From Neolewinella lacunae (GTDB lineage Bacteria > Bacteroidota > Bacteroidia > Chitinophagales > Saprospiraceae): a stretch of 64,000 bases of DNA. Position 1 is the stretch's first letter; each line of letters begins with the position of its first letter. A model generated the notes under the pieces. The model ran no database searches, was not told where the DNA came from, and worked only from the letters and a program-made list of their open reading frames with translations. A program made the position numbers and the translations under genes. Below, piece after piece: positions 1 to 64,000 of the stretch. The stretch is taken from contig NZ_JACSIT010000104.1 of the NCBI RefSeq assembly GCF_014349155.1, positions 1-64,000 of the forward strand, read 5' to 3'.

Positions 1-87
1 CTGGATCGACCCAGAGGGTCTCAACCTAGGCGGTCCAGGCCCCTAAAGCGCGCACGGGTTAAACCCATTAGATTAGACAGCCTACCC

Positions 88-117
88 TTAGTGGTTCAAA
101 AAAAGGAGCGAAGCTCC
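88..117 (+). repeat. TTAGTGGTTCAAA hairpin element, copy 1
   Basis: TTAGTGGTTCAAA (88-100) is followed by an A-run and the mini-hairpin GGAGCGAAGCTCC (105-117). The same arrangement recurs at 277-304 and 23938-23971. A shorter match, GTGGTTCAAAAAA, lies at 122-135. Confidence 0.6.
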
Positions 118-276
118 AACGGGTGGTTCAAAAAACGTAAAATGTGCGGGATATGAAGTGTCTCTACCCGAAACGTGGATGTTCGGGTGGGGAAACCCTC
201 AGCCGGGTTCTTCCTATTTGAGTTGGGATACCCTCAACCAGGTTTTCCTGCCACATCTTAGTCCCTCTTCGTGTGC

Positions 277-304
277 TTAGTGGTTCAAAAAGGAGCGAAG
301 TTCC
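277..304 (+). repeat. TTAGTGGTTCAAA hairpin element, copy 2
   Basis: Second copy: TTAGTGGTTCAAAA, then GGAGCGAAGTTCC. The hairpin carries a G-T wobble where copy 1 has C-G. The preceding GTGTGC also precedes the copy at 23938. Confidence 0.6.
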
Positions 305-594
305 TCCAATAGCTTAATCCAATGACTGCCAGCCAGTTCTGCCAGCCGTACTTCCCCTGCGCTCGCTAACCGCATTGTATGCCCCCTGCCTACCGGATAC
401 TTTTACGCTGAATTTCCGCTCCGTGCACCTATCTTGTGCCCGTTCGGCCGGGTGATTGCCCCCAGTTTATTTCCCCACCCGCCGGATAATTTGCTGTCCA
501 AGGCCCGTTCGTTCCCTGCGTTATGCTGGAATTGATGGGGCCGTAGCCTTAATTAACTGCGGGAAAACGGACTGGTTATAGACGCGTAGACTCC

Positions 595-1230
595 TTGAAT
601 AATCTCATTGACCACACCTACCTGGCCCCCGATTGTACGGGAGAAGACATCGAAAGGGTATGCCGCGAGGCCATCACCCACGATTTTTACGCCGTATGTG
701 TACCCCCGTTTTTTATCGGCCGGGCCAGTAAATTGCTCCACGGCAGCAGCGTCAAGCTAGCTACCGTCATTGCCTTCCCTTACGGATACGCGGAAACGGC
801 GGTGAAAATCCAGGAAATTCGCAGAGCCATGGACGAAGGGGCGGACGAGCTGGACATCGTCATCAACCTCTCGGCGTTGAAGTCCGGGGACTGGGCCTAC
901 GTGACGGCCGATCTTGCGGCAGCCGCCACGGCGGTGCGTCTGCGGGGCAAGGTCAGTAAGGTCATCATCGAAATCGGTGACCTCAATGAACAGGAACGCC
1001 GAAAGGTTTGCGATATTTGCAATGAGATAAAACCAAATTTCGTTAAAACCTCCACGGGAACGCGGGGTGGCGCAAAGGTGGAAGACGTCCTTTACCTGCG
1101 TGCACAGTTGTTGCCGGAAATCAAGATCAAGGCCAGCGGGGGCATCCGCACCCGGCAAATGGCCGAGCAGTTGGTTGCCGCTGGCGCAGACCGCCTGGGA
1201 ACTTCCGCCGGGCCCGCGCTCCTGGGCTAA
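595..1230 (+). CDS. deoC: Deoxyribose-phosphate aldolase
   Basis: Cytosolic class I aldolase of deoxynucleoside catabolism, splitting 2-deoxyribose-5-phosphate into glyceraldehyde-3-phosphate and acetaldehyde. The 211-residue protein shows the family landmarks: IDHT near the N-terminus, Asp87 in ELDIVIN, the Schiff-base lysine Lys151 in VKTSTGT, and the second active-site lysine Lys179 in KASGGIR. Length is normal for the short bacterial form. The TTG at 595 is chosen because IDHT normally follows within about ten residues of the start and no ATG lies near; the frame is open upstream only to 553. The next gene begins 11 bases after the stop, so the two may be cotranscribed. Confidence 0.93.
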   Translation: MNNLIDHTYLAPDCTGEDIERVCREAITHDFYAVCVPPFFIGRASKLLHGSSVKLATVIAFPYGYAETAVKIQEIRRAMDEGADELDIVINLSALKSGDWAYVTADLAAAATAVRLRGKVSKVIIEIGDLNEQERRKVCDICNEIKPNFVKTSTGTRGGAKVEDVLYLRAQLLPEIKIKASGGIRTRQMAEQLVAAGADRLGTSAGPALLG

Positions 1231-1241
1231 AAAATACGCTT

Positions 1242-1640
1242 ATGCTACGCTTTACCTTCCTCCTTCTTTTCGCCTTACCCGCTACCTTGCTGGTTGCGCA
1301 GTCCTCCGTATCGATAACGGCAGAAACGGGCATTGAAGGCCTGCTGGAGCTTTTCCAAACGAACAACGAGGCCCAGGACAAAGTAGACGGCTGGCGCGTT
1401 CAGATCCTGGCTACCCAAGACCGGGCCCGCCTTGAGGCCGTAGAAAGCGAATTTAAGGTCAATTACCCCAGTGTGCCCGTCGATTGGGTACACAACAATC
1501 CATACTACAAGCTCCGCGCGGGGGCTTTTGTGACCAAGCAGGAAGCCGAACGCCTCAAATTTACCCTCGGCCGGCAATTCGAAGGCGTTTACCTGGTTAA
1601 AGACGAGATCAAAGAGAGTGAGCTCCTCCGGATGTACTAA
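1242..1640 (+). CDS. Secreted SPOR-domain protein
   Basis: A 132-residue protein with an N-terminal signal peptide (about residues 1-19, ending LLVAQ) and one C-terminal SPOR-like domain of about 75 residues: GWRVQILATQDR, then NPYYKLRAGAF and a TKQEAE helix. SPOR domains bind denuded septal peptidoglycan glycans, so the mature protein is probably periplasmic and cell-wall associated. It follows deoC by 11 bases and lies about 100 bases before rodA, which fits a cell-envelope role, but no specific function can be assigned. Confidence 0.8.
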   Translation: MLRFTFLLLFALPATLLVAQSSVSITAETGIEGLLELFQTNNEAQDKVDGWRVQILATQDRARLEAVESEFKVNYPSVPVDWVHNNPYYKLRAGAFVTKQEAERLKFTLGRQFEGVYLVKDEIKESELLRMY

Positions 1641-1743
1641 CCTGATCTGCTCCCGGCAACGGCCTGGCCCGTGCCTGTATCCTCCCCTCCTTCCTCATTC
1701 CGCCCGTCGCTTCCGGGGCGGGGCTTCCGCGCTTTCCTGAGTT

Positions 1744-3162
1744 ATGATTTCAGCCTCCGCTAATCGATCTTCCATCGATTGGGTGACCTTCATCCTTTAC
1801 GCCTTCCTGGTGATGTCTGGGTTGATGATGTTGCACGCGGTGGACCGTCCGCCCGACGGTTACGGGCAAGATCTGGCCGCCATGCTCCATACGCCCGTGG
1901 GGCAGCAGGGGGTTTGGCTCCTCATTTCACTGGCGGGCTGGTTCGTGATCAATCTGCTGGTGGATCGCAGTTTTTGGGTGTTGGGAGCTTACCCCATTTA
2001 TATTTTCTCGGTGGTGTTGCTGGTGGCGGTACTGCTGTTTGGCAAGGAGATCAACAATGCCACCTCGTGGTTCAGCCTCTTTGGGTTTACGTTCCAGCCG
2101 GGGGAATTTGCCAAATTCGGTGCCTGCCTGGCCATGGCCGCTTACCTCAGCCAATGGACGGAAAAACTCAACCAGCCCGTCCACATTTTCACTGGCGTCA
2201 TGATCTGGGCCATTCCTGCGGGCCTCATCATTTTGCAGCCCGACCCCGGTACATCGCTCGTCTTTACCTCTTTTTTGCTGGTGATGTACCGGGAAGGCTT
2301 ACCGGGTATACTCCTGGTTTTCGGCGGCTTCACTGCGGCCATGTTCCTGCTCGGCATCACCCAATCGCCCACTTTCCTTACCATCTGTTTACTCGGTTTG
2401 CTGATGGTACTGATGAGTTTTTCCGCGCCCCGCCGTACTGCGTGGTGGCTCGCCTTTAGTCTTGGCATCACCTTGCTGGGAATTTTCCTGTACCGGCAAT
2501 TGGAGAATGGCTGGCCCGTCGTTGTCGTCATGGCCCTCTCCTTCACCGTGGCAGCGGGCTATCACGCCCTGAGAAAAAATTTCCGGATGGTAATCAGTAG
2601 CCTCAGCGCCCTCGTCTGGGGGGTATTGATTGCTTTTCTGGCCAACTTTACATTCAACAATTTCCTGCTGCGTCACCAAAAAGAGCGGATTGACGCGTGG
2701 TTGCGGCCCGAAGGAATGAACGAACAAGGTGCGCTCTACAACATCGTGCAGTCCAAACTCGCCATCGCCGGCGGTGGCCTCAAGGGCAAGGGCCTGTACG
2801 AAGGGACAATGACCAAGTACGATTACGTCCCCGCCCAGGAAACGGACTTCATCTTCTCCGTAGTCGGTGAAGGAGAGGGTTTCCTCGGGGTCGCCGCCGT
2901 CATCCTCGGCTTTCTGGCCCTCCTGTGGCGCATCAGCGTGCTGGCCGAACGCCAGAACCGCACCTTCGCGCGGGCCTACGCCTACGGGGTGGCGGGCATC
3001 ATTTTCCTCCACATGCTGGTCAACATCGGGATGACGATGGGCCTGATGCCCGTGATCGGTATCCCCCTGCCCTTCATGTCCAAAGGCGGCTCTTCCCTGT
3101 TTGCGTTCACCATCATGATTGCCGTATTGCTGAAACTGGACCGCCACCGCAACGAGGTCTGA
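1744..3162 (+). CDS. rodA: Rod shape-determining SEDS glycosyltransferase RodA
   Basis: A SEDS-family inner-membrane peptidoglycan polymerase (472 residues) with about ten or more hydrophobic segments. Family signatures are clear: QPDPGTSLVF in the first half, KGLYEGTMTKYDYVPAQETDF in the large periplasmic loop, and GLMPVIGIPLPFMSKGGSS near the C-terminus. RodA works with a class B PBP in side-wall elongation; no PBP gene is adjacent here. The extra central hydrophobic stretch and length above about 380 residues are usual for Bacteroidota RodA. FtsW is the alternative, but the KYDYVPAQETDFIF loop and context favour RodA. Confidence 0.9.
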   Translation: MISASANRSSIDWVTFILYAFLVMSGLMMLHAVDRPPDGYGQDLAAMLHTPVGQQGVWLLISLAGWFVINLLVDRSFWVLGAYPIYIFSVVLLVAVLLFGKEINNATSWFSLFGFTFQPGEFAKFGACLAMAAYLSQWTEKLNQPVHIFTGVMIWAIPAGLIILQPDPGTSLVFTSFLLVMYREGLPGILLVFGGFTAAMFLLGITQSPTFLTICLLGLLMVLMSFSAPRRTAWWLAFSLGITLLGIFLYRQLENGWPVVVVMALSFTVAAGYHALRKNFRMVISSLSALVWGVLIAFLANFTFNNFLLRHQKERIDAWLRPEGMNEQGALYNIVQSKLAIAGGGLKGKGLYEGTMTKYDYVPAQETDFIFSVVGEGEGFLGVAAVILGFLALLWRISVLAERQNRTFARAYAYGVAGIIFLHMLVNIGMTMGLMPVIGIPLPFMSKGGSSLFAFTIMIAVLLKLDRHRNEV

Positions 3163-3226
3163 GCGGGTGACCGCCCCCCACGCTTCGATAACCTGCCGGT
3201 GGAGAATAACGGGAATGTAGTTTTGC

Positions 3227-3472
3227 TCACGCCTTCAACAAACGGCTGTAGGCATTGGCTTTGGCCATCCGGACCATGTGCTCCGCAACGCGGTAGTGTT
3301 CCAGTTCAATCGCCTCCTGAAAAGTGAGGGCACGCGCTTCATTCTTAGCAGCCAACTCTTCCAGGCGGATTTCGTCGGCTTCGCTGGTTTTCAAGGCCAT
3401 CACCCGCTCCGGTGTGGGAAAATCCGGGAGCACATCAATTACCCGACTTAGTAATTCGCTAAGTGCAGCCAT
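3227..3472 (-). CDS. Small helical protein of unknown function
   Basis: An 81-residue, mostly helical, charged protein. Its central block (ALKTSEADEIRLEELAAKN, then LTFQEAIELEHYRVAEHMV) resembles a widespread small-protein family, often found beside HNH nucleases, in which a short helix is followed by a LxELAxKNxxxxLTxxE block. No nuclease partner is present here. An in-frame start exists further upstream (3529), but the ATG at 3472 gives the usual family length. It is convergent with rodA and divergent from the kinase-like gene that follows. Confidence 0.55.
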   Translation of the reverse strand: MAALSELLSRVIDVLPDFPTPERVMALKTSEADEIRLEELAAKNEARALTFQEAIELEHYRVAEHMVRMAKANAYSRLLKA

Positions 3473-3604
3473 GGCCTTAGCGTTGGTTGGTGAACAAATA
3501 TATCGGGTTATCCGTAGCAAAGGGTTCACGTGGGGTCGATTTACCGCAATTTTTGCCGCTTCGCCTGGGCATTGGCTAACTTGACGGCCCCAAAAGAGGA
3601 AGAA

Positions 3605-4117
3605 ATGCAGCGCGTTTTAGTCATCGGTTGTTCCGGCTCGGGTAAGTCCACCTTCACCGATGCCCTGGCCAGGCACACCGGTCTGCCCGCTATTCACTTA
3701 GACCAGCACTACTTCGGCCCCGGCTGGCGCGAGCCCGCCCAGGAACTGTGGCGGCAGCGGATCACCCACCTGGCGAGCGGCGAGCACTGGATCATGGACG
3801 GCAACTACGGCGGCACCTTCGACCTGCGCATCCCCCGGGCGGATACCATCGTTTTTCTCGACGTTTCTACCGCACGCTGCCTCTGGCGGGTCTTCTGGCG
3901 GACCATTCGCAACTGGGGGAGAGTCCGCAAACACTCCCCGCCCGGTTGCCCGGAGCGCCTGGATTGGCATTTTTTTCACTACGTGGCCAACTACAACGTC
4001 ACCCGCCGCAAGCGCATCCTCTCCCGGCTGGCCACGGCCGAAGCCGAGGGGAAGACGGTACACATCCTCCGCAGTCCCAGCGGCGTTCAACGCTTTTGGG
4101 CCGCCCTGGGTGGATGA
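3605..4117 (+). CDS. P-loop kinase-like protein (FlaR/topology-modulation type)
   Basis: A 170-residue P-loop NTPase beginning MQRVLVIGCSGSGKST, with Walker A at residues 8-16 (GCSGSGKST). The family-typical LDQHYFGPGW and IMDGNYGG blocks follow, and then an Arg-rich lid region (RVFWRTIRNWGRVRKHS). Proteins of this type are annotated as topology-modulation proteins or adenylate-kinase-like; the true substrate is unknown. The ATG at 3605 is preferred over an upstream in-frame start because Walker A normally begins within ten residues. Confidence 0.75.
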   Translation: MQRVLVIGCSGSGKSTFTDALARHTGLPAIHLDQHYFGPGWREPAQELWRQRITHLASGEHWIMDGNYGGTFDLRIPRADTIVFLDVSTARCLWRVFWRTIRNWGRVRKHSPPGCPERLDWHFFHYVANYNVTRRKRILSRLATAEAEGKTVHILRSPSGVQRFWAALGG

Positions 4118-4230
4118 AAGTGGGTCCCCAATGGATTCCCCAAAGCTGCTGGGATACGCGAATCGACGCCAAGCGTTTTCCTGCCTGGCGTCTCGCCGAA
4201 AATGATGGCTGAACTTCCTACCTTGCGTCG

Positions 4231-5583
4231 ATGCAAGCTTCTTTTTCTCCGCTCCGCCGCTGGCTCGCGCTGCTTTTTATCGTCGGGCTGCTCCTGTTTG
4301 CGGCTTTCCTGTGGTTGCGGCCGTTGCTTAACATTGGCAGTGGCTACGCGGCCAAACACGCCTGTAGTTGCCACTTTTTGCAGGGCCGCGAACTGGAAGA
4401 AATCAGCACCCATGACCTGAATTTTTCCGTGCTGGGCTGGTTCAGTCTGGCGGTAGAGGGCCAAACGGTGCGCGCCAGTCTGCTGAGCCTGGTGGCGCGC
4501 GAGGCGCACTACCGTCCGGGCGTGGGCTGCACGCTGGTCAATGATCCTAACCAAGCCTTGGCACCAATTTTGGGCGCGGACGCAGGTGCTCCCCCCCGAC
4601 CCCCCGAAGGGGGGAGTAAGGACGAAGGAGCAATGCTCGTCAACCCAACGGAGACCACACCCGCCCTCACTGCCGCGCTGGATTTTGGCATGGAACCCGT
4701 CCCCGGCGGCGGCGCAAGGGGCATCGTCGTTTTGCAAGACGGCAAATTGCTGGCGGAAACCTACGCCCCCGGCTTTGACCGGACTACGCCCCTGTTGGGT
4801 TGGTCGATGACCAAAACCCTCACCGCTCTGCTGGTGGGCCACGTACTGCTGGCCCCCGACGGCAGCAACCTGGAGGAAGTCGTGAATCGCAAAAGACTTT
4901 ACCCCGCCTGGAACACCGACGCCCGGGCCAACATCCGCCTGGCCGACTTACTGCACATGAATTCCGGCCTGGCCTGGAACGAAGGTTACGGGAGCCTTAC
5001 CGACGCCACCATCATGCTCCACGAGCAGCCCGCCATGGCCGCCTACGCCAGTGGAATGCCCGCCGAGTTCGCCCCCGGAGAAACCTGGCGCTACTCCAGC
5101 GGCACTACCAATATCCTGGCTGATCTCGTCCAGCGCCAGCTCCCGCCCGGTACCGACCTGGCGACATACCTCCGGGCGTACTTTCGGCCCGTGGCGCCCA
5201 GCCTGCTCGTTGAGCCCGATCAATCCGGGCTGCCCGTCGGGAGTTCTTACGGATGGGCGACGGCCCAGGACTGGGCAAGACTCGGGCAATTCATGCTACA
5301 GGACGGCGTGTGGGGCGGAGATACGCTGTTGCCGCCGGGCTGGATCGACTGGCTGCAGCAACCCGCAGCGGGCAGCGAGGGTACTTACGGCGGGCAGCTC
5401 TGGCTCCCCGGGCCCGATATGCCCTCCCTGCCGCCCGATGCCTTCATGATGCGGGGATTTCAGGACCAGAGGGTATTCATCATCCCTTCCCGGCGGCTGG
5501 TTATTGCCCGCCTGGGCCACGGCGAGGACAAGGTGACGGACTTTGACGGCCTGGTCAGTCGCATCCTCGCGGCCGTAGAATAA
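4231..5583 (+). CDS. Serine hydrolase (class C beta-lactamase / EstB-like family)
   Basis: A 450-residue beta-lactamase-fold hydrolase anchored or exported by an N-terminal hydrophobic segment (about residues 10-30). The catalytic SxxK motif is Ser192-Met-Thr-Lys195 and the Tyr motif is Tyr288-Ser-Ser. A C-terminal HGED box lies where the third motif is expected. Such proteins are esterases, peptidases or amidases rather than true beta-lactamases. Residues about 112-137 (GADAGAPPRPPEGG and following) are encoded by a complete copy of the dispersed GC-rich element and look like an in-frame insertion between the N-terminal region and the catalytic domain. Confidence 0.85.
   Translation: MQASFSPLRRWLALLFIVGLLLFAAFLWLRPLLNIGSGYAAKHACSCHFLQGRELEEISTHDLNFSVLGWFSLAVEGQTVRASLLSLVAREAHYRPGVGCTLVNDPNQALAPILGADAGAPPRPPEGGSKDEGAMLVNPTETTPALTAALDFGMEPVPGGGARGIVVLQDGKLLAETYAPGFDRTTPLLGWSMTKTLTALLVGHVLLAPDGSNLEEVVNRKRLYPAWNTDARANIRLADLLHMNSGLAWNEGYGSLTDATIMLHEQPAMAAYASGMPAEFAPGETWRYSSGTTNILADLVQRQLPPGTDLATYLRAYFRPVAPSLLVEPDQSGLPVGSSYGWATAQDWARLGQFMLQDGVWGGDTLLPPGWIDWLQQPAAGSEGTYGGQLWLPGPDMPSLPPDAFMMRGFQDQRVFIIPSRRLVIARLGHGEDKVTDFDGLVSRILAAVE
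4572..4635 (+). repeat. Dispersed GC-rich element, copy 1 (long form, inside CDS)
   Basis: Core GGGCGCGGACGCAGGTGC at 4572-4589, then a C-run/G-run hairpin (CCCCCC GAA GGGGGG), then GAAGGAGCAATG at 4624-4635. It is nearly identical along its length to the copy at 14096-14158. It lies in frame inside the serine hydrolase gene. Confidence 0.85.
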
Positions 5584-5598
5584 TTTTATCTTCGCCTT

Positions 5599-5715
5599 AT
5601 GCAGCGCCCCTTCTTTCGTCCTTTTCCCCTGGCTTACGCTTATTTGCTGGGGGCACTTTTGTTGCTTCTCCTCCAGGGCTGCCGGGCGGCGGGCTGTGGT
5701 TGCCCAATGTATTAG
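5599..5715 (+). CDS. Very small Cys-rich lipoprotein
   Basis: A 38-residue reading frame starting ATG at 5599, 15 bases after the serine hydrolase stop. It has a basic/proline N-terminus, a strongly hydrophobic stretch (LLGALLLLLLQGC), a plausible lipobox LQGC and a short tail ending GCGCPMY. Tiny lipoproteins with a C-terminal CxCP-type tail are common but unannotated in Bacteroidota. The codons are free of rare features, but a chance frame cannot be excluded at this length. Function unknown. Confidence 0.5.
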   Translation: MQRPFFRPFPLAYAYLLGALLLLLLQGCRAAGCGCPMY

Positions 5716-5796
5716 CCAACCGGTAAGGAAGGCGGCCGCAGCAGGAAAAAAAGCCAAATGAGCGCGGGCAGAGAAAGATAAATGCCTTAAAGGCTC

Positions 5797-5804
5797 TACT
5801 TTTG
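5797..5804 (+). promoter_or_regulatory. Candidate -7 promoter box for aconitase
   Basis: TACTTTTG matches the Bacteroidota consensus TAnnTTTG. It would give a leader of about 155 nt before the aconitase ATG, and that leader contains a dispersed-element copy. No clear -33 TTTG is seen. Confidence 0.4.
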
Positions 5805-5863
5805 TCGACTTTCGCGCGGATGATGTGTTAGTAGGGCGGAAACAGGGCCGGGGTTCTTGCGGC

Positions 5864-5905
5864 CATTGCTCTGTTACGACCAACCTGGCACCTGCGACCG
5901 CGCCC
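5864..5905 (-). repeat. Dispersed GC-rich element, copy 2
   Basis: Reverse-strand copy with core GCACCTGCGACCGCGCCC at 5888-5905 and tail CATTGCTC at 5864-5871, in the predicted 5' leader of aconitase. Confidence 0.8.
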
Positions 5906-5964
5906 CGGCCGCACGCCGCAGCTACTACAAACGCCCACCAAAGCAGTAAAAGAAAAGTTGAAAC

Positions 5965-8238
5965 ATGGCATTTGATATTGATCTGATCCAGAAAGTTTAC
6001 GCGGAACTCCCCGGCAAAGTCGCCGCCGCCCGTAAGGCCTTAGGACGCCCCCTCACCCTGACCGAAAAGATCCTCTACACCCACCTGCACCCCGAAAACC
6101 CGCTGCAGGAATACCAGCGGGGTGGCGATTACGTCTTTTTCCAGCCCGACCGCGTGGCGATGCAAGACGCAACGGCCCAGATGGCGCTGCTGCAATTCAT
6201 GATGTGTGGACGCGAAAAAGTGGCCGTGCCCAGCACCGTGCACTGCGACCACCTCATTCTGGCCAAAGACGGTGCGGACCAGGATCTGGCCGTGGCCAAC
6301 GCCGAAAACAAGGAAGTGTACGACTTTCTTTCCACCATCAGCGACAAATACAACATTGGCTTCTGGAAGCCCGGAGCGGGCATTATCCACCAGATCGTAC
6401 TGGAGAACTACGCCTTCCCCGGCGGCATGATGATTGGCACCGACAGCCACACCCCCAACGCCGGTGGCCTGGGCATGGTGGCCATTGGGGTCGGCGGTGC
6501 CGACGCCGTGGACGTCATGGCCGGTATGCCTTGGGAGCTCAAGCAGCCCAAGGTAATTGGGGTGAAACTGACGGGCAAACTGAGTGGCTGGACGACACCC
6601 AAAGACGTCATCCTCAAAGTGGCGGGCATCCTGACCGTTAAAGGCGGCACCGGGGCCATCGTGGAGTACTTCGGCGAAGGTGCCCGCAGCATGAGCTGTA
6701 CGGGCAAAGGCACCATCTGTAACATGGGGGCCGAGATTGGGGCTACTACCTCGACTTTCGGCTACGACGAAAGCATGAGCCGTTACCTCAAGGCTACCGA
6801 CCGGGCCGACGTGGCCGCGCTGGCCGACCAGGTGGCGGAGCACCTCACCGGCGACCCCGAAGTGTACGCCAACCCCGAGCAGTACTTCGACCGCGTCATT
6901 GAAATTGACCTTAATACCCTGGAGCCCCACATCAACGGGCCGTATACCCCCGACCGGGCTTTCCCCATCAGCGAATTTGCTGCGGCGGTGGAAGAATTTG
7001 GCTTCCCTCCCGTGTTGGAGGTGGGCCTGATCGGTTCCTGCACCAACTCCAGCTACGAAGACCTCGACCGGGCGGCCAACATTGCTAAAGATGCTGCTGC
7101 CAAAGGCCTGCGCGCCAAGAGTGAGTTTACCATCACCCCGGGTTCCGAGCAGATCCGCTTTACGGTGGAGCGTGACGGCATTTTGCAAGCCTTCGAAGAC
7201 ATCGGCGGGGTAGTGCTGGCCAACGCCTGTGGCCCCTGCATCGGGCAGTGGGCGCGGCATACGGACGATCCCAACCGGGCCAACTCCATCATCACCTCCT
7301 TCAACCGCAACTTCGCCAAGCGCAACGACGGTAACCCCCAGACCCGTGGTTTTGTAGCCAGCCCCGAGCTGGTAACGGCAATGGCGATTTCGGGTTCCAT
7401 GAAGTTCAACCCCCTGACCGATACGCTGGTCAACGACAAAGGTGAGGAAGTAAAACTGGCTCCCCCCCAGGGTTACGAACTGCCGCCCAATGGCTTTGCC
7501 GTGGAGGACGCCGGCTATCAGGCTCCGGCCGAAGATGGCAGCAGCGTAGTCGTCGCCGTAGACCCGGCCAGCGACCGCTTGCAGCTGCTGGAGCCCTTCC
7601 AGCCCATCCGCAACGAGCAATTGCAGAATATGCGCATCCTCATCAAGGCAAAGGGCAAGTGTACTACCGACCACATCTCGATGGCTGGCCCCTGGCTCAC
7701 CTATCGCGGCCACCTGGAGAACATTTCCCAGAACTGCCTCATCGGGGCCGTCAATGCCTACAACGACAAGACGAACACGGTCATCAACCACCTTACCGGG
7801 GAGTACCACCCCGTGCCGGAAAGCGCCCTGGCTTACCGCGATAACGGTGTTGGCCAGATCGTGGTGGGAGAAGAAAACTACGGGGAAGGCTCCAGCCGGG
7901 AACACGCGGCAATGGAACCGCGCTTCCTGGGGGTCCACGCCGTACTGGTAAAGAGCTTCGCCCGCATTCACGAGACCAACCTGAAAAAGCAGGGGATGCT
8001 GGCCCTCACCTTTGCGGAACCTGCCGACTACGATCTCTTCCGCCAGGACGATACCGTAAGCATCGTCGACTTCACGAGCTTTGCCCCCGGCAAGCAGCTC
8101 ACCATCGAACTCGGCCACGCCGACGGCACCAAGGACACCGTAAAAGTGAACCACACCTACAACGCTGCCCAGATCGACTGGGTACGTGCGGGCTCGGCCT
8201 TGAACAAGATTCGCGAAGAAGTGGTGGGCGGGCGTTAA
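5965..8238 (+). CDS. acnA: Aconitate hydratase
   Basis: TCA-cycle [4Fe-4S] enzyme interconverting citrate and isocitrate; 757 residues, mitochondrial-type aconitase. The iron-sulfur ligands are Cys359 ([10 protein letters not shown]), Cys422 and Cys425 (ACGPCIGQW). The swivel-domain anion site [19 protein letters not shown] lies in the last third. Start ATG at 5965 gives the expected N-terminus. It is monocistronic: a candidate promoter lies about 160 bases upstream and a strong terminator follows. The symbol is a family-level choice; Bacteroidota usually have this single aconitase. Confidence 0.95.
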
Positions 8239-8271
8239 TTCTCCTCCCGCGCTAACGGCGGAATGCTACAG

Positions 8272-8314
8272 GCGGGTAACGGAAGCGATCGGCTTTCCGT
8301 TACCCGCTTTTTTT
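8272..8314 (+). terminator. Rho-independent terminator after aconitase
   Basis: A perfect 13-bp stem (GCGGGTAACGGAA at 8272-8284 with TTCCGTTACCCGC at 8295-8307), 10-nt loop and seven T residues. Confidence 0.92.
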
Positions 8315-8460
8315 ATGGTCGAATTAGGCGGCATACCCGACAACGGTTTTTTATTGACAATTGGAAGGGCGGAACTGCAAAATGCCGCTAACCAAGCAAT
8401 TAGGGGCGATTTTAACGCAGAGGCGGGCAGCGCTTACGGCGCAATGGGCGTTTGAAGGGC

Positions 8461-9102
8461 ATGCACCGAACCGTTCTCCTCCTTCTGGGCATGGCCCTTC
8501 TTTTTTGCAACCTGACTTGTCCGGATGAATGTGACTTCTTCCCCTCCGGCGGCCAGCTTACCGTGCAGTTGGAAAACCCGGCGGATGGGTACGACTTGGG
8601 TGAGACAATTTGGCTCAGCGCCGACTTTTCGACGCTTCAAAGCGTTGATGGCCGGGAATACACCATAACTGACAACGGGGGCCTGGTGGTTACGCAGCTC
8701 TTCCGTTTGGCCGCAGACAGTATGACTTTACTGCCCGCCCGGACGGCCTTTCGGACCCAAACGACGGAAGGTGAAATTGTGGATGCGGAGGATGGGGGAG
8801 ACCCCGCCGCCTTATACCTGCGCTACACTTGCTCTGGTGGGCGCTGCGCATTCCGGCAAGGCGTTGTTCCGGATAGTACCGGGCTGTACATCCTGCAAAT
8901 CACGGGCTCTGCTATTGATGAAGTAAACAGCGCCTTTCACATCTGCTATCCCCCTGCCTTGAGGAACACCACGCTGGAAGGAGGAGGCAATTTGGCGGAG
9001 AATGGCCTGGCTGGCCCCTTCAATTATCCACGGGCACAAGGTGGGTTCTTCTGGTCCGAGCCAGGAGCTGAGCAAAATTCCTTCCTGATTCGTGTCGAGT
9101 AA
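8461..9102 (+). CDS. Secreted protein of unknown function
   Basis: A 213-residue exported protein: signal peptide about residues 1-17 (MHRTVLLLLGMALLFC), then a Cys-containing mature start (CPDECDFF) and a beta-rich body with the phrase DGYDLGETIWLSADF, typical of poorly characterised Bacteroidota extracytoplasmic beta-sandwich proteins. ATG 8461 is preferred over an in-frame TTG at 8452. The next gene starts 13 bases after the stop and encodes an outer-membrane-like protein, so the two probably form a secreted/outer-membrane pair. No catalytic motif was recognised. Confidence 0.65.
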   Translation: MHRTVLLLLGMALLFCNLTCPDECDFFPSGGQLTVQLENPADGYDLGETIWLSADFSTLQSVDGREYTITDNGGLVVTQLFRLAADSMTLLPARTAFRTQTTEGEIVDAEDGGDPAALYLRYTCSGGRCAFRQGVVPDSTGLYILQITGSAIDEVNSAFHICYPPALRNTTLEGGGNLAENGLAGPFNYPRAQGGFFWSEPGAEQNSFLIRVE

Positions 9103-9115
9103 AAATCCATCTCTC

Positions 9116-9928
9116 ATGCGTAGCGGCCTAACTTTTCTTTTCCTGCTGGCGGGTTTTGGCCTGGCGGCCCAGATTTTCGGGCCGGCGGCCGTTCCACTTG
9201 ATCCCAATATGGTGCGCAACCGCGACGAAGGGTACTTCACGCTGGAGGCCAGTGCTGGTATCAACTTCGCTACTTTGCGGGAGCCAGTTGTCCGCTGGGT
9301 AGACCCGGGTGAAATGCGCTGGCAGCCCGGCCTGGATTTGGGGCTAGCGGGCCTACTACACATGAGGAGAACCGTGGCGGTAGAACTGGGAGCCCACATT
9401 TTACAAGAAAGGGGAGAAAGCCTGGGGTACGGACAATCCTCCTTCGATGGTTTATTTGGGTCTGGGAGTGAATTCGATCCCTCGGCCGACCGCGTACGGC
9501 AAGGAGACCTTACTTTTGACGAATGGTGGCTACGGGGACAACTGCTGTTTCGCTTCCGCATCGGCAACTTTTCCATTAACCCTGGTGTAGGGATTTCGGC
9601 AATTTTAAGCGGAGAGGAGCGCTTTAATTTCACGCAAACCACCAATGTCATTTACGACAATTCTACGGATACCCGTATTGTTTTAGATCAACCCCTCCAG
9701 TCCACTGGCAGCATTGAAGCATCCTACCGCAATGCGCCAGGGTTCCTCAGTGGACTATTGGGGTTGGGCTTTCACGCAACGGACCGCCTGTACCTGAACC
9801 TCCAGTTGGAACGGGGGCTCCGCGTCGGCGCAGCCTACACGGAATCCGAACGGAAGCGCGGCCGCCTGGGCCTGACGGCGAACTACCGCCTCCTCGGTGG
9901 GGCAAAGCGGAAGCTTGCGGAGCGATGA
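9116..9928 (+). CDS. Predicted outer-membrane beta-barrel protein
   Basis: A 270-residue protein with a clear signal peptide (MRSGLTFLFLLAGFGLAAQ) and a body of alternating hydrophobic/aromatic strands (for example FTLEASAGINFATL, LTFDEWWLRGQLLFRFRIG, LYLNLQLERGL), as in outer-membrane barrels of the PorT/OmpW-like size class. The last residues are polar and do not end in the classic Phe, so the barrel assignment is an inference. The ATG at 9116 is chosen because it places the signal peptide at the N-terminus; an in-frame GTG at 9092 overlaps the upstream gene. Confidence 0.6.
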   Translation: MRSGLTFLFLLAGFGLAAQIFGPAAVPLDPNMVRNRDEGYFTLEASAGINFATLREPVVRWVDPGEMRWQPGLDLGLAGLLHMRRTVAVELGAHILQERGESLGYGQSSFDGLFGSGSEFDPSADRVRQGDLTFDEWWLRGQLLFRFRIGNFSINPGVGISAILSGEERFNFTQTTNVIYDNSTDTRIVLDQPLQSTGSIEASYRNAPGFLSGLLGLGFHATDRLYLNLQLERGLRVGAAYTESERKRGRLGLTANYRLLGGAKRKLAER

Positions 9929-9952
9929 GTGCGGGGTGCGCTGCAGCTGAAA

Positions 9953-9977
9953 TGCACAAATAAGGGGTTATTTGTGC
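9953..9977. promoter_or_regulatory. Palindromic operator-like repeat 1
   Basis: Perfect 10-bp arms GCACAAATAA and TTATTTGTGC around GGGG, upstream of the DUF4143 ATPase. It recurs, inverted and degenerate, at 9993-10010 and again at 10017-10042. Confidence 0.65.
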
Positions 9978-9992
9978 GGGAATATGCCCTGA

Positions 9993-10010
9993 TTAACCCC
10001 TTATCTGTGC
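9993..10010 (-). promoter_or_regulatory. Inverted half of the operator-like repeat
   Basis: TTAACCCCTTATCTGTGC is the reverse complement of the repeat (one change). It lies between the two direct copies. Confidence 0.55.
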
Positions 10011-10016
10011 AACATT

Positions 10017-10042
10017 TGCACAAATAAGGGGTTAATTGTGCA
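10017..10042. promoter_or_regulatory. Palindromic operator-like repeat 2, abutting the start codon
   Basis: Arms GCACAAATAA and TTAATTGTGC (one mismatch) around GGGG. The right edge touches the ATG at 10042, so a hairpin or a bound protein here would block translation or transcription of the ATPase. Confidence 0.65.
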
Positions 10043-11400
10043 TGGTTTACTATAGATCCGCCGAAAAGTACCTTGAACAATGGGCTGCAAGCCGTGACCG
10101 TAAGCCTCTGCTTTTGCGCGGAGCACGGCAGGTGGGCAAATCTACCTTGGTCAAAAAATTCAGTAGCCATTTCGAGCACTACTTTGAACTTAACCTAGAG
10201 CGAGACCGCACCTGGGTAGAAACTTTTGATAAGGCTGCCGACGTAGAAAGCTTTTTGGCCACACTCTTGCTGCGCAATCGTATCTCTTCGCTAGAGGGAA
10301 GTACCCTGTTATTTATTGATGAAATTCAGGTGAGCCCAAGGGCCATCTGGATGCTGCGCTATTTTTACGAACAGCGACCGGATCTCCACGTTATTGCTGC
10401 CGGTTCTTTGCTGGAGTTTTCCTTAGGAGACGTGAAAAGCTTCCCCGTGGGGAGGGTACAGTACTACTACTTGCATCCGCTCACTTTTGCGGAGTTTCTC
10501 GCTTGGCAAGGAGAAGAAGGGCTGCTGGCTGTCTATCAGCAAGTACCCATACCAGAATACGCCACCGAGATCCTTTTTGAGCAATACAACCGCTATCTGT
10601 TGATTGGTGGTATGCCTGCGGTAGTCAAAGAGTTTATCGAGTCGGGTAGTTTTGGGGGCTTGCCGGGAGTGTATGATTCCATCTGGCAGTCCTATCTACA
10701 GGACATTGAGAAGTACGCTGAAACGCGGAAGGACCGGGACATTCTCCGCTTTCTCTTACAAGCAGCGCCCTCGGAAGGTGGGCGCATCACCTTCAATCGG
10801 TTTGGGGGTGGCTCATTCAGTTCCCGGGAAGTGGGTACCGCCTTTCGGACGTTGGAGTTGACCGGCGTTCTTAGTCTCATTTACCCCACCAGCCAACTTG
10901 CCCTGCCCATCGTCGCTGATCGTAAAAAAAGCCCCAAACTTCAGCTGCTGGATACGGGCTTACTTAGTCATGCACTCGGTATCCAGGCGGAGTTGATCAG
11001 TCTACAAGACCTACAAACCGTTTTCAATGGCCGGCTGGTGGAGCACCATCTTACGCAAGAGCTGGCGGCACGAGCCGTGCTTAAGGACGAGAAGCCGTGC
11101 TTTTGGGTGCGGCAAAACGCAAATGCAAGCGCAGAGGTAGACCTGGTTTTTTCCCACGGCAAATACGTCTTACCCGTGGAAATCAAATCGGGCCCTCAGG
11201 GTAAGTTGCGTTCATTACACCAATTCATCGAGCGGGCTCCGCACGGAATGGCCATTCGCTTTTTGCGCAACAATTATAGCATCGAGCAGCACGTAACGGT
11301 AGGCGGAAAGCCCTACACTTTAATGAACCTGCCGTACTTTTTGATGGGCATGATCGAAGCATACGCTGCTCACCTGGTGGAAGTCGCCCGCCCGGATTGA
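10042..11400 (+). CDS. AAA ATPase with DUF4143 domain
   Basis: A 452-residue protein of the large AAA_14/DUF4143 family. Walker A is GARQVGKST (residues 27-35), Walker B is LLFIDEIQ, and the C-terminal DUF4143 half carries a PD-(D/E)xK-like pattern (SAEVDLVF, then VLPVEIKSG). Such proteins are widespread, often in many copies, and have no settled function; roles in defence or as selfish regulators have been suggested. ATG 10042 is chosen over an in-frame TTG at 10036. Base composition is lower in GC than the neighbours, suggesting transfer. The palindromic repeats just upstream suggest tight self-control. Confidence 0.88.
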   Translation: MVYYRSAEKYLEQWAASRDRKPLLLRGARQVGKSTLVKKFSSHFEHYFELNLERDRTWVETFDKAADVESFLATLLLRNRISSLEGSTLLFIDEIQVSPRAIWMLRYFYEQRPDLHVIAAGSLLEFSLGDVKSFPVGRVQYYYLHPLTFAEFLAWQGEEGLLAVYQQVPIPEYATEILFEQYNRYLLIGGMPAVVKEFIESGSFGGLPGVYDSIWQSYLQDIEKYAETRKDRDILRFLLQAAPSEGGRITFNRFGGGSFSSREVGTAFRTLELTGVLSLIYPTSQLALPIVADRKKSPKLQLLDTGLLSHALGIQAELISLQDLQTVFNGRLVEHHLTQELAARAVLKDEKPCFWVRQNANASAEVDLVFSHGKYVLPVEIKSGPQGKLRSLHQFIERAPHGMAIRFLRNNYSIEQHVTVGGKPYTLMNLPYFLMGMIEAYAAHLVEVARPD

Positions 11401-11419
11401 GCTGGCTGGTTGAACCGCA

Positions 11420-11452
11420 GTGCGGCGAATATTCACGTCACATTCGCCGCAC
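11420..11452. terminator. Hairpin between convergent genes
   Basis: An 11-bp perfect inverted repeat (GTGCGGCGAAT / ATTCGCCGCAC, 11-nt loop) between the convergent DUF4143 and metallo-hydrolase genes. There is no T-run on either side, so termination is only a possibility. Confidence 0.45.
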
Positions 11453-11485
11453 GGTGGCCCGACCGAGCTCGACCAAGCTCCTCCG

Positions 11486-12256
11486 CTACTTATACCAATC
11501 TTCCAGGCGGACTTCAATGCTCTTATCTCCTTCATTGACGAGGGCGGCAAAGGCCTTAGTGTCCATAAAGGTGCCATCGCCATTGCGGTAGTGGTAGGGG
11601 TAAACGACGCGGGGCTTGAACTCCAGCACGGCATCGGCGGCGGCGGCCATTTCCATGGTGTAGGGTTGGTTCATGCACACGAAGGCGTAGTCGATGTCTT
11701 TGAGGTTGCGCATTTCGGCGACGTCTTCGGTGTCTCCGGAGAAGTAGTAGCGTTCACCGCCGATTTCGATGACGTAGCCGTTGAACTGCCCGGGGGGGTG
11801 GAAGCTGTCTTCGCTGGGCGGCAGGTTGTAGGCGGCCACGGCGGTGATGGTGACGTTGCCGCGTGGAGCGTCGTCGCCGTTGGCCAGCGTGGTGATTTTG
11901 GCAAATCCGAGGCTATCGGCTTCGGCGGTGACGGCGGCGGGGGCGAAGAGTTCGGCCCTGCTGAGGTCGAGGCCGGCCAGTACTTCCTTGTTGAAGTGGT
12001 CGCCGTGGGTGTGGGTGATGACGACCATGTCCGGACTGGGGAAGGAGTCGTACCTGGCCGCATCATCGTAGGGGTCGATGAAAATGGTTTTGCTGCCTTC
12101 CTGTAAGACGACGGCGGCGTGGAAAATAGGGGTCATTCGCACGGGGCCGTCAGGGTGTTCCACGACCATATCCTTGTTCATCCCGGCTTCGGGTGCTTCG
12201 CTGCCGCCGCAGGAGAGAAGCGTGGCGGCCAGTAAGATGGGTATTAAAAAGCGCAT
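11486..12256 (-). CDS. Metallo-beta-lactamase-fold lipoprotein
   Basis: A 256-residue lipoprotein: lipobox LLSC with Cys16 as the lipidated residue, then a UlaG-like metallo-beta-lactamase fold. The metal-binding motif is HTHGDH (His82, His84, Asp86, His87), with a later GDTED and PYHY supplying further ligands. It is probably a periplasmic or outer-membrane-attached hydrolase; the substrate cannot be read from sequence. It stands alone, convergent with the ATPase gene and codirectional with the toxin-antitoxin operon about 140 bases upstream. Confidence 0.85.
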   Translation of the reverse strand: MRFLIPILLAATLLSCGGSEAPEAGMNKDMVVEHPDGPVRMTPIFHAAVVLQEGSKTIFIDPYDDAARYDSFPSPDMVVITHTHGDHFNKEVLAGLDLSRAELFAPAAVTAEADSLGFAKITTLANGDDAPRGNVTITAVAAYNLPPSEDSFHPPGQFNGYVIEIGGERYYFSGDTEDVAEMRNLKDIDYAFVCMNQPYTMEMAAAADAVLEFKPRVVYPYHYRNGDGTFMDTKAFAALVNEGDKSIEVRLEDWYK

Positions 12257-12322
12257 AGTAGCTTGGTTTTAACAAGCAACTAGGGCTGGCGGGAAAAGGT
12301 TCAGGCGGGGCGTGGGACTGGC

Positions 12323-12361
12323 CTTGCTCCTTGTCCCGTGGAGAGCACCTGCGGCCGCGCC
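12323..12361 (-). repeat. Dispersed GC-rich element, copy 3
   Basis: Core GCACCTGCGGCCGCGCC at 12345-12361 with tail TTGCTCC at 12324-12330. It lies just downstream of the three-gene toxin-antitoxin-chaperone operon. Confidence 0.8.
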
Positions 12362-12394
12362 AAAAAGAAAGTGGGACTGAGATTCGTACAACCG

Positions 12395-12850
12395 CTATTC
12401 GCTGTGCTGCGCTTGTTGGAGGGGGATGGGTGCAAAATCAGCATCCTTGAGCAACTCCAATACGTTAACTGCACCCAGAAAAGCCCGGACTTGGCTTTGT
12501 TGCTGGCGAGCGTGTAAAAAACCACGCAGCGCGCCAATCACGAGCATAGAAAAATGGACGTATAGGTCCTGTTCAATGCTGACCGAGGTCTGGTCTTCGT
12601 TCATCCGTTCCGTCCAGGACGCCTCGGTTATTTCGAAGCTTCCACCAAGCCTAGAGATCAAGTAGATATTCCCTTCCTGGGAAAATTCGGCTGATGCCCG
12701 GCAGGTTATGACTTTTTCGGCCGCATCGAAACCGAAATCAAGCGATACCATGGCTTTTCCTTTTTTGCCTCCCTGGTAATTTTTAGGGAAAGTGGCGAAC
12801 TCCTCGTGGTGAAAGGAGCGGAAGATAAAGTTTGCGGGTTGGAGACTCAT
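12395..12850 (-). CDS. SecB-like chaperone of the TA operon
   Basis: A 151-residue soluble protein, third gene of the operon. The order of features matches SecB: N-terminal beta strands (KAMVSLDFGFD, KVITCRASAEF), a central GNIYLISRLGGSFEI strand pair, then a long helix region (SMLVIGALRGFLHA) and a C-terminal VNVLELL segment corresponding to the SecB PxNF region. Sequence identity to canonical SecB is low, so the call rests on pattern plus context. It overlaps the antitoxin gene by 4 bases (ATGA). In toxin-antitoxin-chaperone systems such a SecB homologue protects the antitoxin from proteolysis. Confidence 0.55.
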   Translation of the reverse strand: MSLQPANFIFRSFHHEEFATFPKNYQGGKKGKAMVSLDFGFDAAEKVITCRASAEFSQEGNIYLISRLGGSFEITEASWTERMNEDQTSVSIEQDLYVHFSMLVIGALRGFLHARQQQSQVRAFLGAVNVLELLKDADFAPIPLQQAQHSE

Positions 12851-13371
12851 GCTGCCATAGCGTAATTGGGACTTTCAGCGGGGGCTGGAGTTTCCTCGGT
12901 AATAATAGAAGTTTCGATCCTACCTTGCAGTAGCTCGCTAATGTCAAAATTATAGCGCGGAGCGCTATCGGCGGCGGAGGGCTGCTCGTTAACTTCTCCC
13001 TGAAAGCGAGCGTTTCTGGCCGCTACGTACGCCCGGTTACGTTGTTGGCCGAAGGGTAGCAACTGACCGTTCATGCTGTCGTACCGCAAAGGAGTGACTA
13101 CCAAATCCTTTCCAAAAACCGCGCTAAGCTTACCGATGGTGCGGCAGGTGAAATTATGGCTGGGCTGTAGCCATTTGCTTATTTCGGAAGGGGATTTGCC
13201 GAGGGCGTCCGCTAAGTCTTTTTGTGTCCAGTTTTTTTCTTGGAGCGCTAGGTAAATTTGGTCCACAATGTCGTTTGCCAAGTTGACGGTGTAGCGCGCG
13301 TCATCGGTGATCAGCTCCTGCATACGCCGCCAAGTGTCGGATGGTTCCCGTTTTCTGTCTCCTCTGCTCAT
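12847..13371 (-). CDS. HTH antitoxin with long C-terminal tail
   Basis: A 174-residue protein with a Cro/C1-type helix-turn-helix at about residues 39-95 (NWTQKDLADALGKSPSEISKWL), as in HigA antitoxins. The 80 residues after the HTH are much longer than a simple HigA. They are polar and probably disordered and end PAESPNYAMAA; in known toxin-antitoxin-chaperone systems such a tail is the chaperone-addiction segment bound by SecB. The start overlaps the toxin stop by ATGA. The protein probably binds the inverted repeat in the operon promoter. Confidence 0.75.
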   Translation of the reverse strand: MSRGDRKREPSDTWRRMQELITDDARYTVNLANDIVDQIYLALQEKNWTQKDLADALGKSPSEISKWLQPSHNFTCRTIGKLSAVFGKDLVVTPLRYDSMNGQLLPFGQQRNRAYVAARNARFQGEVNEQPSAADSAPRYNFDISELLQGRIETSIITEETPAPAESPNYAMAA

Positions 13372-13895
13372 AAATAAATTGTTTCTTTTTCTAGGATGGC
13401 TTCCACACGTTCGTAGGAAATCGGTTTTGTTTCTTCCGCTAGCCGTTCGTTAAGTTTTCGGGCCAAAGTATTGGCGAGCATAAAATGGGCTCGGACGCCG
13501 TCACTCTCTTGTGCGGTGTCTTCTGCTTTAACTCCGCCACCACAAAGGACCATCACATTGTCTGGCAATAAAACGCAGTAAAGGCGAAGTGGCCCGTCCG
13601 TAGGCATATAGCCAGCCGAAACCAGACTGCGATCTTTTGACGGAAGCGCCCTAGCCTCCCTTTCGTGGCGTAACTGGTAGTTTTCAAATCCGTGGGTTAG
13701 AATAACATCAATTTGCGCAAGTATTTCCTTGAAGTCAGGTTCCTTCTCCTCTTCCATCTCATAGCGATCAAGAAATTTGTCAAACTCACTTTTGACCGCA
13801 TTTCCTTCAACGCTCTGGGTATGCAAGATGGCCGTGTAGACCGAAGCCCCTCCTTCCGCAGAGTCAAAATACTTGAACGTAACAAAGGTATTCAC
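13368..13895 (-). CDS. Putative toxin (RelE/HigB-like) of a three-gene TA operon
   Basis: A 175-residue protein, first gene of the operon. Its second half (LRLYCVLLPDNVMVLCGGGVK, then HFMLANTLARKLNERL) resembles the RelE/HigB-type core of beta strands carrying a basic/aromatic pattern followed by a C-terminal helix; the first 90 residues are unassigned. Position before the HTH gene matches the toxin-first order of HigBA. Catalytic residues cannot be named with confidence. GC content of the operon is visibly lower than that of flanking core genes, consistent with horizontal transfer. Confidence 0.55.
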   Translation of the reverse strand: MNTFVTFKYFDSAEGGASVYTAILHTQSVEGNAVKSEFDKFLDRYEMEEEKEPDFKEILAQIDVILTHGFENYQLRHEREARALPSKDRSLVSAGYMPTDGPLRLYCVLLPDNVMVLCGGGVKAEDTAQESDGVRAHFMLANTLARKLNERLAEETKPISYERVEAILEKETIYL

Positions 13896-13962
13896 TTATA
13901 AGTTAATTTGCAAACACGACTTTCTTTGACTTGTTCAGACGTGTTAAGGGTTTATTGTTTTG

Positions 13963-13970
13963 CAAATGTA
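13963..13970 (-). promoter_or_regulatory. Candidate -7 box of the TA operon
   Basis: Reads TACATTTG on the minus strand, matching TAnnTTTG. It lies about 70 bases before the toxin start. Confidence 0.5.
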
Positions 13971-13972
13971 TA

Positions 13973-13991
13973 ACACTATGACTATCAGTGT
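13973..13991. promoter_or_regulatory. Candidate operator of the TA operon
   Basis: Inverted repeat with arms ACACT and AGTGT around 9 bases, directly upstream of the -7 box. This is where the HTH antitoxin would be expected to bind for autorepression. Confidence 0.4.
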
Positions 13992-14095
13992 GAAAACGAT
14001 ATACTGTAGAAAAGGGTGAGCGGTTTGCTTAGCAAAACCAAATGGAGATGCTTGCTAAAGCTAGGCGAAAAAAGTCAGGCTGGGCGTCGGGCTTG

Positions 14096-14158
14096 CATTG
14101 CTCCATGTCCTAACTCCCCCCTTCGGGGGGTCGGGGGGGAGCACCTGCGTCCGCGCCC
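14096..14158 (-). repeat. Dispersed GC-rich element, copy 4 (long form)
   Basis: Reverse-strand long form: core GCACCTGCGTCCGCGCCC at 14141-14158, GGGGGG/CCCCCC hairpin, tail CATTGCTCC at 14096. Near-identical to 4572-4635. Together with copy 3 it brackets the TA operon in the same orientation. Confidence 0.85.
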
Positions 14159-14186
14159 AGCATAAAATACTGCGAATTAAAAATCC

Positions 14187-15179
14187 CTACGGCACCTCCA
14201 CCACGTTGAGTACGCGGGCGATGATGTCTTCCTGGCGGATGTTTTCGGCTTCGGCTTCGTAGGTGAGGCCGATGCGGTGGCGGAGCACGTCTTCGCACAC
14301 GGCGCGCACGTCCTCGGGGGTCACGTAGCCGCGGCGTTCGAGGAAGGCGTTGGCTTTTGCGGCCAGGGCCAGGTTGATGCTGGCGCGGGGGCTGCCGCCA
14401 AAGCTGATGAGGGGCTTGAGATCGGCCAGGCGGTAGGCTTCGGGTTCGCGGGTGGCGAAGACGATGTCGATGATGTAGCGCTCGATTTTGTCGTCCATGT
14501 AAATTTTGCGGACGCTCTCGCGGGCGTGCAGGATTTCGGCGGTGGTGGCTACTGGGTTGACCTGCTCAAAGCCCTTGGCGAGGTTGCGGCGCATGATTTC
14601 GCGCTCGTCCTCGCGGGTGGGGTAACCGACGGTGCACTTGAGCATGAAGCGGTCGGTTTGGGCCTCCGGCAGGGGGTAGGTGCCTTCCTGTTCGATGGGG
14701 TTTTGGGTGGCTAAGACGAGAAAAGGCTCTTCGAGTTTGAAGGAGTTCTCTCCGATGGTCACCTGCCGTTCCTGCATGGCTTCGAGGAGGGCCGACTGCA
14801 CCTTGGCGGGCGCGCGGTTGATCTCATCGGCCAAGACGAAGTTGGCAAAAACGGGGCCTTTGCGAACGGTAAAATCGTTGATGCTCTGGTTGTAAATCAT
14901 GGTCCCGACGATGTCGGCCGGCAACAAATCGGGGGTAAACTGGATGCGGCTGAAATCCGCATTGATCGTTTTGGCCAGGGTGTTGATGGCCAGCGTTTTG
15001 GCCAGCCCCGGGAGGCCTTCGAGCAGGATGTGGCCGCGGCTGAGGAGTCCGATCAGGAGGCGATCGATCATGTATTGCTGCCCGACGATGACTTTGGCCG
15101 TCTCCTGGCGGATGCGTTCGATCACTTCGGAGTCGAGGCGAATCTGTTGGTTGAGGGCTTCAATATCGATGCTGGCCAT
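14187..15179 (-). CDS. MoxR-family AAA+ ATPase
   Basis: A 330-residue MoxR ATPase, a chaperone-like AAA+ protein thought to activate metalloproteins or secreted complexes together with VWA partners. Walker A is GLPGLAKT (residues 55-62), Walker B LADEINRAP, sensor region LATQNPIEQEGTYPLPEAQTDRF and the C-terminal lid ISFGGSPRASINL. The usual partners (DUF58 and VWA genes) are not adjacent; the nearest VWA gene in the window is at 22706. The ATG at 15179 gives a full-length family member. Confidence 0.93.
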   Translation of the reverse strand: MASIDIEALNQQIRLDSEVIERIRQETAKVIVGQQYMIDRLLIGLLSRGHILLEGLPGLAKTLAINTLAKTINADFSRIQFTPDLLPADIVGTMIYNQSINDFTVRKGPVFANFVLADEINRAPAKVQSALLEAMQERQVTIGENSFKLEEPFLVLATQNPIEQEGTYPLPEAQTDRFMLKCTVGYPTREDEREIMRRNLAKGFEQVNPVATTAEILHARESVRKIYMDDKIERYIIDIVFATREPEAYRLADLKPLISFGGSPRASINLALAAKANAFLERRGYVTPEDVRAVCEDVLRHRIGLTYEAEAENIRQEDIIARVLNVVEVP

Positions 15180-15336
15180 GGTAGAATGCTTGGTGCTTTG
15201 GAGGAGGTGGTGGGTGGAGTTGGGCGCTAATATCGCTCAATTTATTGATGGGGGCGGGGTGGTGAAGCTGAGCATTAGAGGCGGTCTAATGGATGTACCT
15301 ACACCCACAGTTGCCCTCTGGTTATTCGGTTATCCC

Positions 15337-16113
15337 TCACCCCACCCCCTCCAACCGCGCGCACCGCGCAGCGTGGTAGGCCGCGCCGATGGTGCCCGCG
15401 TCGTTGAGCAGGGTAGCTTGTTCGAGGATGGCGTTGACTTTGAGGTGGCGTTTGAACTCAGGGAAGTACTTGCTGGCCCCACCGCCGAGGATGATCACGT
15501 CGGGGTTGAGGACGAAGTCGACGTGGCTCAGGAACTTGTTGAAGCGCTTGCCGAAGGCTTTGAAGCTCATGCCGCTGTCTTTGCGGATCTTGTTGCTGAT
15601 GTACTGCTCGGCGATCACCTTTTGGTTGCGGAGGTAGATCTGCCCGATTTCGAGGTTGGGCAACAGGTCGCCGTTGAGGAAGAGGGCCCCGCCGAGGCCC
15701 GTGCCGATGGTGACCATCAAGACGGTGGCGTCTTCGGCGTACTGCCGGCCCGCGCCGAACTTCATGGTGGCGATGCCGGCCGCATCGGCATCGTTGAGCG
15801 CGTAGAAGCGCAGGCCCGTCCGCTGCCCAAAGACCTCCCCGATGTTGGCCCCGATCCAGCTGTCGTCAATGTTGGAAGCCGAGGAGGCCACGCCCCGTCG
15901 CACGATGGCGGGGAAACCGACGCCCACCACGCCCTGGTATTGGAAATGGTCGACCAGCATTTGTACGGTACCGGCCATGGCCTCGGGCGTTGCGGGGGCG
16001 GGCGTATCGAAACGCAGGCGCTCGGAGCGCATCGTCCCCGTGCTGACGTCCACCAAGCCGCCTTTGATGCCGGTGCCTCCGACGTCGATTCCGAGAATTA
16101 CGTGGTCTTCCAT
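15337..16113 (-). CDS. ppgK: Polyphosphate glucokinase (ROK family)
   Basis: A 258-residue ROK kinase predicted to phosphorylate glucose with polyphosphate or ATP. Visible motifs are the phosphate-binding ILGIDVGGTGIKGG near the N-terminus, GVGFPAI, the catalytic NDADAAG and the second phosphate loop VTIGTGLGGAL. The late block MSFKAFGKRFNKFLSHVD is typical of polyphosphate glucokinases rather than of ROK sugar repressors, and no HTH domain is present. It lies upstream of moxR and downstream of the sulfotransferases, all on the same strand but separated by about 150 bases each side. Confidence 0.9.
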   Translation of the reverse strand: MEDHVILGIDVGGTGIKGGLVDVSTGTMRSERLRFDTPAPATPEAMAGTVQMLVDHFQYQGVVGVGFPAIVRRGVASSASNIDDSWIGANIGEVFGQRTGLRFYALNDADAAGIATMKFGAGRQYAEDATVLMVTIGTGLGGALFLNGDLLPNLEIGQIYLRNQKVIAEQYISNKIRKDSGMSFKAFGKRFNKFLSHVDFVLNPDVIILGGGASKYFPEFKRHLKVNAILEQATLLNDAGTIGAAYHAARCARLEGVG

Positions 16114-16266
16114 AGTTGCAGTGCGGGGTTTAACGGGGGCGGGAGGTCAGCCCCGGGATTCCGGGACGTGAAAGTAAGGCGATCCGGTGGGATGCAGCCT
16201 GCGCAGCGTGCATAAATTGCCGCCGGAGTGGGTTTTAGCCCCGTTCCGGCGGCGGGGGGGCCTTGT

Positions 16267-16959
16267 TTACTTCAGGGTCAGCGCTCCGCCGCCACTGATC
16301 ATTTTGCCGATTTGCTCCTGGAAATCCTGGCGCTTGTTCTTGTAGGGGAAGGGCTCCGTGGGTTCGGCCAAACCGAGGAATTGGCAGAGTGGCCCCCAGC
16401 CGTCGGCGACGGAAAATTCCAGCAGGCGGTCGGCTGGGACGGTCGCGCGCACGGCGTCCAGGTGGGCCTGGTAGGTGGCCAGGGTCTTTTCTTTGTCCAG
16501 GAAAGTGCCCCCAAAGAAATCGTTGAGCAGAAAGTCTTCCACCAGGCTCAGGGCGGCTTCGATGTTGCGGAAGCGTTCGTTTTCCACGCCCTTTGCTACC
16601 ATGTCGGCTTTTTGCTCCGGGGTACGGCCTGCGGCGGGAAAGACGGTTTTGAGCATGCTCTCGTACCAGTCTGCGGGGTCGCGGTAGTTGAGGATAAATT
16701 TGGTCGTGGGGTAGTGATCGACGAAGGCGGCAAAATCCAGGCAGCCGGGGAAGTCGGTACTGCTCTGGAACCCCTCGAAAAGGCCAGCGTAGTCGGCCGT
16801 CTCGCCCGCCAGGTGACGGCGCCAGCGGGCCGTCAGCGCGGGAGTGTTGAAGAGGTTATCCATGTGCAGGCAGGGGCCGACACCGAGGGTTTCCAACGCG
16901 GCTTTGAGGGAAGTGGTGCCCGTGCGGGGCAGGCCCAGGGCAATAACTTGAGGTTGCAT
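16267..16959 (-). CDS. PAPS-type sulfotransferase
   Basis: A 230-residue cytosolic sulfotransferase-fold protein. The 5'-phosphosulfate loop is ALGLPRTGTTSLKAAL at the N-terminus; the 3'-phosphate region corresponds to FILNYRDPADWYESM. This matches the Sulfotransfer_4-type group found in many bacteria; the acceptor is unknown. Its start lies 11 bases after the stop of a gene for an arylsulfate-type sulfotransferase, so the two are probably cotranscribed. Confidence 0.85.
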   Translation of the reverse strand: MQPQVIALGLPRTGTTSLKAALETLGVGPCLHMDNLFNTPALTARWRRHLAGETADYAGLFEGFQSSTDFPGCLDFAAFVDHYPTTKFILNYRDPADWYESMLKTVFPAAGRTPEQKADMVAKGVENERFRNIEAALSLVEDFLLNDFFGGTFLDKEKTLATYQAHLDAVRATVPADRLLEFSVADGWGPLCQFLGLAEPTEPFPYKNKRQDFQEQIGKMISGGGALTLK

Positions 16960-16970
16960 TGGGGGAGTAG

Positions 16971-18548
16971 TTATTGGTTAGGAAGTAAGGGGTAGCGTTC
17001 GCCGCGGAACACCAGGTCGAACTGTCCCCAGCTCGGTTCCTTGGTGCCCATTTTGTCTTTGAAGTATAGATCGGCTTCGAAAACGACCTGGTTGCCGGGG
17101 TAGGTGACTTCCACCATTTTGGCGTGGCCTTCCTTGCCGCTGGCGCGGAGGTTGCCGGAGGTGATGAGTCGGTTGCCGGTGGTGGGGAGCTGGTCGACGT
17201 CGCTGGTGATGGGCGAAGACATTTCCAGTCCCCGTTCTTTGCCGTATTGCCACACCTGCCGGACCGTTTTGCGCTCGGTGTCAATCTGGTACTCGACGGC
17301 GCGGGAGTACTGCGGGGCGGGGTCGAAGTGGCGGCGCAGGCCGTTATCGAAGAGCAGGAGGTTGCCGTTGGGCAGTACGTTGAGAGCATGTTGGCCCATG
17401 GGCCAGTCGAAATCAGGGGCCGCCACCCGCCCCTCCTGCACTTCGGCGGGGTAGGGGTTGCCGTCGGCGTCAACGGCAGTGAGGAGGTAATCGGCGGTAT
17501 TGAGGCCCGTGCCATCGAAGCCCGCCTTGCCCCAGCCGACGTGCGGGGCCAGGATCCAACGCAGGCTGTTGTCCTGGTTGATTTTTACCACGCCCTGGTT
17601 GCGGCCGGAAACGAGCAGGGTATTATCGGAGGGATCAAGGGCGACGGAATTGACGTGGAACCAGTCGGTAGACGGATCCATCCCGTAGTCGGCGGGGAAG
17701 ATGGCGCGGTTGACGTCGAGGACGGCCCGCAGGTCCCAGTCTTTGGCCGTGCGGTTGTTGGCGCGGTCCCAGAGCACGACGTGATCGAAGCGGGTGGGGA
17801 TTTGCTGGCCGTTGCGGACGACGTAGCTGTCTTTTTTGGAGCCCGTCATGAGCAGCATGCCATCGGGCATTTCCAGGAGCTCGTGGTTGCCGGCGTTGCC
17901 CCACATTTGTTCTTGTTTGACGGTGCGGCCCAGGTCGTCCACTTCCAGGATGTCGATCCAGTTGAGGTAGAGCCAGTTGCCGTTTTTGAGGCGGTAGGGG
18001 GTGTAGGTGATTTGTCCGTTTTCGCTTAGGTCCATGAACCAGCGGATGACGCCCTGGTCGTCGAACATAAGGGTGTAGGGCAGGAATTTGCCGTTGTTGG
18101 CGATGAGGAGGTCGATCAGGTGAAAGCCCGGCTCCATGTTTTCGCGCTGGAGGGTGGTGACCTCGATGCTGGGGAAAGTGGCGGGCAATGGCTCGGTGGT
18201 CAGGGAGGTGGTGCCCGAGTAGGTTTTGCCGTCTTCGGTCGTCAGGGTGATGCTGAGCTCATTGACCTGGCCGGGGTAGAGGCCGAGGACGGGAATTTCG
18301 TGGAGGCGCTGGGCTTCCCGGAAATCCCGCGTAACGGGCGTGGGCCCGGGGATGGTGATGCTGACCCGGCAGGGTTCCTTGGTGGTGAACTTTAAGAGCG
18401 CGCCGAGGGGGACGCGGCCGGAGGGGTTCAGGTCGGCCTGCACCTCACCCCTAAGCTGGTCTTCCAGTGGGCCGGGGCCGTTGGAGCAGGCCCAGAGGCC
18501 CAAAGTGAGCAGGAGGCCCAGGAGGATAGAGATGCGATAGCTACTCAT
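16971..18548 (-). CDS. Aryl-sulfate sulfotransferase lipoprotein (AssT-like)
   Basis: A 525-residue lipoprotein with lipobox LWAC (MSSYRISILLGLLLTLGLWAC), an N-terminal beta-sandwich domain of about 100 residues and a six-bladed propeller typical of arylsulfotransferases (DUVs such as LKNGNWLYLNWI, and MGQHALNVLPNGNLLLFDNG, which marks the active-site region). AssT moves sulfate between phenolic esters without PAPS, in the periplasm. ATG 18548 is chosen so that the signal peptide is N-terminal; an in-frame TTG at 18575 adds nine polar residues. First gene of a two-gene sulfotransferase operon. Confidence 0.85.
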   Translation of the reverse strand: MSSYRISILLGLLLTLGLWACSNGPGPLEDQLRGEVQADLNPSGRVPLGALLKFTTKEPCRVSITIPGPTPVTRDFREAQRLHEIPVLGLYPGQVNELSITLTTEDGKTYSGTTSLTTEPLPATFPSIEVTTLQRENMEPGFHLIDLLIANNGKFLPYTLMFDDQGVIRWFMDLSENGQITYTPYRLKNGNWLYLNWIDILEVDDLGRTVKQEQMWGNAGNHELLEMPDGMLLMTGSKKDSYVVRNGQQIPTRFDHVVLWDRANNRTAKDWDLRAVLDVNRAIFPADYGMDPSTDWFHVNSVALDPSDNTLLVSGRNQGVVKINQDNSLRWILAPHVGWGKAGFDGTGLNTADYLLTAVDADGNPYPAEVQEGRVAAPDFDWPMGQHALNVLPNGNLLLFDNGLRRHFDPAPQYSRAVEYQIDTERKTVRQVWQYGKERGLEMSSPITSDVDQLPTTGNRLITSGNLRASGKEGHAKMVEVTYPGNQVVFEADLYFKDKMGTKEPSWGQFDLVFRGERYPLLPNQ

Positions 18549-18586
18549 GTTCGGTTTTGCTTGTGATGAACTCAACGCACAGTTCG

Positions 18587-18605
18587 GGGTGCAAAATTAG
18601 CACCC
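18587..18605 (-). promoter_or_regulatory. Candidate promoter with overlapping operator for the sulfotransferase operon
   Basis: On the minus strand TAATTTTG (18592-18599) matches TAnnTTTG and sits exactly inside an inverted repeat GGGTGC/GCACCC, so a repressor bound there would cover the -7 box. Confidence 0.45.
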
Positions 18606-18935
18606 TTTTTGGGGATCGTTTGGACCTTTTATCCCCGCTGCCAGGGCAATCACAAGATCGCTTCTAGTTTACGGAGTCGCAAAAGGGGACCCAATGTTAC
18701 ACAGCGTTTCTACCTCTAGGGTTTTTAGTCCGCATCAATATTTCGAATGCATTGGAGGGCATGAGGCTTCTCTAGAGGTGAAAATTATGGGTAATGAATT
18801 TGCGTGCGTCCAGAGACCTGCTTCTAGGCCAGCACTTGAAACAAGATTAGAGGCTTATTGCGGTTAAATTCTGCCCGACGAATGTTAAATTTTTCACGCA
18901 CCTGAATTATTTATGAAAACATCAAGCGCTCAGCC

Positions 18936-18943
18936 TATCTTTG
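18936..18943 (+). promoter_or_regulatory. Candidate -7 box for the secreted metalloprotease
   Basis: TATCTTTG, an exact TAnnTTTG match, 31 bases before the ATG at 18975. Confidence 0.6.
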
Positions 18944-18974
18944 AAGTATTCAAGAAAATAAACCACCCCTTATA

Positions 18975-20636
18975 ATGTTCATCGCTTCATCGCTTCATCG
19001 CTACATCGCTTGCCTTGTAGTCATACTTTTGCTAAGTATCTCGGCTTCAGCACAACAAGATGATCCAACCTGTGTGACGGATGAATGGCCCGAAGCCTCA
19101 CCGCGCACAATTCAGAAATCCGCCTACCCATTCTGCTCTTTTACAGAGAACTACATTAATAGTGGCTGTTTGACCACTTACATTAGGGTAAATATTCACT
19201 TTTTTGTTGACTCAGATTGTAGCGGAACTATTGCTGCGGCCGCAACAAGCAACCAACTGGAGCAGCAATTGGCCTTTCAGCGGGCGGACCAGTACATCGC
19301 TACAACCAATGATTTTTTAGCCAACATGAGCGAAAACCCCCAATGGAACCAAGCAGAATGGGGGGCACCAGTTACGCCAGGTCAATGCGTAATGCTGCGG
19401 TTAGTACTTAACGATGTGTATATTCATTGTGAGACCAGGAACCGCATAGTTCTGGATGGGAATGATAATTCTGCTTACTATAGCCAGTATTTTGGTGAAG
19501 CGTTCAATATTTTTATCTCTGACGTAAGCGGTGGATGGAATGGGTTTGCATTGGGACGTGGTTCAACTACATTAGTAAATGAAAACTTTAGTGCCCAGCT
19601 TCTAATACACGAGCTCGGGCATGGATTAGATTTACGCCATTCTTTCGGGGGAACAGCACAAAGCAATGATGGTTGTTCCGATACCCCCCTCATTTCCTGG
19701 ACTTATGACCAAAACGGTGACGGATCTATCGATACCACTGGAAATCGGTGTTGGAACCTATCAAATGTGGTGAATGGCGTTGACCTGTGCCAACCTAACG
19801 GGACTACGGTGGTGAACCCTCACCCATGTTGCGAGCAGCGTTACCAGAACAACAACATGATGACCTACGCCTCTTACGCTAGTGATCCCAACGTTTCCGC
19901 CTTCACCCCTTGCCAAATGGGTAAGATGCTGGACAATTTGTTGAACGATAAGTGCGACTTGATTGATGAGATTAACCCTGGTTGCCCGCCAGCATCTGCG
20001 CATATTGGGTTGTTGCCTATCGTTGACTTCAGTGAAGATTGTAAGTTCAGCTTCTACTTTCAGGCGAGCACTAACGAGGTAGAATATCGGGTTACCTACG
20101 AAGTACAGCAACCCAACGGCAGCTTTACTACTTTTCGTCAGACCGATTGGTTAGATGGGCAAGCTGGCCAAGACCGGGTAGCGGTGGGGTCAAATGAACA
20201 CGATAAATTTGCCAACATCGTGCTGCTTTCCAACACTACGTACAATGTGATCATTGAAACTCGGAATTTGTGTGGTGATACCGATCTCTTTGCTCGGCAG
20301 TTCACTACCGGAAGTTGTGATTTGCGGCCAGACGGGGGCGGTCCTTTTAACCCCATTGAGCCAGGCAGCGTAGTAGTTTATCCCAACCCTACAATTAACG
20401 GAACCAGTTTAAGCTACGCTACGAATGCTGAAGCGGACATTAAAATTTATCTCACTACTACTTCCGGAAACGGAAACTCAGTGCAAACCTTACTGAAGCA
20501 AGCGGATTCCGGAAATAAGGAAGCTGGTACCTACACCGTTTACTTTCCAGCTCACGAACTTGGCGAAGGATTAAACTACATTAGTATTCACGCCGACGAT
20601 AATGTCTTGGTACGCAGAGTACAAAAAAACAACTAA
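18975..20636 (+). CDS. Secreted metzincin metalloprotease with T9SS sorting domain
   Basis: A 553-residue secreted protein. It has a signal peptide to about residue 27 (ending SASAQ), then a metzincin-type protease domain with HELGHGLDLRH (His212, Glu213, His216, His222) and a Met-turn-like NNMMTYASY. An Ig-like region follows, then a type A T9SS C-terminal sorting domain starting VVVYPNPTINGTS. The zinc site and Met-turn point to the M43 (pappalysin/cytophagalysin-like) group. It is probably an extracellular or surface protease. Four 8-bp repeats (CATCGCTT) directly follow the start codon, so the N-terminal codons are prone to slippage. GC is lower than in the surrounding core genes. Confidence 0.82.
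   Translation: MFIASSLHRYIACLVVILLLSISASAQQDDPTCVTDEWPEASPRTIQKSAYPFCSFTENYINSGCLTTYIRVNIHFFVDSDCSGTIAAAATSNQLEQQLAFQRADQYIATTNDFLANMSENPQWNQAEWGAPVTPGQCVMLRLVLNDVYIHCETRNRIVLDGNDNSAYYSQYFGEAFNIFISDVSGGWNGFALGRGSTTLVNENFSAQLLIHELGHGLDLRHSFGGTAQSNDGCSDTPLISWTYDQNGDGSIDTTGNRCWNLSNVVNGVDLCQPNGTTVVNPHPCCEQRYQNNNMMTYASYASDPNVSAFTPCQMGKMLDNLLNDKCDLIDEINPGCPPASAHIGLLPIVDFSEDCKFSFYFQASTNEVEYRVTYEVQQPNGSFTTFRQTDWLDGQAGQDRVAVGSNEHDKFANIVLLSNTTYNVIIETRNLCGDTDLFARQFTTGSCDLRPDGGGPFNPIEPGSVVVYPNPTINGTSLSYATNAEADIKIYLTTTSGNGNSVQTLLKQADSGNKEAGTYTVYFPAHELGEGLNYISIHADDNVLVRRVQKNN
18980..19011 (+). repeat. 8-bp tandem repeat at the protease start
   Basis: Four consecutive CATCGCTT units (third unit ends in A) begin five bases after the start of the ATG. 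Gain or loss of one unit shifts the reading frame. Confidence 0.85.
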
Positions 20637-20640
20637 GACC

Positions 20641-21624
20641 ATGCTGAACAGGGACGTATATTTTTATTTTTTTGCCATTGCTTTTTTTGGTGCTTTCGTC
20701 AGTACCCAAGCGCAAGACTCTATCCTGGTCACCATCCCCTTCTACTTTGAAGATGGAGTGGGCAATAAGGATACTGTTACCATAATTATTTCTGACCACC
20801 AAAATGATTCGACCAATGTAGCACTTAGTTCAGAGAATACCGTGGATGTGCCTTTTGATAGCGTATTTGAGGTTAGGGCTAGTGATTTTTATAGGCTGGA
20901 AAGTTTCGATCCTCCCCGATTTACCTACAAAAAGCAGGTGATTTGGCGGGAATACTTAAGCGAAGACCCCAATAACTGCGGGAATTGGATTATGGACGAT
21001 TTCATTTCCTTTGCGATGAACGTCAAATATCCACCTTTAAAAATTTCTTGGGATCCCTCTGTCTTTGCAGATGAAAGCCCATTTAACTGCATGGCGGAGA
21101 GTTCGTGGATAATTAATTCATTTTCTCCTACCATACTTTTTGAGTGGTGGGAAGGTGCTGCTCAAGGATTATGGCAATATGCATGTATGGCGACGGACTC
21201 AACAACGATATTTTACCCGGTTAGAGAATACGGCTCACTGGGGGACAGGTTATTCCGAAGTTACACATTTCTACCCATTGAAGGCAGCTCAAATTTAGTG
21301 GATACCCTTGAGCTTATTAATGTTTACTTTTCGCGCCCTGGCTTTGAGCCTTGTTTTAGAAGGGTAGATACGGATTCGCCTGCCCAGCTGGGTGGAGACT
21401 TGTTGGTTTACCCCAATCCGGCGGGAGAGGTGTTGTACTTGCGAACGGCGGAGAATGGGCGAATACGTACCTTTAGCGTGTACTCGGTGACGGGGCAACG
21501 GATGCCGGTTATTGCCCTGGCTGGCGGCGGGTTGGATGTTTCTCGCCTTCCCACGGGAGCCTACTTTCTTCGTTTGGATTACACCGATGGCAATAGTGCG
21601 GTGTGTAAATTCTTGAAAAGGTAA
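20641..21624 (+). CDS. T9SS-secreted protein of unknown function
   Basis: A 327-residue secreted protein with a signal peptide (MLNRDVYFYFFAIAFFGAFVSTQAQ) and a type A T9SS sorting domain at the C-terminus (LLVYPNPAGEVL, then TGAYFLRL). The region between (about residues 26-250) has no recognised domain; it is rich in Trp, Tyr and Pro and carries several Cys. It starts four bases after the metalloprotease stop, so the two are cotranscribed and perhaps act together outside the cell. The ATG at 20641 puts the signal peptide first; an earlier in-frame start overlaps the protease gene. Confidence 0.75.
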   Translation: MLNRDVYFYFFAIAFFGAFVSTQAQDSILVTIPFYFEDGVGNKDTVTIIISDHQNDSTNVALSSENTVDVPFDSVFEVRASDFYRLESFDPPRFTYKKQVIWREYLSEDPNNCGNWIMDDFISFAMNVKYPPLKISWDPSVFADESPFNCMAESSWIINSFSPTILFEWWEGAAQGLWQYACMATDSTTIFYPVREYGSLGDRLFRSYTFLPIEGSSNLVDTLELINVYFSRPGFEPCFRRVDTDSPAQLGGDLLVYPNPAGEVLYLRTAENGRIRTFSVYSVTGQRMPVIALAGGGLDVSRLPTGAYFLRLDYTDGNSAVCKFLKR

Positions 21625-21649
21625 AACCAACCCACCTCGCCCCCGTCCC

Positions 21650-21688
21650 CCGCTCCTCCAAGCTCCCCCAGCACCTGCGGCCGCGCCC
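21650..21688 (-). repeat. Dispersed GC-rich element, copy 5
   Basis: Core GCACCTGCGGCCGCGCCC at 21671-21688; the left flank GCTCCTCCAAGCTCC is a degenerate tail. Lies between the T9SS gene and the methyltransferase. Confidence 0.75.
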
Positions 21689-21764
21689 AAAAAACGCTGC
21701 GCCCCCGCAAAGCCACTCCCCCACACCCCGCCTTTATCCCACGGTCCTTACCTTCGCCGGGGTC

Positions 21765-22709
21765 ATGGATAAAGACTATTCGCCCTTCGCCAACCGCCTG
21801 CGCAAAATGGCGCGCCACTACGATAAGTGGGCGCGCCGCCAGGAATTGGAAGCCTACCGGATTTACGATGCGGACCTCGATGAGTTCCCCATCACCATCG
21901 ATCGTTACGGCGAGCAGCTCTACGTCTCCGTGTACCACCGGCAGGGCGAGCAGTGGACCGAAGAAGACTGGCAGGAACACAAACTGGCCTACCGCGAGGT
22001 CATCACCCAAACCCTGGAAATGGGCCGCGATGCGGTGTTTTTCAAGCTGCGCAAGCGGCAGTCGGGCACCGATCAGTACGAAAAACTCTCCATCGTCCGC
22101 CGCGAATTTACCGTCGTGGAAAACAGCCTGGGCTTCATCGTCAACCTCACCGACTACCTCGATACCGGCCTCTTTCTCGATCACCGCCAGACCCGCATGA
22201 TGGTGGCCCAGGAAGCCAAAGACAAGGTGGTGCTCAACCTCTTCGCCTACACCTGCTCCTTCAGCGTCTACGCCGCCGCGGCCGATGCCAAGCGGGTGGA
22301 TAGCGTGGACCTTTCCAACACCTACCTCGACTGGGGGCAGCGCAATTTCACGATCAACGAGATCGACCCCGCCGCCCACCGCTTTATCAAGGCCGACGTC
22401 ATCACCTGGCTGGAAGAACACCACATTGCCAACTACGACCTGATCATCCTCGATCCGCCCACCTTCTCCAATTCCAAGATGATGAAGGAGGTGCTCGATA
22501 CCCAGCGCGATCACCTCCGGCTGATCAACCTTTCGCTGCGCCTGCTTAAACCCGGCGGAAAACTCTACTTCAGCACCAACTACCGCAAATTCCGCCTCGA
22601 CGAAGCGGGCGTCATTGGCGCAGCGCACATCCGGGAAATTACCAAGCAGACCCTCCCGCCGGATTTTCGCAAGATGGGCCTCCACCGCTGCTGGATTTTT
22701 GAGAAATGA
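21765..22709 (+). CDS. Class I SAM-dependent 23S rRNA methyltransferase (RlmK/RlmI-like)
   Basis: A 314-residue methyltransferase resembling the C-terminal half of RlmKL (m7G in 23S rRNA), with the SAM-binding motif VLNLFAYTCSFSVYAA, acidic motif II VDSVDLS and catalytic-type motif LDPPTFSNSK. The N-terminal 90 residues form the beta-hairpin region shared with RlmI/RlmK. The base and position modified cannot be fixed from sequence. A near-consensus box TACCTTCG lies about 15 bases before the ATG, as for other genes here. It overlaps the next gene by four bases (ATGA). Confidence 0.85.
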   Translation: MDKDYSPFANRLRKMARHYDKWARRQELEAYRIYDADLDEFPITIDRYGEQLYVSVYHRQGEQWTEEDWQEHKLAYREVITQTLEMGRDAVFFKLRKRQSGTDQYEKLSIVRREFTVVENSLGFIVNLTDYLDTGLFLDHRQTRMMVAQEAKDKVVLNLFAYTCSFSVYAAAADAKRVDSVDLSNTYLDWGQRNFTINEIDPAAHRFIKADVITWLEEHHIANYDLIILDPPTFSNSKMMKEVLDTQRDHLRLINLSLRLLKPGGKLYFSTNYRKFRLDEAGVIGAAHIREITKQTLPPDFRKMGLHRCWIFEK

Positions 22710-23818
22710 TGGAAACCCAAGACCCCCACGACTACCTCCGCAAGTGGCGGCTCATCCTCGGCCAGCAGTCGGACCCCGACGGCGCGGCAGGCATCCCCCT
22801 GCCCGATCGCCTGGCCGGCATCGATAACACCCTGGAGGCCCTCTACGCCAACCAGGACCGGAAGGCGGGCCTGGGCAGCTCCAGCCCCAACGTCAACCGC
22901 TGGCTCGGCGACATCCGCAAGTACTTCCCCACCGACACCGTCCACCTCCTCCAGCGCGACGCTCTCGAACGCCTCGGCCTCCAGCGGATGCTCCTCGAGC
23001 CGGAGCTACTGGAAACGATCGAGCCCGACGTCCACCTCATCGGCACCCTGCTCAGCCTCAAAAACCTGCTGCCAGAAAGGAGCCGCGAGAGTGCCCGCGC
23101 GGTGGTCTTGCGGGTCGTTCGCCAAATCGAAGCGCTCCTCAAGCGGCCCGTGGAGCAAGCCATCGGCGGCCGCCGCCGGCAGCACAACCGCAACCGCAAG
23201 CCCCGGCACGCCGACATCGACTGGCACCAAACCATCCGCGCCAACCTGCGCCACTACCAACCCGAGTACAAGACGGTGTTGCCCGTTCACCTGCGGGGGC
23301 AGGCGCGCGCCAACGCGGGCCTGAAGCACGTCATTTTGCTCATCGACCAATCCGGTTCCATGGCCGCCTCGGTGGTCTACGCCGGGGTACTTTCCTGTAT
23401 CCTGGCCAGCATCCCCAGCCTGCGCACGCAGGTGGTGTGCTTCGATACCAGCGTGGTCAACCTCACCCACGAGCTGCCCGACCCACTGGAGCTCCTTTTC
23501 GCCATCCAACTGGGCGGCGGCACCGACATCGGCCGGGCCCTCCGCTACGCAGAAACCCTCAATACGAACCCCCGCGATACCGTCCTGATCCTCCTGAGCG
23601 ACCTCTTCGAAGGCGGCTCCGTAGAGGCCATGCTGGCCAGCGTGCGCCGCCTGCAACAGAGCGGACTCACCTTTTTGCCCCTGCTGGCGCTCAATGACGA
23701 GGGGGCACCGGCCTACGACCGCACCGTGGCGGCGCAACTTACGGAGCTGGGCTTGCAGCCCTTTGCCAGTACGCCGGGGGCGTTTGCTGAGGTGTTGGCA
23801 CGGGCGCTTTATAGATGA
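22706..23818 (+). CDS. VWA-domain protein
   Basis: A 370-residue soluble protein with a C-terminal von Willebrand A domain. The metal-ion site is intact: DQSGSM (Asp214, Ser216, Ser218), then GGGTDIG and LLSDLFEGG. The first half is helical with a basic Arg-rich stretch (GGRRRQHNRNRKPRH). Similar CoxE-like VWA proteins pair with MoxR ATPases, but here the partner in the operon is an rRNA methyltransferase (4-bp overlap); the window's MoxR gene is 7.5 kb away. Function unknown. Confidence 0.8.
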   Translation: MMETQDPHDYLRKWRLILGQQSDPDGAAGIPLPDRLAGIDNTLEALYANQDRKAGLGSSSPNVNRWLGDIRKYFPTDTVHLLQRDALERLGLQRMLLEPELLETIEPDVHLIGTLLSLKNLLPERSRESARAVVLRVVRQIEALLKRPVEQAIGGRRRQHNRNRKPRHADIDWHQTIRANLRHYQPEYKTVLPVHLRGQARANAGLKHVILLIDQSGSMAASVVYAGVLSCILASIPSLRTQVVCFDTSVVNLTHELPDPLELLFAIQLGGGTDIGRALRYAETLNTNPRDTVLILLSDLFEGGSVEAMLASVRRLQQSGLTFLPLLALNDEGAPAYDRTVAAQLTELGLQPFASTPGAFAEVLARALYR

Positions 23819-23833
23819 TTTGGGTCCCCCCCC

Positions 23834-23852
23834 CCCGCTTCGCGGGTTTTTT
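23834..23852 (+). terminator. Terminator after the VWA gene
   Basis: CCCGC-TTC-GCGGG hairpin followed by six T residues, preceded by an 11-base C-run (23826-23836). Confidence 0.75.
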
Positions 23853-23855
23853 CAC

Positions 23856-23915
23856 CACTAAGGCATTAAGGGCACTAAGAAACACTAAGGATTGGAGAAG
23901 TATAATGCCTTAGTG
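23856..23915. repeat. CACTAAG-rich inverted repeat
   Basis: Perfect 13-bp inverted repeat (CACTAAGGCATTA at 23856-23868, TAATGCCTTAGTG at 23903-23915), with two further CACTAAG units in the loop. It runs into the third TTAGTGGTTCAAA-type element. Confidence 0.75.
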
Positions 23916-23937
23916 ATTCTTACTTAACTTAGTGTGC

Positions 23938-23971
23938 TTAATGGTTCAAAGAACAAAAAGCGAAGCTTTTT
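23938..23971 (+). repeat. TTAGTGGTTCAAA hairpin element, copy 3
   Basis: TTAATGGTTCAAA followed by the hairpin AAAAAGCGAAGCTTTTT (23955-23971), again with a GCGAAGC core, as in the copies at 88 and 277. Confidence 0.6.
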
Positions 23972-24458
23972 AAAAGCTGGTATCCACAATCCGCAGCCGT
24001 TTGTACTGGCTGGTTTTGAACCGCTTCTGCCCCAAAAAGCGGTTGATCAGGTAGCCGCTGGCGAAGGAAGTGAGGGCAATGGTGGCGTCGCGGCCGGAGA
24101 AATTTGTCGTCGGGTCTTTGTCCGTAGCGTAGCCGATGAGGCCGATGCCGGCCCAGGCGGTGCCGAAGGTCATGAGGGAGTAGCCCGCAGCGGCCCCGAA
24201 AGTGCTGCCGAGGTGTACCGATTCAATCTCTTCCAAAAGGATGAATCGTTCGTTGATGACCAGTGCCTGGATGTCGGGCCGCATCTCCATAATGCGCCCT
24301 TCCTGCCAGAATTTATCGCCCTCCATCCGGAATTTCAGGGCCTCGCCCTCGTACATCCGCTCGGCCTTCGAGTCGGTCATCCGTTCAAAGAGGAGCACTT
24401 TTTGGGCGCGGACGCAGGTGCAGAGTAAGACCAGTAAGAGCAGGGTAAGGAAACGCAT
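23970..24458 (-). CDS. Exported small protein of unknown function
   Basis: A 162-residue protein with a signal peptide (MRFLTLLLLVLLCTCVRAQ) and a C-terminal half containing two hydrophobic segments (AAAGYSLMTFGTAWAGIGLIGY and a weaker one near ALTSFASGYLINRFLG). The mature N-terminus (KVLLFERMTD to WQEGRIMEM) looks like a small beta domain. The signal-peptide residues CTCVRAQ are encoded by a dispersed-element core. A near-consensus box TATCTTTC lies directly before the ATG, suggesting a nearly leaderless mRNA. No function is recognised. Confidence 0.6.
   Translation of the reverse strand: MRFLTLLLLVLLCTCVRAQKVLLFERMTDSKAERMYEGEALKFRMEGDKFWQEGRIMEMRPDIQALVINERFILLEEIESVHLGSTFGAAAGYSLMTFGTAWAGIGLIGYATDKDPTTNFSGRDATIALTSFASGYLINRFLGQKRFKTSQYKRLRIVDTSF
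24414..24431 (+). repeat. Dispersed GC-rich element, copy 6 (inside CDS)
   Basis: Core GGGCGCGGACGCAGGTGC, without a recognisable tail. Read on the minus strand it encodes the end of a signal peptide (CTCVRA). Confidence 0.75.
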
Positions 24459-24802
24459 GGCGGAAAGATAGCACCGGAGAAGGGATTGGTTGGTTGTTGG
24501 GCACGGCTATTTTGGTCTACGGGTATTTACCCCTTCAGCGCCACTTTCGGCTGCCGAGTTTCTTTAAGGATCGGCGGCACCTCCGAACAGACTGCCCGGT
24601 CTCGGCAAGGTATGCCCCGCATAAACGCCTCTCCGTACCAGCCAGCTTAGGGAGCTTTCTGAGCAAGAGCCTATGGCTGGGCTTCGTGGTACCTGCTTTT
24701 CCGGCATTCCCTTTCCACGGTCCAGGACCAGCTGCTTCGGGGCTACGGTTTTCGGGGCGCTGGTTTTTTTTGGCCTTCGGCGGGGGGGCTCGTGGTAGAA
24801 AC
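24459..24802. other. Intergenic region without a supported gene
   Basis: Reading frames exist on both strands (for example around 24494-24973 plus and 24535-24828 minus), but their products are compositionally odd and lack start context or recognisable domains. No repeat or RNA gene was recognised. Confidence 0.4.
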
Positions 24803-26191
24803 CTAAGGCATTTTCCCCGGCGCAACAAAGCGCCTCCTGGCGTCGTCTACAACCAGGACCCAGTCCTGGCCCGCACCTGCGGTAGGTGGGGTGATGTAGA
24901 GCCGGGGTGCCCGTTTCAGGTTGGGGCCCGGGTAAGCATTGCCCGTTCGGGGATCAAACCACCAACTGTTTAATTTGGAACTTGCCAGACTGGAGAAATC
25001 AATATTGGTGGCCTTTCCGGTGGGGAAATAGATCATCGCAAAGCTTCCCTCGCTGTCCCGCGTAGCCATCACGTGGTTGTGGTCGTCGGGCTGGGCGTCA
25101 ACGATCATCGCTGCGGCTGGGATACGGGTAAAGAAGGGGCGGGAAAGCAGCAAATTTTTGAGGTGTTTAACCTGGTTGGCCATGGGCAGATCCAGGGCTT
25201 GCGGCCAGGGGCGGAGGGGCTGATTAATGGGTGTTCTGCCCGGCTTATACATCTGCCAGACGTCGTGGCAGCCGTAGGTTTGCCCGCAGGCTCCGGCAAA
25301 AACGTTCCAGTACATGATGCGCCGGATATCTTGCGGAATGCTGTGGCCCAGCTCTTTGGCGTTGAAGCAGTTCGGGTGGTCTTCGTAGAGGGGCTCACCG
25401 TCCAGTACGGGCTTCGTGGGCTGTAGCTGGTAGTCGTGGGTGATGTGTTGGTAAGTCCCCTGATTGGCGCAATGACCAGTTTGGTGCATATTAAAGTCCA
25501 GCCACTCCTGGTGGTGGAACCAGGTAGAAGATCCCCCATTTTCTTTGGGCTGAGGGTGGTAACTCATCATAGTCTTCGCGTAGCCACCCGCAGCCTGGGC
25601 AATGCCCTCGGCCAGGGCGTTCCAGACGGCCTCGTCCTGGCTTCCCGCCCGTGGGTTACGGTCTCCGCCGATGATCCACACGATGTTGGGGTATTTGGCG
25701 TAACGCGCCCCCAGCCACTTGCCAAAAGCCCGGGCATTTTCGGGGTTCAGCACTTCGGGCCCTTCGCCCCAACGGTCTTTGTAGAGTTTATCGCCCCAGG
25801 TGGGCAGCAGGGCCATCGTGATGCCGAGTGTGGCGGCCTTCTCGATGGTGTAGTCCACGTGGGCAAAGTACCCTTCATTCGGGGTGCGGGGGTCATTGTT
25901 GATCAGCGGTTTTTCGCCGTAGGGGTTTGGTTCGTTGAGGCCATCCAGTTCGGCCAGGATGACGGCTTGGACTACGTTGAACTCTTGCGCGGCGCGTTTC
26001 TCCAGGTACAGGTCCACTTCTGACCGGTCGCAGCGGTGGAACAGCTCCCAGGCAGTATCCGCCAACCAGAAAAACGGGCTGCCATCGGCCTTGGCCAGGA
26101 AGCGTCCGTTGGGGCTAACCACCAGGCTCTGGGCACTCAGCCCGAGGGCCAGCGTCAGCAAAAAAAGGAGTGCAAGGATTTTCTTCCGCAT
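24803..26191 (-). CDS. Glycoside hydrolase, GH140/DUF4038-like
   Basis: A 462-residue secreted enzyme: signal peptide ending LGLSAQ, then a TIM-barrel of the DUF4038 type (opening SPNGRFLAKADGSPFFWLADTAWELFHR, with GGDRNPRAG and PVLDGEPLYEDHP), and a C-terminal beta domain (about residues 370-462, WWFDPRTGNAYPG). This layout matches GH140, whose founding member is an apiosidase acting on rhamnogalacturonan II. No SusC/SusD pair or other glycosidase lies nearby, so it is not in a polysaccharide utilisation locus. Substrate not provable from sequence. Confidence 0.88.
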   Translation of the reverse strand: MRKKILALLFLLTLALGLSAQSLVVSPNGRFLAKADGSPFFWLADTAWELFHRCDRSEVDLYLEKRAAQEFNVVQAVILAELDGLNEPNPYGEKPLINNDPRTPNEGYFAHVDYTIEKAATLGITMALLPTWGDKLYKDRWGEGPEVLNPENARAFGKWLGARYAKYPNIVWIIGGDRNPRAGSQDEAVWNALAEGIAQAAGGYAKTMMSYHPQPKENGGSSTWFHHQEWLDFNMHQTGHCANQGTYQHITHDYQLQPTKPVLDGEPLYEDHPNCFNAKELGHSIPQDIRRIMYWNVFAGACGQTYGCHDVWQMYKPGRTPINQPLRPWPQALDLPMANQVKHLKNLLLSRPFFTRIPAAAMIVDAQPDDHNHVMATRDSEGSFAMIYFPTGKATNIDFSSLASSKLNSWWFDPRTGNAYPGPNLKRAPRLYITPPTAGAGQDWVLVVDDARRRFVAPGKMP

Positions 26192-26238
26192 GGGTGGTTC
26201 AACTGTAAGTATCCGCTATTCCCTGGGTGAAGCCCCAG

Positions 26239-27222
26239 TTATTTTTGTCGAACAAAAGTGGGAATCTCCTCACCGTCCAGGCCCATCGTGAAATACTGGA
26301 GCGTATCGTTAAAAGCACGGATGATGACGTGGCATTGTACGTCAAACTCGCCTTTTTCAATGAGGCAAAACTCGTTGGTCCCTCCCGCGCCACTAAAACC
26401 GCAGGCGGTTTCCTGGCAGCCCGGCAGGAATTCCAGTTTATTGCTTAGGGTAAGTGACCCGGCACGGTAGTACAAGACCTGGGTGGGCTGGAACTCCAGT
26501 TCCTCTTCGGGGTCAGCGACGGACCGCCAGCGGCCCAGGTAATTGGGAGGGGTGCGGCCCAGGTCAGTGGAAATGGAGATGACCACGGGGCGGGCCTTTC
26601 GCAGGGTCGGGTCGTCGCTTTTCAGCTCGGTGCCGTCACCCAGCAGTTCCATTGGCGTCTCCTCGCCTTCGGCGGTAAGGAGGAAGGAGGGAGAGAAACC
26701 AGCAGCGAAAGCCCCGCCGTTCCAGTTGACCACTTGCCCGCCATAATCCCAGCCGAAACCACTGATGGTGAATGGCTGCCCGTTGATTTTTTCTACCTCC
26801 CCAATGCTGGTACCGATGCTGAGGCCGTTGGTGCTCGTCCAGTCGGAGCGCATTTCTTCGCCCTCTTCGTAGTTGCCGGTGATGCGGATAAAGGAGGGGC
26901 GGAGGGTGTCGTAACTTTCGTTGTAATACAGCTCTGCCCTGCGCCGGGGGTTATCGGGGAAAAGGATAACGGCTTCTTCTTCGTAGCCTTCGCCGATGAA
27001 GATGGTGCCCAAGACGGCGCTGTCTCCATAAAGGGCCAGGACCTGCGACCGGGAGGCACTATCGGACACAATGGGCCCAAAGCGTTTTCCGGGCTCAAAG
27101 GTGAAATCGAGAATGCGGGCAGGTACTGCACTGTTGGCGTCTACCACGGGGCCCTCCGCGTTTTTACAGGCGGCAAAGGCCGTAGCAAGGGCAATAAGAA
27201 GGATGAATCTGGGGGTGGACAT
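26239..27222 (-). CDS. Lipoprotein of unknown function
   Basis: A 327-residue lipoprotein with lipobox FAAC (MSTPRFILLIALATAFAAC). The body has two segments: residues about 40-190 with the phrase IGTSIGEVEKINGQPFTISGFGWDYGG, which resembles the repeating fold of small SmpA/BamE-like or beta-lactamase-inhibitor-like domains, and a beta-rich C-terminal part containing three Cys. Codirectional with the glycosidase, 47 bases upstream of it. No function assigned. Confidence 0.6.
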   Translation of the reverse strand: MSTPRFILLIALATAFAACKNAEGPVVDANSAVPARILDFTFEPGKRFGPIVSDSASRSQVLALYGDSAVLGTIFIGEGYEEEAVILFPDNPRRRAELYYNESYDTLRPSFIRITGNYEEGEEMRSDWTSTNGLSIGTSIGEVEKINGQPFTISGFGWDYGGQVVNWNGGAFAAGFSPSFLLTAEGEETPMELLGDGTELKSDDPTLRKARPVVISISTDLGRTPPNYLGRWRSVADPEEELEFQPTQVLYYRAGSLTLSNKLEFLPGCQETACGFSGAGGTNEFCLIEKGEFDVQCHVIIRAFNDTLQYFTMGLDGEEIPTFVRQK

Positions 27223-27438
27223 GGGTGCATACTATGTTGCTGCGAAGGTAAAAAATGGGCAGGCAATTTTTATGAGCACCCGATAAGAAGTTTGCTGGGC
27301 GCGGATAGCGTGTACCGGCCGGGGAGGGTGTTGCGGCGGCCCGCCCGTTACCGCAGCGTACCCTATATTGAGCCCTCTTTTCCTCCCTTTACCCCCTTCC
27401 TCCTTTACTTCCTTTCTCCTTTATTAAAGCACACCCCA

Positions 27439-28686
27439 ATGTTCCGTCTCACCCTCCTTGCCTTGCTGGCCGGATTCCTCTGCACCTGCGGCCGCGCCCC
27501 CCAGGAAGACCCTTCGCCAATGACCGACGCCGAGCTGCGCGCCCACGCCAATGAGCTGGCCCACCGCTACCTGATTACCGACGGACACGTGGACCTGCCC
27601 TACCGCCTGAAGGTGAAAAATTTCCGCCTGGACAAAGAATACCTCGGCATCCCCATCGAGACCAGCGAGGGGGATTTTGACTACGTCCGCGCCGTAGAAG
27701 GCGGGCTTGACGCGCCGTTTATGTCCATTTACATTCCCAGCGGACTCCAGGCCGAACCCGGCGCCAGCCCCGCCCTGGCCGATAGCCTCATCGCCATGGT
27801 CCGGGGCATCGCCGAGGCCCACCCCGATAAATTCCGCATCGCCACCAGCCCCGCCGAACTGGAACAGAATTTCCGCGACAGCGTCATGAGCCTGCCCATG
27901 GGTATGGAAAACGGCAGCCCGATCGAAGACAAAATCGAACGCGTCGCGGAATACCACGCCAAGGGCATCCGCTACATCACCCTGACCCACGGCAAAGACA
28001 ACCTGATCTGCGACAGCAGCTACGATACCACCCGCACCCACGGAGGCCTGAGCGAATTCGGCCGCGAGGTGGTCCGCGAAATGAACCGCGTAGGCATCAT
28101 GGTCGACATCAGCCACGTGAGCGACTCCACCTTCTGGCAAGTCGTCGAAATGACCGACGTGCCCGTGATTGCCAGCCACTCTTCGGCCCGCAAATTCACC
28201 CCCGGCTTCGAGCGCAACATGGACGACGCCATGATCAAGCGCCTGGGGGAAGAGGGCGGCGTGATCCAGATCAACTTCGGCTCCACCTTCCTGGATGGTA
28301 AACTGCGCATCCGCCAAGACAGCCTGCGGGGCATCCTTCAGGAACGCCTCGCGGCAGCGGACCTCCAGTACCGCGACGAGGCCGCCAAACCCCTCATCGA
28401 AGCCTTTGAAAAGGAATTTCCCACCCTTTACGCCGACGTAGAAACGGTAGCCGACCACATCGACCACGTCGTCGCCCTCGCGGGAATTGACCACGTGGGC
28501 CTGGGCTCCGATTTCGACGGCGTAGGGGATTCCCTGCCCACCGGCCTGAAAGACGTCTCCGATTACCCCAACCTGATCTACACCCTGCTCAAACGGGGCT
28601 ACTCCGACGACGACATCCAAAAAATCTGCTCCGGCAACGTCCTCCGCGTATGGCGGGCCGTGGAAGCGGCCGCTACGGCACAGTAA
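27439..28686 (+). CDS. Membrane dipeptidase (peptidase M19) lipoprotein
   Basis: A 415-residue zinc dipeptidase of the renal-dipeptidase family. The metal ligands lie in TDGHVDLPY near the N-terminus, and the downstream SHSSARK and GSDFDGV blocks are intact. The signal peptide is MFRLTLLALLAGFLCTCGRAP, with Cys available for lipidation. Its last residues (CTCGRAP) come from a dispersed-element core, so the element has supplied the export-signal cleavage region. The ATG at 27439 is chosen for the signal peptide; the frame is open far upstream but not coding-like. Confidence 0.92.
   Translation: MFRLTLLALLAGFLCTCGRAPQEDPSPMTDAELRAHANELAHRYLITDGHVDLPYRLKVKNFRLDKEYLGIPIETSEGDFDYVRAVEGGLDAPFMSIYIPSGLQAEPGASPALADSLIAMVRGIAEAHPDKFRIATSPAELEQNFRDSVMSLPMGMENGSPIEDKIERVAEYHAKGIRYITLTHGKDNLICDSSYDTTRTHGGLSEFGREVVREMNRVGIMVDISHVSDSTFWQVVEMTDVPVIASHSSARKFTPGFERNMDDAMIKRLGEEGGVIQINFGSTFLDGKLRIRQDSLRGILQERLAAADLQYRDEAAKPLIEAFEKEFPTLYADVETVADHIDHVVALAGIDHVGLGSDFDGVGDSLPTGLKDVSDYPNLIYTLLKRGYSDDDIQKICSGNVLRVWRAVEAAATAQ
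27482..27499 (-). repeat. Dispersed GC-rich element, copy 7 (inside CDS)
   Basis: Exact core GCACCTGCGGCCGCGCCC within the signal-peptide codons of the dipeptidase; no tail. Confidence 0.8.
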
Positions 28687-28723
28687 ACATCCGCTGCTGG
28701 ATTCCCCCCCCATCTTTTCACTG

Positions 28724-28767
28724 GCTCCGGGCCGCTGGGATGCCTTACCCGCCCAGCGGCCCGGAGC
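28724..28767. terminator. Strong hairpin after the dipeptidase
   Basis: Perfect 16-bp stem (GCTCCGGGCCGCTGGG / CCCAGCGGCCCGGAGC) with a 12-nt loop. There is no T-run, so it may terminate weakly or protect the 3' end. Confidence 0.6.
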
Positions 28768-28787
28768 GCCCTTCAACCCCCGTCAAC

Positions 28788-28973
28788 ATGACCACAAAGG
28801 CGACCTATTACCTCCTGAGCAGCCTCGTTCTGCTGCACATTATTTGGGATTACTTGCTAGAAGACCGGCTTGGGCTTTCCGACACCAACAATGAAACGGT
28901 GGAAGGCATTCTCGTCCTCCTCCTCTTGGGCACTTTGGCTTACCATGGTTATTTGCGTTGGCGGGGGAAATAG
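28788..28973 (+). CDS. Small two-helix membrane protein
   Basis: A 61-residue protein with two predicted transmembrane segments (YYLLSSLVLLHIIWDYLL and GILVLLLLGTLAYHGYL) joined by an acidic loop and ending in a basic RWRGK tail. ATG 28788 follows a strong hairpin. The next gene starts 14 bases after the stop. No family recognised. Confidence 0.6.
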   Translation: MTTKATYYLLSSLVLLHIIWDYLLEDRLGLSDTNNETVEGILVLLLLGTLAYHGYLRWRGK

Positions 28974-28987
28974 TCAATTCAAGGCCT

Positions 28988-29848
28988 ATGCTACTTTGCC
29001 GCCTTTTGCCCTTGGTCCTGGTGCTGACCGCCTGCGGAACCAGTCACCCGCCCAGGCGCATCCGCTTGCCGCCGGCGCTAACCGAGGCCTCCGGACTGGT
29101 GATTAGCGGCGAGCGTTTTCACTGGCACAACGACAGTGGAGACGGCCCCTACCTCTATACCACCGATGCCACGGGGCGGCTGCTCCGCACCGATACCCTG
29201 GCCGCCCGGGCCAGCGACTACGAAGACCTGACCAAAGACCCGGCGGGAAACTTCTACGTCGGCGACTTCGGCAATAACGGCGGGCGGCGCAAGAACGCCG
29301 TCATTTACCGCTACCAGCCCAGCAGCGGACGCACCGACAGCATCGTCTTCCGCTACCCCGGCCAGAACGGCGCGGGGCGCGACGTGGCCGGCAACTACGA
29401 CTGCGAAGCGCTGGCCTACCACGGCGGCTATCTCCACCTCTTCACCAAAGACCAGCTCTTCGGGCGCGGCAATTTCCTGACCTACCACTTCCGCGTACCC
29501 GCGCAGCCGGGCACGTACGTCGCCGAACTGCGCGATAGCCTCCGCCTGCCCCGGCGGGTGGTGACGGCGGCGGCCATCGATTCGGTGCGCGGCGAACTGG
29601 TCTTGACCGCCTACAACTTCAAAATGCTCCTGGGCTTTTTGCCCTCCAGCAGCGCTTCCCTGATCACTTTGCGGGATTATCCCCCGGGGCAATTCCTGCA
29701 AGGGCGCGTCCGGCGGCGCAACCTCAGTTGGGGGGTGCCCACCCAGTTTGAAGCCGTGGATTTCTACGACGACCAGTGGCTCTACGTGGCCAGCGAAGGC
29801 ACCCGCCTGCGTAAGCACGCCCTGGCACGGCGGAAACGGCGGCGCTGA
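28988..29848 (+). CDS. Lipoprotein with beta-propeller-like fold
   Basis: A 286-residue lipoprotein: lipobox LTAC (MLLCRLLPLVLVLTAC) and a body with repeated blade-like motifs (GLVISGERFHWHNDSGDGPYLYTTDATGRLL, YVGDFGNNGGRRKNAVIYRY, CEALAYHGGYLHLFTKD). Proteins with this HNDSG...GD.GNN pattern are usually annotated as hypothetical or esterase-like propellers of the cell envelope. ATG 28988 is chosen to place the lipobox at residue 16. Function unknown. Confidence 0.65.
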   Translation: MLLCRLLPLVLVLTACGTSHPPRRIRLPPALTEASGLVISGERFHWHNDSGDGPYLYTTDATGRLLRTDTLAARASDYEDLTKDPAGNFYVGDFGNNGGRRKNAVIYRYQPSSGRTDSIVFRYPGQNGAGRDVAGNYDCEALAYHGGYLHLFTKDQLFGRGNFLTYHFRVPAQPGTYVAELRDSLRLPRRVVTAAAIDSVRGELVLTAYNFKMLLGFLPSSSASLITLRDYPPGQFLQGRVRRRNLSWGVPTQFEAVDFYDDQWLYVASEGTRLRKHALARRKRRR

Positions 29849-30004
29849 GGCCCCCGGCATGGCGTTCCTCAGGGGAGCGATGCGGAAAAGAGCACGTGAA
29901 AAACTGCGGAGCCAGGGTACGCCACGCAAAATGATAAAAAACTTTGGCTTAAGTGACATTGGTCACCGTGCAGGGCCAGGGTGGGCACCACTTTTGCAGG
30001 GTAC

Positions 30005-30106
30005 ATGAAAGACCCAAAGATCATCTACAAATTCGTACTGATGTGCCTGCTCTGCGTTGGGCTGGTCGCTTCCGCCGTCCTCATCGTGCAGTATTTCACC
30101 CGCTAA
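30005..30106 (+). CDS. 33-residue single-span membrane peptide
   Basis: Short frame starting ATG at 30005, encoding a basic N-terminus (MKDPKIIYK), one hydrophobic helix (FVLMCLLCVGLVASAVLIV) and QYFTR. It sits 12 bases before the DUF2892 gene, which supports it being real and cotranscribed. Function unknown. Confidence 0.45.
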   Translation: MKDPKIIYKFVLMCLLCVGLVASAVLIVQYFTR

Positions 30107-30118
30107 ACTTTTCGCAAA

Positions 30119-30331
30119 ATGAAAAAGAACATGTCTTCTACCGATCGGATCATCCGCGTGATCATCGCCGCCGTACTTATCGGCCTTTTCTTCGCCAACG
30201 TCGTGGTGGGTACCCTGGGCATCATCCTCCTCGTCTTAGCCGGCGTTTTTCTGCTTACCAGTACGGTCAGTTTCTGCCCGCTCTACACGCTGTTCGGGAT
30301 TTCCACCTGCCCGGCTCCGGAGCGGAAGTAG
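30119..30331 (+). CDS. DUF2892 (YgaP-like) membrane protein
   Basis: A 70-residue inner-membrane protein with the DUF2892 pattern: MSSTDRIIRVIIAAVLIGL, a second hydrophobic span and FCPLYTLFGISTCP at the C-terminus. The same two-helix domain forms the membrane anchor of the rhodanese YgaP. Here it stands alone without a rhodanese. The two Cys near the C-terminus are typical of the family. Confidence 0.85.
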   Translation: MKKNMSSTDRIIRVIIAAVLIGLFFANVVVGTLGIILLVLAGVFLLTSTVSFCPLYTLFGISTCPAPERK

Positions 30332-30344
30332 GGAAGCCTCTTTT

Positions 30345-30384
30345 GGGCGCGGCCGCAGGTGCCAGGCAAGTTGAAGGAGCAAAG
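30345..30384 (+). repeat. Dispersed GC-rich element, copy 8
   Basis: Core at 30345-30362, then CAGGCAAG and tail TTGAAGGAGCAAAG (30371-30384). Nearly identical to copy 9 over its full length. Confidence 0.85.
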
Positions 30385-30433
30385 TACTGGCCGAACGGTA
30401 ACTTTTCTTTTTCTTCGTCATAGTTCTACAGGA

Positions 30434-30469
30434 AAGGGGGCAAAGCTTCGGGCGAAGCTGTGCCCCCTT
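30434..30469 (+). terminator. Hairpin before the T9SS gene
   Basis: AGGGGGCA / TGCCCCCT outer stem with an inner GCTTCG/CGAAGC stem; followed by CTCAGG, not a T-run. Plausible end of the DUF2892 transcript. Confidence 0.5.
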
Positions 30470-30516
30470 CTCAGGAAACTCATATCATTATGCCACCTCG
30501 TCTCGACTAGTACCTC

Positions 30517-32154
30517 ATGAAACGGATTACCTCGACTTTACTGACATTGGCCTTCGCCACGGCACTTTACGGCCAAACCACCTGGACGGAAGTTCCGCTA
30601 CCCGCAACCAGCCCAGGGAGCGGCCAACTTTTCGAGCTGAAGCTGGCCGGACCGAATTTGGCCTACGCGGTCGGCAACAAAATTCCTGCTTCCGGCCCCA
30701 ACGAAGGTTTGATCTTCAAATACGATGGGGCCTCCTGGACGGAAATGCCCAACCCCGTAGTAGGAAATGGTTTGAGGATCAGCAGCATTGCACCCGTTAA
30801 CACAAATGACCTATACATTTTGTCTGCCACCCGAACGATCCACCACTGGGACGGTAGCAGTTGGACAGATATTTCGGCCAACCTCCCAGGTTACAACGCA
30901 AACGAAAATTTTGACAACCGAGAGTTGCGAAAATTGCTGGCCTTTGCGAGCAACAATGTGTGGGCCTTTGGGAAATTTTTCAATACAGCCTCCGGATCAG
31001 GCGACTGGGAGACCTACGCTGCCCATTATGACGGAACCTCCTGGTCTTCAGTATCGCTTCCGCAGTCCAGCACGAGGGATGGAAATATTGCTGGACTGGT
31101 GATGGAAGTAGACGCTAGCGGGCCAGCCGATATTTGGATCGCCACCAGGGGGTACATCGAAGGCCCCGGTTTAACCCAATTGGGCATTTGGCACTACAAC
31201 GGTACGGCTTGGTCTTTCACCGGAGAGACCATCGCTGCGGCAGGAAATGTCTTCCTGCGCGATGTCGACGTAGTAGCCCCGAATGATGTATGGTTCACCG
31301 GCTATTATTCTCCTGCCGCAGGGACCCTGACGGCCCTTTACGTCCACTTCGACGGAAGCACTTACACCTACACGGAGCAAGTTTTACCCACCACCGACTA
31401 CCAGCGGTACTGCATCGGGGCCCTGAACGCAACCAATGTATGGGCTGGTCACCAAACCGATGGAACGGATTTTACATTTTTCAACGGAACAAATTGGACC
31501 CCCCAAAGCACCATCATCACCAATGACACTGGCGGGGGGATTCGAGACCTCAAAAGGAGAAATTCCTGCCTGTGGGCCGTGGGATACACCGGAGGACCCA
31601 CCGCAGAACCGTTGTTACTGGAGACCTGTTTGCAGTCATTGCCCGTTGAATTGGCCTACTTTGAGGCGGTCCGGGAAGAAAAAATGGTACGGCTTCAATG
31701 GCAAACTGATGTCGAAATCAACAGCGATTACTTTGAGGTGCAGAAATCGACGAATGGCCGCGACTGGATGCCCGTCGGCAGGGTCTACGCCCGTATAAAC
31801 GGCCCTGGCCCCAACCAATACGAACAAGCAGATCCCAGCCCCGTGGTGGGGGAAAATTTCTACCGCCTCCAAATGCTGGATCTGGATGGCACGTCCACTT
31901 TTTCCCCCGTGGTAAGTGTAGTATTTACTCTTGATAAAGGATTTACAGTTTATCCCAATCCCTCCACCGGGGAATTCACCATATCCATGGGGGGCAATAC
32001 CGGGGAGCTCCTACGGGTCTACAATTTACTCGGGGCACTGGTACATTCCGAAAAAATAGGGGAAAATTACCGGCTTGACCTAAATCATCTGGAGGCCGGG
32101 GTTTATCTTCTGAAGAGCAGCAGGGAAGCCCAGTTGGTTTTGATTAAGCATTAA
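30517..32154 (+). CDS. T9SS-secreted propeller-like protein
   Basis: A 545-residue secreted protein: signal peptide (MKRITSTLLTLAFATALYGQ), then about six repeats with the phrase W-Y/D-G-xx-W (FKYDGASWTEM, HHWDGSSWTDI, AHYDGTSWSSV, WHYNGTAWSF, FFNGTNWTP) suggesting a beta-propeller, then a fibronectin-like segment starting VELAYFEAVREEKMVRLQW, and a type A T9SS sorting domain (TVYPNPSTGEF, with LEAGVYLLK). Probably cell-surface or extracellular. Activity unknown. Confidence 0.8.
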   Translation: MKRITSTLLTLAFATALYGQTTWTEVPLPATSPGSGQLFELKLAGPNLAYAVGNKIPASGPNEGLIFKYDGASWTEMPNPVVGNGLRISSIAPVNTNDLYILSATRTIHHWDGSSWTDISANLPGYNANENFDNRELRKLLAFASNNVWAFGKFFNTASGSGDWETYAAHYDGTSWSSVSLPQSSTRDGNIAGLVMEVDASGPADIWIATRGYIEGPGLTQLGIWHYNGTAWSFTGETIAAAGNVFLRDVDVVAPNDVWFTGYYSPAAGTLTALYVHFDGSTYTYTEQVLPTTDYQRYCIGALNATNVWAGHQTDGTDFTFFNGTNWTPQSTIITNDTGGGIRDLKRRNSCLWAVGYTGGPTAEPLLLETCLQSLPVELAYFEAVREEKMVRLQWQTDVEINSDYFEVQKSTNGRDWMPVGRVYARINGPGPNQYEQADPSPVVGENFYRLQMLDLDGTSTFSPVVSVVFTLDKGFTVYPNPSTGEFTISMGGNTGELLRVYNLLGALVHSEKIGENYRLDLNHLEAGVYLLKSSREAQLVLIKH

Positions 32155-32354
32155 GCGGCATAAGCCGTTGGAGGTTCATGGAGATTTCGTTGGGTGAGGG
32201 AGGGCTGTAAACATTGGCTCAGGTTACCGCACAGACAAAAAAAGGAACCCACCGCCAGCTGCTTGCAGTTGTATAACGGCTGATTAATACCACGCAATAC
32301 TGCGCAGCAAACGGGCTGGGCTGGCAGTGGGAAGAAGTTTAGACGCGCTCTTCT

Positions 32355-32395
32355 GGGCGCGGCCGCAGGTGCCGGGCAAGTTGAAGGAGCGATGG
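32355..32395 (+). repeat. Dispersed GC-rich element, copy 9
   Basis: Core at 32355-32372, then CGGGCAAG and TTGAAGGAGCGATGG at 32381-32395. Confidence 0.85.
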
Positions 32396-32425
32396 AGAGA
32401 GGACGGAATGTGCTCTCCCCTTCCC

Positions 32426-33004
32426 TCATCGAAACTGCTTAGGCTTCTGTTGCTGATGCGCCAACTCCGCAATCTCGGTAATGCGTTTTTTCCGGGTCTC
32501 GGGCCGTTTGGCGAGGACCAGCCACTGCAGGATGTTTCTTTGGTCGGTCCGGCTTAGGCCCCGGAAATAGCCTTGGGCGCGTGGCCACTTGCCGAACTCC
32601 GCCTCCAGGTCGGGGGGGATGATGAGGGCCTCTACCTCGTCCAGGATGGTCCAGGAGCCATCTTGCCTGGCCCGCTCAATCACGGCGTAGCCCGCTGGGG
32701 TCATGAGGCCTTCCTGGCCCAGGCGGACGATTTTGTCTTTGTTGATCTTCGACCACACGCTCCGCGGCTTCCGCGGACAAAAAAACTGCCGGAAGCGCTC
32801 CTCGTCCAGCTTCTGCGTTTTGCTGTCGATCCAACCGAAGCAGAGGGCTTCGTCGACCGCTTCGCTCCAGGAAAGGGAGGGTACCGCAGACGTTTTGCGG
32901 TAGTAAAGAAGCCAGACGGAAGACGCCGTGGCGTGGTGCGCTTGCAGCCAGGCCCGCCACGCTGCGCGGCTTTCTGCGTAAAACAGCTCGCTTTCTTTTT
33001 CCAT
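32426..33004 (-). CDS. YdeI/OmpD-associated (bacteriocin-protection-like) protein
   Basis: A 192-residue cytosolic protein with the YdeI pattern: an N-terminal SRAAWRAWLQAHH helix, WLLYYRK, SWSEAVDEALCFGWIDSK, FCPRKPRSVWSKINKDK and a C-terminal basic helix (RPETRKKRITEIAELA). Members are described as bacteriocin-protection or OmpD-associated proteins, but the biochemical function is not settled. Divergent from the haloperoxidase-like gene across 318 bases. Confidence 0.82.
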   Translation of the reverse strand: MEKESELFYAESRAAWRAWLQAHHATASSVWLLYYRKTSAVPSLSWSEAVDEALCFGWIDSKTQKLDEERFRQFFCPRKPRSVWSKINKDKIVRLGQEGLMTPAGYAVIERARQDGSWTILDEVEALIIPPDLEAEFGKWPRAQGYFRGLSRTDQRNILQWLVLAKRPETRKKRITEIAELAHQQQKPKQFR

Positions 33005-33264
33005 GTTGCTGGCTTATAGTGCGCTTGGATAGACGGCGGCGTGGGGGAGGGCCGCTGCGGCTGCCAGCGCAAGGGCAAGAATAAGGGAAAGATTGTTAAT
33101 TTTAAAACAAATTGTAATTTTATTTTACGTTTCTCCTCGCTCCGTGGCAAAAATAGCTTTGGCAAACTGGCCTTTGGGCCAACTTCCTTGGTTCTCAAGG
33201 AGGAATTCCCCGGGCAGGCTTAAGTCAGAGCGGGCAAAATCGGTAAGTTTGTCTGCATTCTTGC

Positions 33265-33279
33265 TGTCGGAATCCGACA
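33265..33279. promoter_or_regulatory. Candidate operator palindrome
   Basis: TGTCGG and CCGACA arms around AAT, centred about 28 bases upstream of the start of the -7 box. Confidence 0.35.
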
Positions 33280-33295
33280 CCTTCTCAAAAAAAAT

Positions 33296-33303
33296 TATCT
33301 TTG
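33296..33303 (+). promoter_or_regulatory. Candidate -7 box for the PAP2/haloperoxidase gene
   Basis: TATCTTTG, exact consensus, 19 bases before the ATG at 33323. Confidence 0.6.
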
Positions 33304-33322
33304 TGGGCCAATCATAATTTCC

Positions 33323-34726
33323 ATGAAAGAAAGCTACAAACACTTACCTGCCAGGTACTTCTGGCCAGTTTTATTTTTCCTGGCCGTGTTCATTTCTGGA
33401 TGTCAGCCCGACGATGACGATATCTTTGACGCTGAGCTCCCTTCCCCTGCGGCCATCGACGCTGAAGTGGCCCTGCGCTACCACGAGCTGTTCCTGGACC
33501 TGGAGCGCTTCACCCCTGGTTACCGCCCGCCGGTATCGGCCCGTGCCGCTGCCTACGTTTCCTGGATCGGTTACGAGACCCTGGTGCCCGCCATGGGCGG
33601 CAGCAACTCGCTGGCCCCCCACTTTAACGTTAGCGGCCTGCCCGAGCCCGAGCCCGGCCGCCCCTACCACTGGCCAACGGCCCTGGTGGAAGCCTACACG
33701 CAGTCGCTGGAATACTTCTTTCCCAATGCTCCGGCTGAACGTCTCTTCGCCATCTACGAATTGCGCAACGAGTTCTTTGAAATCTACAAGCAACAGGTTT
33801 CCCACGAAACCTTCACCCGCTCTTCCGCCTACGGCCGGGAGATGGCCGCCGTCATCTGTGCCTGGTCGGCTACCGATGCTGCTGGCCACGAAGCTTACCT
33901 GCGCAACAGCGACCCCACCTACGTCCCACCAACTGGCCCGGGATTGTGGCAGCCGACTTTCCCTGACTTCACCCCCGCCCTGCTGCCCCGCTGGGGTACT
34001 GTCCGCACTTTTGCTGCCGACGAGACCGACGTCATTCCCCCGCCCCTGGAGTACAGCACCGATCCCAGCTCCGCCATCTACCAGGAGGCCCTGACGGTGC
34101 GCAACATGGTCGTCGAAATCAAAGCCGGTGGCCTGGAAGAAGACCGATGGATCGGGGAATTCTGGAGTGACGATTGTCCCATCCTGACCTTCACCCCCGC
34201 TGGCCGCTGGTATGCAGTGGCCAACCAGCTGGTGCAGGGTGAAAACCTCCGCCTTGACCGGGCCGTTACCCTTTACGCCCACCTTGGCATGGCGCTCAAC
34301 GATGCGGGCGTACGCGCGTGGGCCGAGAAATACCGCTACAACTACGAGCGGCCGATCGATTACATCCGCCGCGTCATGCCCGGAAATGAAGACTGGAACA
34401 CCATCATGTGCCCCGATGGCTCCGGAAACTACTTCACGCCACCTTTCCCGGCCTACCCCTCCGGGCACGCCACCTTTGGCGCGGCAGCCGTGGTAACCTT
34501 CGAAAAATTCTTCGGCACCAATGTGGGGATGACCGACCGCTGCCACGAAGGCCGTACGGAGTTCCGGGGTGACCCCCGCACCTTCGCCCGCTTCCGCGAC
34601 ATGGCCATCGAAAATGGCTACTCCCGCATCCCCCTTGGCGTTCATTTCCAAATGGACTCCGACTTTGGCCTCGACCTGGGCTACCGGATCGGAACCAAAG
34701 TCAATGCCCTGCCATGGGGACGGTAG
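33323..34726 (+). CDS. Vanadium-haloperoxidase/PAP2-superfamily lipoprotein
   Basis: A 467-residue lipoprotein (FISGCQ lipobox) of the vanadium-dependent haloperoxidase / PAP2 phosphatase fold. The core motif is YPSGHATFG (Pro379, Ser380, Gly381, His382), followed by the second His motif RIPLGVHF (His441). The long N-terminal helical region (YRPPVSARAAAYVSWIGYETLVPAM) is usual for bacterial VCPO-type proteins. Whether it oxidises halides or is a phosphatase cannot be read from sequence. A consensus promoter box lies 19 bases upstream. The next gene overlaps its end by 13 bases. Confidence 0.87.
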   Translation: MKESYKHLPARYFWPVLFFLAVFISGCQPDDDDIFDAELPSPAAIDAEVALRYHELFLDLERFTPGYRPPVSARAAAYVSWIGYETLVPAMGGSNSLAPHFNVSGLPEPEPGRPYHWPTALVEAYTQSLEYFFPNAPAERLFAIYELRNEFFEIYKQQVSHETFTRSSAYGREMAAVICAWSATDAAGHEAYLRNSDPTYVPPTGPGLWQPTFPDFTPALLPRWGTVRTFAADETDVIPPPLEYSTDPSSAIYQEALTVRNMVVEIKAGGLEEDRWIGEFWSDDCPILTFTPAGRWYAVANQLVQGENLRLDRAVTLYAHLGMALNDAGVRAWAEKYRYNYERPIDYIRRVMPGNEDWNTIMCPDGSGNYFTPPFPAYPSGHATFGAAAVVTFEKFFGTNVGMTDRCHEGRTEFRGDPRTFARFRDMAIENGYSRIPLGVHFQMDSDFGLDLGYRIGTKVNALPWGR

Positions 34727-35241
34727 TGCCCCGCCCGCTTCTCCTGTTGGTCCTCACGCTGGCGTGGGCATCTTGTGACCAAGGTGCCCACGCCAGCGTA
34801 GACGAGCACTGGGAACAGTTGCAACCCCTCGTCCACAGGCAGCAACGCTTGCGCTGTACCATGGACAGCTTACGACAGCAGGCCGTCCAGCTCTGGGATG
34901 GGGTAGTGGAAACACTGGATGCCCAACTGCCAGCAACGATGCCCGCCGAAGAGCGACGCAATATGCTTGCCGTGCGCAATCGCTCCCTCATCCAGATGTT
35001 TATGGCCTACGACTCGCTCTCGCCCGGCATTCAACAGCGCGTGGAAATTGCCGGAGTGCAGGATTCGCTCCTTGCCCTGGCCATCAAAGCCAATAATGCC
35101 CAGACGGAAGCCCTCGCCCGTACCTTGGACAGTACCCTGATGGCCCTGAAGCCGCAGATGAGCAGCGCCGAATTCCGGACCCTTACGGAACAACTTGCGG
35201 GGGGCAGCGACAAGAATGCCTCGCCGCCCTGTGCCCATTAA
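34714..35241 (+). CDS. Helical lipoprotein of unknown function
   Basis: A 175-residue protein with lipobox WASC (PLLLLVLTLAWASC) followed by an almost wholly helical body with heptad-like spacing (LHRQQRLRCTMDSLRQQAVQLW-type stretches), suggestive of a coiled coil. It starts inside the last 13 bases of the haloperoxidase-like gene, so translation is probably coupled. Its stop overlaps the convergent S41 peptidase stop by four bases. Confidence 0.65.
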   Translation: MGTVVPRPLLLLVLTLAWASCDQGAHASVDEHWEQLQPLVHRQQRLRCTMDSLRQQAVQLWDGVVETLDAQLPATMPAEERRNMLAVRNRSLIQMFMAYDSLSPGIQQRVEIAGVQDSLLALAIKANNAQTEALARTLDSTLMALKPQMSSAEFRTLTEQLAGGSDKNASPPCAH

Positions 35242-36677
35242 TCCTGCTTTCCTGCGCTAATAATCCGGATGGTTTCCGCCAGCACCTGGTCTTCGCCGGG
35301 GGCTAAGCCAGCGGACAGCGGGTGTTGAACGGGCACGCCATAACCGAATGCCCCCAGCGAGGAATTGGACACTATCTGGTAGCGGGGGATGCGCACCCGA
35401 ATTGCCGAATGGGGCAATACCAGATCGTAATAAACCATCGCGTTCGCCCCGCTTTCCGTCCCCCCCGTTTCGCCGCCGAAGAAGGTAGCTCCATGTTCGT
35501 GGAGGTGGGCAGCCACCAGGGCTGCCTGCGAGAAGGTGCTTCCGTTGGTAATTACGTTCACTTTTCCGGTGTGAAGGACTTTGCTGGGCTGGTAGGTGAA
35601 AGTGTGGGTCTTTTGGCCCGCAATTTTGTGCTTGCTGGGTTTGATGGAAAAGGCCATTCTGGTGAGCTTGTTCCAGAAGTCCATACTGACGTGCTTATTC
35701 TTCGTGACTTTGCGCTTGGGCTCGTTGAAGTTGAACTCGAAGGGATCCGGCGTCAGGTGGCTCAGCAGGCGGTTGCCGTTGCCGAAATAGCCGCCGGAAT
35801 TGTTGCGCAAATCCAGGACCAACTGGGCTGCGGGGTATTGCTGGAGGTGCTCAAACACCTCCGCGTAGTATTTTTTGAACGCCTTCCGGTCGCTGAAACT
35901 GCTGATTTTAAGGTAGGCCAGGTTTTGCGTTTCGTCCAAGGCATAGGTGCTCCAGTCGTTGGCGTAAACGACCTCAAATGCACCGGGCAAGGCCGTCTCC
36001 ACGGGGGCTTTTAGGGGGCTGTTTGCGTTGTTGACCCACGTTTCCTGGACGTCACCGGCCTGGTTTTTAAAGCCCACCAGCACCTCCCGCTGGATGCCGC
36101 AGAGAAAGAGGAAATAGGTTCTGAACTTGCGAATGGTTTCCGCTTCCACCAGGGCGGTGGTGTAGCCGTCCCGTTCCTGGAACTGGGCCATTTCTGCTAG
36201 AACATCTTTAATAGGGATGCTATCAAGGCTAAGGAGTTCATCGTTGGTGGAAAAGGGCAAGTCCTCATCGGTGGTGTTGGCGATGTAGATTTTCCCCTCG
36301 GCGCGCTTGATCTCAAAAGGCAGGAGTATTTTTTGCCCTTTCAAGGAATTGTACCAGGCCTCGGAGGGTTTCCCAAAGGTGTGGCCACACTTGACCCGGG
36401 CAATCAGGTGACGGGCTACGAGGTGAAACTTCAGTTCCGTCAGGCTATCGGGCAAGGCCTCCCGCTGGCTTTCGTAAAAGGCGCGGAATTCTGCCTCGGG
36501 AGTGTAGTGGAAAGGCGCGGGGTGGTAGTTGATTAAGGATGCGTACAGTACGTCGTAATCTTCCATCAACTGGGCCTGGGTCAACATCTTCTCGTAGGGC
36601 CCTTGCGGGTCCTGGGCGCTCAGCATCCCCCAACTCCCAAACAGCAATACGTATGCACACAATTTTTTCATTTTCAT
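35238..36677 (-). CDS. S41-family peptidase (secreted, tail-specific protease-like)
   Basis: A 479-residue exported protein: signal peptide ending GMLSAQ, an N-terminal helical region, and the S41 core with LAYLKISSFSDR, VLDLRNNSGGYFGNGNRLL and the Ser motif in NGSTFSQAALVAAHL. A GETGGTESG block follows. No PDZ domain is evident, unlike CtpA proteases. Probably periplasmic. It is convergent with the helical lipoprotein gene (4-base overlap of stops), and a dispersed-element copy lies just upstream of its start. Confidence 0.85.
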   Translation of the reverse strand: MKMKKLCAYVLLFGSWGMLSAQDPQGPYEKMLTQAQLMEDYDVLYASLINYHPAPFHYTPEAEFRAFYESQREALPDSLTELKFHLVARHLIARVKCGHTFGKPSEAWYNSLKGQKILLPFEIKRAEGKIYIANTTDEDLPFSTNDELLSLDSIPIKDVLAEMAQFQERDGYTTALVEAETIRKFRTYFLFLCGIQREVLVGFKNQAGDVQETWVNNANSPLKAPVETALPGAFEVVYANDWSTYALDETQNLAYLKISSFSDRKAFKKYYAEVFEHLQQYPAAQLVLDLRNNSGGYFGNGNRLLSHLTPDPFEFNFNEPKRKVTKNKHVSMDFWNKLTRMAFSIKPSKHKIAGQKTHTFTYQPSKVLHTGKVNVITNGSTFSQAALVAAHLHEHGATFFGGETGGTESGANAMVYYDLVLPHSAIRVRIPRYQIVSNSSLGAFGYGVPVQHPLSAGLAPGEDQVLAETIRIISAGKQD

Positions 36678-36759
36678 CTTTTCACTGGATAACTACGGGT
36701 TTGCGTTGACAACTGCCTTTGCCCTGGACTTGCCCCGCTCTCCTCCGGCTCCTAACCTG

Positions 36760-36777
36760 GCACCTGCGGCCGCGCCC
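36760..36777 (-). repeat. Dispersed GC-rich element, copy 10
   Basis: Exact core GCACCTGCGGCCGCGCCC between the S41 peptidase and the ABC ATPase genes; left flank GGCTCCTAACCTG is a partial tail. Confidence 0.8.
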
Positions 36778-36787
36778 TGGTGCTACG

Positions 36788-37636
36788 CTAACTCGCTAAA
36801 ATCGCCTCCTTGATCTCTTCCACCAGGGCCTTGTGTTCGGGGCTGAAGTGATCTTTCCAAGCCAGGCCGCGGGTTTTGAGATCGAAGTGTTTGACCAGGG
36901 TACCGACGGGGTGCAAGGTGCCGTCGGCATTCGTGGGGTAGCCCAGCACGTAGAGGGAGTCGGCCATCTCCACGGCCAGGTCAATATCGTGGGTACAGAA
37001 AATGATGGTGGCCAGTTCGTGGCTCTGGTTGATGAGCCTGAAGGCGTTGATGGCGTTCTGGATATTGCCCACGTCGAGGCCCGAAAAAGGCTCGTCCAGA
37101 ATGATGTAGTTGGTTGAACTCAGCACTTGTTCCAGGATGGCCGTGCGCTGCCGCTGTCCGCCGGATAGCTCATTGGGGTACTGGTGCCTGACGGCATAAA
37201 GGCCCCAGTCTTTGAGGTACTGGGTGATTTTTTTGTCTTTTTCCGCCGCCGGGAGGCTTTGCTTGCGCATGGCAAATTCCATGGCCTGCTGGATGGTCTT
37301 GTGGCGGAAGAGGACGTAATTCTGGCTTACGAAGCCTACGTCGCCTTCCCGCACCTTGCGCAGCGGTGGGTTCTCCCCCTCCTTAATGGGGGCCTGGAGA
37401 TCGGAGATCATTACTTCGCCCTGGGTAGGTTGCTCCAGGCCCGCCAGGGAGCGGAAGAGGGTGGATTTGCCCCGCCCGGAGCGGCCAACGAAGGCAATCG
37501 TCTGCCCCTGCACCACGTCGGGCCGTAAGACGTCTTTTTCCGTGAACGTGATGTGCTCAATGATCTGTTTTTCGCCGTAGGCCACCCCCACGTTTTCTAC
37601 GTGCAGAATCGCCTCGGCGTGTTGATAGGTAGCCAT
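36788..37636 (-). CDS. ABC importer ATP-binding protein (NitT/TauT-like)
   Basis: A 282-residue ABC ATPase. Walker A is GRSGRGKST (residues 51-59), signature LSGGQ (157-161), Walker B YIILDE (177-182) and H-loop FCTHD. A moderately long insert precedes Walker A (TFTEKDVLRPDVVQGQ). It is the third gene of an operon: it starts four bases after the permease stop. The ATG at 37636 is chosen; a longer in-frame N-terminus reading into the permease gene is not ATPase-like. The transported solute is unknown, but family resemblance is to nitrate/taurine-type importers. Confidence 0.9.
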   Translation of the reverse strand: MATYQHAEAILHVENVGVAYGEKQIIEHITFTEKDVLRPDVVQGQTIAFVGRSGRGKSTLFRSLAGLEQPTQGEVMISDLQAPIKEGENPPLRKVREGDVGFVSQNYVLFRHKTIQQAMEFAMRKQSLPAAEKDKKITQYLKDWGLYAVRHQYPNELSGGQRQRTAILEQVLSSTNYIILDEPFSGLDVGNIQNAINAFRLINQSHELATIIFCTHDIDLAVEMADSLYVLGYPTNADGTLHPVGTLVKHFDLKTRGLAWKDHFSPEHKALVEEIKEAILAS

Positions 37637-37640
37637 GGCC

Positions 37641-38420
37641 TCAGATTTTGGAATAGCGGAACAGCATGCGCCGTAAAAAATTAAGGAAAACGTCAATCCC
37701 CAGCCCCACCAACAGAATGATGATTTGCAGCGCAACAATGCGGCCGTGGTTCATGAATTTATCGCTGTTCTTAATCAGTACGCCCAGGCCACCGGCCGCC
37801 ACCAGGATGGACTCCACCGTCACCAGCATCATCCAGGTGATGGCCAGGTTTTGGCGCAGGACTTCAATGACGTAGTCCAGGCGGCCCTTGATGACCACTT
37901 CCCAGAGCACTTCCCAGCGGCTGCACTGCAAAGAACGGGCGTGGTCGAGTTCCTCCTGCGGAATAGCGGTAATGACGCCGAGCAGGGAAGTGATGAAGTA
38001 GAGGCTCATGAACACTACCAAGACGAGGATCTGCATATCCCGCGCGTCATTGACCACCATCGCCAGGTAGAAGGTGATGCCGGTAAGTGGCAAATAGCGC
38101 ATCCGCGATAGCATGATGGCGACGGGACGAAAAAAGGGGACCACCGAGAGGTAGGCGAAAAAGAGGGAGATCAGGATGGAGATCACCGTCGCCTGCAGGC
38201 AAAGCCAGAGGCTGGAGGCGATGTGGCGTACGAGGCCTTCGGCAAACAGATCCCGAAAGCCTTCCCAGGCCAGCGACGGCGGGGGAAAGAGTTTGGTGGG
38301 CCCGGAGGTCCCGATGAACCAGAGGCCGAGCAGCAGCACCACCCAGATCCCGGAGATCAGGGCGGTGTGCTGGCGGGCTAGCCGTTCGAAGGGTTTAAAC
38401 CAACTTCCGATAGTGGGCAC
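37641..38420 (-). CDS. ABC importer permease (NitT/TauT-like)
   Basis: A 259-residue inner-membrane permease with about six transmembrane helices (for example ISGIWVVLLLGLWFIG, VISILISLFFAYLSVV, ILVLVVFMSLYFITSLLGVI). The EAA-type cytoplasmic loop is recognisable around DHARSLQCSRWEVLWEVVIKGRLDYVIEVLRQNLAI. One permease gene with one ATPase gene implies homodimers of each. It starts 11 bases after the stop of the OmpA-fused binding protein. Confidence 0.9.
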   Translation of the reverse strand: MPTIGSWFKPFERLARQHTALISGIWVVLLLGLWFIGTSGPTKLFPPPSLAWEGFRDLFAEGLVRHIASSLWLCLQATVISILISLFFAYLSVVPFFRPVAIMLSRMRYLPLTGITFYLAMVVNDARDMQILVLVVFMSLYFITSLLGVITAIPQEELDHARSLQCSRWEVLWEVVIKGRLDYVIEVLRQNLAITWMMLVTVESILVAAGGLGVLIKNSDKFMNHGRIVALQIIILLVGLGIDVFLNFLRRMLFRYSKI

Positions 38421-38431
38421 TTTGAGGAGGA

Positions 38432-40222
38432 TTAGTTGAGCAAGTTAATCACCACGCGGCGGTTCTGGGCGCGGCCGGTAGCGGTGGCATTATCGGCCAC
38501 GGGCTCCGTTTCACCCTTACCCTCCACTTTCTGGAAGCGGTTGGCGGGGATGCCGCGCTGAATCATGTAGGTTTTCACCGCTTCGGCCCGCGACTGCGAG
38601 AGTACGAAGTTGGCGTCGGCGTCTCCCTCGGAATCGGTGTGGCCTACCATTTCCAGCTTGGCGTCTTCGGCCTGGATGAGCAGGTTGTAGATCTGGTCTA
38701 AGACGTCCTTAGCCCCGGGTGCGAGCGTGGCCCGGCCGCTGGCGAAGTTGATCTTCCACTCCCCGGAAGCGAGGACGGAGCGGGCCTTCTGGGTATAGTC
38801 GGTCGTGTAAGCCGCGCCAGCGTCGATGTCTTTGACGTTGGAGAGGAAACTGAGGTTGACGGCCTCGGCGTAGGGGACGATGCGCTTGACGTTCTGGTTG
38901 AAGCCGGCGGGGTTGAGTTCCTTGAGGTAGTATGACACCTGGTCGTAAACGGCCTGGTAGCGGTTTACGCCGTCGGTAAGGCCATAGTACTGCCGGGCGT
39001 CGGCGAGGTTGAAGACCCGCGAGCCGCCCATGTTGTAGCTGATGCCGCCTTTTTCGCCCTTCTGGCCCTGGAACATTGCCTTCCAGTAAGCGGCGTCTTC
39101 CATCTGGTAGGTTGCCGTTACGGCCTCGGCCGCGCGCTGCCGCCAGGAGTCGTAGAGCTTCAGCTGGTTGGAAGAGGTGAAGGAAGACTTGAGGATATTG
39201 CTCACCATTGCGGGGTTGCGCTCACACCATTCCTTGACGGCGATGAGGGTGGTGGCCATCTGGTTGTTGAATTCTTTGGTGGAGACGATGTCGGTAAAAC
39301 CCGTCAGGGCGTCAAAGACCATTTTGTCGCCCGGCGTCCAGGTCGCACAGCCATCGATGGCCTTATTAATGGTGTTGCCCGTCAGTTTGCCGTCGACGAT
39401 TTCCTTAAGGGGGATCGTCCAGCCTTCCCGTTGGGACTTGATCAGTTCCTTGGCCGACTCGATGTAGTCGTCGTTGGCCGAGGGGTAGAAGTTGACGGCG
39501 TTGGGGTCGTAGGTAGACGGATCGGGGTTGACGGGGATGCCGTTGGCGAAGGCGTAGTTGACGGAAGTCACCCAGTCTCCGTCGCCGATGACGGTAGAGA
39601 TCAGGGCACCGCGCATGGACTGCGGGTCGAGCTTCCACTTCGGCGGGCCGATGAGTTTGTCTTCGCCGTAGCTGAGGCCTACCGCGCCGATGACCTGTAC
39701 GTGGTACTTTCCGGGGCCGTACTTATCGTCAATGGCTTGCTGTACGGAACTGATGTAATAAGGTGCGCCGTCGCCCATCATCATGATGGCAAAAACGCCT
39801 TCCTCGGGGTGGGCTTTGCCAGCGTCAAATTCCTGGATGAACTTCATCTGGAGATTGCGCAACTCGGAGAGCCAGTCCTGGCGGATGATTTCCAGGTTGA
39901 CGTTGTTGCTTTCCATGACGGAGCCCTCGGTGGTGAAAGGGCCACCGTTGGCGGCGATGATGCCCGACTGGGCGTTCCAGGCGTAGGCGGCGATGCGCGC
40001 CAGGGGTTGGCTGGCTACTTTTTGGGAACGGGCCTCGCCGGGCAGCGGAATTTGGGCAGCGTCGGTTACGTTGTTAACGTCGCTATCCGTTACCTCGATG
40101 CTTTCCAGTTGCCGGGATTCTTCTACCTTGATGCCCGGGGCAAACTGGTAGAGGAAGTAAGCAATCACGCCCACGATCAGCAGCGTGATCAGGAGCTTGG
40201 AAAAAGTGGTGAGTCTGGCCAT
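38432..40222 (-). CDS. Solute-binding protein fused to an OmpA peptidoglycan-binding domain
   Basis: A 596-residue protein: an N-terminal membrane anchor (MARLTTFSKLLITLLIVGVIAYFLY), a central periplasmic-binding-protein-like region (about residues 75-420, with DWLSELRNLQMKF, MMMGDGAPYY, TWTPGDKMVFDALTGF and IAVKEWCERNP), a linker region, and a C-terminal OmpA-like domain (about residues 480-596) carrying INFASGRATL, VGHTDSEGDADANFVLSQSRA and GRAQNRRVVI. It heads an operon with an ABC permease and ATPase. Known binding proteins are free or lipid-anchored; here the receptor seems anchored in the inner membrane and tied to peptidoglycan. The ATG at 40222 starts the anchor helix. Confidence 0.85.
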   Translation of the reverse strand: MARLTTFSKLLITLLIVGVIAYFLYQFAPGIKVEESRQLESIEVTDSDVNNVTDAAQIPLPGEARSQKVASQPLARIAAYAWNAQSGIIAANGGPFTTEGSVMESNNVNLEIIRQDWLSELRNLQMKFIQEFDAGKAHPEEGVFAIMMMGDGAPYYISSVQQAIDDKYGPGKYHVQVIGAVGLSYGEDKLIGPPKWKLDPQSMRGALISTVIGDGDWVTSVNYAFANGIPVNPDPSTYDPNAVNFYPSANDDYIESAKELIKSQREGWTIPLKEIVDGKLTGNTINKAIDGCATWTPGDKMVFDALTGFTDIVSTKEFNNQMATTLIAVKEWCERNPAMVSNILKSSFTSSNQLKLYDSWRQRAAEAVTATYQMEDAAYWKAMFQGQKGEKGGISYNMGGSRVFNLADARQYYGLTDGVNRYQAVYDQVSYYLKELNPAGFNQNVKRIVPYAEAVNLSFLSNVKDIDAGAAYTTDYTQKARSVLASGEWKINFASGRATLAPGAKDVLDQIYNLLIQAEDAKLEMVGHTDSEGDADANFVLSQSRAEAVKTYMIQRGIPANRFQKVEGKGETEPVADNATATGRAQNRRVVINLLN

Positions 40223-40327
40223 TGCGTGTGGGTATTTTATGCTTGGATGAATAAGGCAGGAGCGGAAAAGGCAAGCTTTTTCGCGGAAGAACGGGTGGGA
40301 TTTCGCAGCCAAGATAAGTGATTGTTG

Positions 40328-40349
40328 GCACCTGCGGTCCATGCGGCCC
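40328..40349 (-). repeat. Degenerate dispersed GC-rich element
   Basis: GCACCTGCGG then TCCAT then GCGGCCCC: the core interrupted by about five bases. Listed as a decayed copy. Confidence 0.4.
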
Positions 40350-40475
40350 CCGAAAACACGATCAACGGGTTGGAACGACGATGAACTTCCCCGAAAAGTC
40401 GATCAGGGTGCCTCCGTTGGGACGCTGAGAGGTGGGCCCCGGACCTCCCCGGCTTTCCCCGGGGAGCCTCGCCCG

Positions 40476-40493
40476 GCACCTGCGGCCGCGCCC
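40476..40493 (-). repeat. Dispersed GC-rich element, copy 11
   Basis: Exact core GCACCTGCGGCCGCGCCC; the left flank CGGGGAGCCTCGCCCG is unlike the usual tail. Confidence 0.8.
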
Positions 40494-40511
40494 GAGCGTT
40501 GCGGATTGACG

Positions 40512-40550
40512 AAAAAACAGGCCGCCCCCAAAATGACTTCGGAGGCGGCA
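40512..40550 (-). terminator. Terminator of the small secreted-protein gene
   Basis: On the minus strand GCCGCC...GGGCGGC stem followed by CTGTTTTTTCG. Confidence 0.65.
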
Positions 40551-40581
40551 CTGTTACGGGTTTGATGATAATAATTTGGGG

Positions 40582-41169
40582 CTACTGCACCCGCACCTTG
40601 TACTGGAAGGTATTGCCAACGGATTTGCCGTCGAAGTGGATGCTGATGATGTAGCCATTGACGTTGTTGAGCTGGTGCTGCCGCGTTTCGCTTTTGTTGC
40701 TCTGCTGGGAATTGATTTCGTTGAACCAGCCCGTGTGCAGTTTGGTGTAGTTGCCGTTTCTATCGACTTTGCAGATGACGTAGCTCGTCTTGCCTTTGCC
40801 ATCGAGTTCGTTGATGTTGACCGTCATCGAGTTCTTGTTGGAAGGGACGCACGAGAGGTACATGCGACCGCCGGTGCTGACGATGCGGCCTTCTTCCCAG
40901 CTGCCGAAGTCGAGCCGGCGCGGGCCGATGGTGGACCAGGCGCTGGAGCGCTGGTTCCAGTACTGGACCATCTTGCTCGTCAGGCCCGTGTAAGTACCGG
41001 GGTTCGCCAGGCAATTAGGGAAGCTGGCGGGCGAGCAGCCCTTTTCTTTCAGCACCTTATCGATTTCCTTATTCAAGTCGGAGATGACGCTGGGAGCAGA
41101 CTGGCAGCTCTGGGCCGTGGCAAAACCGATGCCGCACAGCAGGAGCAGGGTAGAGAAAAAGTAACGCAT
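40582..41169 (-). CDS. Small secreted protein of unknown function
   Basis: A 195-residue secreted protein with a signal peptide (MRYFFSTLLLLCGIGFATAQ) and four Cys in the mature part (CQS, KGCSPASFPNC and YLSC). Beta-rich strands dominate the second half (GRMYLSCVPSNKNSMTVNINEL, GYIISIHFDGKSVGN). A terminator follows. It is monocistronic and divergent from the sigma-factor gene. No family recognised. Confidence 0.65.
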   Translation of the reverse strand: MRYFFSTLLLLCGIGFATAQSCQSAPSVISDLNKEIDKVLKEKGCSPASFPNCLANPGTYTGLTSKMVQYWNQRSSAWSTIGPRRLDFGSWEEGRIVSTGGRMYLSCVPSNKNSMTVNINELDGKGKTSYVICKVDRNGNYTKLHTGWFNEINSQQSNKSETRQHQLNNVNGYIISIHFDGKSVGNTFQYKVRVQ

Positions 41170-41380
41170 GAAGAACGAATTTTAAGGGAGGAAAACCGGT
41201 GGCGGAAGCTCCGGCGGGATGAAGCATTGTCGCCGCCCGGGCGAGCGGCGGGAGAAAGGCTGCAGCGGCAGTTGGCGACGGCCATTTTCCGGATTAGGGA
41301 CGGTGCCGCAAATTCAATTCCACACGGCCCCCGATTTTTTTTTATTTTGGCGGGGCCATAACACTAGTTTGCTCTACACT

Positions 41381-41938
41381 ATGCAAGGAATGACCGACCT
41401 GGAACTGGTCCGGGCCTTCTGCGCCGAAGACCGGCGGCAGGCCTTGGGGATCCTCTACCAGCGCTACGGCCATCTGGTGGTGGGCCTGTGCCTGGACTAC
41501 CTCAAGGAACGGGAAGCGGCGCGCGACGCGACAATGGAGATTTTCGAGAAGGTCACGCTCAAAGTCTGCGACCAGCCCATCGAAACCTTCCGGGCCTGGC
41601 TCTTCTACACCAGCCGCAACTACTGCATCGACCTGTTGCGCAAGCAAATCCGGGAACGGGAGCGCCAGGAAAAAATACCCGGGCCGGAGCTTATGGAAAG
41701 TGAGGCCGGGGAGCGTCCCTTAAGTGAAGCAAGGCTGGCCCTGCTGCCCGAGGCGCTGGCCCAACTGCCAGTTGCCCAGGCCCGTTGCGTCCGCCTTTTT
41801 TATTTATCAGGGATGACTTACGTACAAGTTTGCGAGCGTACCGGCTACGACCTCAAGCAGGTAAAAAGCTACCTGCAAAACGGCCGCCGCAATCTGCGTA
41901 TTCACTTAGAAAAACTGGCGCATGAGCGATCAGAGTAA
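41381..41938 (+). CDS. ECF-type sigma factor
   Basis: A 185-residue sigma-70 family regulator with region 2 at about residues 20-90 (ILYQRYGHLVVGLCLDYLKEREAARDATMEIFEKV, TFRAWLFYTSRNYCIDLLR) and region 4 at about 125-180 (ALAQLPVAQARCVRLFYLSGMTYVQVCERTGYDLKQVKSYLQNGRRNLR). It is the first gene of a four-gene array; the next gene starts within its last 17 bases. A box reading TATTTTGG lies about 30 bases upstream. The product probably directs transcription of this array or of an envelope-stress regulon. Confidence 0.9.
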   Translation: MQGMTDLELVRAFCAEDRRQALGILYQRYGHLVVGLCLDYLKEREAARDATMEIFEKVTLKVCDQPIETFRAWLFYTSRNYCIDLLRKQIRERERQEKIPGPELMESEAGERPLSEARLALLPEALAQLPVAQARCVRLFYLSGMTYVQVCERTGYDLKQVKSYLQNGRRNLRIHLEKLAHERSE

Positions 41939-42725
41939 ACAAGAAAGGGAAAAATGGCTCCGGGGCAGCGCGCCCGCAGGTGGCGACGACGACTTTGCCC
42001 GCCACGCCGCGCGCGGCCGCCAGGAACTGGCTTCCGAGGAGGAGGCCAGTGCTTTGCTGGCTGAGCTGGACGGCCTGCTCGCCACGCGCTTCGGGGCTGC
42101 ACCGCCGCTGGCGCAAACGGACTTGGGCGCGGCCGCAGGTGCCGAAATAAAGACAGGGAGCAAGGCACACCAAACCCGGGTGCGTCCGCTAAGCCGGTGG
42201 TGGACCGCCGCAGCTGCCGTATTGCTGCTCGTGGCCGCCGGCCTCTGGTACACCAGCCAGGGAACCGGACCGACGCCGGAAGAAGCCTACGCCCAGGCCT
42301 TCACCCCCTACGCCAACGAGCTCAGCGGACGCAGCATGGGCGATACCCCCGAGACCCCCGAACGCAGCGCCGACCTGGAGGCCGCCCTCCTGGCCTACGA
42401 CCGCCGCGACTACGCTGCTGCGGCGACGTTCTTTGCCGATTACCTCAACACGGCACCTGCGCCCGCGCCCGCAAACGCCACCGCCGCCCGCCTGTACTAC
42501 GGCATCAGTTTGCTGGCCGCCGGCAACGCGACGACCGCCGACACCATTCTGGCTCCGCTGGAAAGCGACCCCCGCTACGGCCCGCCCGCCCGCTGGTACC
42601 GCGCCCTGGCCCTCCTGCGCAAAGGAGACCTGCCCGCCGCCCGCCTGGCCCTCGAAAGCATCATCAACTCGGCCGAATCTCCCTTCCGCAGCCGCGCCGA
42701 AAGCCTCTTAGCAATCATTTCTTAG
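41922..42725 (+). CDS. Single-span membrane TPR protein, probable anti-sigma factor
   Basis: A 267-residue protein: cytoplasmic acidic/helical N-terminus (about 85 residues), one transmembrane helix (WWTAAAAVLLLVAAGLWY), and an extracytoplasmic part with TPR-like helix pairs (DLEAALLAYDRRDYAAAATFFADYL, TAARLYYGISLLAAGNATTADTIL, ARWYRALALLRKGDLPAARLAL). Overlap with the sigma gene (17 bases) and this topology suggest an anti-sigma factor, although no ZAS zinc motif is seen. Two dispersed-element cores lie in frame (encoding GAAAGA and APAPAPA). Confidence 0.65.
   Translation: MSDQSKQEREKWLRGSAPAGGDDDFARHAARGRQELASEEEASALLAELDGLLATRFGAAPPLAQTDLGAAAGAEIKTGSKAHQTRVRPLSRWWTAAAAVLLLVAAGLWYTSQGTGPTPEEAYAQAFTPYANELSGRSMGDTPETPERSADLEAALLAYDRRDYAAAATFFADYLNTAPAPAPANATAARLYYGISLLAAGNATTADTILAPLESDPRYGPPARWYRALALLRKGDLPAARLALESIINSAESPFRSRAESLLAIIS
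42125..42166 (+). repeat. Dispersed GC-rich element, copy 12 (inside CDS)
   Basis: Exact core GGGCGCGGCCGCAGGTGC at 42125-42142 with a degenerate tail (AGACAGGGAGCAAGG). In frame just before the transmembrane helix of the anti-sigma-like gene. Confidence 0.8.
42453..42470 (-). repeat. Dispersed GC-rich element, copy 13 (inside CDS)
   Basis: Core variant GCACCTGCGCCCGCGCCC, in frame in a loop between two TPR-like units; it encodes APAPAP. Confidence 0.6.
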
Positions 42726-42745
42726 TCTTCCAATCCTCATCCCAC

Positions 42746-44149
42746 ATGCGTATCTACACCCTCCTCTTGCTGGCCAGCCTCGCCTGGTCAACACTGGCCA
42801 GCCAGCCTGGCCCACCCGACCCCCTGGACCCCGCCTACGCGCAAATCTTCCAGGCTTACAAAAACAAACTCCAGGAGCACGGCTACCCCGTCGGGCGGGC
42901 CGGCAACAGCGCCTACGTGCCCGGGCAGTACGTCCTTAAATACCAGGGCAGCAACGCCAGCAGCGATTTTGCTGCCGACCTGGCGAAACTGAAAATGGAC
43001 TTCGGCCCCAACAACGTCAAACTCATTAGCCAGTGCGGCTGCGGCAGCGATTTCCAGATCTACGCCGTCGAATTCAGAACCCTGGGCGGTGAAGAGAAGG
43101 GCAAAGCGGGCAAAACCCAGGTGGCCCAAAGCATCGGGCAGGAAGAGGTGGAGCCCAACTTCTACGTCGTCCCTGAACTCCCCCAGATTCAGGACCGCCC
43201 CGCCTACAACCAGCTGCCCCCCAATTTCGCCGTCCTGCCCAGCGGGAAGCCCGGCACCCCGGTCACCATCGCCCTGCTCGATTCCGGCATCGACCCCTAT
43301 TTCCAGCACCCCCAGGTAACCAACGGCTACGCTCCTCTCTACCTGTGGAAGAATGAAAGTAAAGACCCCGACCCCTTCTGCCTGCCAAACGACGTCTTCG
43401 GCTGGGACTTCATCAACGACGACAATGCGCCGGTCGATGACAACTCCCACGGCACCCACATCGCCAGCCGCATTGCCCAGCAGCTGAAAACCAACGCCCC
43501 CGACGTCAACTACCGCTTCATGTCCGTCAAAATGCTCGACCACGACGGCGTTGGCACTACCTTCCACGCCGCCTGTGCTGTGTACTATGCCGCTTACCAT
43601 AAAGCCGACGTCATCAACGCCAGCTGGGGTTTTTACGGAGAACGCGATGCCATCCTCCGCGGTGCCTTCGAGTACGCCGAAAGCCAGGGCGTTGCTACGC
43701 TGACCTCGGCGGGCAACGAGCGGCAAGACATCAGTGAGGTGAATCATTACCCGTCCTCTTTTACCCTGGAGAGGGACCCCTTGAACAGCATCTTTTTCAC
43801 CTCCGCAGCGCGTACGAAAACCCAGTTATGGCCCCTGACCAACTACTATTTCGACGAAACGGCCCGGGGCAGCCACTTCCGGGCCGCCCCCGGTGCTAAC
43901 CTGTGGGGACTTATGCCCCATCACCTTGGCTTGCCGGATAATGTGGCCAGGAAATCGGGCACCTCCATCGCGGCACCTTTTGCTACGGCGCTGGCTGCGT
44001 ACTACCACCATCTGCACCCCGGCGCCGACCCCGTGGCGCTGACGGAGGCGCTGAAGGCCGCCATTGAAGACCAGGGCACCGCAGCTACACTGAACTATAA
44101 TGGCCTGGCCATACCTTATAAAGTCTTCAGTTGGGTTATCTTGCAATAA
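42746..44149 (+). CDS. Subtilisin-family (S8) serine protease
   Basis: A 467-residue exported subtilase. After a signal peptide (MRIYTLLLLASLAWSTLAS) comes an inhibitor-I9-like propeptide region with GQYVLKYQGSN and EVEPNFYV. The catalytic triad is Asp179 (LLDSGID), His235 (NSHGTHIA) and Ser407 (KSGTSIAAPFA). No T9SS domain follows, so it is probably periplasmic or outer-membrane associated. Third gene of the sigma/anti-sigma/protease/CHAT array, 20 bases after the anti-sigma-like gene. ATG 42746 is used; an open frame further upstream is not coding-like. Confidence 0.9.
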   Translation: MRIYTLLLLASLAWSTLASQPGPPDPLDPAYAQIFQAYKNKLQEHGYPVGRAGNSAYVPGQYVLKYQGSNASSDFAADLAKLKMDFGPNNVKLISQCGCGSDFQIYAVEFRTLGGEEKGKAGKTQVAQSIGQEEVEPNFYVVPELPQIQDRPAYNQLPPNFAVLPSGKPGTPVTIALLDSGIDPYFQHPQVTNGYAPLYLWKNESKDPDPFCLPNDVFGWDFINDDNAPVDDNSHGTHIASRIAQQLKTNAPDVNYRFMSVKMLDHDGVGTTFHAACAVYYAAYHKADVINASWGFYGERDAILRGAFEYAESQGVATLTSAGNERQDISEVNHYPSSFTLERDPLNSIFFTSAARTKTQLWPLTNYYFDETARGSHFRAAPGANLWGLMPHHLGLPDNVARKSGTSIAAPFATALAAYYHHLHPGADPVALTEALKAAIEDQGTAATLNYNGLAIPYKVFSWVILQ

Positions 44150-44157
44150 ACCATTGC

Positions 44158-46842
44158 ATGAACAACCCGAAAATGCAGCACTGGCCGCTGCTGATCGCCC
44201 TGGTGGTCAGCAGCGGCCTCTGGGGTCAGTCCAGTCCCGCACGATCGGCTTACGACTCGCTCTACCAGCTGGCCGAGACCTACCCCGATGATTCCATCGC
44301 CCGTAAGTCCTGGCTCCTGCACCAGGCGGGCCGGCAGGCGAGTGCGGATGGTGACCTGCCCGCAGCCGTAGCGGCCACTCAGCGGGCCCTGGAGTTGCGC
44401 CTTTCCGACGAGATCAATTTTACGGACGAGGTACTCGTCTCTGCCTTCAACATCGGGAGCTTCCTCAGCATCCAGGGAGCTTACCGCGATGGCCTGGAAT
44501 ACTACAATATGGTATTGCGGCGCTCTCCCAACCGCAAAGTAGGCCAGGCCCTGTTTCAGGTGGGCTTCAACAATGGCGCGATGGGGGAATTTACCGCCGG
44601 CGTCCGGGCCATGGAGGCGGCGGCCAAATTGCCTCCCTTCAGTGAAGACGATTACACGCTGGGTTTCCTGAAAATGGAGCTGGGCCACCTGCACGTGCGC
44701 AAGGGCAACCCCGAGGGCGGCCGGGCGGCCATCCCCGTCCTCCACGAAGCCCTGGCCCTTTTTGCCGGTTTTGAAGATTCCGACTACGAGCGGATGCTGT
44801 GCCTGAATTACCTCGGCTGGGCTTACCTGGAGGCGGGTGCGCCGGACGAGGCAATCCGCCAGCTGAGCACCGCCGAAAAGCTGGCCAAAAGCCTGGAGAT
44901 TTATGATGAAGACCTCTCGGCCATCTACGGCAACCTGGGCCTGGCCCACCGCCGCGCCCACCGCCCTGAACTGGCCCTGGACTATTACCGCCGGGCCCTT
45001 CGCGTAGAAAAGGCCCAGGGCGAAGACGTTCAACCGCCCAACGCGGCCATTGCGACTTTCCTGGACAACATCTCCACCGCCAAGCTCGCCAGTGGCCAGC
45101 CCGACTCCGCCCTCCACTACGCCCGCGAAGCCCTCCGCTGGGGCGTCAAAGACTACCGCCCCAGCCCCAACACTGCGGATAACCCGGCCCTGGAGTTGCT
45201 GCGCGACCAACCCCTCTCCTTGCTCATTTTCCTGCAGGACAAAGCCCGTGCCCACTACGCCCTCGGCCAACGGGGCGCGCCCGCTGAGTACCAGGCCGCC
45301 CTGGCGACCTACCGCCGCGCGGATGAATTGCTGGACCAAATGCGCCGCGACCAACTCCTCGAAGACACCCGCAATTACTGGCGGGCCGACGCCCGGGCGC
45401 TCTACGTCGAGGCCCTCACCGTTGCCGTGGCCGCCCAGGATGCCGCCGCCGCCTTTTACTTCATGGAAAAAGCCCGCGCCCGCCTCTTGCTCGATGAACT
45501 CAGCGCCGGTCGGGCCATCGAGCTCCTGCCCGAGGCAAGCCGCGAACGGCTCCAGGCTGCCGCCCGAGCAACCCGGCAAGCGGGCAATACCCCCGTCGAT
45601 TTGCAACGCTTTCGCCAGCTTCAGGACAGCATCTTCACGGCCTTTCCCGCCTACGCGGCCGCCAGCATCGGTGCATCCCCCCCCGCCGCTACCGCACTGA
45701 AAACCTTGCTGGGCGACCGCGCCCTGGTGGAATACTTCATTGCCGATGACCTGGCCGTAGCGCTGGTCTGGAGCCATGCCCAAGGACTGCAAATCATCGA
45801 GCTGTCCCCTCCCCGGGGCTGGCAGCCGACCCTCCGGACCTGGCTGCAGGAGGTGGCCAATCCTGACCAGCAACTCTCCGCGGCTGCGGCCAAACGCCTT
45901 TACGACGTACTGATTGCGCCACTGGGTTTGCCAGCGGGCGCTCCGCTGCTCATTGTGCCCGACGGCGATCTGTACCTGCTGCCCTTCGGAGCCCTGCTTA
46001 CGGGGCTGCCCGCAGAGCAGGCTGGCTACCAGGATTGGCCCTGGCTGGCCGCCGAACGCAGCGTGCACTACGCCTTCTCCGTGCAGTTGCTCGACTTCGC
46101 CCGCCTCCACCGGGGCCGGGGCAACGGGCGCGCCCTCGGCCTGGCACCGGTTGCCCGCCTGGGGCCTAAGGACAGCCTGGACGTCCACCTGGAACTGCCC
46201 GCCACCCTCCGCACCGTGCGCCACCTGGCCCGCCTCTTTCCCACCGATACCCTCGTCAATGCCGACGCCCACCGCGCCGCCTTCCGTGCGCGGGCCGATG
46301 CCTACAGCCTGATCCACCTGGGCACCCACGCCTATTTGGAAGACGGCGGCAGCTTCTTACTCCACAACGCCGCAAAACCCCGCTATACGATGCTCGACCT
46401 CGCGGAACACCAGTTGCTGGCCGACCTGGTCGTCATCGGAGCCTGCGAAACGGGCAAAGGCGATCAGCTGTTGGGAGAAGGCATCGCCAGCCTGGGCCGG
46501 GGCTTTGCCCGCCGGGGTGCCCCGAGCCTGGTGATGAGCCTGTGGTCCATCGACGATGCCACCACCGGGGAGTTGCTGCAAGACATGTATTCCGAACTGG
46601 CGCTGGGCGCTGGCCCCGGAACTGGCCTACACAACGCCGCCAAGCGTTACCTGGCAACCGTTACCCACCCCGGATTTGGCCACCCTTACTACTGGGCCGG
46701 GCTGGTTTACTACGGACCGGACCTGGCGGTGGAAACAGGGGGAACCGGGGGGTGGCCCGCCTGGATTTGGGCTTTACTGGGGGTAGGGGGGCTGCTGGTC
46801 CTGGCGGGGTGGATCTTCCGACGGCGAAAGCTGATGGCTTAA
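44158..46842 (+). CDS. TPR-CHAT protease-like protein with C-terminal anchor
   Basis: An 894-residue protein: signal peptide (LLIALVVSSGLWGQ), about 500 residues of tetratricopeptide-type repeats, and a C-terminal CHAT domain (caspase-HetF-associated with TPRs). The predicted caspase-like dyad is intact: His724 in HLGTHAYLED and Cys763 in VIGACETGKGD, followed by MSLWSIDDATTGELL and HPYYWAGLVYYG. It ends with a transmembrane helix and a basic tail (IWALLGVGGLLVLAGWIFRRRK). It follows the subtilase by eight bases. A signal peptide plus C-terminal anchor imply the CHAT domain faces the periplasm, unusual for a domain class often linked with cytosolic defence signalling. Confidence 0.88.
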   Translation: MNNPKMQHWPLLIALVVSSGLWGQSSPARSAYDSLYQLAETYPDDSIARKSWLLHQAGRQASADGDLPAAVAATQRALELRLSDEINFTDEVLVSAFNIGSFLSIQGAYRDGLEYYNMVLRRSPNRKVGQALFQVGFNNGAMGEFTAGVRAMEAAAKLPPFSEDDYTLGFLKMELGHLHVRKGNPEGGRAAIPVLHEALALFAGFEDSDYERMLCLNYLGWAYLEAGAPDEAIRQLSTAEKLAKSLEIYDEDLSAIYGNLGLAHRRAHRPELALDYYRRALRVEKAQGEDVQPPNAAIATFLDNISTAKLASGQPDSALHYAREALRWGVKDYRPSPNTADNPALELLRDQPLSLLIFLQDKARAHYALGQRGAPAEYQAALATYRRADELLDQMRRDQLLEDTRNYWRADARALYVEALTVAVAAQDAAAAFYFMEKARARLLLDELSAGRAIELLPEASRERLQAAARATRQAGNTPVDLQRFRQLQDSIFTAFPAYAAASIGASPPAATALKTLLGDRALVEYFIADDLAVALVWSHAQGLQIIELSPPRGWQPTLRTWLQEVANPDQQLSAAAAKRLYDVLIAPLGLPAGAPLLIVPDGDLYLLPFGALLTGLPAEQAGYQDWPWLAAERSVHYAFSVQLLDFARLHRGRGNGRALGLAPVARLGPKDSLDVHLELPATLRTVRHLARLFPTDTLVNADAHRAAFRARADAYSLIHLGTHAYLEDGGSFLLHNAAKPRYTMLDLAEHQLLADLVVIGACETGKGDQLLGEGIASLGRGFARRGAPSLVMSLWSIDDATTGELLQDMYSELALGAGPGTGLHNAAKRYLATVTHPGFGHPYYWAGLVYYGPDLAVETGGTGGWPAWIWALLGVGGLLVLAGWIFRRRKLMA

Positions 46843-46858
46843 TTGGCTTACCTTTCCC

Positions 46859-46897
46859 TGCTCCTTCGTCATCACCCGAGCACCTGCGCCCGCGCCC
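46859..46897 (-). repeat. Dispersed GC-rich element, copy 14
   Basis: Core variant GCACCTGCGCCCGCGCCC at 46880-46897 with tail TGCTCCTTCG at 46859-46868; between the CHAT and SulP genes. Confidence 0.75.
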
Positions 46898-47008
46898 GCA
46901 ACTGCCTGCTCCCGGCGCCCGGAATTTGAATTCTTGGTGCGCTGGGGATTACCTTGGGCCTTCCCGGGGGATTGCCTGGGCGCAATCTCTGCCAAAACCT
47001 AAGTGCCC

Positions 47009-48715
47009 ATGTCCGCTCGCTGGTTTCCGGTACCGGCTGATTACCGTGAGAAAGGCCTCGCTGCCGATCTTCAGGCGGGGCTTATCCTGGGCATTCTGCT
47101 CATTCCCCAGGCCATGGCCTACGGAATGCTGGCGGGCGTAGCGCCGGTGTATGGGCTGTACGCCGCGCTCGTGCCCGCCCTGGCTTATGCCCTCCTGGCC
47201 AGCACGCCCCACGTTAATGTTGGGCCTACTGCCCTGGCGTCTTTGCTGTGCCTCAACAGTCTTACGGGCCTGGCGGAGCCGGGCACGGCTACGTATTTGG
47301 CCTACGCTGTGGTATTGGGTGCGCTGACGGGCGTCCTGCAATTGGCGGGCGGCCTGCTGCGGCTGGGGGTGGTGGTGAGCCTGTTGAGCCGTCCGGTGCT
47401 CTCCGGCTTCGTTTCAGCTGCTGCGGTGCTCATTACCGTCTCGCAGGTCCGGGTATTGCTGGGCTTCAGCGTTCCCCCGGCGGCCTATTTTCACGAGGAA
47501 TTGCTGGGGATTTTTCAGGGTTTTCCGGACCTGCACTGGCCAACGGCGTTGCTGGGGCTGGGCGGGCTGGCTTTTCTTTTTGCGGCTAAAAAATGGCTGC
47601 CCAGCCGCTTCCCGGATACGCTCGTGTTGATTGCCCTCACTACCCTCCTGCTGGCCACGGTGGGCCAGGACTGGGGCATTGCCACGGTGGGGGAGATCCC
47701 GGCGGCGCTGCCGCCTTTGGTGGTGCCCGCTGTTGATTGGGCGGTCGCCCGGCAATTGCTGCCCGCCGCCCTGGTGTTGGCTCTGATCAGTTTTATCGAA
47801 ACCGTATCCATCGGCGAAGCTTTTTCGGCGCGGCACAATTATTACCGGGTGCGGCCCAACCGGGAACTGCTGGCGCTGGGGCTTAGCAAAGTGGCGGGAG
47901 GCTTTTTTCAGGCGGTTCCCTCTTCGGCCAGTTTCAGCCGTTCCGCCGTCGTGGAGGATGCGGGTGGGCGTGGCCCGTTGAGTAATCTCGTGGCGGTGGC
48001 CCTGCTGCTGCTTACCCTGCTGTTTTTCACCCCCGCCTTTTATCATTTGCCGGTGACGGTACTGGCGGCCATTATCGTTTTTTCCGTCCGCAACCTCTTC
48101 GATGTGGCCGAAATGCGGCGGCTTTGGAGGTTGGCCCCGAAGGAGTTCCTGACGCTGCTCACCACTTTTCTATTTACCCTCTTCGCTGGCCTGCTGTACG
48201 GTATTGCGGGCGGGGTGGTGCTTTCCCTCTACTTTGTTTTCGCGCGGGCGGCGCGACCCCATTTGGCGGAGCTGGGCCGGGTGCCGGGTACCAATGCTTT
48301 CCGCAACCGCAACCGCTTTGCTGCGGCGGAGATCGACCCCGCCATTCTGATCGTCCGCTTCGATGCGGAGCTGTACTTTGGCAACGCGGAGTACTTCCGG
48401 GATAAACTCCGCGACCTGGCCGACCAGCGCGGCGCAGGCCTGCGGGCAGTGGTATTGGATGGTCACGCCATTCATGACATCGACAGCAGTGGCCTCCACG
48501 CGCTCAATCAATTTATGGATGATTTGCGGCAGCGCAACGTTGAATTGTACCTCTGCGGCATGATCGGGCCGGTGCGGGATATGCTCTTCAAATCCGGCCT
48601 GATGGCCAGTCTGGGGGCCAACCACAACTTCCTGTCCATCCAGGATGCCCTGAACTTTATTGCCAGCAGCGAGGCCGACCGGGGCTGGGATCTGCCAGCC
48701 GTGCAACACGATTAG
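47009..48715 (+). CDS. SulP-family anion transporter with STAS domain
   Basis: A 568-residue inner-membrane transporter with about 10-12 transmembrane helices (opening ADLQAGLILGILLIPQAMAYGMLAGVAPVYGLYAALVPALAYALL, with the family phrase VNVGPTALASLL). A C-terminal cytoplasmic STAS domain (about residues 435-555) follows, with LIVRFDAELYFGNAEYF and VVLDGHAIHDIDSSGLHAL. SulP proteins carry sulfate, bicarbonate or organic anions; no carbonic anhydrase or sulfate gene is adjacent to decide. ATG 47009 is used; a GTG two codons upstream is possible. Confidence 0.92.
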   Translation: MSARWFPVPADYREKGLAADLQAGLILGILLIPQAMAYGMLAGVAPVYGLYAALVPALAYALLASTPHVNVGPTALASLLCLNSLTGLAEPGTATYLAYAVVLGALTGVLQLAGGLLRLGVVVSLLSRPVLSGFVSAAAVLITVSQVRVLLGFSVPPAAYFHEELLGIFQGFPDLHWPTALLGLGGLAFLFAAKKWLPSRFPDTLVLIALTTLLLATVGQDWGIATVGEIPAALPPLVVPAVDWAVARQLLPAALVLALISFIETVSIGEAFSARHNYYRVRPNRELLALGLSKVAGGFFQAVPSSASFSRSAVVEDAGGRGPLSNLVAVALLLLTLLFFTPAFYHLPVTVLAAIIVFSVRNLFDVAEMRRLWRLAPKEFLTLLTTFLFTLFAGLLYGIAGGVVLSLYFVFARAARPHLAELGRVPGTNAFRNRNRFAAAEIDPAILIVRFDAELYFGNAEYFRDKLRDLADQRGAGLRAVVLDGHAIHDIDSSGLHALNQFMDDLRQRNVELYLCGMIGPVRDMLFKSGLMASLGANHNFLSIQDALNFIASSEADRGWDLPAVQHD

Positions 48716-48771
48716 CCGGAGGGGACAACGACCCTTTTTGCCCAAAACAACCTTAGTTCCCGGAAATGCGT

Positions 48772-48779
48772 TATCTTTG
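48772..48779 (+). promoter_or_regulatory. Candidate -7 box of the rimP-nusA operon
   Basis: TATCTTTG, exact consensus. Transcription would begin about 20 bases before a terminator-like hairpin. Confidence 0.6.
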
Positions 48780-48806
48780 CCCCAACAAGGCAGTAAAAAG
48801 CATCGG

Positions 48807-48835
48807 AGAGGGAATCGCAAGATTCCCTCTTTTTT
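48807..48835 (+). terminator. Leader terminator (attenuator candidate) before rimP
   Basis: AGAGGGAATC / GATTCCCTCT 10-bp perfect stem, GCAA tetraloop, six T residues. It lies between the candidate promoter at 48772 and rimP, so it may attenuate the operon. It may also close transcripts from sulP. Confidence 0.85.
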
Positions 48836-48861
48836 GTGCCCTGCCCCGCCTTTTTTCCCCG

Positions 48862-48904
48862 GGGCGCGGCCGCAGGATGCCGGGAAATGATAAATGAGCA
48901 ATGT
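48862..48904 (+). repeat. Dispersed GC-rich element, copy 15
   Basis: Core with the extra A (GGGCGCGGCCGCAGGATGC) at 48862-48880, followed by AAATGAGCAATG at 48892-48903. It forms most of the rimP leader downstream of the attenuator. Confidence 0.85.
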
Positions 48905-48907
48905 GCT

Positions 48908-49378
48908 ATGGTCGGCAAGATCACCGAAATGTTGGAAGGTTTTTTCGCCACGGAAGCGGAGTTTGGCGATTGCTTCGTAGTCGATGTCGTTCAGACGAAT
49001 ACGCGCCTGGAAGTCTACGTCGATTGCGACTCAGGAATGACCTTCGGCAAGTGCCAGCGCATCAGCCGTTTTCTGGAAGCCTACCTGGATGAGGAACAGC
49101 CGCTGGGCGACCAGTACACCCTCAACGTCAGCAGCCCCGGCGTCGATCGTCCCCTGAAGTTCTTCCGGCAGTACGTCAAAAACATCGGCCGGACGCTGGA
49201 GGTGACCACCCACGAGGGGGATCAGTTCAAAGGCCAGCTCAAGACCGTCGAAGAGGCCTTCGTGGTCCTCGAAACGAAGGTGCGGCGGCAGGAAGGGAAA
49301 CGCAAAGTAACTGCGGTGGAAGACGTGGAAATCGCCTTCGCCGCCATCAAGAAATCAGTAGTAAAAATTAGCTTCTAA
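48908..49378 (+). CDS. rimP: Ribosome maturation factor RimP
   Basis: A 156-residue cytosolic assembly factor for the 30S subunit. Family blocks are present: LEVYVDCDSGMTFGKCQRISRFLEAYL, the conserved LNVSSPGVDRPL and the C-terminal SH3-like part (GRTLEVTTHEGDQFKGQL). ATG 48908 matches the normal RimP start; an in-frame ATG at 48887 lies inside the dispersed element. First gene of the rimP-nusA-infB cluster; nusA follows after four bases. Confidence 0.92.
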   Translation: MVGKITEMLEGFFATEAEFGDCFVVDVVQTNTRLEVYVDCDSGMTFGKCQRISRFLEAYLDEEQPLGDQYTLNVSSPGVDRPLKFFRQYVKNIGRTLEVTTHEGDQFKGQLKTVEEAFVVLETKVRRQEGKRKVTAVEDVEIAFAAIKKSVVKISF

Positions 49379-49382
49379 CGCC

Positions 49383-50624
49383 ATGAATTTAGTAGATACC
49401 TTCAAGGAGTTCAGCTCCGGCAAAGCCATCGACAGCCCCACCATGGTAAGGGTTCTCGAAGATGTGTTCCGTACCCTCATCAAGAAGAAGTACACCACCG
49501 ACGATAACTTCAACATCATCGTAAACGCCAGCCGGGGAGACCTGGAGCTCTGGCGCGTGCGCGAGATCGTCCCCGACGGGGAAGTGACCGACGAACTGGC
49601 CGAAATCTCCTACTCCGAGGCCCTGGCCGTCGACGAAGATTACGAGATCGGGGAAGAATGCTACCAGCAGATTTTTCTCGAAGACTTCGGTCGCCGCTCC
49701 ATCATGGCGGCCCGCCAGACCCTGATCAGCCGGATCATGGACCTGGAGAAAGACGAACTCTACCGCAGCTACAACGAACGGGCCGGCGAACTCGTCCTGT
49801 GCGAAGTCCAGCAAATCCTCAAGCGGGAAATCCTGGTCATTGACGACGCCAACGGCCGCGAACTCGTCATGCCGCGCGTCGAAACCATCCGGGGCGATTA
49901 CTTCCGTAAGGGAGACATGGTCCGGGGAATCATCAAAGAGGTGGAAATGCGCAACAACAACAACCCGGTAGTCATCGTCTCCCGTACGGACGAGCGCTTC
50001 CTGGCCAAGTTGATGGAGCAAGAGGTGCCGGAAATCGAAGACGGCCTCATTACCATCAAAGGCATCGTCCGCATCCCCGGAGAGCGGGCGAAGGTCTCCG
50101 TAGAAAGCTACGACGACCGCATCGACCCCGTTGGGGCCTGCGTCGGGATGAAAGGTTCGCGGATCCACGGCATCGTCCGGGAACTGAACCAGGAAAACAT
50201 CGACGTGATCCACTACACCAACAACACCTCGCTTTACATCCAGCGTGCCCTTACCCCGGCGCGGGTATCGAACATCGACCTGGATATGGAGGCCCGCCGT
50301 GCTAAAGTGTACCTGGAGCCCGACCAGGTCAGCCTGGCCATTGGCAAAGGAGGAACGAACATCAAACTCGCCAGCCGCCTGGTAGAGTTTGAGATCGACG
50401 TATACCGCAACAACGAAGTAGAAATTGACGACGTAGACCTGGAAGAATTCAAGGACGAAATCGAAATGTGGGTACTGGAGGCCTTCAAGTCCATCGGTTG
50501 TGACACGGCCCGCTCCGTACTGGAGTTGAGCGCCGAGGAACTGGTGCGGCGGACGGACCTGGAGGAGGAAACGGTACTCAACGTACTGAGCATCCTCGCT
50601 GCCGAGTTCGAAGAGGAGAACTAA
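49383..50624 (+). CDS. nusA: Transcription termination/antitermination factor NusA
   Basis: A 413-residue NusA binding RNA polymerase and nascent RNA. In order: N-terminal polymerase-binding domain (residues 1-130), S1 domain (about 135-200), KH1 (with GACVGMKGSRIHGIVREL) and KH2 (LAIGKGGTNIKLASRL), then a short acidic C-terminal tail (NVLSILAAEFEEEN). Length is normal for Bacteroidota, which lack the two acidic repeats of E. coli NusA. Downstream of rimP by four bases; infB follows after about 300 bases. Confidence 0.96.
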   Translation: MNLVDTFKEFSSGKAIDSPTMVRVLEDVFRTLIKKKYTTDDNFNIIVNASRGDLELWRVREIVPDGEVTDELAEISYSEALAVDEDYEIGEECYQQIFLEDFGRRSIMAARQTLISRIMDLEKDELYRSYNERAGELVLCEVQQILKREILVIDDANGRELVMPRVETIRGDYFRKGDMVRGIIKEVEMRNNNNPVVIVSRTDERFLAKLMEQEVPEIEDGLITIKGIVRIPGERAKVSVESYDDRIDPVGACVGMKGSRIHGIVRELNQENIDVIHYTNNTSLYIQRALTPARVSNIDLDMEARRAKVYLEPDQVSLAIGKGGTNIKLASRLVEFEIDVYRNNEVEIDDVDLEEFKDEIEMWVLEAFKSIGCDTARSVLELSAEELVRRTDLEEETVLNVLSILAAEFEEEN

Positions 50625-50920
50625 GCCTGAACGGGCTTCGTGCCTGTTTAGCGGACAAAAGGGGCAGCACTTTGGCTGAAATCCACCGGGCAGGGTGCAC
50701 AACCTTCTGAAATTCTGGATTGTTTATCCCGGAAGCGGGGCAGGGAGATACGGTTATGTAAAGCTTGTGTCTTATCTTTGCATCGCTTCCGGGAAACTGT
50801 CCTGGGACCGTTCTCTTCAAGCAGCGTTGGGAAGAGGAAAAATTCCGGCAATTTAGGGTAGTTCTAAATCGCCCCGCGTCGGCACAACGCGGTTAAACAT
50901 TGGCGTGCATAAAAGATCGA
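50625..50920. other. nusA-infB intergenic region
   Basis: About 296 bases without a gene. It carries an exact promoter box TATCTTTG at 50773-50780, so infB may have its own promoter. No terminator was recognised after nusA. Confidence 0.5.
50773..50780 (+). promoter_or_regulatory. Candidate -7 box for infB
   Basis: TATCTTTG, exact TAnnTTTG match, about 140 bases before the infB ATG. Confidence 0.5.
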
Positions 50921-53809
50921 ATGAGTAAACGACTAATTAAAGTAGCGAACGAATTAAACGTGGCCACCTCGACTATCGTCGAGCACCTGACCGGGAAAGG
51001 TTTCGAGATCGAGAATAAACCGACCGCGCAACTTACCCCCGAGATGGAGAACGTGGTGCGTGATGCGTTTGCCAAGGCCCTTTCGGATAAGAAAAAAGCG
51101 GATGCGCTGGAGTTCAATACGCGTCCGACGGCCACTCCTGCGCCGCCGCCGCCCGCACCGGGCCGGGGTAGCACCTTGCCGCCTCCTCCTCCCCTGAGTG
51201 GCCGCCCCCTGCCGCCCCCTCCGCCGCCGCCCAGCCGCGTCCCGCCCCCGGTTGTACCTCCGGTCCCTGCCGCCAAAGCTGCTCCGGTGGATCCCCCGCC
51301 AGCCCCCCCCGCTGCGCCCAGTACTCCACAGGCTCCCCCGCCAGCCGCCGCAACGCCTGCCGCGTCTACGCCACCAGCCGCAACTCCACCAGCCCAGCCA
51401 GAGCGCAAGGCACCAGGACTGAAGGTGATTGGTACGATCGATCTCGATGCCGCCAAGCGCGCCGCCAAGCCAGCCCGCAAGCCCGAGCCCCAACGACCCG
51501 CTCCGGCGCCGAAGGCCCAATCGCCCGCGCCGCAGCCACCGGCCGCAGCCCCCAAAGCGGCACCCGCCTCCGCCAGTTCCGACAATGCGCCACCGCCCGC
51601 TCCCGCCGCCGGAACGCCCACGGACGACTCCCAGCCCATCCGCGCCGCCCAACCCACCCTGCGCGGATTGAAGGTGATGGGCAAAATCGAAATCAAGAAG
51701 CCGGAGAAGAAGGACGCCACCGACCCCAACCGCCGCAAGCGGAAACGGAAAAAAGTAACCACCGGCCCCGCCGGCAGTGAAGGAAATACCAGCCGCCCCG
51801 ACGGTGGCGGACGCCCCGGCGGAAGCGGCCCAGGTGCCGGAGCCGGCCGCGGCCGTACCGCTGGCCCAGGCAACGACTCCCGCGAGGTCTCCGCTAAAGA
51901 CATCGAGGACAAAATCAAGGCCACCATGGCCCGCCTCCACGGTGGCGGCGACAAGAAAAAGCGCCAACGCCAGAAACGGGACAACCGCGAGCGCATCCGC
52001 GAACGCCAGGAAGCCATCGAGGCCGAACGCTCCAGCGACAAGCTCCAGGTAACGGAGTTCGTCACCGCACAGGAACTGGCCAACCTGATGGACGTAGGTG
52101 TGGGCGATGTCATCATGGCCTGCATGAACGCCGGTGTCATCGTCTCCATTAACCAACGCCTCGACGCCGAAATCATCGAACTGGTGGCCGAAGAATTCAA
52201 CCACGAGGTAGAATTCATCACCGCTGAGAAAGAAGAAGAAGAGGAAGTCGTCTGGGTAGACGCCCCGGAAGATCTGGAAGAACGCCCGCCCATCGTCACC
52301 GTTATGGGCCACGTTGACCACGGTAAGACCTCTTTGCTGGACTACATCCGCAAAACCCACGTCACCGAGGGCGAAGCTGGTGGCATTACCCAGCACATCG
52401 GTGCCTACGAAGTGGTCAGCGATTCCGGTAAGAAGATCACCTTCCTCGATACCCCGGGTCACGAAGCCTTTACGGCCATGCGTGCCCGCGGTGCTAAGGT
52501 TACCGACATTGCCGTCATCATCATTGCTGCCGACGACGACATCATGCCCCAGACGAAAGAAGCCATCAGCCACGCTGAGGCCGCCAACGTCCCCATGATC
52601 TTCGCCATCAATAAGGTCGATAAGGAAGGAGCCAACCCCGATAAAATCAAGGGTGAACTCGCCGCTATGGGCTATTCCGTCGAGGAATACGGCGGCAAGT
52701 ACCAGTCGCAAGACATCTCCGCCCTCAAAGGCATCGGGGTCGATGAGCTGATGGAAAAGATCATGCTCGAAGCAGAAGTCCTGGAACTCAAGGCCAACCC
52801 CAACCGCCCGGCCATTGCAACCATTGTGGAAGCTTCGCTGGAAAAGGGACGCGGCTACGTCACCAAAATCATCGTCAATCACGGTACCCTGCGGGTGCAG
52901 GACATCATCGTGGCCGGTGAGAATAGCGGCCGCGTCAAGGCCATGTTCAACGAGCGCAACAAGCGGGTCACGGAAGTTAAACCCGGCAGCCCCACGCTGT
53001 TGCTGGGTCTCGACGGTGCTCCCCAGGCCGGTGAGATGCTCAAGGTGATGGCCAACGAGCAAGACGCCCGTCAGCTCGCCGGCCGCCGGGCCCAAATCGC
53101 CCGCGAACAGGCCAACCGTGCGTCTAAGCGGATCTCGCTCGACGAAATCGGCCGCCGCCTCGCACTCGGCAACTTCAAGGAACTCAACCTCATCGTTAAA
53201 GGTGACGTGGACGGATCCGTGGAAGCACTCGCCGACTCGCTGATCAAACTGTCTCAGGAAACCGTTCAGGTGAACGTCATCCACAAAGCCGTTGGCCAGA
53301 TCATCGACTCCGATATCCTGCTGGCAACGGCCTCCGATGCCATCATCGTGGGCTTCCAGGTGCGGCCCAGCAGCTCCGCCCGGAAACTCGCCGAGCGGGA
53401 AGGTGTCCAGATCAAGACCTACTCCATCATCTACCAGGCCATCGAAGAAATCCGGGACGCCATCGAAGGAATGCTCGAACCCACCAAGGAGGAGCGCACC
53501 CTTTGCCAGATATCCGTCCGCGAAACCTTCAAAATCTCCAAGTTGGGTACTATTGCGGGTTGTTACGTCGACGAAGGAAAAGTCACGCGCAATACCCTCG
53601 TCCGCGTTATCCGCGACGGCATCGTCGTCTACCCCCTCAAAGAGGGGATGGTTGGCGAATTGGCGAGCCTGAAGCGCTTCAAGGACGATGTCAAAGAAGT
53701 TCGCGCGGGTATGGAATGCGGTCTGAACCTGAAGGGCTTCAACGATGTCCAGGAAGGTGACGTCATCGAGGGCTACGAAATCATCGAAATCGCCCAGAAG
53801 ATGAAGTAA
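50921..53809 (+). CDS. infB: Translation initiation factor IF-2
   Basis: A 962-residue GTPase that places initiator tRNA on the 30S subunit. N-terminal IF2N domain ([23 protein letters not shown]), then about 300 residues of low-complexity Pro/Ala-rich linker, then a second helical domain ([20 protein letters not shown]), then the G domain with [25 protein letters not shown] and NKVDKEGAN, and the C-terminal domains II-IV. ATG 50921 matches the conserved IF2N start. A terminator follows. Confidence 0.97.
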
Positions 53810-53844
53810 GCCCACCGGGTTTGCCACAAACTTTTTACAAAATC

Positions 53845-53887
53845 AATAACCCCGACTGGAATCATTTCTGGTTGGGGTTATTTTTTT
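53845..53887 (+). terminator. Terminator after infB
   Basis: AATAACCCC / GGGGTTATT stem with a 20-nt loop, followed by five or more T residues. Confidence 0.85.
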
Positions 53888-53949
53888 GCCCTGTTTTATC
53901 GTGCCTGGAACGGCCAGGCGTGCGGGTCACCGTGCCGTTTTTTTTTGGG

Positions 53950-53991
53950 GGGCGCGGACGCAGGATGCTGAGGAAGTGGAAGGAGCAATGG
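53950..53991 (+). repeat. Dispersed GC-rich element, copy 16 (typical full-length form)
   Basis: Core GGGCGCGGACGCAGGATGC at 53950-53968, then tail GTGGAAGGAGCAATGG at 53976-53991. This 42-base copy shows the usual spacing of core and tail best. Confidence 0.88.
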
Positions 53992-54017
53992 AGGTGCTGC
54001 CCGCGCAGGGCTTGCCG

Positions 54018-55034
54018 TCATTCGGGTGGTTTGCGCCACTGCCGGCTGCCGATGCGGAAGATGAGCTGCTGCTGGCCGGGGAAAGATGCTACGTAACGCC
54101 GTAGCAAAGCCGTCTGGCTGACTAAGCTGGCCGGGCTAAGGGCCTCGTACCGCAGGAGGTCGCCCCGGTAGAGGTAAAGGCCACCGAGGTAGGTGGAAGA
54201 TTTGACGGCGTAGCGGGTGGGGCTGAGGCGCACAAAGCGGCTGGTGTCGGCTAGTTGGGTCAGGTCGGGCTCGTTGAGGAGGTAAACGAGTTGGTCCTGG
54301 CGGTAGACAGCGGCCCAGTCGTAGACGGCCACGGCCAGATCCAGGGGCAGGGGGTAGGCGGGCTGGCCTGCGAGGTAGCCCTTAAGGATGTTGGTATCGA
54401 GGATGGAATTTTCGGTGGCCCAGTCGTCGAGATCGCCGGTGTTGTAAGCCATCAGGGTGGCGCGGCGGACGGGCGGAATGCCCTGGCTGGAACGATCCCG
54501 GTACTGGTGGAGGCGTACGGTGCAGGTCAGCAAGAGTCCGGGGCGGAGTTCTTCCACTGCGCGTAGCAAGGCAAAATATTGCACCTGCGTCCGCGCCGTC
54601 CAATCACAGTCCATTTGCAATTCTGCGTACCCTGGCGCGAGGATACGATCGAGCAGGCGCAGGATGTCCTGGGCCAGGCGGGGAATTTCGCTGGCGGGCA
54701 GTTGCTGCAAGACCTCGTTGGTGAGGAAGACGACGGGGATGAGGGGGGGCAGGCCCGCCGAATCCCGGGCGGTGAGCAGTGCCGTGGGTTCCGCCCGGCC
54801 ATTTTCCCAGGCTACGTCAAAAGCCTTTACGTAAAGCCGCGTGCTTCCCGTTTCCTCAAGCATCTGCCGGGCCGTGGAATCCAGGACGAGGGTGCTTTCC
54901 CAGTGATAGAAGTTGGTTTGCAAGGGCTCCGGTGCTGCTGGCTGGCAGGCCATGCCCAGCAACAGGGGCAGCGCCGCCAGCCAAAAGGAGATTGGAGGAA
55001 CAGGGCAAGGCACGGTCCGCTCAAATTTCCACAA
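54018..55034 (-). CDS. Lipoprotein with DUF3142-like TIM-barrel
   Basis: A 338-residue lipoprotein: SFWLAALPLLLGMAC gives a lipobox at GMAC. The mature part (NFYHWESTLVLD, LQMDCDWTARTQVQYFALLRAV, TVRLHQYRDRS, PVRRATLMAYNTGDLDDW) resembles the DUF3142 family, a glycosidase-like barrel of unknown activity. No ATG lies upstream of the signal peptide: TTG at 55034 (used here, overlapping the upstream gene by 14 bases) or GTG at 55013 are the options. A dispersed-element core (54581-54598) is in frame, encoding ARTQV. Confidence 0.65.
   Translation of the reverse strand: MWKFERTVPCPVPPISFWLAALPLLLGMACQPAAPEPLQTNFYHWESTLVLDSTARQMLEETGSTRLYVKAFDVAWENGRAEPTALLTARDSAGLPPLIPVVFLTNEVLQQLPASEIPRLAQDILRLLDRILAPGYAELQMDCDWTARTQVQYFALLRAVEELRPGLLLTCTVRLHQYRDRSSQGIPPVRRATLMAYNTGDLDDWATENSILDTNILKGYLAGQPAYPLPLDLAVAVYDWAAVYRQDQLVYLLNEPDLTQLADTSRFVRLSPTRYAVKSSTYLGGLYLYRGDLLRYEALSPASLVSQTALLRRYVASFPGQQQLIFRIGSRQWRKPPE
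54581..54598 (-). repeat. Dispersed GC-rich element, copy 17 (inside CDS)
   Basis: Core GCACCTGCGTCCGCGCCG (last base differs) within the DUF3142-like gene; no tail. Confidence 0.55.
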
Positions 55035-56418
55035 CTTCCTCCAGGTGGGGTGCGCGCCAGGCCTGGAAGCCCTTTTCTTCCAGGCTGGCTCCGAAGGCCT
55101 CCATCCGGTCGATGGTGCCGTGAACGAGGAAAATCTCGCGGCATTTCTCGCGCTGGTTGGCCAGGAAGTCGAGCATCTCGGAGCGGTCGCCGTGGGCGGA
55201 GAAGCTGTCCATCACCACCACTTTGGCCCGCAGTTCGTGGTACTGGCGGAACAGTTTGAGGCCCGTGGCGCCATCCCGTAGTTTGCCCCCCGGGGTTTCG
55301 GGGGAACAGTAGCCGACGATAAAAATTGTGTTGCGGGGGTTGCCCATGGTATTGGCCAGGTGGTGCTTACTGCGCCCGGCGTTCATCATGCCGCTGGCCG
55401 AAATGATGATGGCTGGCCCGTCGAGACTGTTCAGGGCTTTGGATTCATTGGCGTCGTGGATGTAGGTCAGCCCATTGAACCCGAAGGGATCGTCGTCGGT
55501 CAGCAGGTATTCGTTCAGGTCGGAGTCAAAGCACTCGGGGTGGGCGCCGAAGACGGTGGTGGCGTTTACGGCCAGGGGGCTATCGACGAAGACCTTGATT
55601 TTGGGCAGTTGCCCGCTGCTTTCCAGCTGGTCGAGCATGTAGACGATCTCCTGGGTTCGCCCCACGCTGAAGGCGGGCACGAGGAGTTTTCCGCGACGCT
55701 CCACGCAAGTGTCTTTGATGATGCTCAGGAAGCGGGCCATTTCGTTGGGGGCGGACTCGTGCTCGCGGTCGCCGTAGGTGGATTCGCAGATGAGGTAGTC
55801 GCACTCGGGCATGGGCTGGGGGTCGCGCAGGAGGGGCCGGTTGGGGCGGCCGATGTCTCCGGTGAACCCGACGGTAACCACGCTGCCGTCGCTTTTGCGG
55901 ATGCGCAGGGTGACGCTGGCGCTGCCCAGAATATGGCCACTGTCGCGGTAGGTCATTTCTACGTCGGGGTGGATGCGTTCCCAGTGGTTGTAGGGCAGGC
56001 CGATGAAACGGTCGAGGGCGGGTTTGACGTCCTTGCGGGTGTACAACGGCTCTTTGCTCTGGCCGAATTTGCCGTTCTTCTTGTTAAAGTATTCGGCGTC
56101 TTTTTCCTGGATGAAAGCCGAATCCAGCAGCATGATGGCGCAGAGACTGCGCGTGGCGTGGGTGGAGTAGATGTTCCCTTGGAAGCCGTCGCGGACGAGC
56201 TTGGGGACGCGTCCGGTGTGGTCGATGTGCGCGTGGGAAAGGATCAGGCAGCCGATGGACGCGGGTTGGAAGGAGAAGTTTTCGTTGAAAGACTCCATCT
56301 CAGCGCTGCGCCCCTGGTAAAGACCGCAATCGAGCAGAATTTGAAAGCCATCGTCGAGGGTAATTAAGTGGGCGGAGCCGGTGACTTCGCGGGCAGCACC
56401 GCAAAATTGGATTTTCAT
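55021..56418 (-). CDS. Metallo-beta-lactamase/beta-CASP RNA-processing nuclease
   Basis: A 465-residue beta-CASP nuclease of the RNA-specificity-domain type. The metallo-beta-lactamase part has FCGAAREVTGSAHLI, LLDCGLYQG and the zinc motif SHAHIDHTGRVP. The beta-CASP cap follows (FVDSPLAVNATTVF, IIISASGMMNAGRSKHHL), and the final motif GSFSAHGDRSEM (seen as DSFSAHGD) is intact. Such enzymes cut or trim RNA from the 5' end or internally; a role in RNA turnover is likely. Its last bases overlap the downstream lipoprotein start. Confidence 0.92.
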   Translation of the reverse strand: MKIQFCGAAREVTGSAHLITLDDGFQILLDCGLYQGRSAEMESFNENFSFQPASIGCLILSHAHIDHTGRVPKLVRDGFQGNIYSTHATRSLCAIMLLDSAFIQEKDAEYFNKKNGKFGQSKEPLYTRKDVKPALDRFIGLPYNHWERIHPDVEMTYRDSGHILGSASVTLRIRKSDGSVVTVGFTGDIGRPNRPLLRDPQPMPECDYLICESTYGDREHESAPNEMARFLSIIKDTCVERRGKLLVPAFSVGRTQEIVYMLDQLESSGQLPKIKVFVDSPLAVNATTVFGAHPECFDSDLNEYLLTDDDPFGFNGLTYIHDANESKALNSLDGPAIIISASGMMNAGRSKHHLANTMGNPRNTIFIVGYCSPETPGGKLRDGATGLKLFRQYHELRAKVVVMDSFSAHGDRSEMLDFLANQREKCREIFLVHGTIDRMEAFGASLEEKGFQAWRAPHLEEVVEI

Positions 56419-56453
56419 GACTTGATCAGCTTTGCCGCAAGGTAGGGGATTAG

Positions 56454-56572
56454 TAGTTCATAGTTCATAGTTCATAGTTCATAGTTCATAGTTCATAGTT
56501 CATAGTTCATAGTTCATAGTTCATAGTTCATAGTTCATAGTTCATAGTTCATAGTTCATAGTTCATAGTTCA
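56454..56572. repeat. 17-unit heptanucleotide tandem repeat
   Basis: Seventeen perfect copies of TAGTTCA (119 bases) between the nuclease and LysE-type genes, upstream of the nuclease start. The bases just after it (TTGAACTACTGAACTACTGAAC) contain the inverted unit TGAACTA, so a large hairpin is possible. A tandem array without spacers, not a CRISPR. Confidence 0.97.
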
Positions 56573-56612
56573 CTAGTGACGGGACTATTGAACTACTGAA
56601 CTACTGAACCAA

Positions 56613-57296
56613 CTACACCATCCACACCCGTACGCCCAGGATGAGGCCAAAACATCCCAGGGCGAGCGCGCCGGTGCGCTGGACCTTGAGGAGTACTTCG
56701 GGGCGCAGGATGTCGCGCAGTTTCCTGGCCGCCACTATTTTTATGGTATCCGTCAGGATGATGGTGCCCAGGACGCCAGCGTAGATGGCCCAGGCCTGGG
56801 GCTCGGATAGTTGCCGGTCGTGCACTTGGGTGATGGAGAAAAAGGACCAGAAACCGACGGTGAAGGGGTTGAAGGTGTTGATGGCCAATCCCTGGGCGAA
56901 GGCGGAGAGTACCCCGCGCTTGGTGGGCATGATGCGGTCTCCGGATAGGTCAGGCGGGGAACGGAACCACATGAATAGCGCCGATCCGACGAGGATGAGA
57001 CCGCCGATGCTGCCTACGATTTCGTTGAAGTAGGTATGGTTCATGACCTTGCTCAGTCCGCCCATCCCCAGGTGGATGGCCCAGATGAAGGCTGCGTCGC
57101 TGCACCAGATGCCGAGGGCTCCTGCCAATGCGGCCAGCGTCCCTCTCCGCAGGCTGAGTTGCAGCAACAGCACCAGCAGGGGCCCCGCAAGTAAAGACAG
57201 GAGGAGACCGGCACGAACGCCTTCCAGAATGTAGCCAGTAAGATTAATGATCCGCTGTTTTGACGAGATAACGCAGTGCGGGGCCGGAAGGATCAT
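56613..57296 (-). CDS. LysE-family exporter
   Basis: A 227-residue inner-membrane protein with about six hydrophobic helices, in the LysE/RhtB pattern: GVRAGLLLSLLAGPLLVLLLQLSLRRG at the start, LAINTFNPFTVGFWSFFS in the middle and a C-terminal span (GALALGCFGLILGVRVW). LysE proteins export amino acids or similar small molecules; the substrate is unknown. The start is uncertain: the first 18 residues are not LysE-like and translation may begin nearer IINLTGYILEG. Confidence 0.83.
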   Translation of the reverse strand: MILPAPHCVISSKQRIINLTGYILEGVRAGLLLSLLAGPLLVLLLQLSLRRGTLAALAGALGIWCSDAAFIWAIHLGMGGLSKVMNHTYFNEIVGSIGGLILVGSALFMWFRSPPDLSGDRIMPTKRGVLSAFAQGLAINTFNPFTVGFWSFFSITQVHDRQLSEPQAWAIYAGVLGTIILTDTIKIVAARKLRDILRPEVLLKVQRTGALALGCFGLILGVRVWMV

Positions 57297-57349
57297 CCGC
57301 CGGCGGGCCGCCCTGGGAAACGGGCCAAAGATAAGCGCACCCTCCTGGT

Positions 57350-57817
57350 TCAGGCCTTGGGTTCGTCGGCCAGGATCTGGTCGGCGTGCTCGCTGGTGTT
57401 GACCTTGGTGTACACCCGGTCGATTTTGCCAGCGGCGTCAATCACTACGGTGGTGCGCAAGACCCCGTCGAAGGAACGGCCCATAAATTTCTTGGGTCCC
57501 CAGGTGCCGTAGGCGTCCATCATCCGGTGCTCTTCGTCGGCCAGCAGCGGCATGGGCAGTTGGTATTTGGTGATGAACTTCTGGTGTTTGGCCGGGGAAT
57601 CGGGGCTGACACCGAGGAGTTCGTAGCCCCGGGCCCGGAGTTCGGCGTAGCCATCGCGCAGCGAGCAGGCGGCGGCCGTACAGCCGGGGGTATCGTCTTT
57701 AGGGTAAAAGAAGATGATCAGTTTGCGGCCGGCGTAATCGGCCAGGGAGACGGTGCTGCCGTCCTGGAGGGTACCCGTGAAATCGGGGGCGGTATCGCCT
57801 GCTTTTAGTGTAGTCAT
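57350..57817 (-). CDS. bcp: Thioredoxin-dependent peroxiredoxin (Bcp type)
   Basis: A 155-residue atypical 2-Cys peroxiredoxin of the bacterioferritin-comigratory class, reducing hydroperoxides with thioredoxin. The peroxidatic Cys46 lies in DDTPGCTAAAC, with Cys51 as the probable resolving residue five positions later. The usual GVSPDSP and YGTWGPKKFMGRSF blocks follow. ATG 57817 gives the standard N-terminus (MTTLKAGDTAPDF). Divergent from a small membrane-protein gene across about 60 bases. Confidence 0.93.
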   Translation of the reverse strand: MTTLKAGDTAPDFTGTLQDGSTVSLADYAGRKLIIFFYPKDDTPGCTAAACSLRDGYAELRARGYELLGVSPDSPAKHQKFITKYQLPMPLLADEEHRMMDAYGTWGPKKFMGRSFDGVLRTTVVIDAAGKIDRVYTKVNTSEHADQILADEPKA

Positions 57818-57863
57818 GGCAGTACAACGGAGGAAATGCGGAGAGGTTGTGGGGGCTGGCACT

Positions 57864-57871
57864 TACCTTTG
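57864..57871 (+). promoter_or_regulatory. Candidate -7 box of a leaderless transcript
   Basis: TACCTTTG ends four bases before the ATG at 57876, so the mRNA would start at or within a few bases of the start codon. Confidence 0.5.
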
Positions 57872-57875
57872 TGCC

Positions 57876-58073
57876 ATGCAAAAGACCCTGGTTCTGCTTG
57901 GCGTACTCATCGTCGCCGTTGCCGTTTACTGGCCCATCCTGCGGGTAGCGCGGGAGGACATTGCCGCCCGTGCCCGGGCCGGATTGAGTAACAGCATGCT
58001 TTACGCGGTGCTTCTGCTCCCGCTGTTCGGTCCCTTGATTTACCTGGTGGTGCGGCGCTACTTCCGCGTTTAA
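57876..58073 (+). CDS. Small two-helix membrane protein (PLDc_N-like)
   Basis: A 65-residue protein with two transmembrane segments (LVLLGVLIVAVAVYWPIL and YAVLLLPLFGPLIYLVVRRYF). The last part (LLLPLFGPLIYLVVRR) resembles the N-terminal PLDc_N membrane motif of cardiolipin synthases, here as a stand-alone peptide. A consensus promoter box lies directly upstream. Its stop overlaps the convergent glycosylase gene by four bases. Confidence 0.65.
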   Translation: MQKTLVLLGVLIVAVAVYWPILRVAREDIAARARAGLSNSMLYAVLLLPLFGPLIYLVVRRYFRV

Positions 58074-58753
58074 CCTTCCAGCGCCAGTTGGCTGGCGGCG
58101 ACGAAACGCTCCAGATAGTCCGCTAAGTAGCGGCGCTTGTACTGCATGACGAAGCGGGGATGGGCCAGGGGGATGACCTGGCGAAACCAGCCGTACTGTT
58201 CGTTGAGGGCGGTGATGAAGGCGTGGTTTTTTCCTTCGCCCAGGACGAGCAGGTGATCGCGGCGGCCGCCGAAAGCCAGTTGGGCTTCGAAGTTGGCGAT
58301 GATGTGGGGGAGGACCGCTGCCTGGAGGGCTTTGCTGTCGTAGTAATTGTAATTTTTGCCGTCTTTGGTAAAGCCCAGCGGGCAGGCGGAGGTGATGTAA
58401 AAATCCCGGTAAAAAGCTTCAGGGCCGCCCATGGCGTCGATCCAGCGGTAGATGAATTCCGAGCTCAACTCCGGCCGTGAGGTAAAGGGGTGCTCAATGG
58501 CGCAGGCTTCGCGGAGCGTCTTGGGGCCGGTGAAGGGGACGCCCGTGACGCCCGCCCCGAAGCGGCCGGGGTTGATGCCCATGACGAAGATCCGGGGCCG
58601 GGCGTCGGCAAAAAACTTGTGGTAGAAAGCGGTCATGGTGGCCTGGGTGTCGGGGGCGTGGTAGGGGAAAATCAGGTCTACGCCCGCCGGTAATGACCAG
58701 TCGGGTTGCAGGGTTTGGAAGTGGTAGTGAAGGACTCGTTCGCCGAAGGTCAC
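58070..58753 (-). CDS. SMUG2-like uracil-DNA glycosylase family protein (DUF4918)
   Basis: A 227-residue protein of the SMUG2/DUF4918 group in the uracil-DNA glycosylase superfamily. The active-site region is FVMGINPGRFGAGVTGVPFTGP, and a second motif region around PLAHPRFVMQYKRR corresponds to the family's late His loop. Base-excision repair is the likely role; specificity is unknown. The GTG at 58753 is preferred because family alignment begins near TFGERVL; a longer frame to 58840 would run into a dispersed-element copy. Confidence 0.8.
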   Translation of the reverse strand: MTFGERVLHYHFQTLQPDWSLPAGVDLIFPYHAPDTQATMTAFYHKFFADARPRIFVMGINPGRFGAGVTGVPFTGPKTLREACAIEHPFTSRPELSSEFIYRWIDAMGGPEAFYRDFYITSACPLGFTKDGKNYNYYDSKALQAAVLPHIIANFEAQLAFGGRRDHLLVLGEGKNHAFITALNEQYGWFRQVIPLAHPRFVMQYKRRYLADYLERFVAASQLALEG

Positions 58754-58811
58754 CAGGCAGGGGGGATTGGGGTGGGTGTAAGGTAAGGCCTTTTGGCGGA
58801 GGCTGGGCCGT

Positions 58812-58855
58812 CCATTGCTCCATTGTCCGCAGCCCCGCATCCTGCGGCCGCGCCC
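58812..58855 (-). repeat. Dispersed GC-rich element, copy 18
   Basis: Core with the extra base, GCATCCTGCGGCCGCGCCC (58837-58855), and tail CCATTGCTCCATTG (58812-58825). Between the divergent glycosylase and CtpA genes. Confidence 0.85.
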
Positions 58856-58925
58856 CGGTAGCTCCCCGTCAATAATCTATCCCGGCGCTGGCGCGTTATC
58901 AATGGGCAAGTAAAAAAAGCAAAGT

Positions 58926-60560
58926 ATGTCTCCGCGCAAAAAAGTCTTCGTCGGTGTCTTTTCCGGCCTCGCGTTCCTGGTGCTGACCGCCGCCACGGTG
59001 AGCCCCCTCAACGACAAGTACTTCGAAATCATGAAGGCCATTGAGGTGTACACCAACGTTTACAAGGAGGTCAATACCTACTACGTGGACGACATCGAGC
59101 CCAACAAACTCATGCGCACCGGCATCGAGGCGATGGTAGGCTCCCTCGATCCCTACACCAATTACATCAGTGAAACGGACGTGGAACTGGCCCGCCTGCG
59201 GCAAAGCGGCAAATACCAGGGCATTGGCGCCGAGCTGGAATACATCGACGGACTGCCCACCATCATGACCCTCTACCAGGGGCAGCCCGCCGACGCCGCC
59301 GGCCTGAAAACCGGCGACCGCCTCCTGCAAATTGACGGCCGCGAAACCACCGGCTACAACCTGGAGCAACTCGAGGAAATCATGCGCGGCTTCCCCGGCA
59401 CCACTATGGAACTCACCATCGAACGCCCCGGCAGCGGGCAGCAGGAGCTCAAATTGCTGCGTGGCGACGTCAACATCCCCAACGTGCCCTACTACGGTAT
59501 GCTGGAAAACAACGTGGGCTACGTGGCCCTCACCACCTTCACCCAGCAGGCGGGCAAGAACGTCCGCGATGCCGTAGCCAAGCTCCGCGCCGAAAACCCC
59601 AACCTGGCCGGCGTGGTGCTGGACCTGCGCGACAACGGCGGTGGACTGCTCAACGAAGCTGTGGACATCGTCAATATCTTCGTCCCGAAAGACGAACTCA
59701 TCGTCACCACCAAGGGAAAAGTGCGGGAATGGGACCGCAGCTACAAAACGAACAACAATCCGCTGGACCTGGAGATTCCCGTTGCCGTACTCATCAACGA
59801 CCACTCTGCTTCCGCCTCCGAGATCGTCAGCGGTTCCCTGCAAGACCTCGACCGGGCCGTCCTGATCGGCCAGCGCAGCTATGGCAAGGGCCTGGTGCAA
59901 AACATCATGGAGACGGGCTACGGCAGCCGGGTAAAGATTACGACGGCCAAGTACTACATCCCCAGCCAGCGCTGCATCCAGGCGCTGGAATACCGCGACG
60001 GCAAGCCCTACGATATCCCCGATGCGCAGCGGGCCGTCTTCAAAACCCGGGCGGGCCGCAAGGTGCTCGACGGGGGTGGGGTAGCCCCCGATATTGAGCT
60101 GCCCATCCTGGGCGGTAAGGCCATCACGCAGGGCCTGCTGGAAGACCACGTCATCTTCGACTTCGTCAACGAGTGGGTCGCCGACCACCCCACGATCGAC
60201 TCAGTGGCCAATTTCCATTTTAAAGACTGGGATCGCTTTGAGGCCTTCCTTCAGCGCGGCGAATTTGAGTACACTTCCAAAGCCGAGAAAGCCCTCGAAA
60301 AGGCCCTGGAAGAGGCCAGGGAAGAAGGCTACGACATCAGCAGCCAGCTGGCCGCCATCCAGCAGCAAGTCGACCGCGAGCAACTGGCCGCCATCCAGAG
60401 CTACCGGGAGGAAATCATCAGCATCATCGAAAAGGAAATTGCCGGGCGCTACTACTACCAGCGGGGGCAGGTCCAGATGGGCCTGCGCAACGACCGCGAG
60501 GTCCAGGAAGCCATTGCCGTGCTCAACGACCCGGCCCGCTACGCGGCGCTGTTGAAGTAA
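58926..60560 (+). CDS. C-terminal processing protease (S41A, CtpA-like) with PDZ domain
   Basis: A 544-residue exported protease: N-terminal signal/anchor (VFVGVFSGLAFLVLTAATV), a PDZ domain (about residues 95-185, YQGIGAELEYIDGLPTIM, PADAAGLKTGDRLLQIDG), and the S41 catalytic core with the SASASE box (residues 294-299) and catalytic Lys321 in SYGKGLVQ. A long helical C-terminal extension follows (about residues 400-544). CTPs trim C-termini of envelope proteins. It lies 12 bases before lpxK. Confidence 0.93.
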   Translation: MSPRKKVFVGVFSGLAFLVLTAATVSPLNDKYFEIMKAIEVYTNVYKEVNTYYVDDIEPNKLMRTGIEAMVGSLDPYTNYISETDVELARLRQSGKYQGIGAELEYIDGLPTIMTLYQGQPADAAGLKTGDRLLQIDGRETTGYNLEQLEEIMRGFPGTTMELTIERPGSGQQELKLLRGDVNIPNVPYYGMLENNVGYVALTTFTQQAGKNVRDAVAKLRAENPNLAGVVLDLRDNGGGLLNEAVDIVNIFVPKDELIVTTKGKVREWDRSYKTNNNPLDLEIPVAVLINDHSASASEIVSGSLQDLDRAVLIGQRSYGKGLVQNIMETGYGSRVKITTAKYYIPSQRCIQALEYRDGKPYDIPDAQRAVFKTRAGRKVLDGGGVAPDIELPILGGKAITQGLLEDHVIFDFVNEWVADHPTIDSVANFHFKDWDRFEAFLQRGEFEYTSKAEKALEKALEEAREEGYDISSQLAAIQQQVDREQLAAIQSYREEIISIIEKEIAGRYYYQRGQVQMGLRNDREVQEAIAVLNDPARYAALLK

Positions 60561-60572
60561 ATCCTTTTTCCC

Positions 60573-61640
60573 TTGGTCCAATCCATCCTGGCTAAAGCAC
60601 TGCTTTCTCCCATCTCGCTGCTTTACGGCCTGGGAGTGAGCTTTCGTAACTGGACGTACCGCCGTGGCCTCCAGAAGAGCATTTCCTTTTCCGTGCCCGT
60701 CATCAGTGTCGGGAACCTCAGCGTGGGGGGGGCGGGCAAGACGCCCCACATCGAGTACCTCATCCGGGGGCTGGATCCTTACCTCAACATCGCGACGCTG
60801 AGCCGGGGCTACCGGCGCAAGACCCGGGGGTTCCTTCGGGTGCGGCCGGGCATGAACGCCGAAGAAGTGGGGGATGAGCCCTTGCAGTACGCGCGGAAAT
60901 TCCCCGAAGTGGTCGTGACCGTAGCCGAGGAGCGGGCCTTCGCGATCCCGGAAATCATGGGCCAGCGGCCGGATACCCAGTTGATCTTGCTCGATGATGC
61001 CTTCCAGCACCGTTCCGTAAAACCGGGCCTCAACATCCTGCTGACCGAATTTTCCAAGCCCTTCACCCGCGATTTTCTGCTGCCCAGCGGCCGCCTGCGG
61101 GAGTGGCGTTCGGGCTACGAGCGGGCCGACATCATCATCGTATCCAAGTGTCCGCCGACGCTCGACCGGGCCACGGCCGATGCCCTGCGCGACGAGATCG
61201 CCCCACTGCCCCACCAGCGGGTCTTTTTTTCTTACTACGACTACGCCGCACCCTACTACCTGCTCGATCACCGCTACCGCCTCAAGATGGATGGCAACGT
61301 CAATATGCTGCTCATTTCGGCCATTGCCGGGACGGATTACCTGCTCCAACACCTGCGGGGGCAGAGCCCCCTGGTGCAGAGCCTGGAGTTTGAAGACCAT
61401 CACTATTTTGACCGTGGCGACCTCGGTACGCTCTTGCTCCGTTTCCGCGAACTGCCCGGGGAGCACAAGGCCATCATCACCACCGAAAAAGACGCGATGC
61501 GACTGGAGTTGCACAAGGCGTTCATCGCCCAGGAACGGCTGCCGGTTTTCGTGCTACCGCTGGCGGTGCGTTTTCACTTCGGCGAGGGGCCGGAATTTGA
61601 CGTGCTCGTGCGGGACTTTCTCCTCGAATTCAAGGCTTAG
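60573..61640 (+). CDS. lpxK: Tetraacyldisaccharide 4'-kinase
   Basis: A 355-residue inner-membrane-associated kinase adding the 4'-phosphate in lipid A synthesis. The P-loop GGAGKTP (residues 52-58) follows the family N-terminus ILAKALLSPISLLYGLGVSFRNWTY and VPVISVGNLSVGG. Later blocks ILLDDAFQHRSVKP and LLPSGRLREW are typical. No ATG is available near the N-terminus; TTG at 60573 gives the right length. The gene shows this is a lipid-A-making Gram-negative. Followed by a dispersed-element copy. Confidence 0.95.
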   Translation: MVQSILAKALLSPISLLYGLGVSFRNWTYRRGLQKSISFSVPVISVGNLSVGGAGKTPHIEYLIRGLDPYLNIATLSRGYRRKTRGFLRVRPGMNAEEVGDEPLQYARKFPEVVVTVAEERAFAIPEIMGQRPDTQLILLDDAFQHRSVKPGLNILLTEFSKPFTRDFLLPSGRLREWRSGYERADIIIVSKCPPTLDRATADALRDEIAPLPHQRVFFSYYDYAAPYYLLDHRYRLKMDGNVNMLLISAIAGTDYLLQHLRGQSPLVQSLEFEDHHYFDRGDLGTLLLRFRELPGEHKAIITTEKDAMRLELHKAFIAQERLPVFVLPLAVRFHFGEGPEFDVLVRDFLLEFKA

Positions 61641-61667
61641 GCTTCCGCTTTTTTCGGGGAATTTATG

Positions 61668-61700
61668 GGGCGCGGCCGCAGGTGCCGGGGGAAGTTGAAC
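61668..61700 (+). repeat. Dispersed GC-rich element, copy 19
   Basis: Exact core at 61668-61685, then GGGGGAAGTTGAACG as a partial tail; 48 bases before the acyltransferase ATG. Confidence 0.8.
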
Positions 61701-61732
61701 GGCAAAGCGGGCGGACACCGTACCTTGCGGCC

Positions 61733-63013
61733 ATGTCTGGACTCGTCTACCGCCTATTCCATTTCCTGAGCCGCTGGATGCTGCGTCTGTTTTACCCCGG
61801 TATGGAGGTTGAAAACGTGCACTACGCCAACCACCCCGGGCCAACCTTGCTGTGTGGGAACCATCCCAATACGCTGATCGATCCCCTCATCGTAGGCATC
61901 CATCTTAAGCCCCAGATCTACTTCCTGGCCAATGCTGCCATGTGGCTTAATCCCGTGATGGCTTTCCTGATTGACCCTTTCTGCATTCCCGTGGCCCGGC
62001 CCAAAGACAAGCAGGTGGGGGCTACGCAGGGGGACAAAGACGAGGTCTTCGACCGCACCTTCGCCGGCCTGGAAACGGGAAAGGTAATGTACATCGCTCC
62101 GGAAGGCATGAGCGAACTGGAGCGCAAACTCCGGCGCCTCAAGGGTGGGGCCGCCAGCATGGCCCTCGAAGCCGAGCGCCGCAATGACTGGCAGCTGGGC
62201 CTCTCCCTCCAGCCCGTCGGGGCCAACTACGAAAGCCCCACCACCTGCTTCAGCCGCGTGTTCATCCGCTACGGCGAACCGGTGGACGTACTGCAATTCC
62301 GCGAGCAGTACGAGGCCAGCCCCGTCCGGGCCATCCGCTCCCTCACCAACCTCCTGGCCGAGCGGATGGAGGCACTGCTGATCCAGACCAAAGACAAGGC
62401 CGAGGAGCGTCTCCTCCGGCCCATCGAACGTGCCGTGCAAAACGACCATCCTTTGTCGGTAGGCCCCCACCACTACCGTACGCAACGGATCCTGGCGGCC
62501 TTGCGCGCGCTGCCCGAAGCGGAACGGGAAGCCCTGCGCACCACCGCCACCGCCTACGAAGAAGGCCTGCGGAAGACCGGGCAGATGGACATCGAGTTCA
62601 GCCAGCACCCCGAGCGCAAACTCAAAGCGGGTACGCTATTGGCACTGCCCTTTTTTCTTTACGGACTGCTCAACCACCTCCCCTGGCTGCTGGCCATCAA
62701 CGGCATCTGGAAAGCCCTCGGCATCGACCGGGGCTACAAGGCGACGGTGCAGACCCTCGGCAGTTGGATCATCCTGCCGTTGCTCTACCTGCTGCAAACC
62801 TTGCTGTTCAATTGGCTCTACCCCGCTGGCTGGGGCTGGTTGTACCTGCTGAGTTTGCCTGTTTCCGGCCTCTTTGCCCTGAAGTACTGGCTGAACTACC
62901 GTGCCTTCTGGGCGGGGCGCTTCACTGGCAGTAAGAGCGACGATGCCCAACTGAAAGCCCTCCGCGCAACGATGCTGGCCCAGCTGGGGACGATGGATGC
63001 GGTTGTCGAGTAA
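61733..63013 (+). CDS. 1-acyl-glycerol-3-phosphate acyltransferase family protein
   Basis: A 426-residue membrane protein. The PlsC-type domain has the catalytic GNHPNTLID (HX4D) and the glycine motif IAPEGMSELERKLRRLKGGAASMA, a block shared with glycerophospholipid and ornithine-lipid acyltransferases. The C-terminal third adds two or more transmembrane helices (LALPFFLYGLLNHLPWLLAI, WIILPLLYLLQTLLFNWLY), a longer form than PlsC itself. Adjacent lpxK suggests an envelope-lipid role. Acyl donor and acceptor are unknown. Confidence 0.87.
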   Translation: MSGLVYRLFHFLSRWMLRLFYPGMEVENVHYANHPGPTLLCGNHPNTLIDPLIVGIHLKPQIYFLANAAMWLNPVMAFLIDPFCIPVARPKDKQVGATQGDKDEVFDRTFAGLETGKVMYIAPEGMSELERKLRRLKGGAASMALEAERRNDWQLGLSLQPVGANYESPTTCFSRVFIRYGEPVDVLQFREQYEASPVRAIRSLTNLLAERMEALLIQTKDKAEERLLRPIERAVQNDHPLSVGPHHYRTQRILAALRALPEAEREALRTTATAYEEGLRKTGQMDIEFSQHPERKLKAGTLLALPFFLYGLLNHLPWLLAINGIWKALGIDRGYKATVQTLGSWIILPLLYLLQTLLFNWLYPAGWGWLYLLSLPVSGLFALKYWLNYRAFWAGRFTGSKSDDAQLKALRATMLAQLGTMDAVVE

Positions 63014-63033
63014 GCTTTTTGGCTGGAAAATCG

Positions 63034-63129
63034 TGGATCTGCATAGGTTTTTATGCAGATCCAGGTTTGAAACGTGGATCTGCATAACTTTTCATGTAAA
63101 TCCATAAGTGCACCGTGGATTTGGATCCA
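63034..63129. repeat. Tandem TGGATCTGCATA hairpins
   Basis: First unit: perfect 12-bp stem TGGATCTGCATA (63034-63045) / TATGCAGATCCA (63052-63063) with loop GGTTTT. Second unit at 63075-63104 has an identical left arm and a degraded right arm. A shorter third unit TGGATTTGGATCCA lies at 63116-63129. It follows the acyltransferase gene; a decaying small repeat rather than a terminator, since no T-run follows. Confidence 0.75.
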
Positions 63130-63222
63130 TAATCCTCCTACGCTTAGCAAATGCCTGAAAACCGAATCGACCGCTATTGGGCTAGTGGCCTGCCCCCAAA
63201 AGTTCAGCGTACCTTCGCGCCA

Positions 63223-64000
63223 ATGATCACTTCCCAACCCCTTACCTATACCGAAATCCTGGCCCAGCTGGTGGCCTTTCCCGTCCACGGCGGCGAAGGA
63301 AACCTCTCGATCGCCAACTGGATCAAGGATTATCTGACGGGCTACGGCGTAGCTTACCACACGGTACCCGACGAAACGGGAACGAAAGAAGCCATCCACT
63401 GCCGCATCGGTCCGGCCACGGACGGCGGGATCATTCTGAGTGGGCACATGGACGTGGTACCTACGGTGGGCCAGCCGTGGGAGACGGACCCCTACACCCT
63501 GACGGAGAAAGACGGCCGACTCTACGCCCGGGGCAGTTGCGACATGAAGGGCTTCCTCGCCTGCTGTTTAGCAAGCGTTCCCTTGCTCCTGCGTTCGCGC
63601 CTGAAAAAGCCCGTCTATTTTGCCTTCAGCTTCGACGAAGAGATTGGCTGCATGGCTGGCGACCTGCTGGCCGGAGCCATTCGCGACACCTATTCCGAAA
63701 AACCCGCCGGGGCCATCATCGGCGAGCCCAGCATGATGATGCCCATGGTGGGGCAGAAGGGCATCATGGTGTACACCACCATCGTGCGGGGCAGCCAGGG
63801 CCACAGCAGCCGCATCAAGCAGGAGGTGGACGCCATCCACGAAGCAGCCCGCCTGGTGATTTGGCTGGAAGATAAAATGGACAGCCTCATTGCCGCTGGC
63901 CGCATCGACCCGCGTTTTCACCCCGCCCATACGAGCTTGCACGTGGGCACCATCCAGGGTGGCTCGGCCTTCAACATCATCGCCAACGAGTGTCGCTTCG
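63223..64000 (+). CDS. argE: M20 deacylase, probable acetylornithine deacetylase (partial)
   Basis: A 259-residue partial frame running off the window's right edge. Start MITSQPLTYTEILAQLVAFP. Zinc-binding and catalytic blocks are GHMDVVP, ARGSCDMKGF, DEEIGCMAG and GEPS. Match is to the ArgE/DapE branch of M20; MKGF after the second Asp is common in ArgE. The frame has no stop before 64000, so the C-terminal domain is outside the window. Function in arginine synthesis is inferred. Confidence 0.82.
   Translation, partial: MITSQPLTYTEILAQLVAFPVHGGEGNLSIANWIKDYLTGYGVAYHTVPDETGTKEAIHCRIGPATDGGIILSGHMDVVPTVGQPWETDPYTLTEKDGRLYARGSCDMKGFLACCLASVPLLLRSRLKKPVYFAFSFDEEIGCMAGDLLAGAIRDTYSEKPAGAIIGEPSMMMPMVGQKGIMVYTTIVRGSQGHSSRIKQEVDAIHEAARLVIWLEDKMDSLIAAGRIDPRFHPAHTSLHVGTIQGGSAFNIIANECRF

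Follow-up and report, generated by a model that had tools for sequence, protein, structure and literature searches.

Chi sites are oriented and species-specific, recur every few kb and are 5-8 nt long. Rickettsia palindromic elements and the repeats of the REP-RAYT system are dispersed and include in-frame copies and paired inverted copies. DNA uptake sequences (DUS/USS) are known from the Pasteurellaceae and Neisseriaceae, according to PMC7811141. PMC1939737 describes copy numbers from the hundreds into the thousands with both strands used, restriction to certain clades, a non-genic excess over expectation and some inverted pairs, and reports that orientation is without effect on uptake in Haemophilus influenzae. 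According to PMC7965970, own DNA is preferred by Riemerella columbina, another member of the Bacteroidota.

The window analysed here, a stretch of 64,000 nucleotides from Neolewinella lacunae, carries a repeat that resembles DUS/USS in copy number, occurrence on both strands, clade restriction, non-genic excess and inverted pairs, and in its putative dialects. It differs from DUS/USS in being longer and bipartite (about 40 nt), in excluding same-orientation neighbours over 3 kb as against 0.3 kb in one USS-type genome, and in occurring also in phages. Like Chi it is oriented, species-specific and found every few kb (E. coli has 67 Chi sites in 250 kb), but it measures 18-40 nt and its distribution departs from that of Chi, which shows no such exclusion in E. 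coli. With the Rickettsia palindromic and REP-RAYT repeats it shares dispersal, in-frame copies and inverted pairs; it differs from both in that its in-gene copies seem mostly to stem from substitution, not insertion.

Architecture of the repeat and copies in the window

The repeat consists of a core, GGGCGC-NNN-CGCAGG(A)TGC, and a tail block, GAGCA, about 15 nt further on. With up to three mismatches, GGGCGCGGNCGCAGGTGC matched the window 22 times, where shuffles gave 0.89 matches on average and never more than 3; it is commoner than composition predicts. Two of the 22 matches, at 34578 and 56660, look like chance. The copies are as follows.

4572..4589, +, core within gene 4231-5583 (LGADAGA), pattern match and gene call
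4590..4616, +, hairpin insert TCCCCCCCGACCCCCCGAAGGGGGGAG in the core-tail interval of the 4572 copy
4624..4635, +, tail block GAAGGAGCAATG of the 4572 copy
5888..5905, -, core, pattern match
12345..12362, -, core with one mismatch, pattern match
14141..14158, -, core, long form, hairpin insert at about 14114-14140
21671..21688, -, core, pattern match
24404..24421, +, core, antisense to signal-peptide-like CTCVRAQ, gene 23970-24458
27482..27499, -, core, antisense to signal-peptide-like CTCGRAP, called ORF 26734-28686
30345..30362, +, core and tail
32355..32372, +, core and tail
36760..36777, -, core, pattern match
40476..40493, -, core, pattern match
42125..42142, +, core within gene 41922-42725 (LGAAAGA)
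42453..42470, -, core, antisense in gene 41922-42725 (APAPAP)
46880..46897, -, core, pattern match
48862..48880, +, core with extra A (AGGATGC), start codon just downstream
53950..53968, +, core with extra A, and tail
54581..54598, -, core within gene 54018-54923 (ARTQVQ)
about 58837..58855, -, core with extra A, pattern match
61668..61685, +, core, pattern match
63585..63602, -, possible diverged copy, three mismatches

The original prediction of about 20 copies in both orientations agrees with this list: all 19 main positions carry the core, on one strand or the other, and only two coordinates had to be corrected (24414 to 24404 and 58837 to 58838). Of a decayed copy proposed at 40328 the right half is present and the remainder is not (6 mismatches). 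Six copies had been placed inside coding sequences, two of them in signal peptides; six window copies (4572, 24404, 27482, 42125, 42453 and 54581) lie inside genes called here, and two of these (24404 and 27482) fall in signal-peptide-like stretches; the in-gene listing of the window also has 56660, the likely chance match.

A second conserved block had been noticed as well, and the tail behind the core scores above 8 bits in 72% of the genome copies (n = 233), as against 4.2% of 1,000 random stretches, under a model trained on the same 233 copies that it scored. Strict GAGC[AG] occurs within 75 nt of the core in 134 of the 233. The long form with a C-run/G-run hairpin, seen in the window at 4572 and 14141, accounts for 43 of the 233. 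Hairpins between core and tail add 22 or 43 nt, and only this hairpin, within some copies, looks inserted.

No Rfam family matched the window at gathering thresholds, and neither four window copies (z -1.3 to +1.4) nor five consensus-like strings (z -0.8 to +1.6) folded better than shuffles, by which a known structured RNA was ruled out. The folding result for the four copies also sets the repeat apart from the Rickettsia palindromic and REP-RAYT elements. A GCG...CGC mini-hairpin with a variable loop was considered, whose stem is too invariant for a covariation test.

Distribution in the genome, the genus and phages

The genome holds 940 exact 15-mers, 470 on each strand, and none of the reversed control. 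Plus and minus copies are intermixed along the contigs, with a spacing of about 7 kb on each strand, and 152 of 237 copies are intergenic, in about 16% of the DNA. The sites in the genome number some 1,600. A search across relatives, proposed with the original prediction, recovered 1-475 exact copies in 20/20 congeners and none in 39 genomes of other genera; the over-representation is that of a clade-specific motif, as in DUS/USS. A scan of genome contigs for core plus tail returned 41 stretches, all from the Lewinella group or other Bacteroidota but one, on a Gammaproteobacteria MAG contig with the single copy of that genome.

Two congeners carry different dispersed motifs (G010, CTAACAAAGTAGCA; G001, GGCGGCGGAGCGCAGGTA) that may be regarded as dialects, and variants of the motif were found in G013 (GGGCGCTGCCGC[AG]GGTGC) and G011 (GGGCGGGGCCGC). 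A dialect was clear in none of the 60-80 kb samples of G006, G008, G020 and G004 nor in the 22-26 kb samples of G012, G016 and G017, and the congeners are therefore not all explained. All seven still hold some exact copies.

The motif is also present in phages that seem to infect the Lewinella group, with a host-like density in three phage records. Scanning viral sequences with the G000 pattern gave 83 stretches, many of them GC-rich chance matches, but repeated copies occur in one contig of 44.6 kb and in a set of 23 related loci. The G010 dialect gave eight single, chance-like matches and the G013-type pattern 69 single matches. At one phage site aligned in five phages the core identity is 1.00 and that of the flanks 0.39, and at a host site in eight species the values are 0.94 and about 0.45. 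At the host and phage sites examined, these alignments show the core conserved against diverged flanks.

The original prediction likened the repeat to Rickettsia palindromic elements. Its description as dispersed, GC-rich and with in-frame copies stood, and the sequence is genus-specific, whereas the insertional kind was not supported: in the comparison with motif-less homologues suggested for it, clean insertions were the exception. In-gene copies aligned gap-free in 24 of 37 alignments, with at least one such alignment at 14 of 21 sites; five further alignments have gaps of 3-4 residues, and two, with at least 8 residues missing, fit insertion. Against the best PDB chain, the HisD, PheT and HmuV-type ABC sites have no gap at the motif, and a MiaB-type site has small gaps. 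The GRGRRC frame is used by one of 83 in-gene copies. Occurrence on both strands and substitution of in-gene copies at tolerant places are also features of DUS/USS. The alignments thus show that in-gene copies mostly arose without insertion, and the intergenic ones would have followed the same route. Seven other species have a copy at about the same place as the 42453 copy, with small indels in the linker, and four relatives have copies upstream of what is, by eye, apparently the same gene as at 48862.

Same-strand exclusion and candidate machinery

Copies in the same orientation are rare out to about 3 kb (20 pairs versus 108 expected), whereas opposite-orientation pairs show no exclusion (99 versus 114 expected); the orientation test on adjacent pairs gave p = 4e-18. 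The exclusion recurs in G013, in pooled relatives and, under a strict pattern, in G010 (2 same-orientation pairs versus 9.7 expected); a lax pattern gave no clear exclusion below 3 kb in G010 (17 same, 22 opposite). In the one Pasteurellaceae-like uptake-sequence genome used as a control, exclusion is confined to distances below 300 bp, and the Chi sites counted over 250 kb in E. coli have a same-orientation excess below 3 kb (48 versus 26.6 expected). Close pairs of the motif, less than 300 bp apart, are tail-to-tail in 21 of 24 cases.

Among other repeats of at least 18 bp in this genome, direct pairs prevail at distances of 0.1-3 kb (161, against 14 inverted), and at 3-6 kb the figures are 4 direct and 15 inverted. 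Since these direct repeats are unpurged, the exclusion is specific to the motif, and general direct-repeat instability was ruled out as its cause. Gene orientation was ruled out as the source of the alternation because in tandem gaps the two orientations are about equally common (43 same, 41 opposite). There is a lean in the other two classes, 20 to 7 for convergent gaps and 15 to 26 for divergent ones. Any mechanism has to accommodate the orientation-specific exclusion over 3 kb, which serves as a quantitative signature.

In this 99% complete genome neither secretin (PF00263) nor N-methyl pilin (PF07963) had a match, in contrast to the type IV pilus or pseudopilus with secretin that goes with DUS/USS. 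ComEC is present in 21/21 genomes and also in 10/14 control genomes, and therefore says little. A linked transposase had been suggested and none was seen: the only family searched, Y1 (PF01797), matched in 20/21 genomes without relation to copy number, and G018, with 475 exact copies, has no match, which rules out a RAYT/REP system. Of the Y1 loci, 30 in number and mostly some 3.3 kb long, 13 hold a motif copy, with no clear flanking. RecC was absent from the 21 genomes searched; PDDEXK_1 had two matches, one in a UvrD-fused RecB/AddA-like protein, and AddB was not recognised in three ORFs scanned beside it.

Explanations and significance

We tentatively read the motif as a selected or driven, strand-specific watermark of the genus for self-recognition, like DNA uptake sequences, and not as a transposon, a reading that falls somewhat short of probable. 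The motif would be built up by base substitution and kept by selection or biased transfer. A cell protein would read it strand-specifically, perhaps on single-stranded DNA, since hairpins are tolerated between core and tail. DNA bearing the motif would be preferentially taken up, transferred or spared, its alleles would then spread by homologous recombination, and retention of the motif in phages may reflect their exposure to the same machinery. That machinery must differ from the DUS/USS one, as the genome gave no match to secretin or type IV pilin. A near-complete, orientation-specific exclusion is not an obvious outcome of biased transfer alone, nor does transformation alone predict phages with a host-like density.

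A Chi-like site, at which a helicase-nuclease working from DNA ends reads one strand and shifts from degradation to repair, would account for the orientation-specific behaviour and per-strand spacing, the species-specific sequence and the conserved presence in phages, which would carry it for survival. It is nevertheless rather unlikely, given the opposite tendency of E. coli Chi, the results for RecC and AddB, the far greater length of the motif and the intermixing of plus and minus copies. If instead a strand-specific enzyme that nicks or recombines DNA (an HUH/Y1 transposase, relaxase or recombinase) targeted the motif, DNA between two same-strand sites would be lost, and direct pairs within about 3 kb would therefore be purged while inverted pairs survive. 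The near-complete exclusion over a length like that of an exposed single strand, its motif specificity and the hairpin inserts fit such a target; Y1 genes do not track the copies, a substitution origin leaves the enzyme no role in spreading, and action on so many sites would be costly, which makes this explanation distinctly improbable. Still less credence goes to a directional site (a loop anchor or a priming site) for a protein of chromosome structure or replication: per-strand spacing agrees with it, but the host-like density in phages, the intermixed orientations and the differing motifs of congeners do not. An insertion element of the Rickettsia palindromic, REP or MITE type, inserting in frame, would explain the high copy number, both orientations, the intergenic excess and the tail-to-tail pairs. 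It is very improbable in view of the gap-free in-gene alignments, the congeners' different motifs, the copies at matching places across several species and the lack of a mobilising gene in the Y1 search.

The watermark may, with the arguments evenly balanced, represent an undescribed class in the Bacteroidota that combines a long bipartite motif, single-strand reading, dialects, sharing with phages, an exclusion of about 3 kb and a putative machine free of pilus and secretin. If so, genome tagging would have evolved independently in a bacterium without a type IV pilin or secretin match, and the motif would provide a handle on self-DNA recognition by Bacteroidota.

Copy number, structure and placement of the motif

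The dispersed repeat is more frequent than chance, as the original prediction held: the window (58.6% G+C over 64 kb) contains 22 matches to GGGCGCGGNCGCAGGTGC with at most 3 mismatches, vs a mean of 0.89 and a maximum of 3 in 100 shuffles. The predicted coordinates are correct except for two (24414 should be 24404 and 58837 should be 58838), and the copy at 40328, termed decayed, keeps the right half of the motif and no more. In the window's genome, G000 (5.8 Mb in 154 contigs), exact GGGCGCGGNCGCAGG occurs 470 times on each of the two strands and the reversed-pattern control 0 times. A laxer core (≤1 mismatch) yielded 237 copies in 855 kb, extrapolated to about 1,600 genome-wide.

Across 117 copies in 455 kb, the core reads GGGCGC-NNN-CGCAGG(A)TGC, with a sharp 5' boundary at GGG and an enrichment in T immediately upstream (0.39-0.45 at -1 to -4). 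The tail that follows, AGGAGCAAKGG, carries 12.6 bits; of 233 copies, 72% have a tail above 8 bits, vs 4.2% of 1,000 random stretches, the model being trained on the same copies. Strict GAGC[AG] lies within 75 nt of the core in 134 of the 233 copies, most commonly after 14-17 nt; the next two peaks are at 37-38 nt and then at 58 nt. The hairpin CCCCCCC-GA-CCCCCC-GAA-GGGGGG separates core from tail in 43/233 copies, the gap then being about 22 or 43 nt longer, and 43 of the 62 such C-run/G-run hairpins in the sample sit between core and tail, just 3' of the core. A palindrome foldable out of a single strand would keep core and tail close, which is one hint that the motif may be read as single-stranded DNA. 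The folding of single strands of four copies was no better than that of shuffles. The C-run/G-run hairpin is also a dispersed palindrome in its own right, sometimes doubled, and is found in the window at two places:
4590-4616, C-run/G-run hairpin
14114-14140, C-run/G-run hairpin

Genes were called with a purpose-made caller based on hexamer scores. Intergenic DNA, about 16% of the total, holds 152 of the 237 copies; another 83 are inside genes and 2 straddle a gene edge. The reading frame encoding GRGRRC is used in a single one of the 83 in-gene copies; other frames encode GAAAGA, APAAAP, ARPQVQ and HLRPRP, and antisense copies in signal peptides CTCVRAQ. In-gene copies are antisense in 48 cases and sense in 35. 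Such use of frames and of both directions is the behaviour of a DNA-level motif that proteins must tolerate.

Origin and conservation of the copies

Four recognised proteins with in-gene copies, a non-random choice, were aligned to PDB chains. The motif region was gap-free in HisD, in PheT, whose gene contains two motifs, and against the best HmuV-type ABC chain; small gaps were observed for MiaB, and a second ABC chain showed gaps close to the motif site. In a less selective test, the sequence around each of the 83 in-gene sites was compared with stretches from G000, its relatives and the first viral scan, giving 59 alignments that span the site, for 29 of the 83 sites. Of these, 37, from 21 sites, involved stretches lacking the motif at ≤1 mismatch, with distant paralogues among the homologues, one stretch (L107) bearing a more degenerate motif and one site (window 56660) probably being a chance match. 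Of the 37, 24 had no gap within 15 residues around the site, 6 had a gap of 1-2 residues and 5 of 3-4; at least 8 residues were missing in 2, and 14/21 sites had at least one gap-free alignment. The in-frame insertion suspected originally is thus not supported at in-gene sites. Because motif-less homologues mostly align without gaps, the in-gene copies, which are a minority of the total, arise mainly by substitution.

Conservation at the DNA level was observed at two hand-picked sites, found via the motif and compared without gaps. At one phage-gene site in five phages, core identity is 1.00 vs 0.39 in the 60 nt on each side. Near window copy 42453, in a linker with small indels, eight loci from eight species show 0.94 at fixed core positions vs about 0.45 in the flanks.

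Orientation, taxonomic range and phages

Adjacent copies in G000 are in opposite orientation in 164 cases and in the same orientation in 66; below 3 kb, the counts are 96 vs 11 (p = 4e-18). Against random placement preserving the genic/intergenic share (60 runs), same-orientation pairs closer than 3 kb number 20 vs 107.9 expected and opposite-orientation pairs 99 vs 113.7. The arrangement is tail-to-tail in 21 of 24 pairs within 300 bp. At more than 1 kb, diverging neighbours occur somewhat more often (75 to 48, p = 0.02), as is demanded by the balance of close converging pairs. Same-orientation pairs below 3 kb number 0 vs 11.9 expected in the congener G013, and 2 vs 9.7 in G010 with a strict pattern, the lax pattern being not clear. 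Six pooled species gave 2 same and 14 opposite, and 15 selected phage loci, some related, 1 and 9. The exclusion over about 3 kb is a property of the motif, since three controls do not show it. In G320, judged Pasteurellaceae-like by 370 uptake-motif matches (293 kb, 150 sites of core AAAGTGCGGT), same-orientation cores are excluded below 300 bp only (1 vs 10.3 expected; 99 vs 85.5 at 0.3-3 kb). E. coli Chi (250 kb, 67 sites) has a same-orientation excess below 3 kb (48 vs 26.6), and other G000 repeats of at least 18 bp, repeated protein parts included, give 161 direct and 14 inverted pairs at 0.1-3 kb.

The exact 15-mer was found in 20/20 congeners (1 to 475 copies each) and in 0/39 genomes of other genera. 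Searching the GTDB species collection for core plus tail gave 41 stretches, from Neolewinella agarilytica, persica, marina, antarctica and aurantiaca, Lewinella, and Saprospiraceae or Bacteroidia MAGs; one is a Gammaproteobacteria MAG contig, with one copy only in its genome. Only one exact copy is present in each of two congeners, and both have another dispersed motif: TTTTTGGCTAACAAAGTAGCA[AG]TGCT in G010 (word CAAAGTAGCA, 23 times in 100 kb) and TTTTTGCGGCGGAGCGCAGGTAG in G001 (word CCTGCGCTCC, 14 times in 140 kb). The motif is GGGCGCTGCCGC[AG]GGTGC in G013 and GGGCGGGGCCGC[AC]GGTGC in G011. Placement, length and the T-rich upstream flank suggest that all these motifs belong to one system, as its dialects. 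No clear motif was seen in samples of G004, G006, G008 and G020 or in smaller samples of G012, G016 and G017.

Several other repeats were encountered. G013 (L186-L193) has a second frequent motif, AAGTCGTCGGACGA / TCGTCCGACGA, beside its main dialect; G004 (L117 with L151, L170) another repeat, AGGTTGAGGCTTTT; and G015 (L108, L118, L148, L173) GACGCTATGCGTC palindromes. In G001, L179:18498-18900 is an array of units of about 65 bp (GGACTGCAGCGCAGTCC ... GTGCAAAGCGCGGAA); the units vary at their ends, and the array is not clearly a simple satellite. A tandem 7-nt satellite, TAGTTCA, occupies window 56454-56579; its word ACTATGAACT occurs 65 more times in a 791-kb G000 sample beyond the window.

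The IMG/VR scan gave 83 stretches, many of them GC-rich chance matches; repeated copies occur in 23 related viral loci and one 44.6-kb contig. Different motif-bearing viral loci encode terminase, portal, head protease, tape measure and tail fibre. The reversed-pattern control gave 0 in eight whole viral records. The shared motif suggests that these phages infect Lewinella-type hosts.

Motif sites in the whole viral records
38.7 kb: 8 sites (≤1 mismatch); 8 at 0 mismatch
44.6 kb: 11 sites (≤1 mismatch); 9 at 0 mismatch
30.9 kb: 9 sites (≤1 mismatch); 5 at 0 mismatch
32.1 kb: 2 sites (≤1 mismatch)
17.8 kb: 3 sites (≤1 mismatch)
16.3 kb: 1 site (≤1 mismatch)
14.8 kb: 2 sites (≤1 mismatch)
43.7 kb: 2 sites (≤1 mismatch)

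Possible functions

The motif is clade-specific and strand-aware, made by substitution in genes, conserved at the DNA level where examined, variable among congeners and also carried by phages. A Chi-like role, as an oriented site read by a DNA-end-processing helicase-nuclease, fits the orientation and the phages better than an uptake role does; it is nevertheless unlikely, as E. coli Chi is spaced differently and the known Chi-reading enzymes were not recognised in the sequences scanned. RecC (PF04257) had no match in 21 genomes. One PDDEXK_1 match is a UvrD-fused protein of 1,060 residues, beside which AddB was not recognised in the three ORFs scanned, and a second is a 196-residue frame. The presence of Y1 transposase does not track motif copy number.

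Uptake sequences are the nearest functional parallel. Like the motif, they are clade-specific, present on both strands, commoner outside genes than expected and partly arranged as inverted pairs, according to PMC1939737, and those of Neisseriaceae have dialects. ComEC was found in 21/21 genomes. In contrast to uptake-sequence systems, G000 has no match to secretin (PF00263) or N-methyl pilin (PF07963), and the spacing pattern is unlike that of the USS-type control. Among the matches listed in the open-licence literature searched, neither such a motif in Saprospiraceae nor a proven uptake sequence in Bacteroidota was encountered. For Riemerella columbina, the authors of PMC7965970 give frequent k-mers and leave their role as uptake sequences undecided. 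By this analogy, the motif may function as a self-recognition mark in the manner of uptake sequences, the preferred though still tentative reading; it is not far-fetched, since R. columbina, also a member of the Bacteroidota, prefers its own DNA (PMC7965970).
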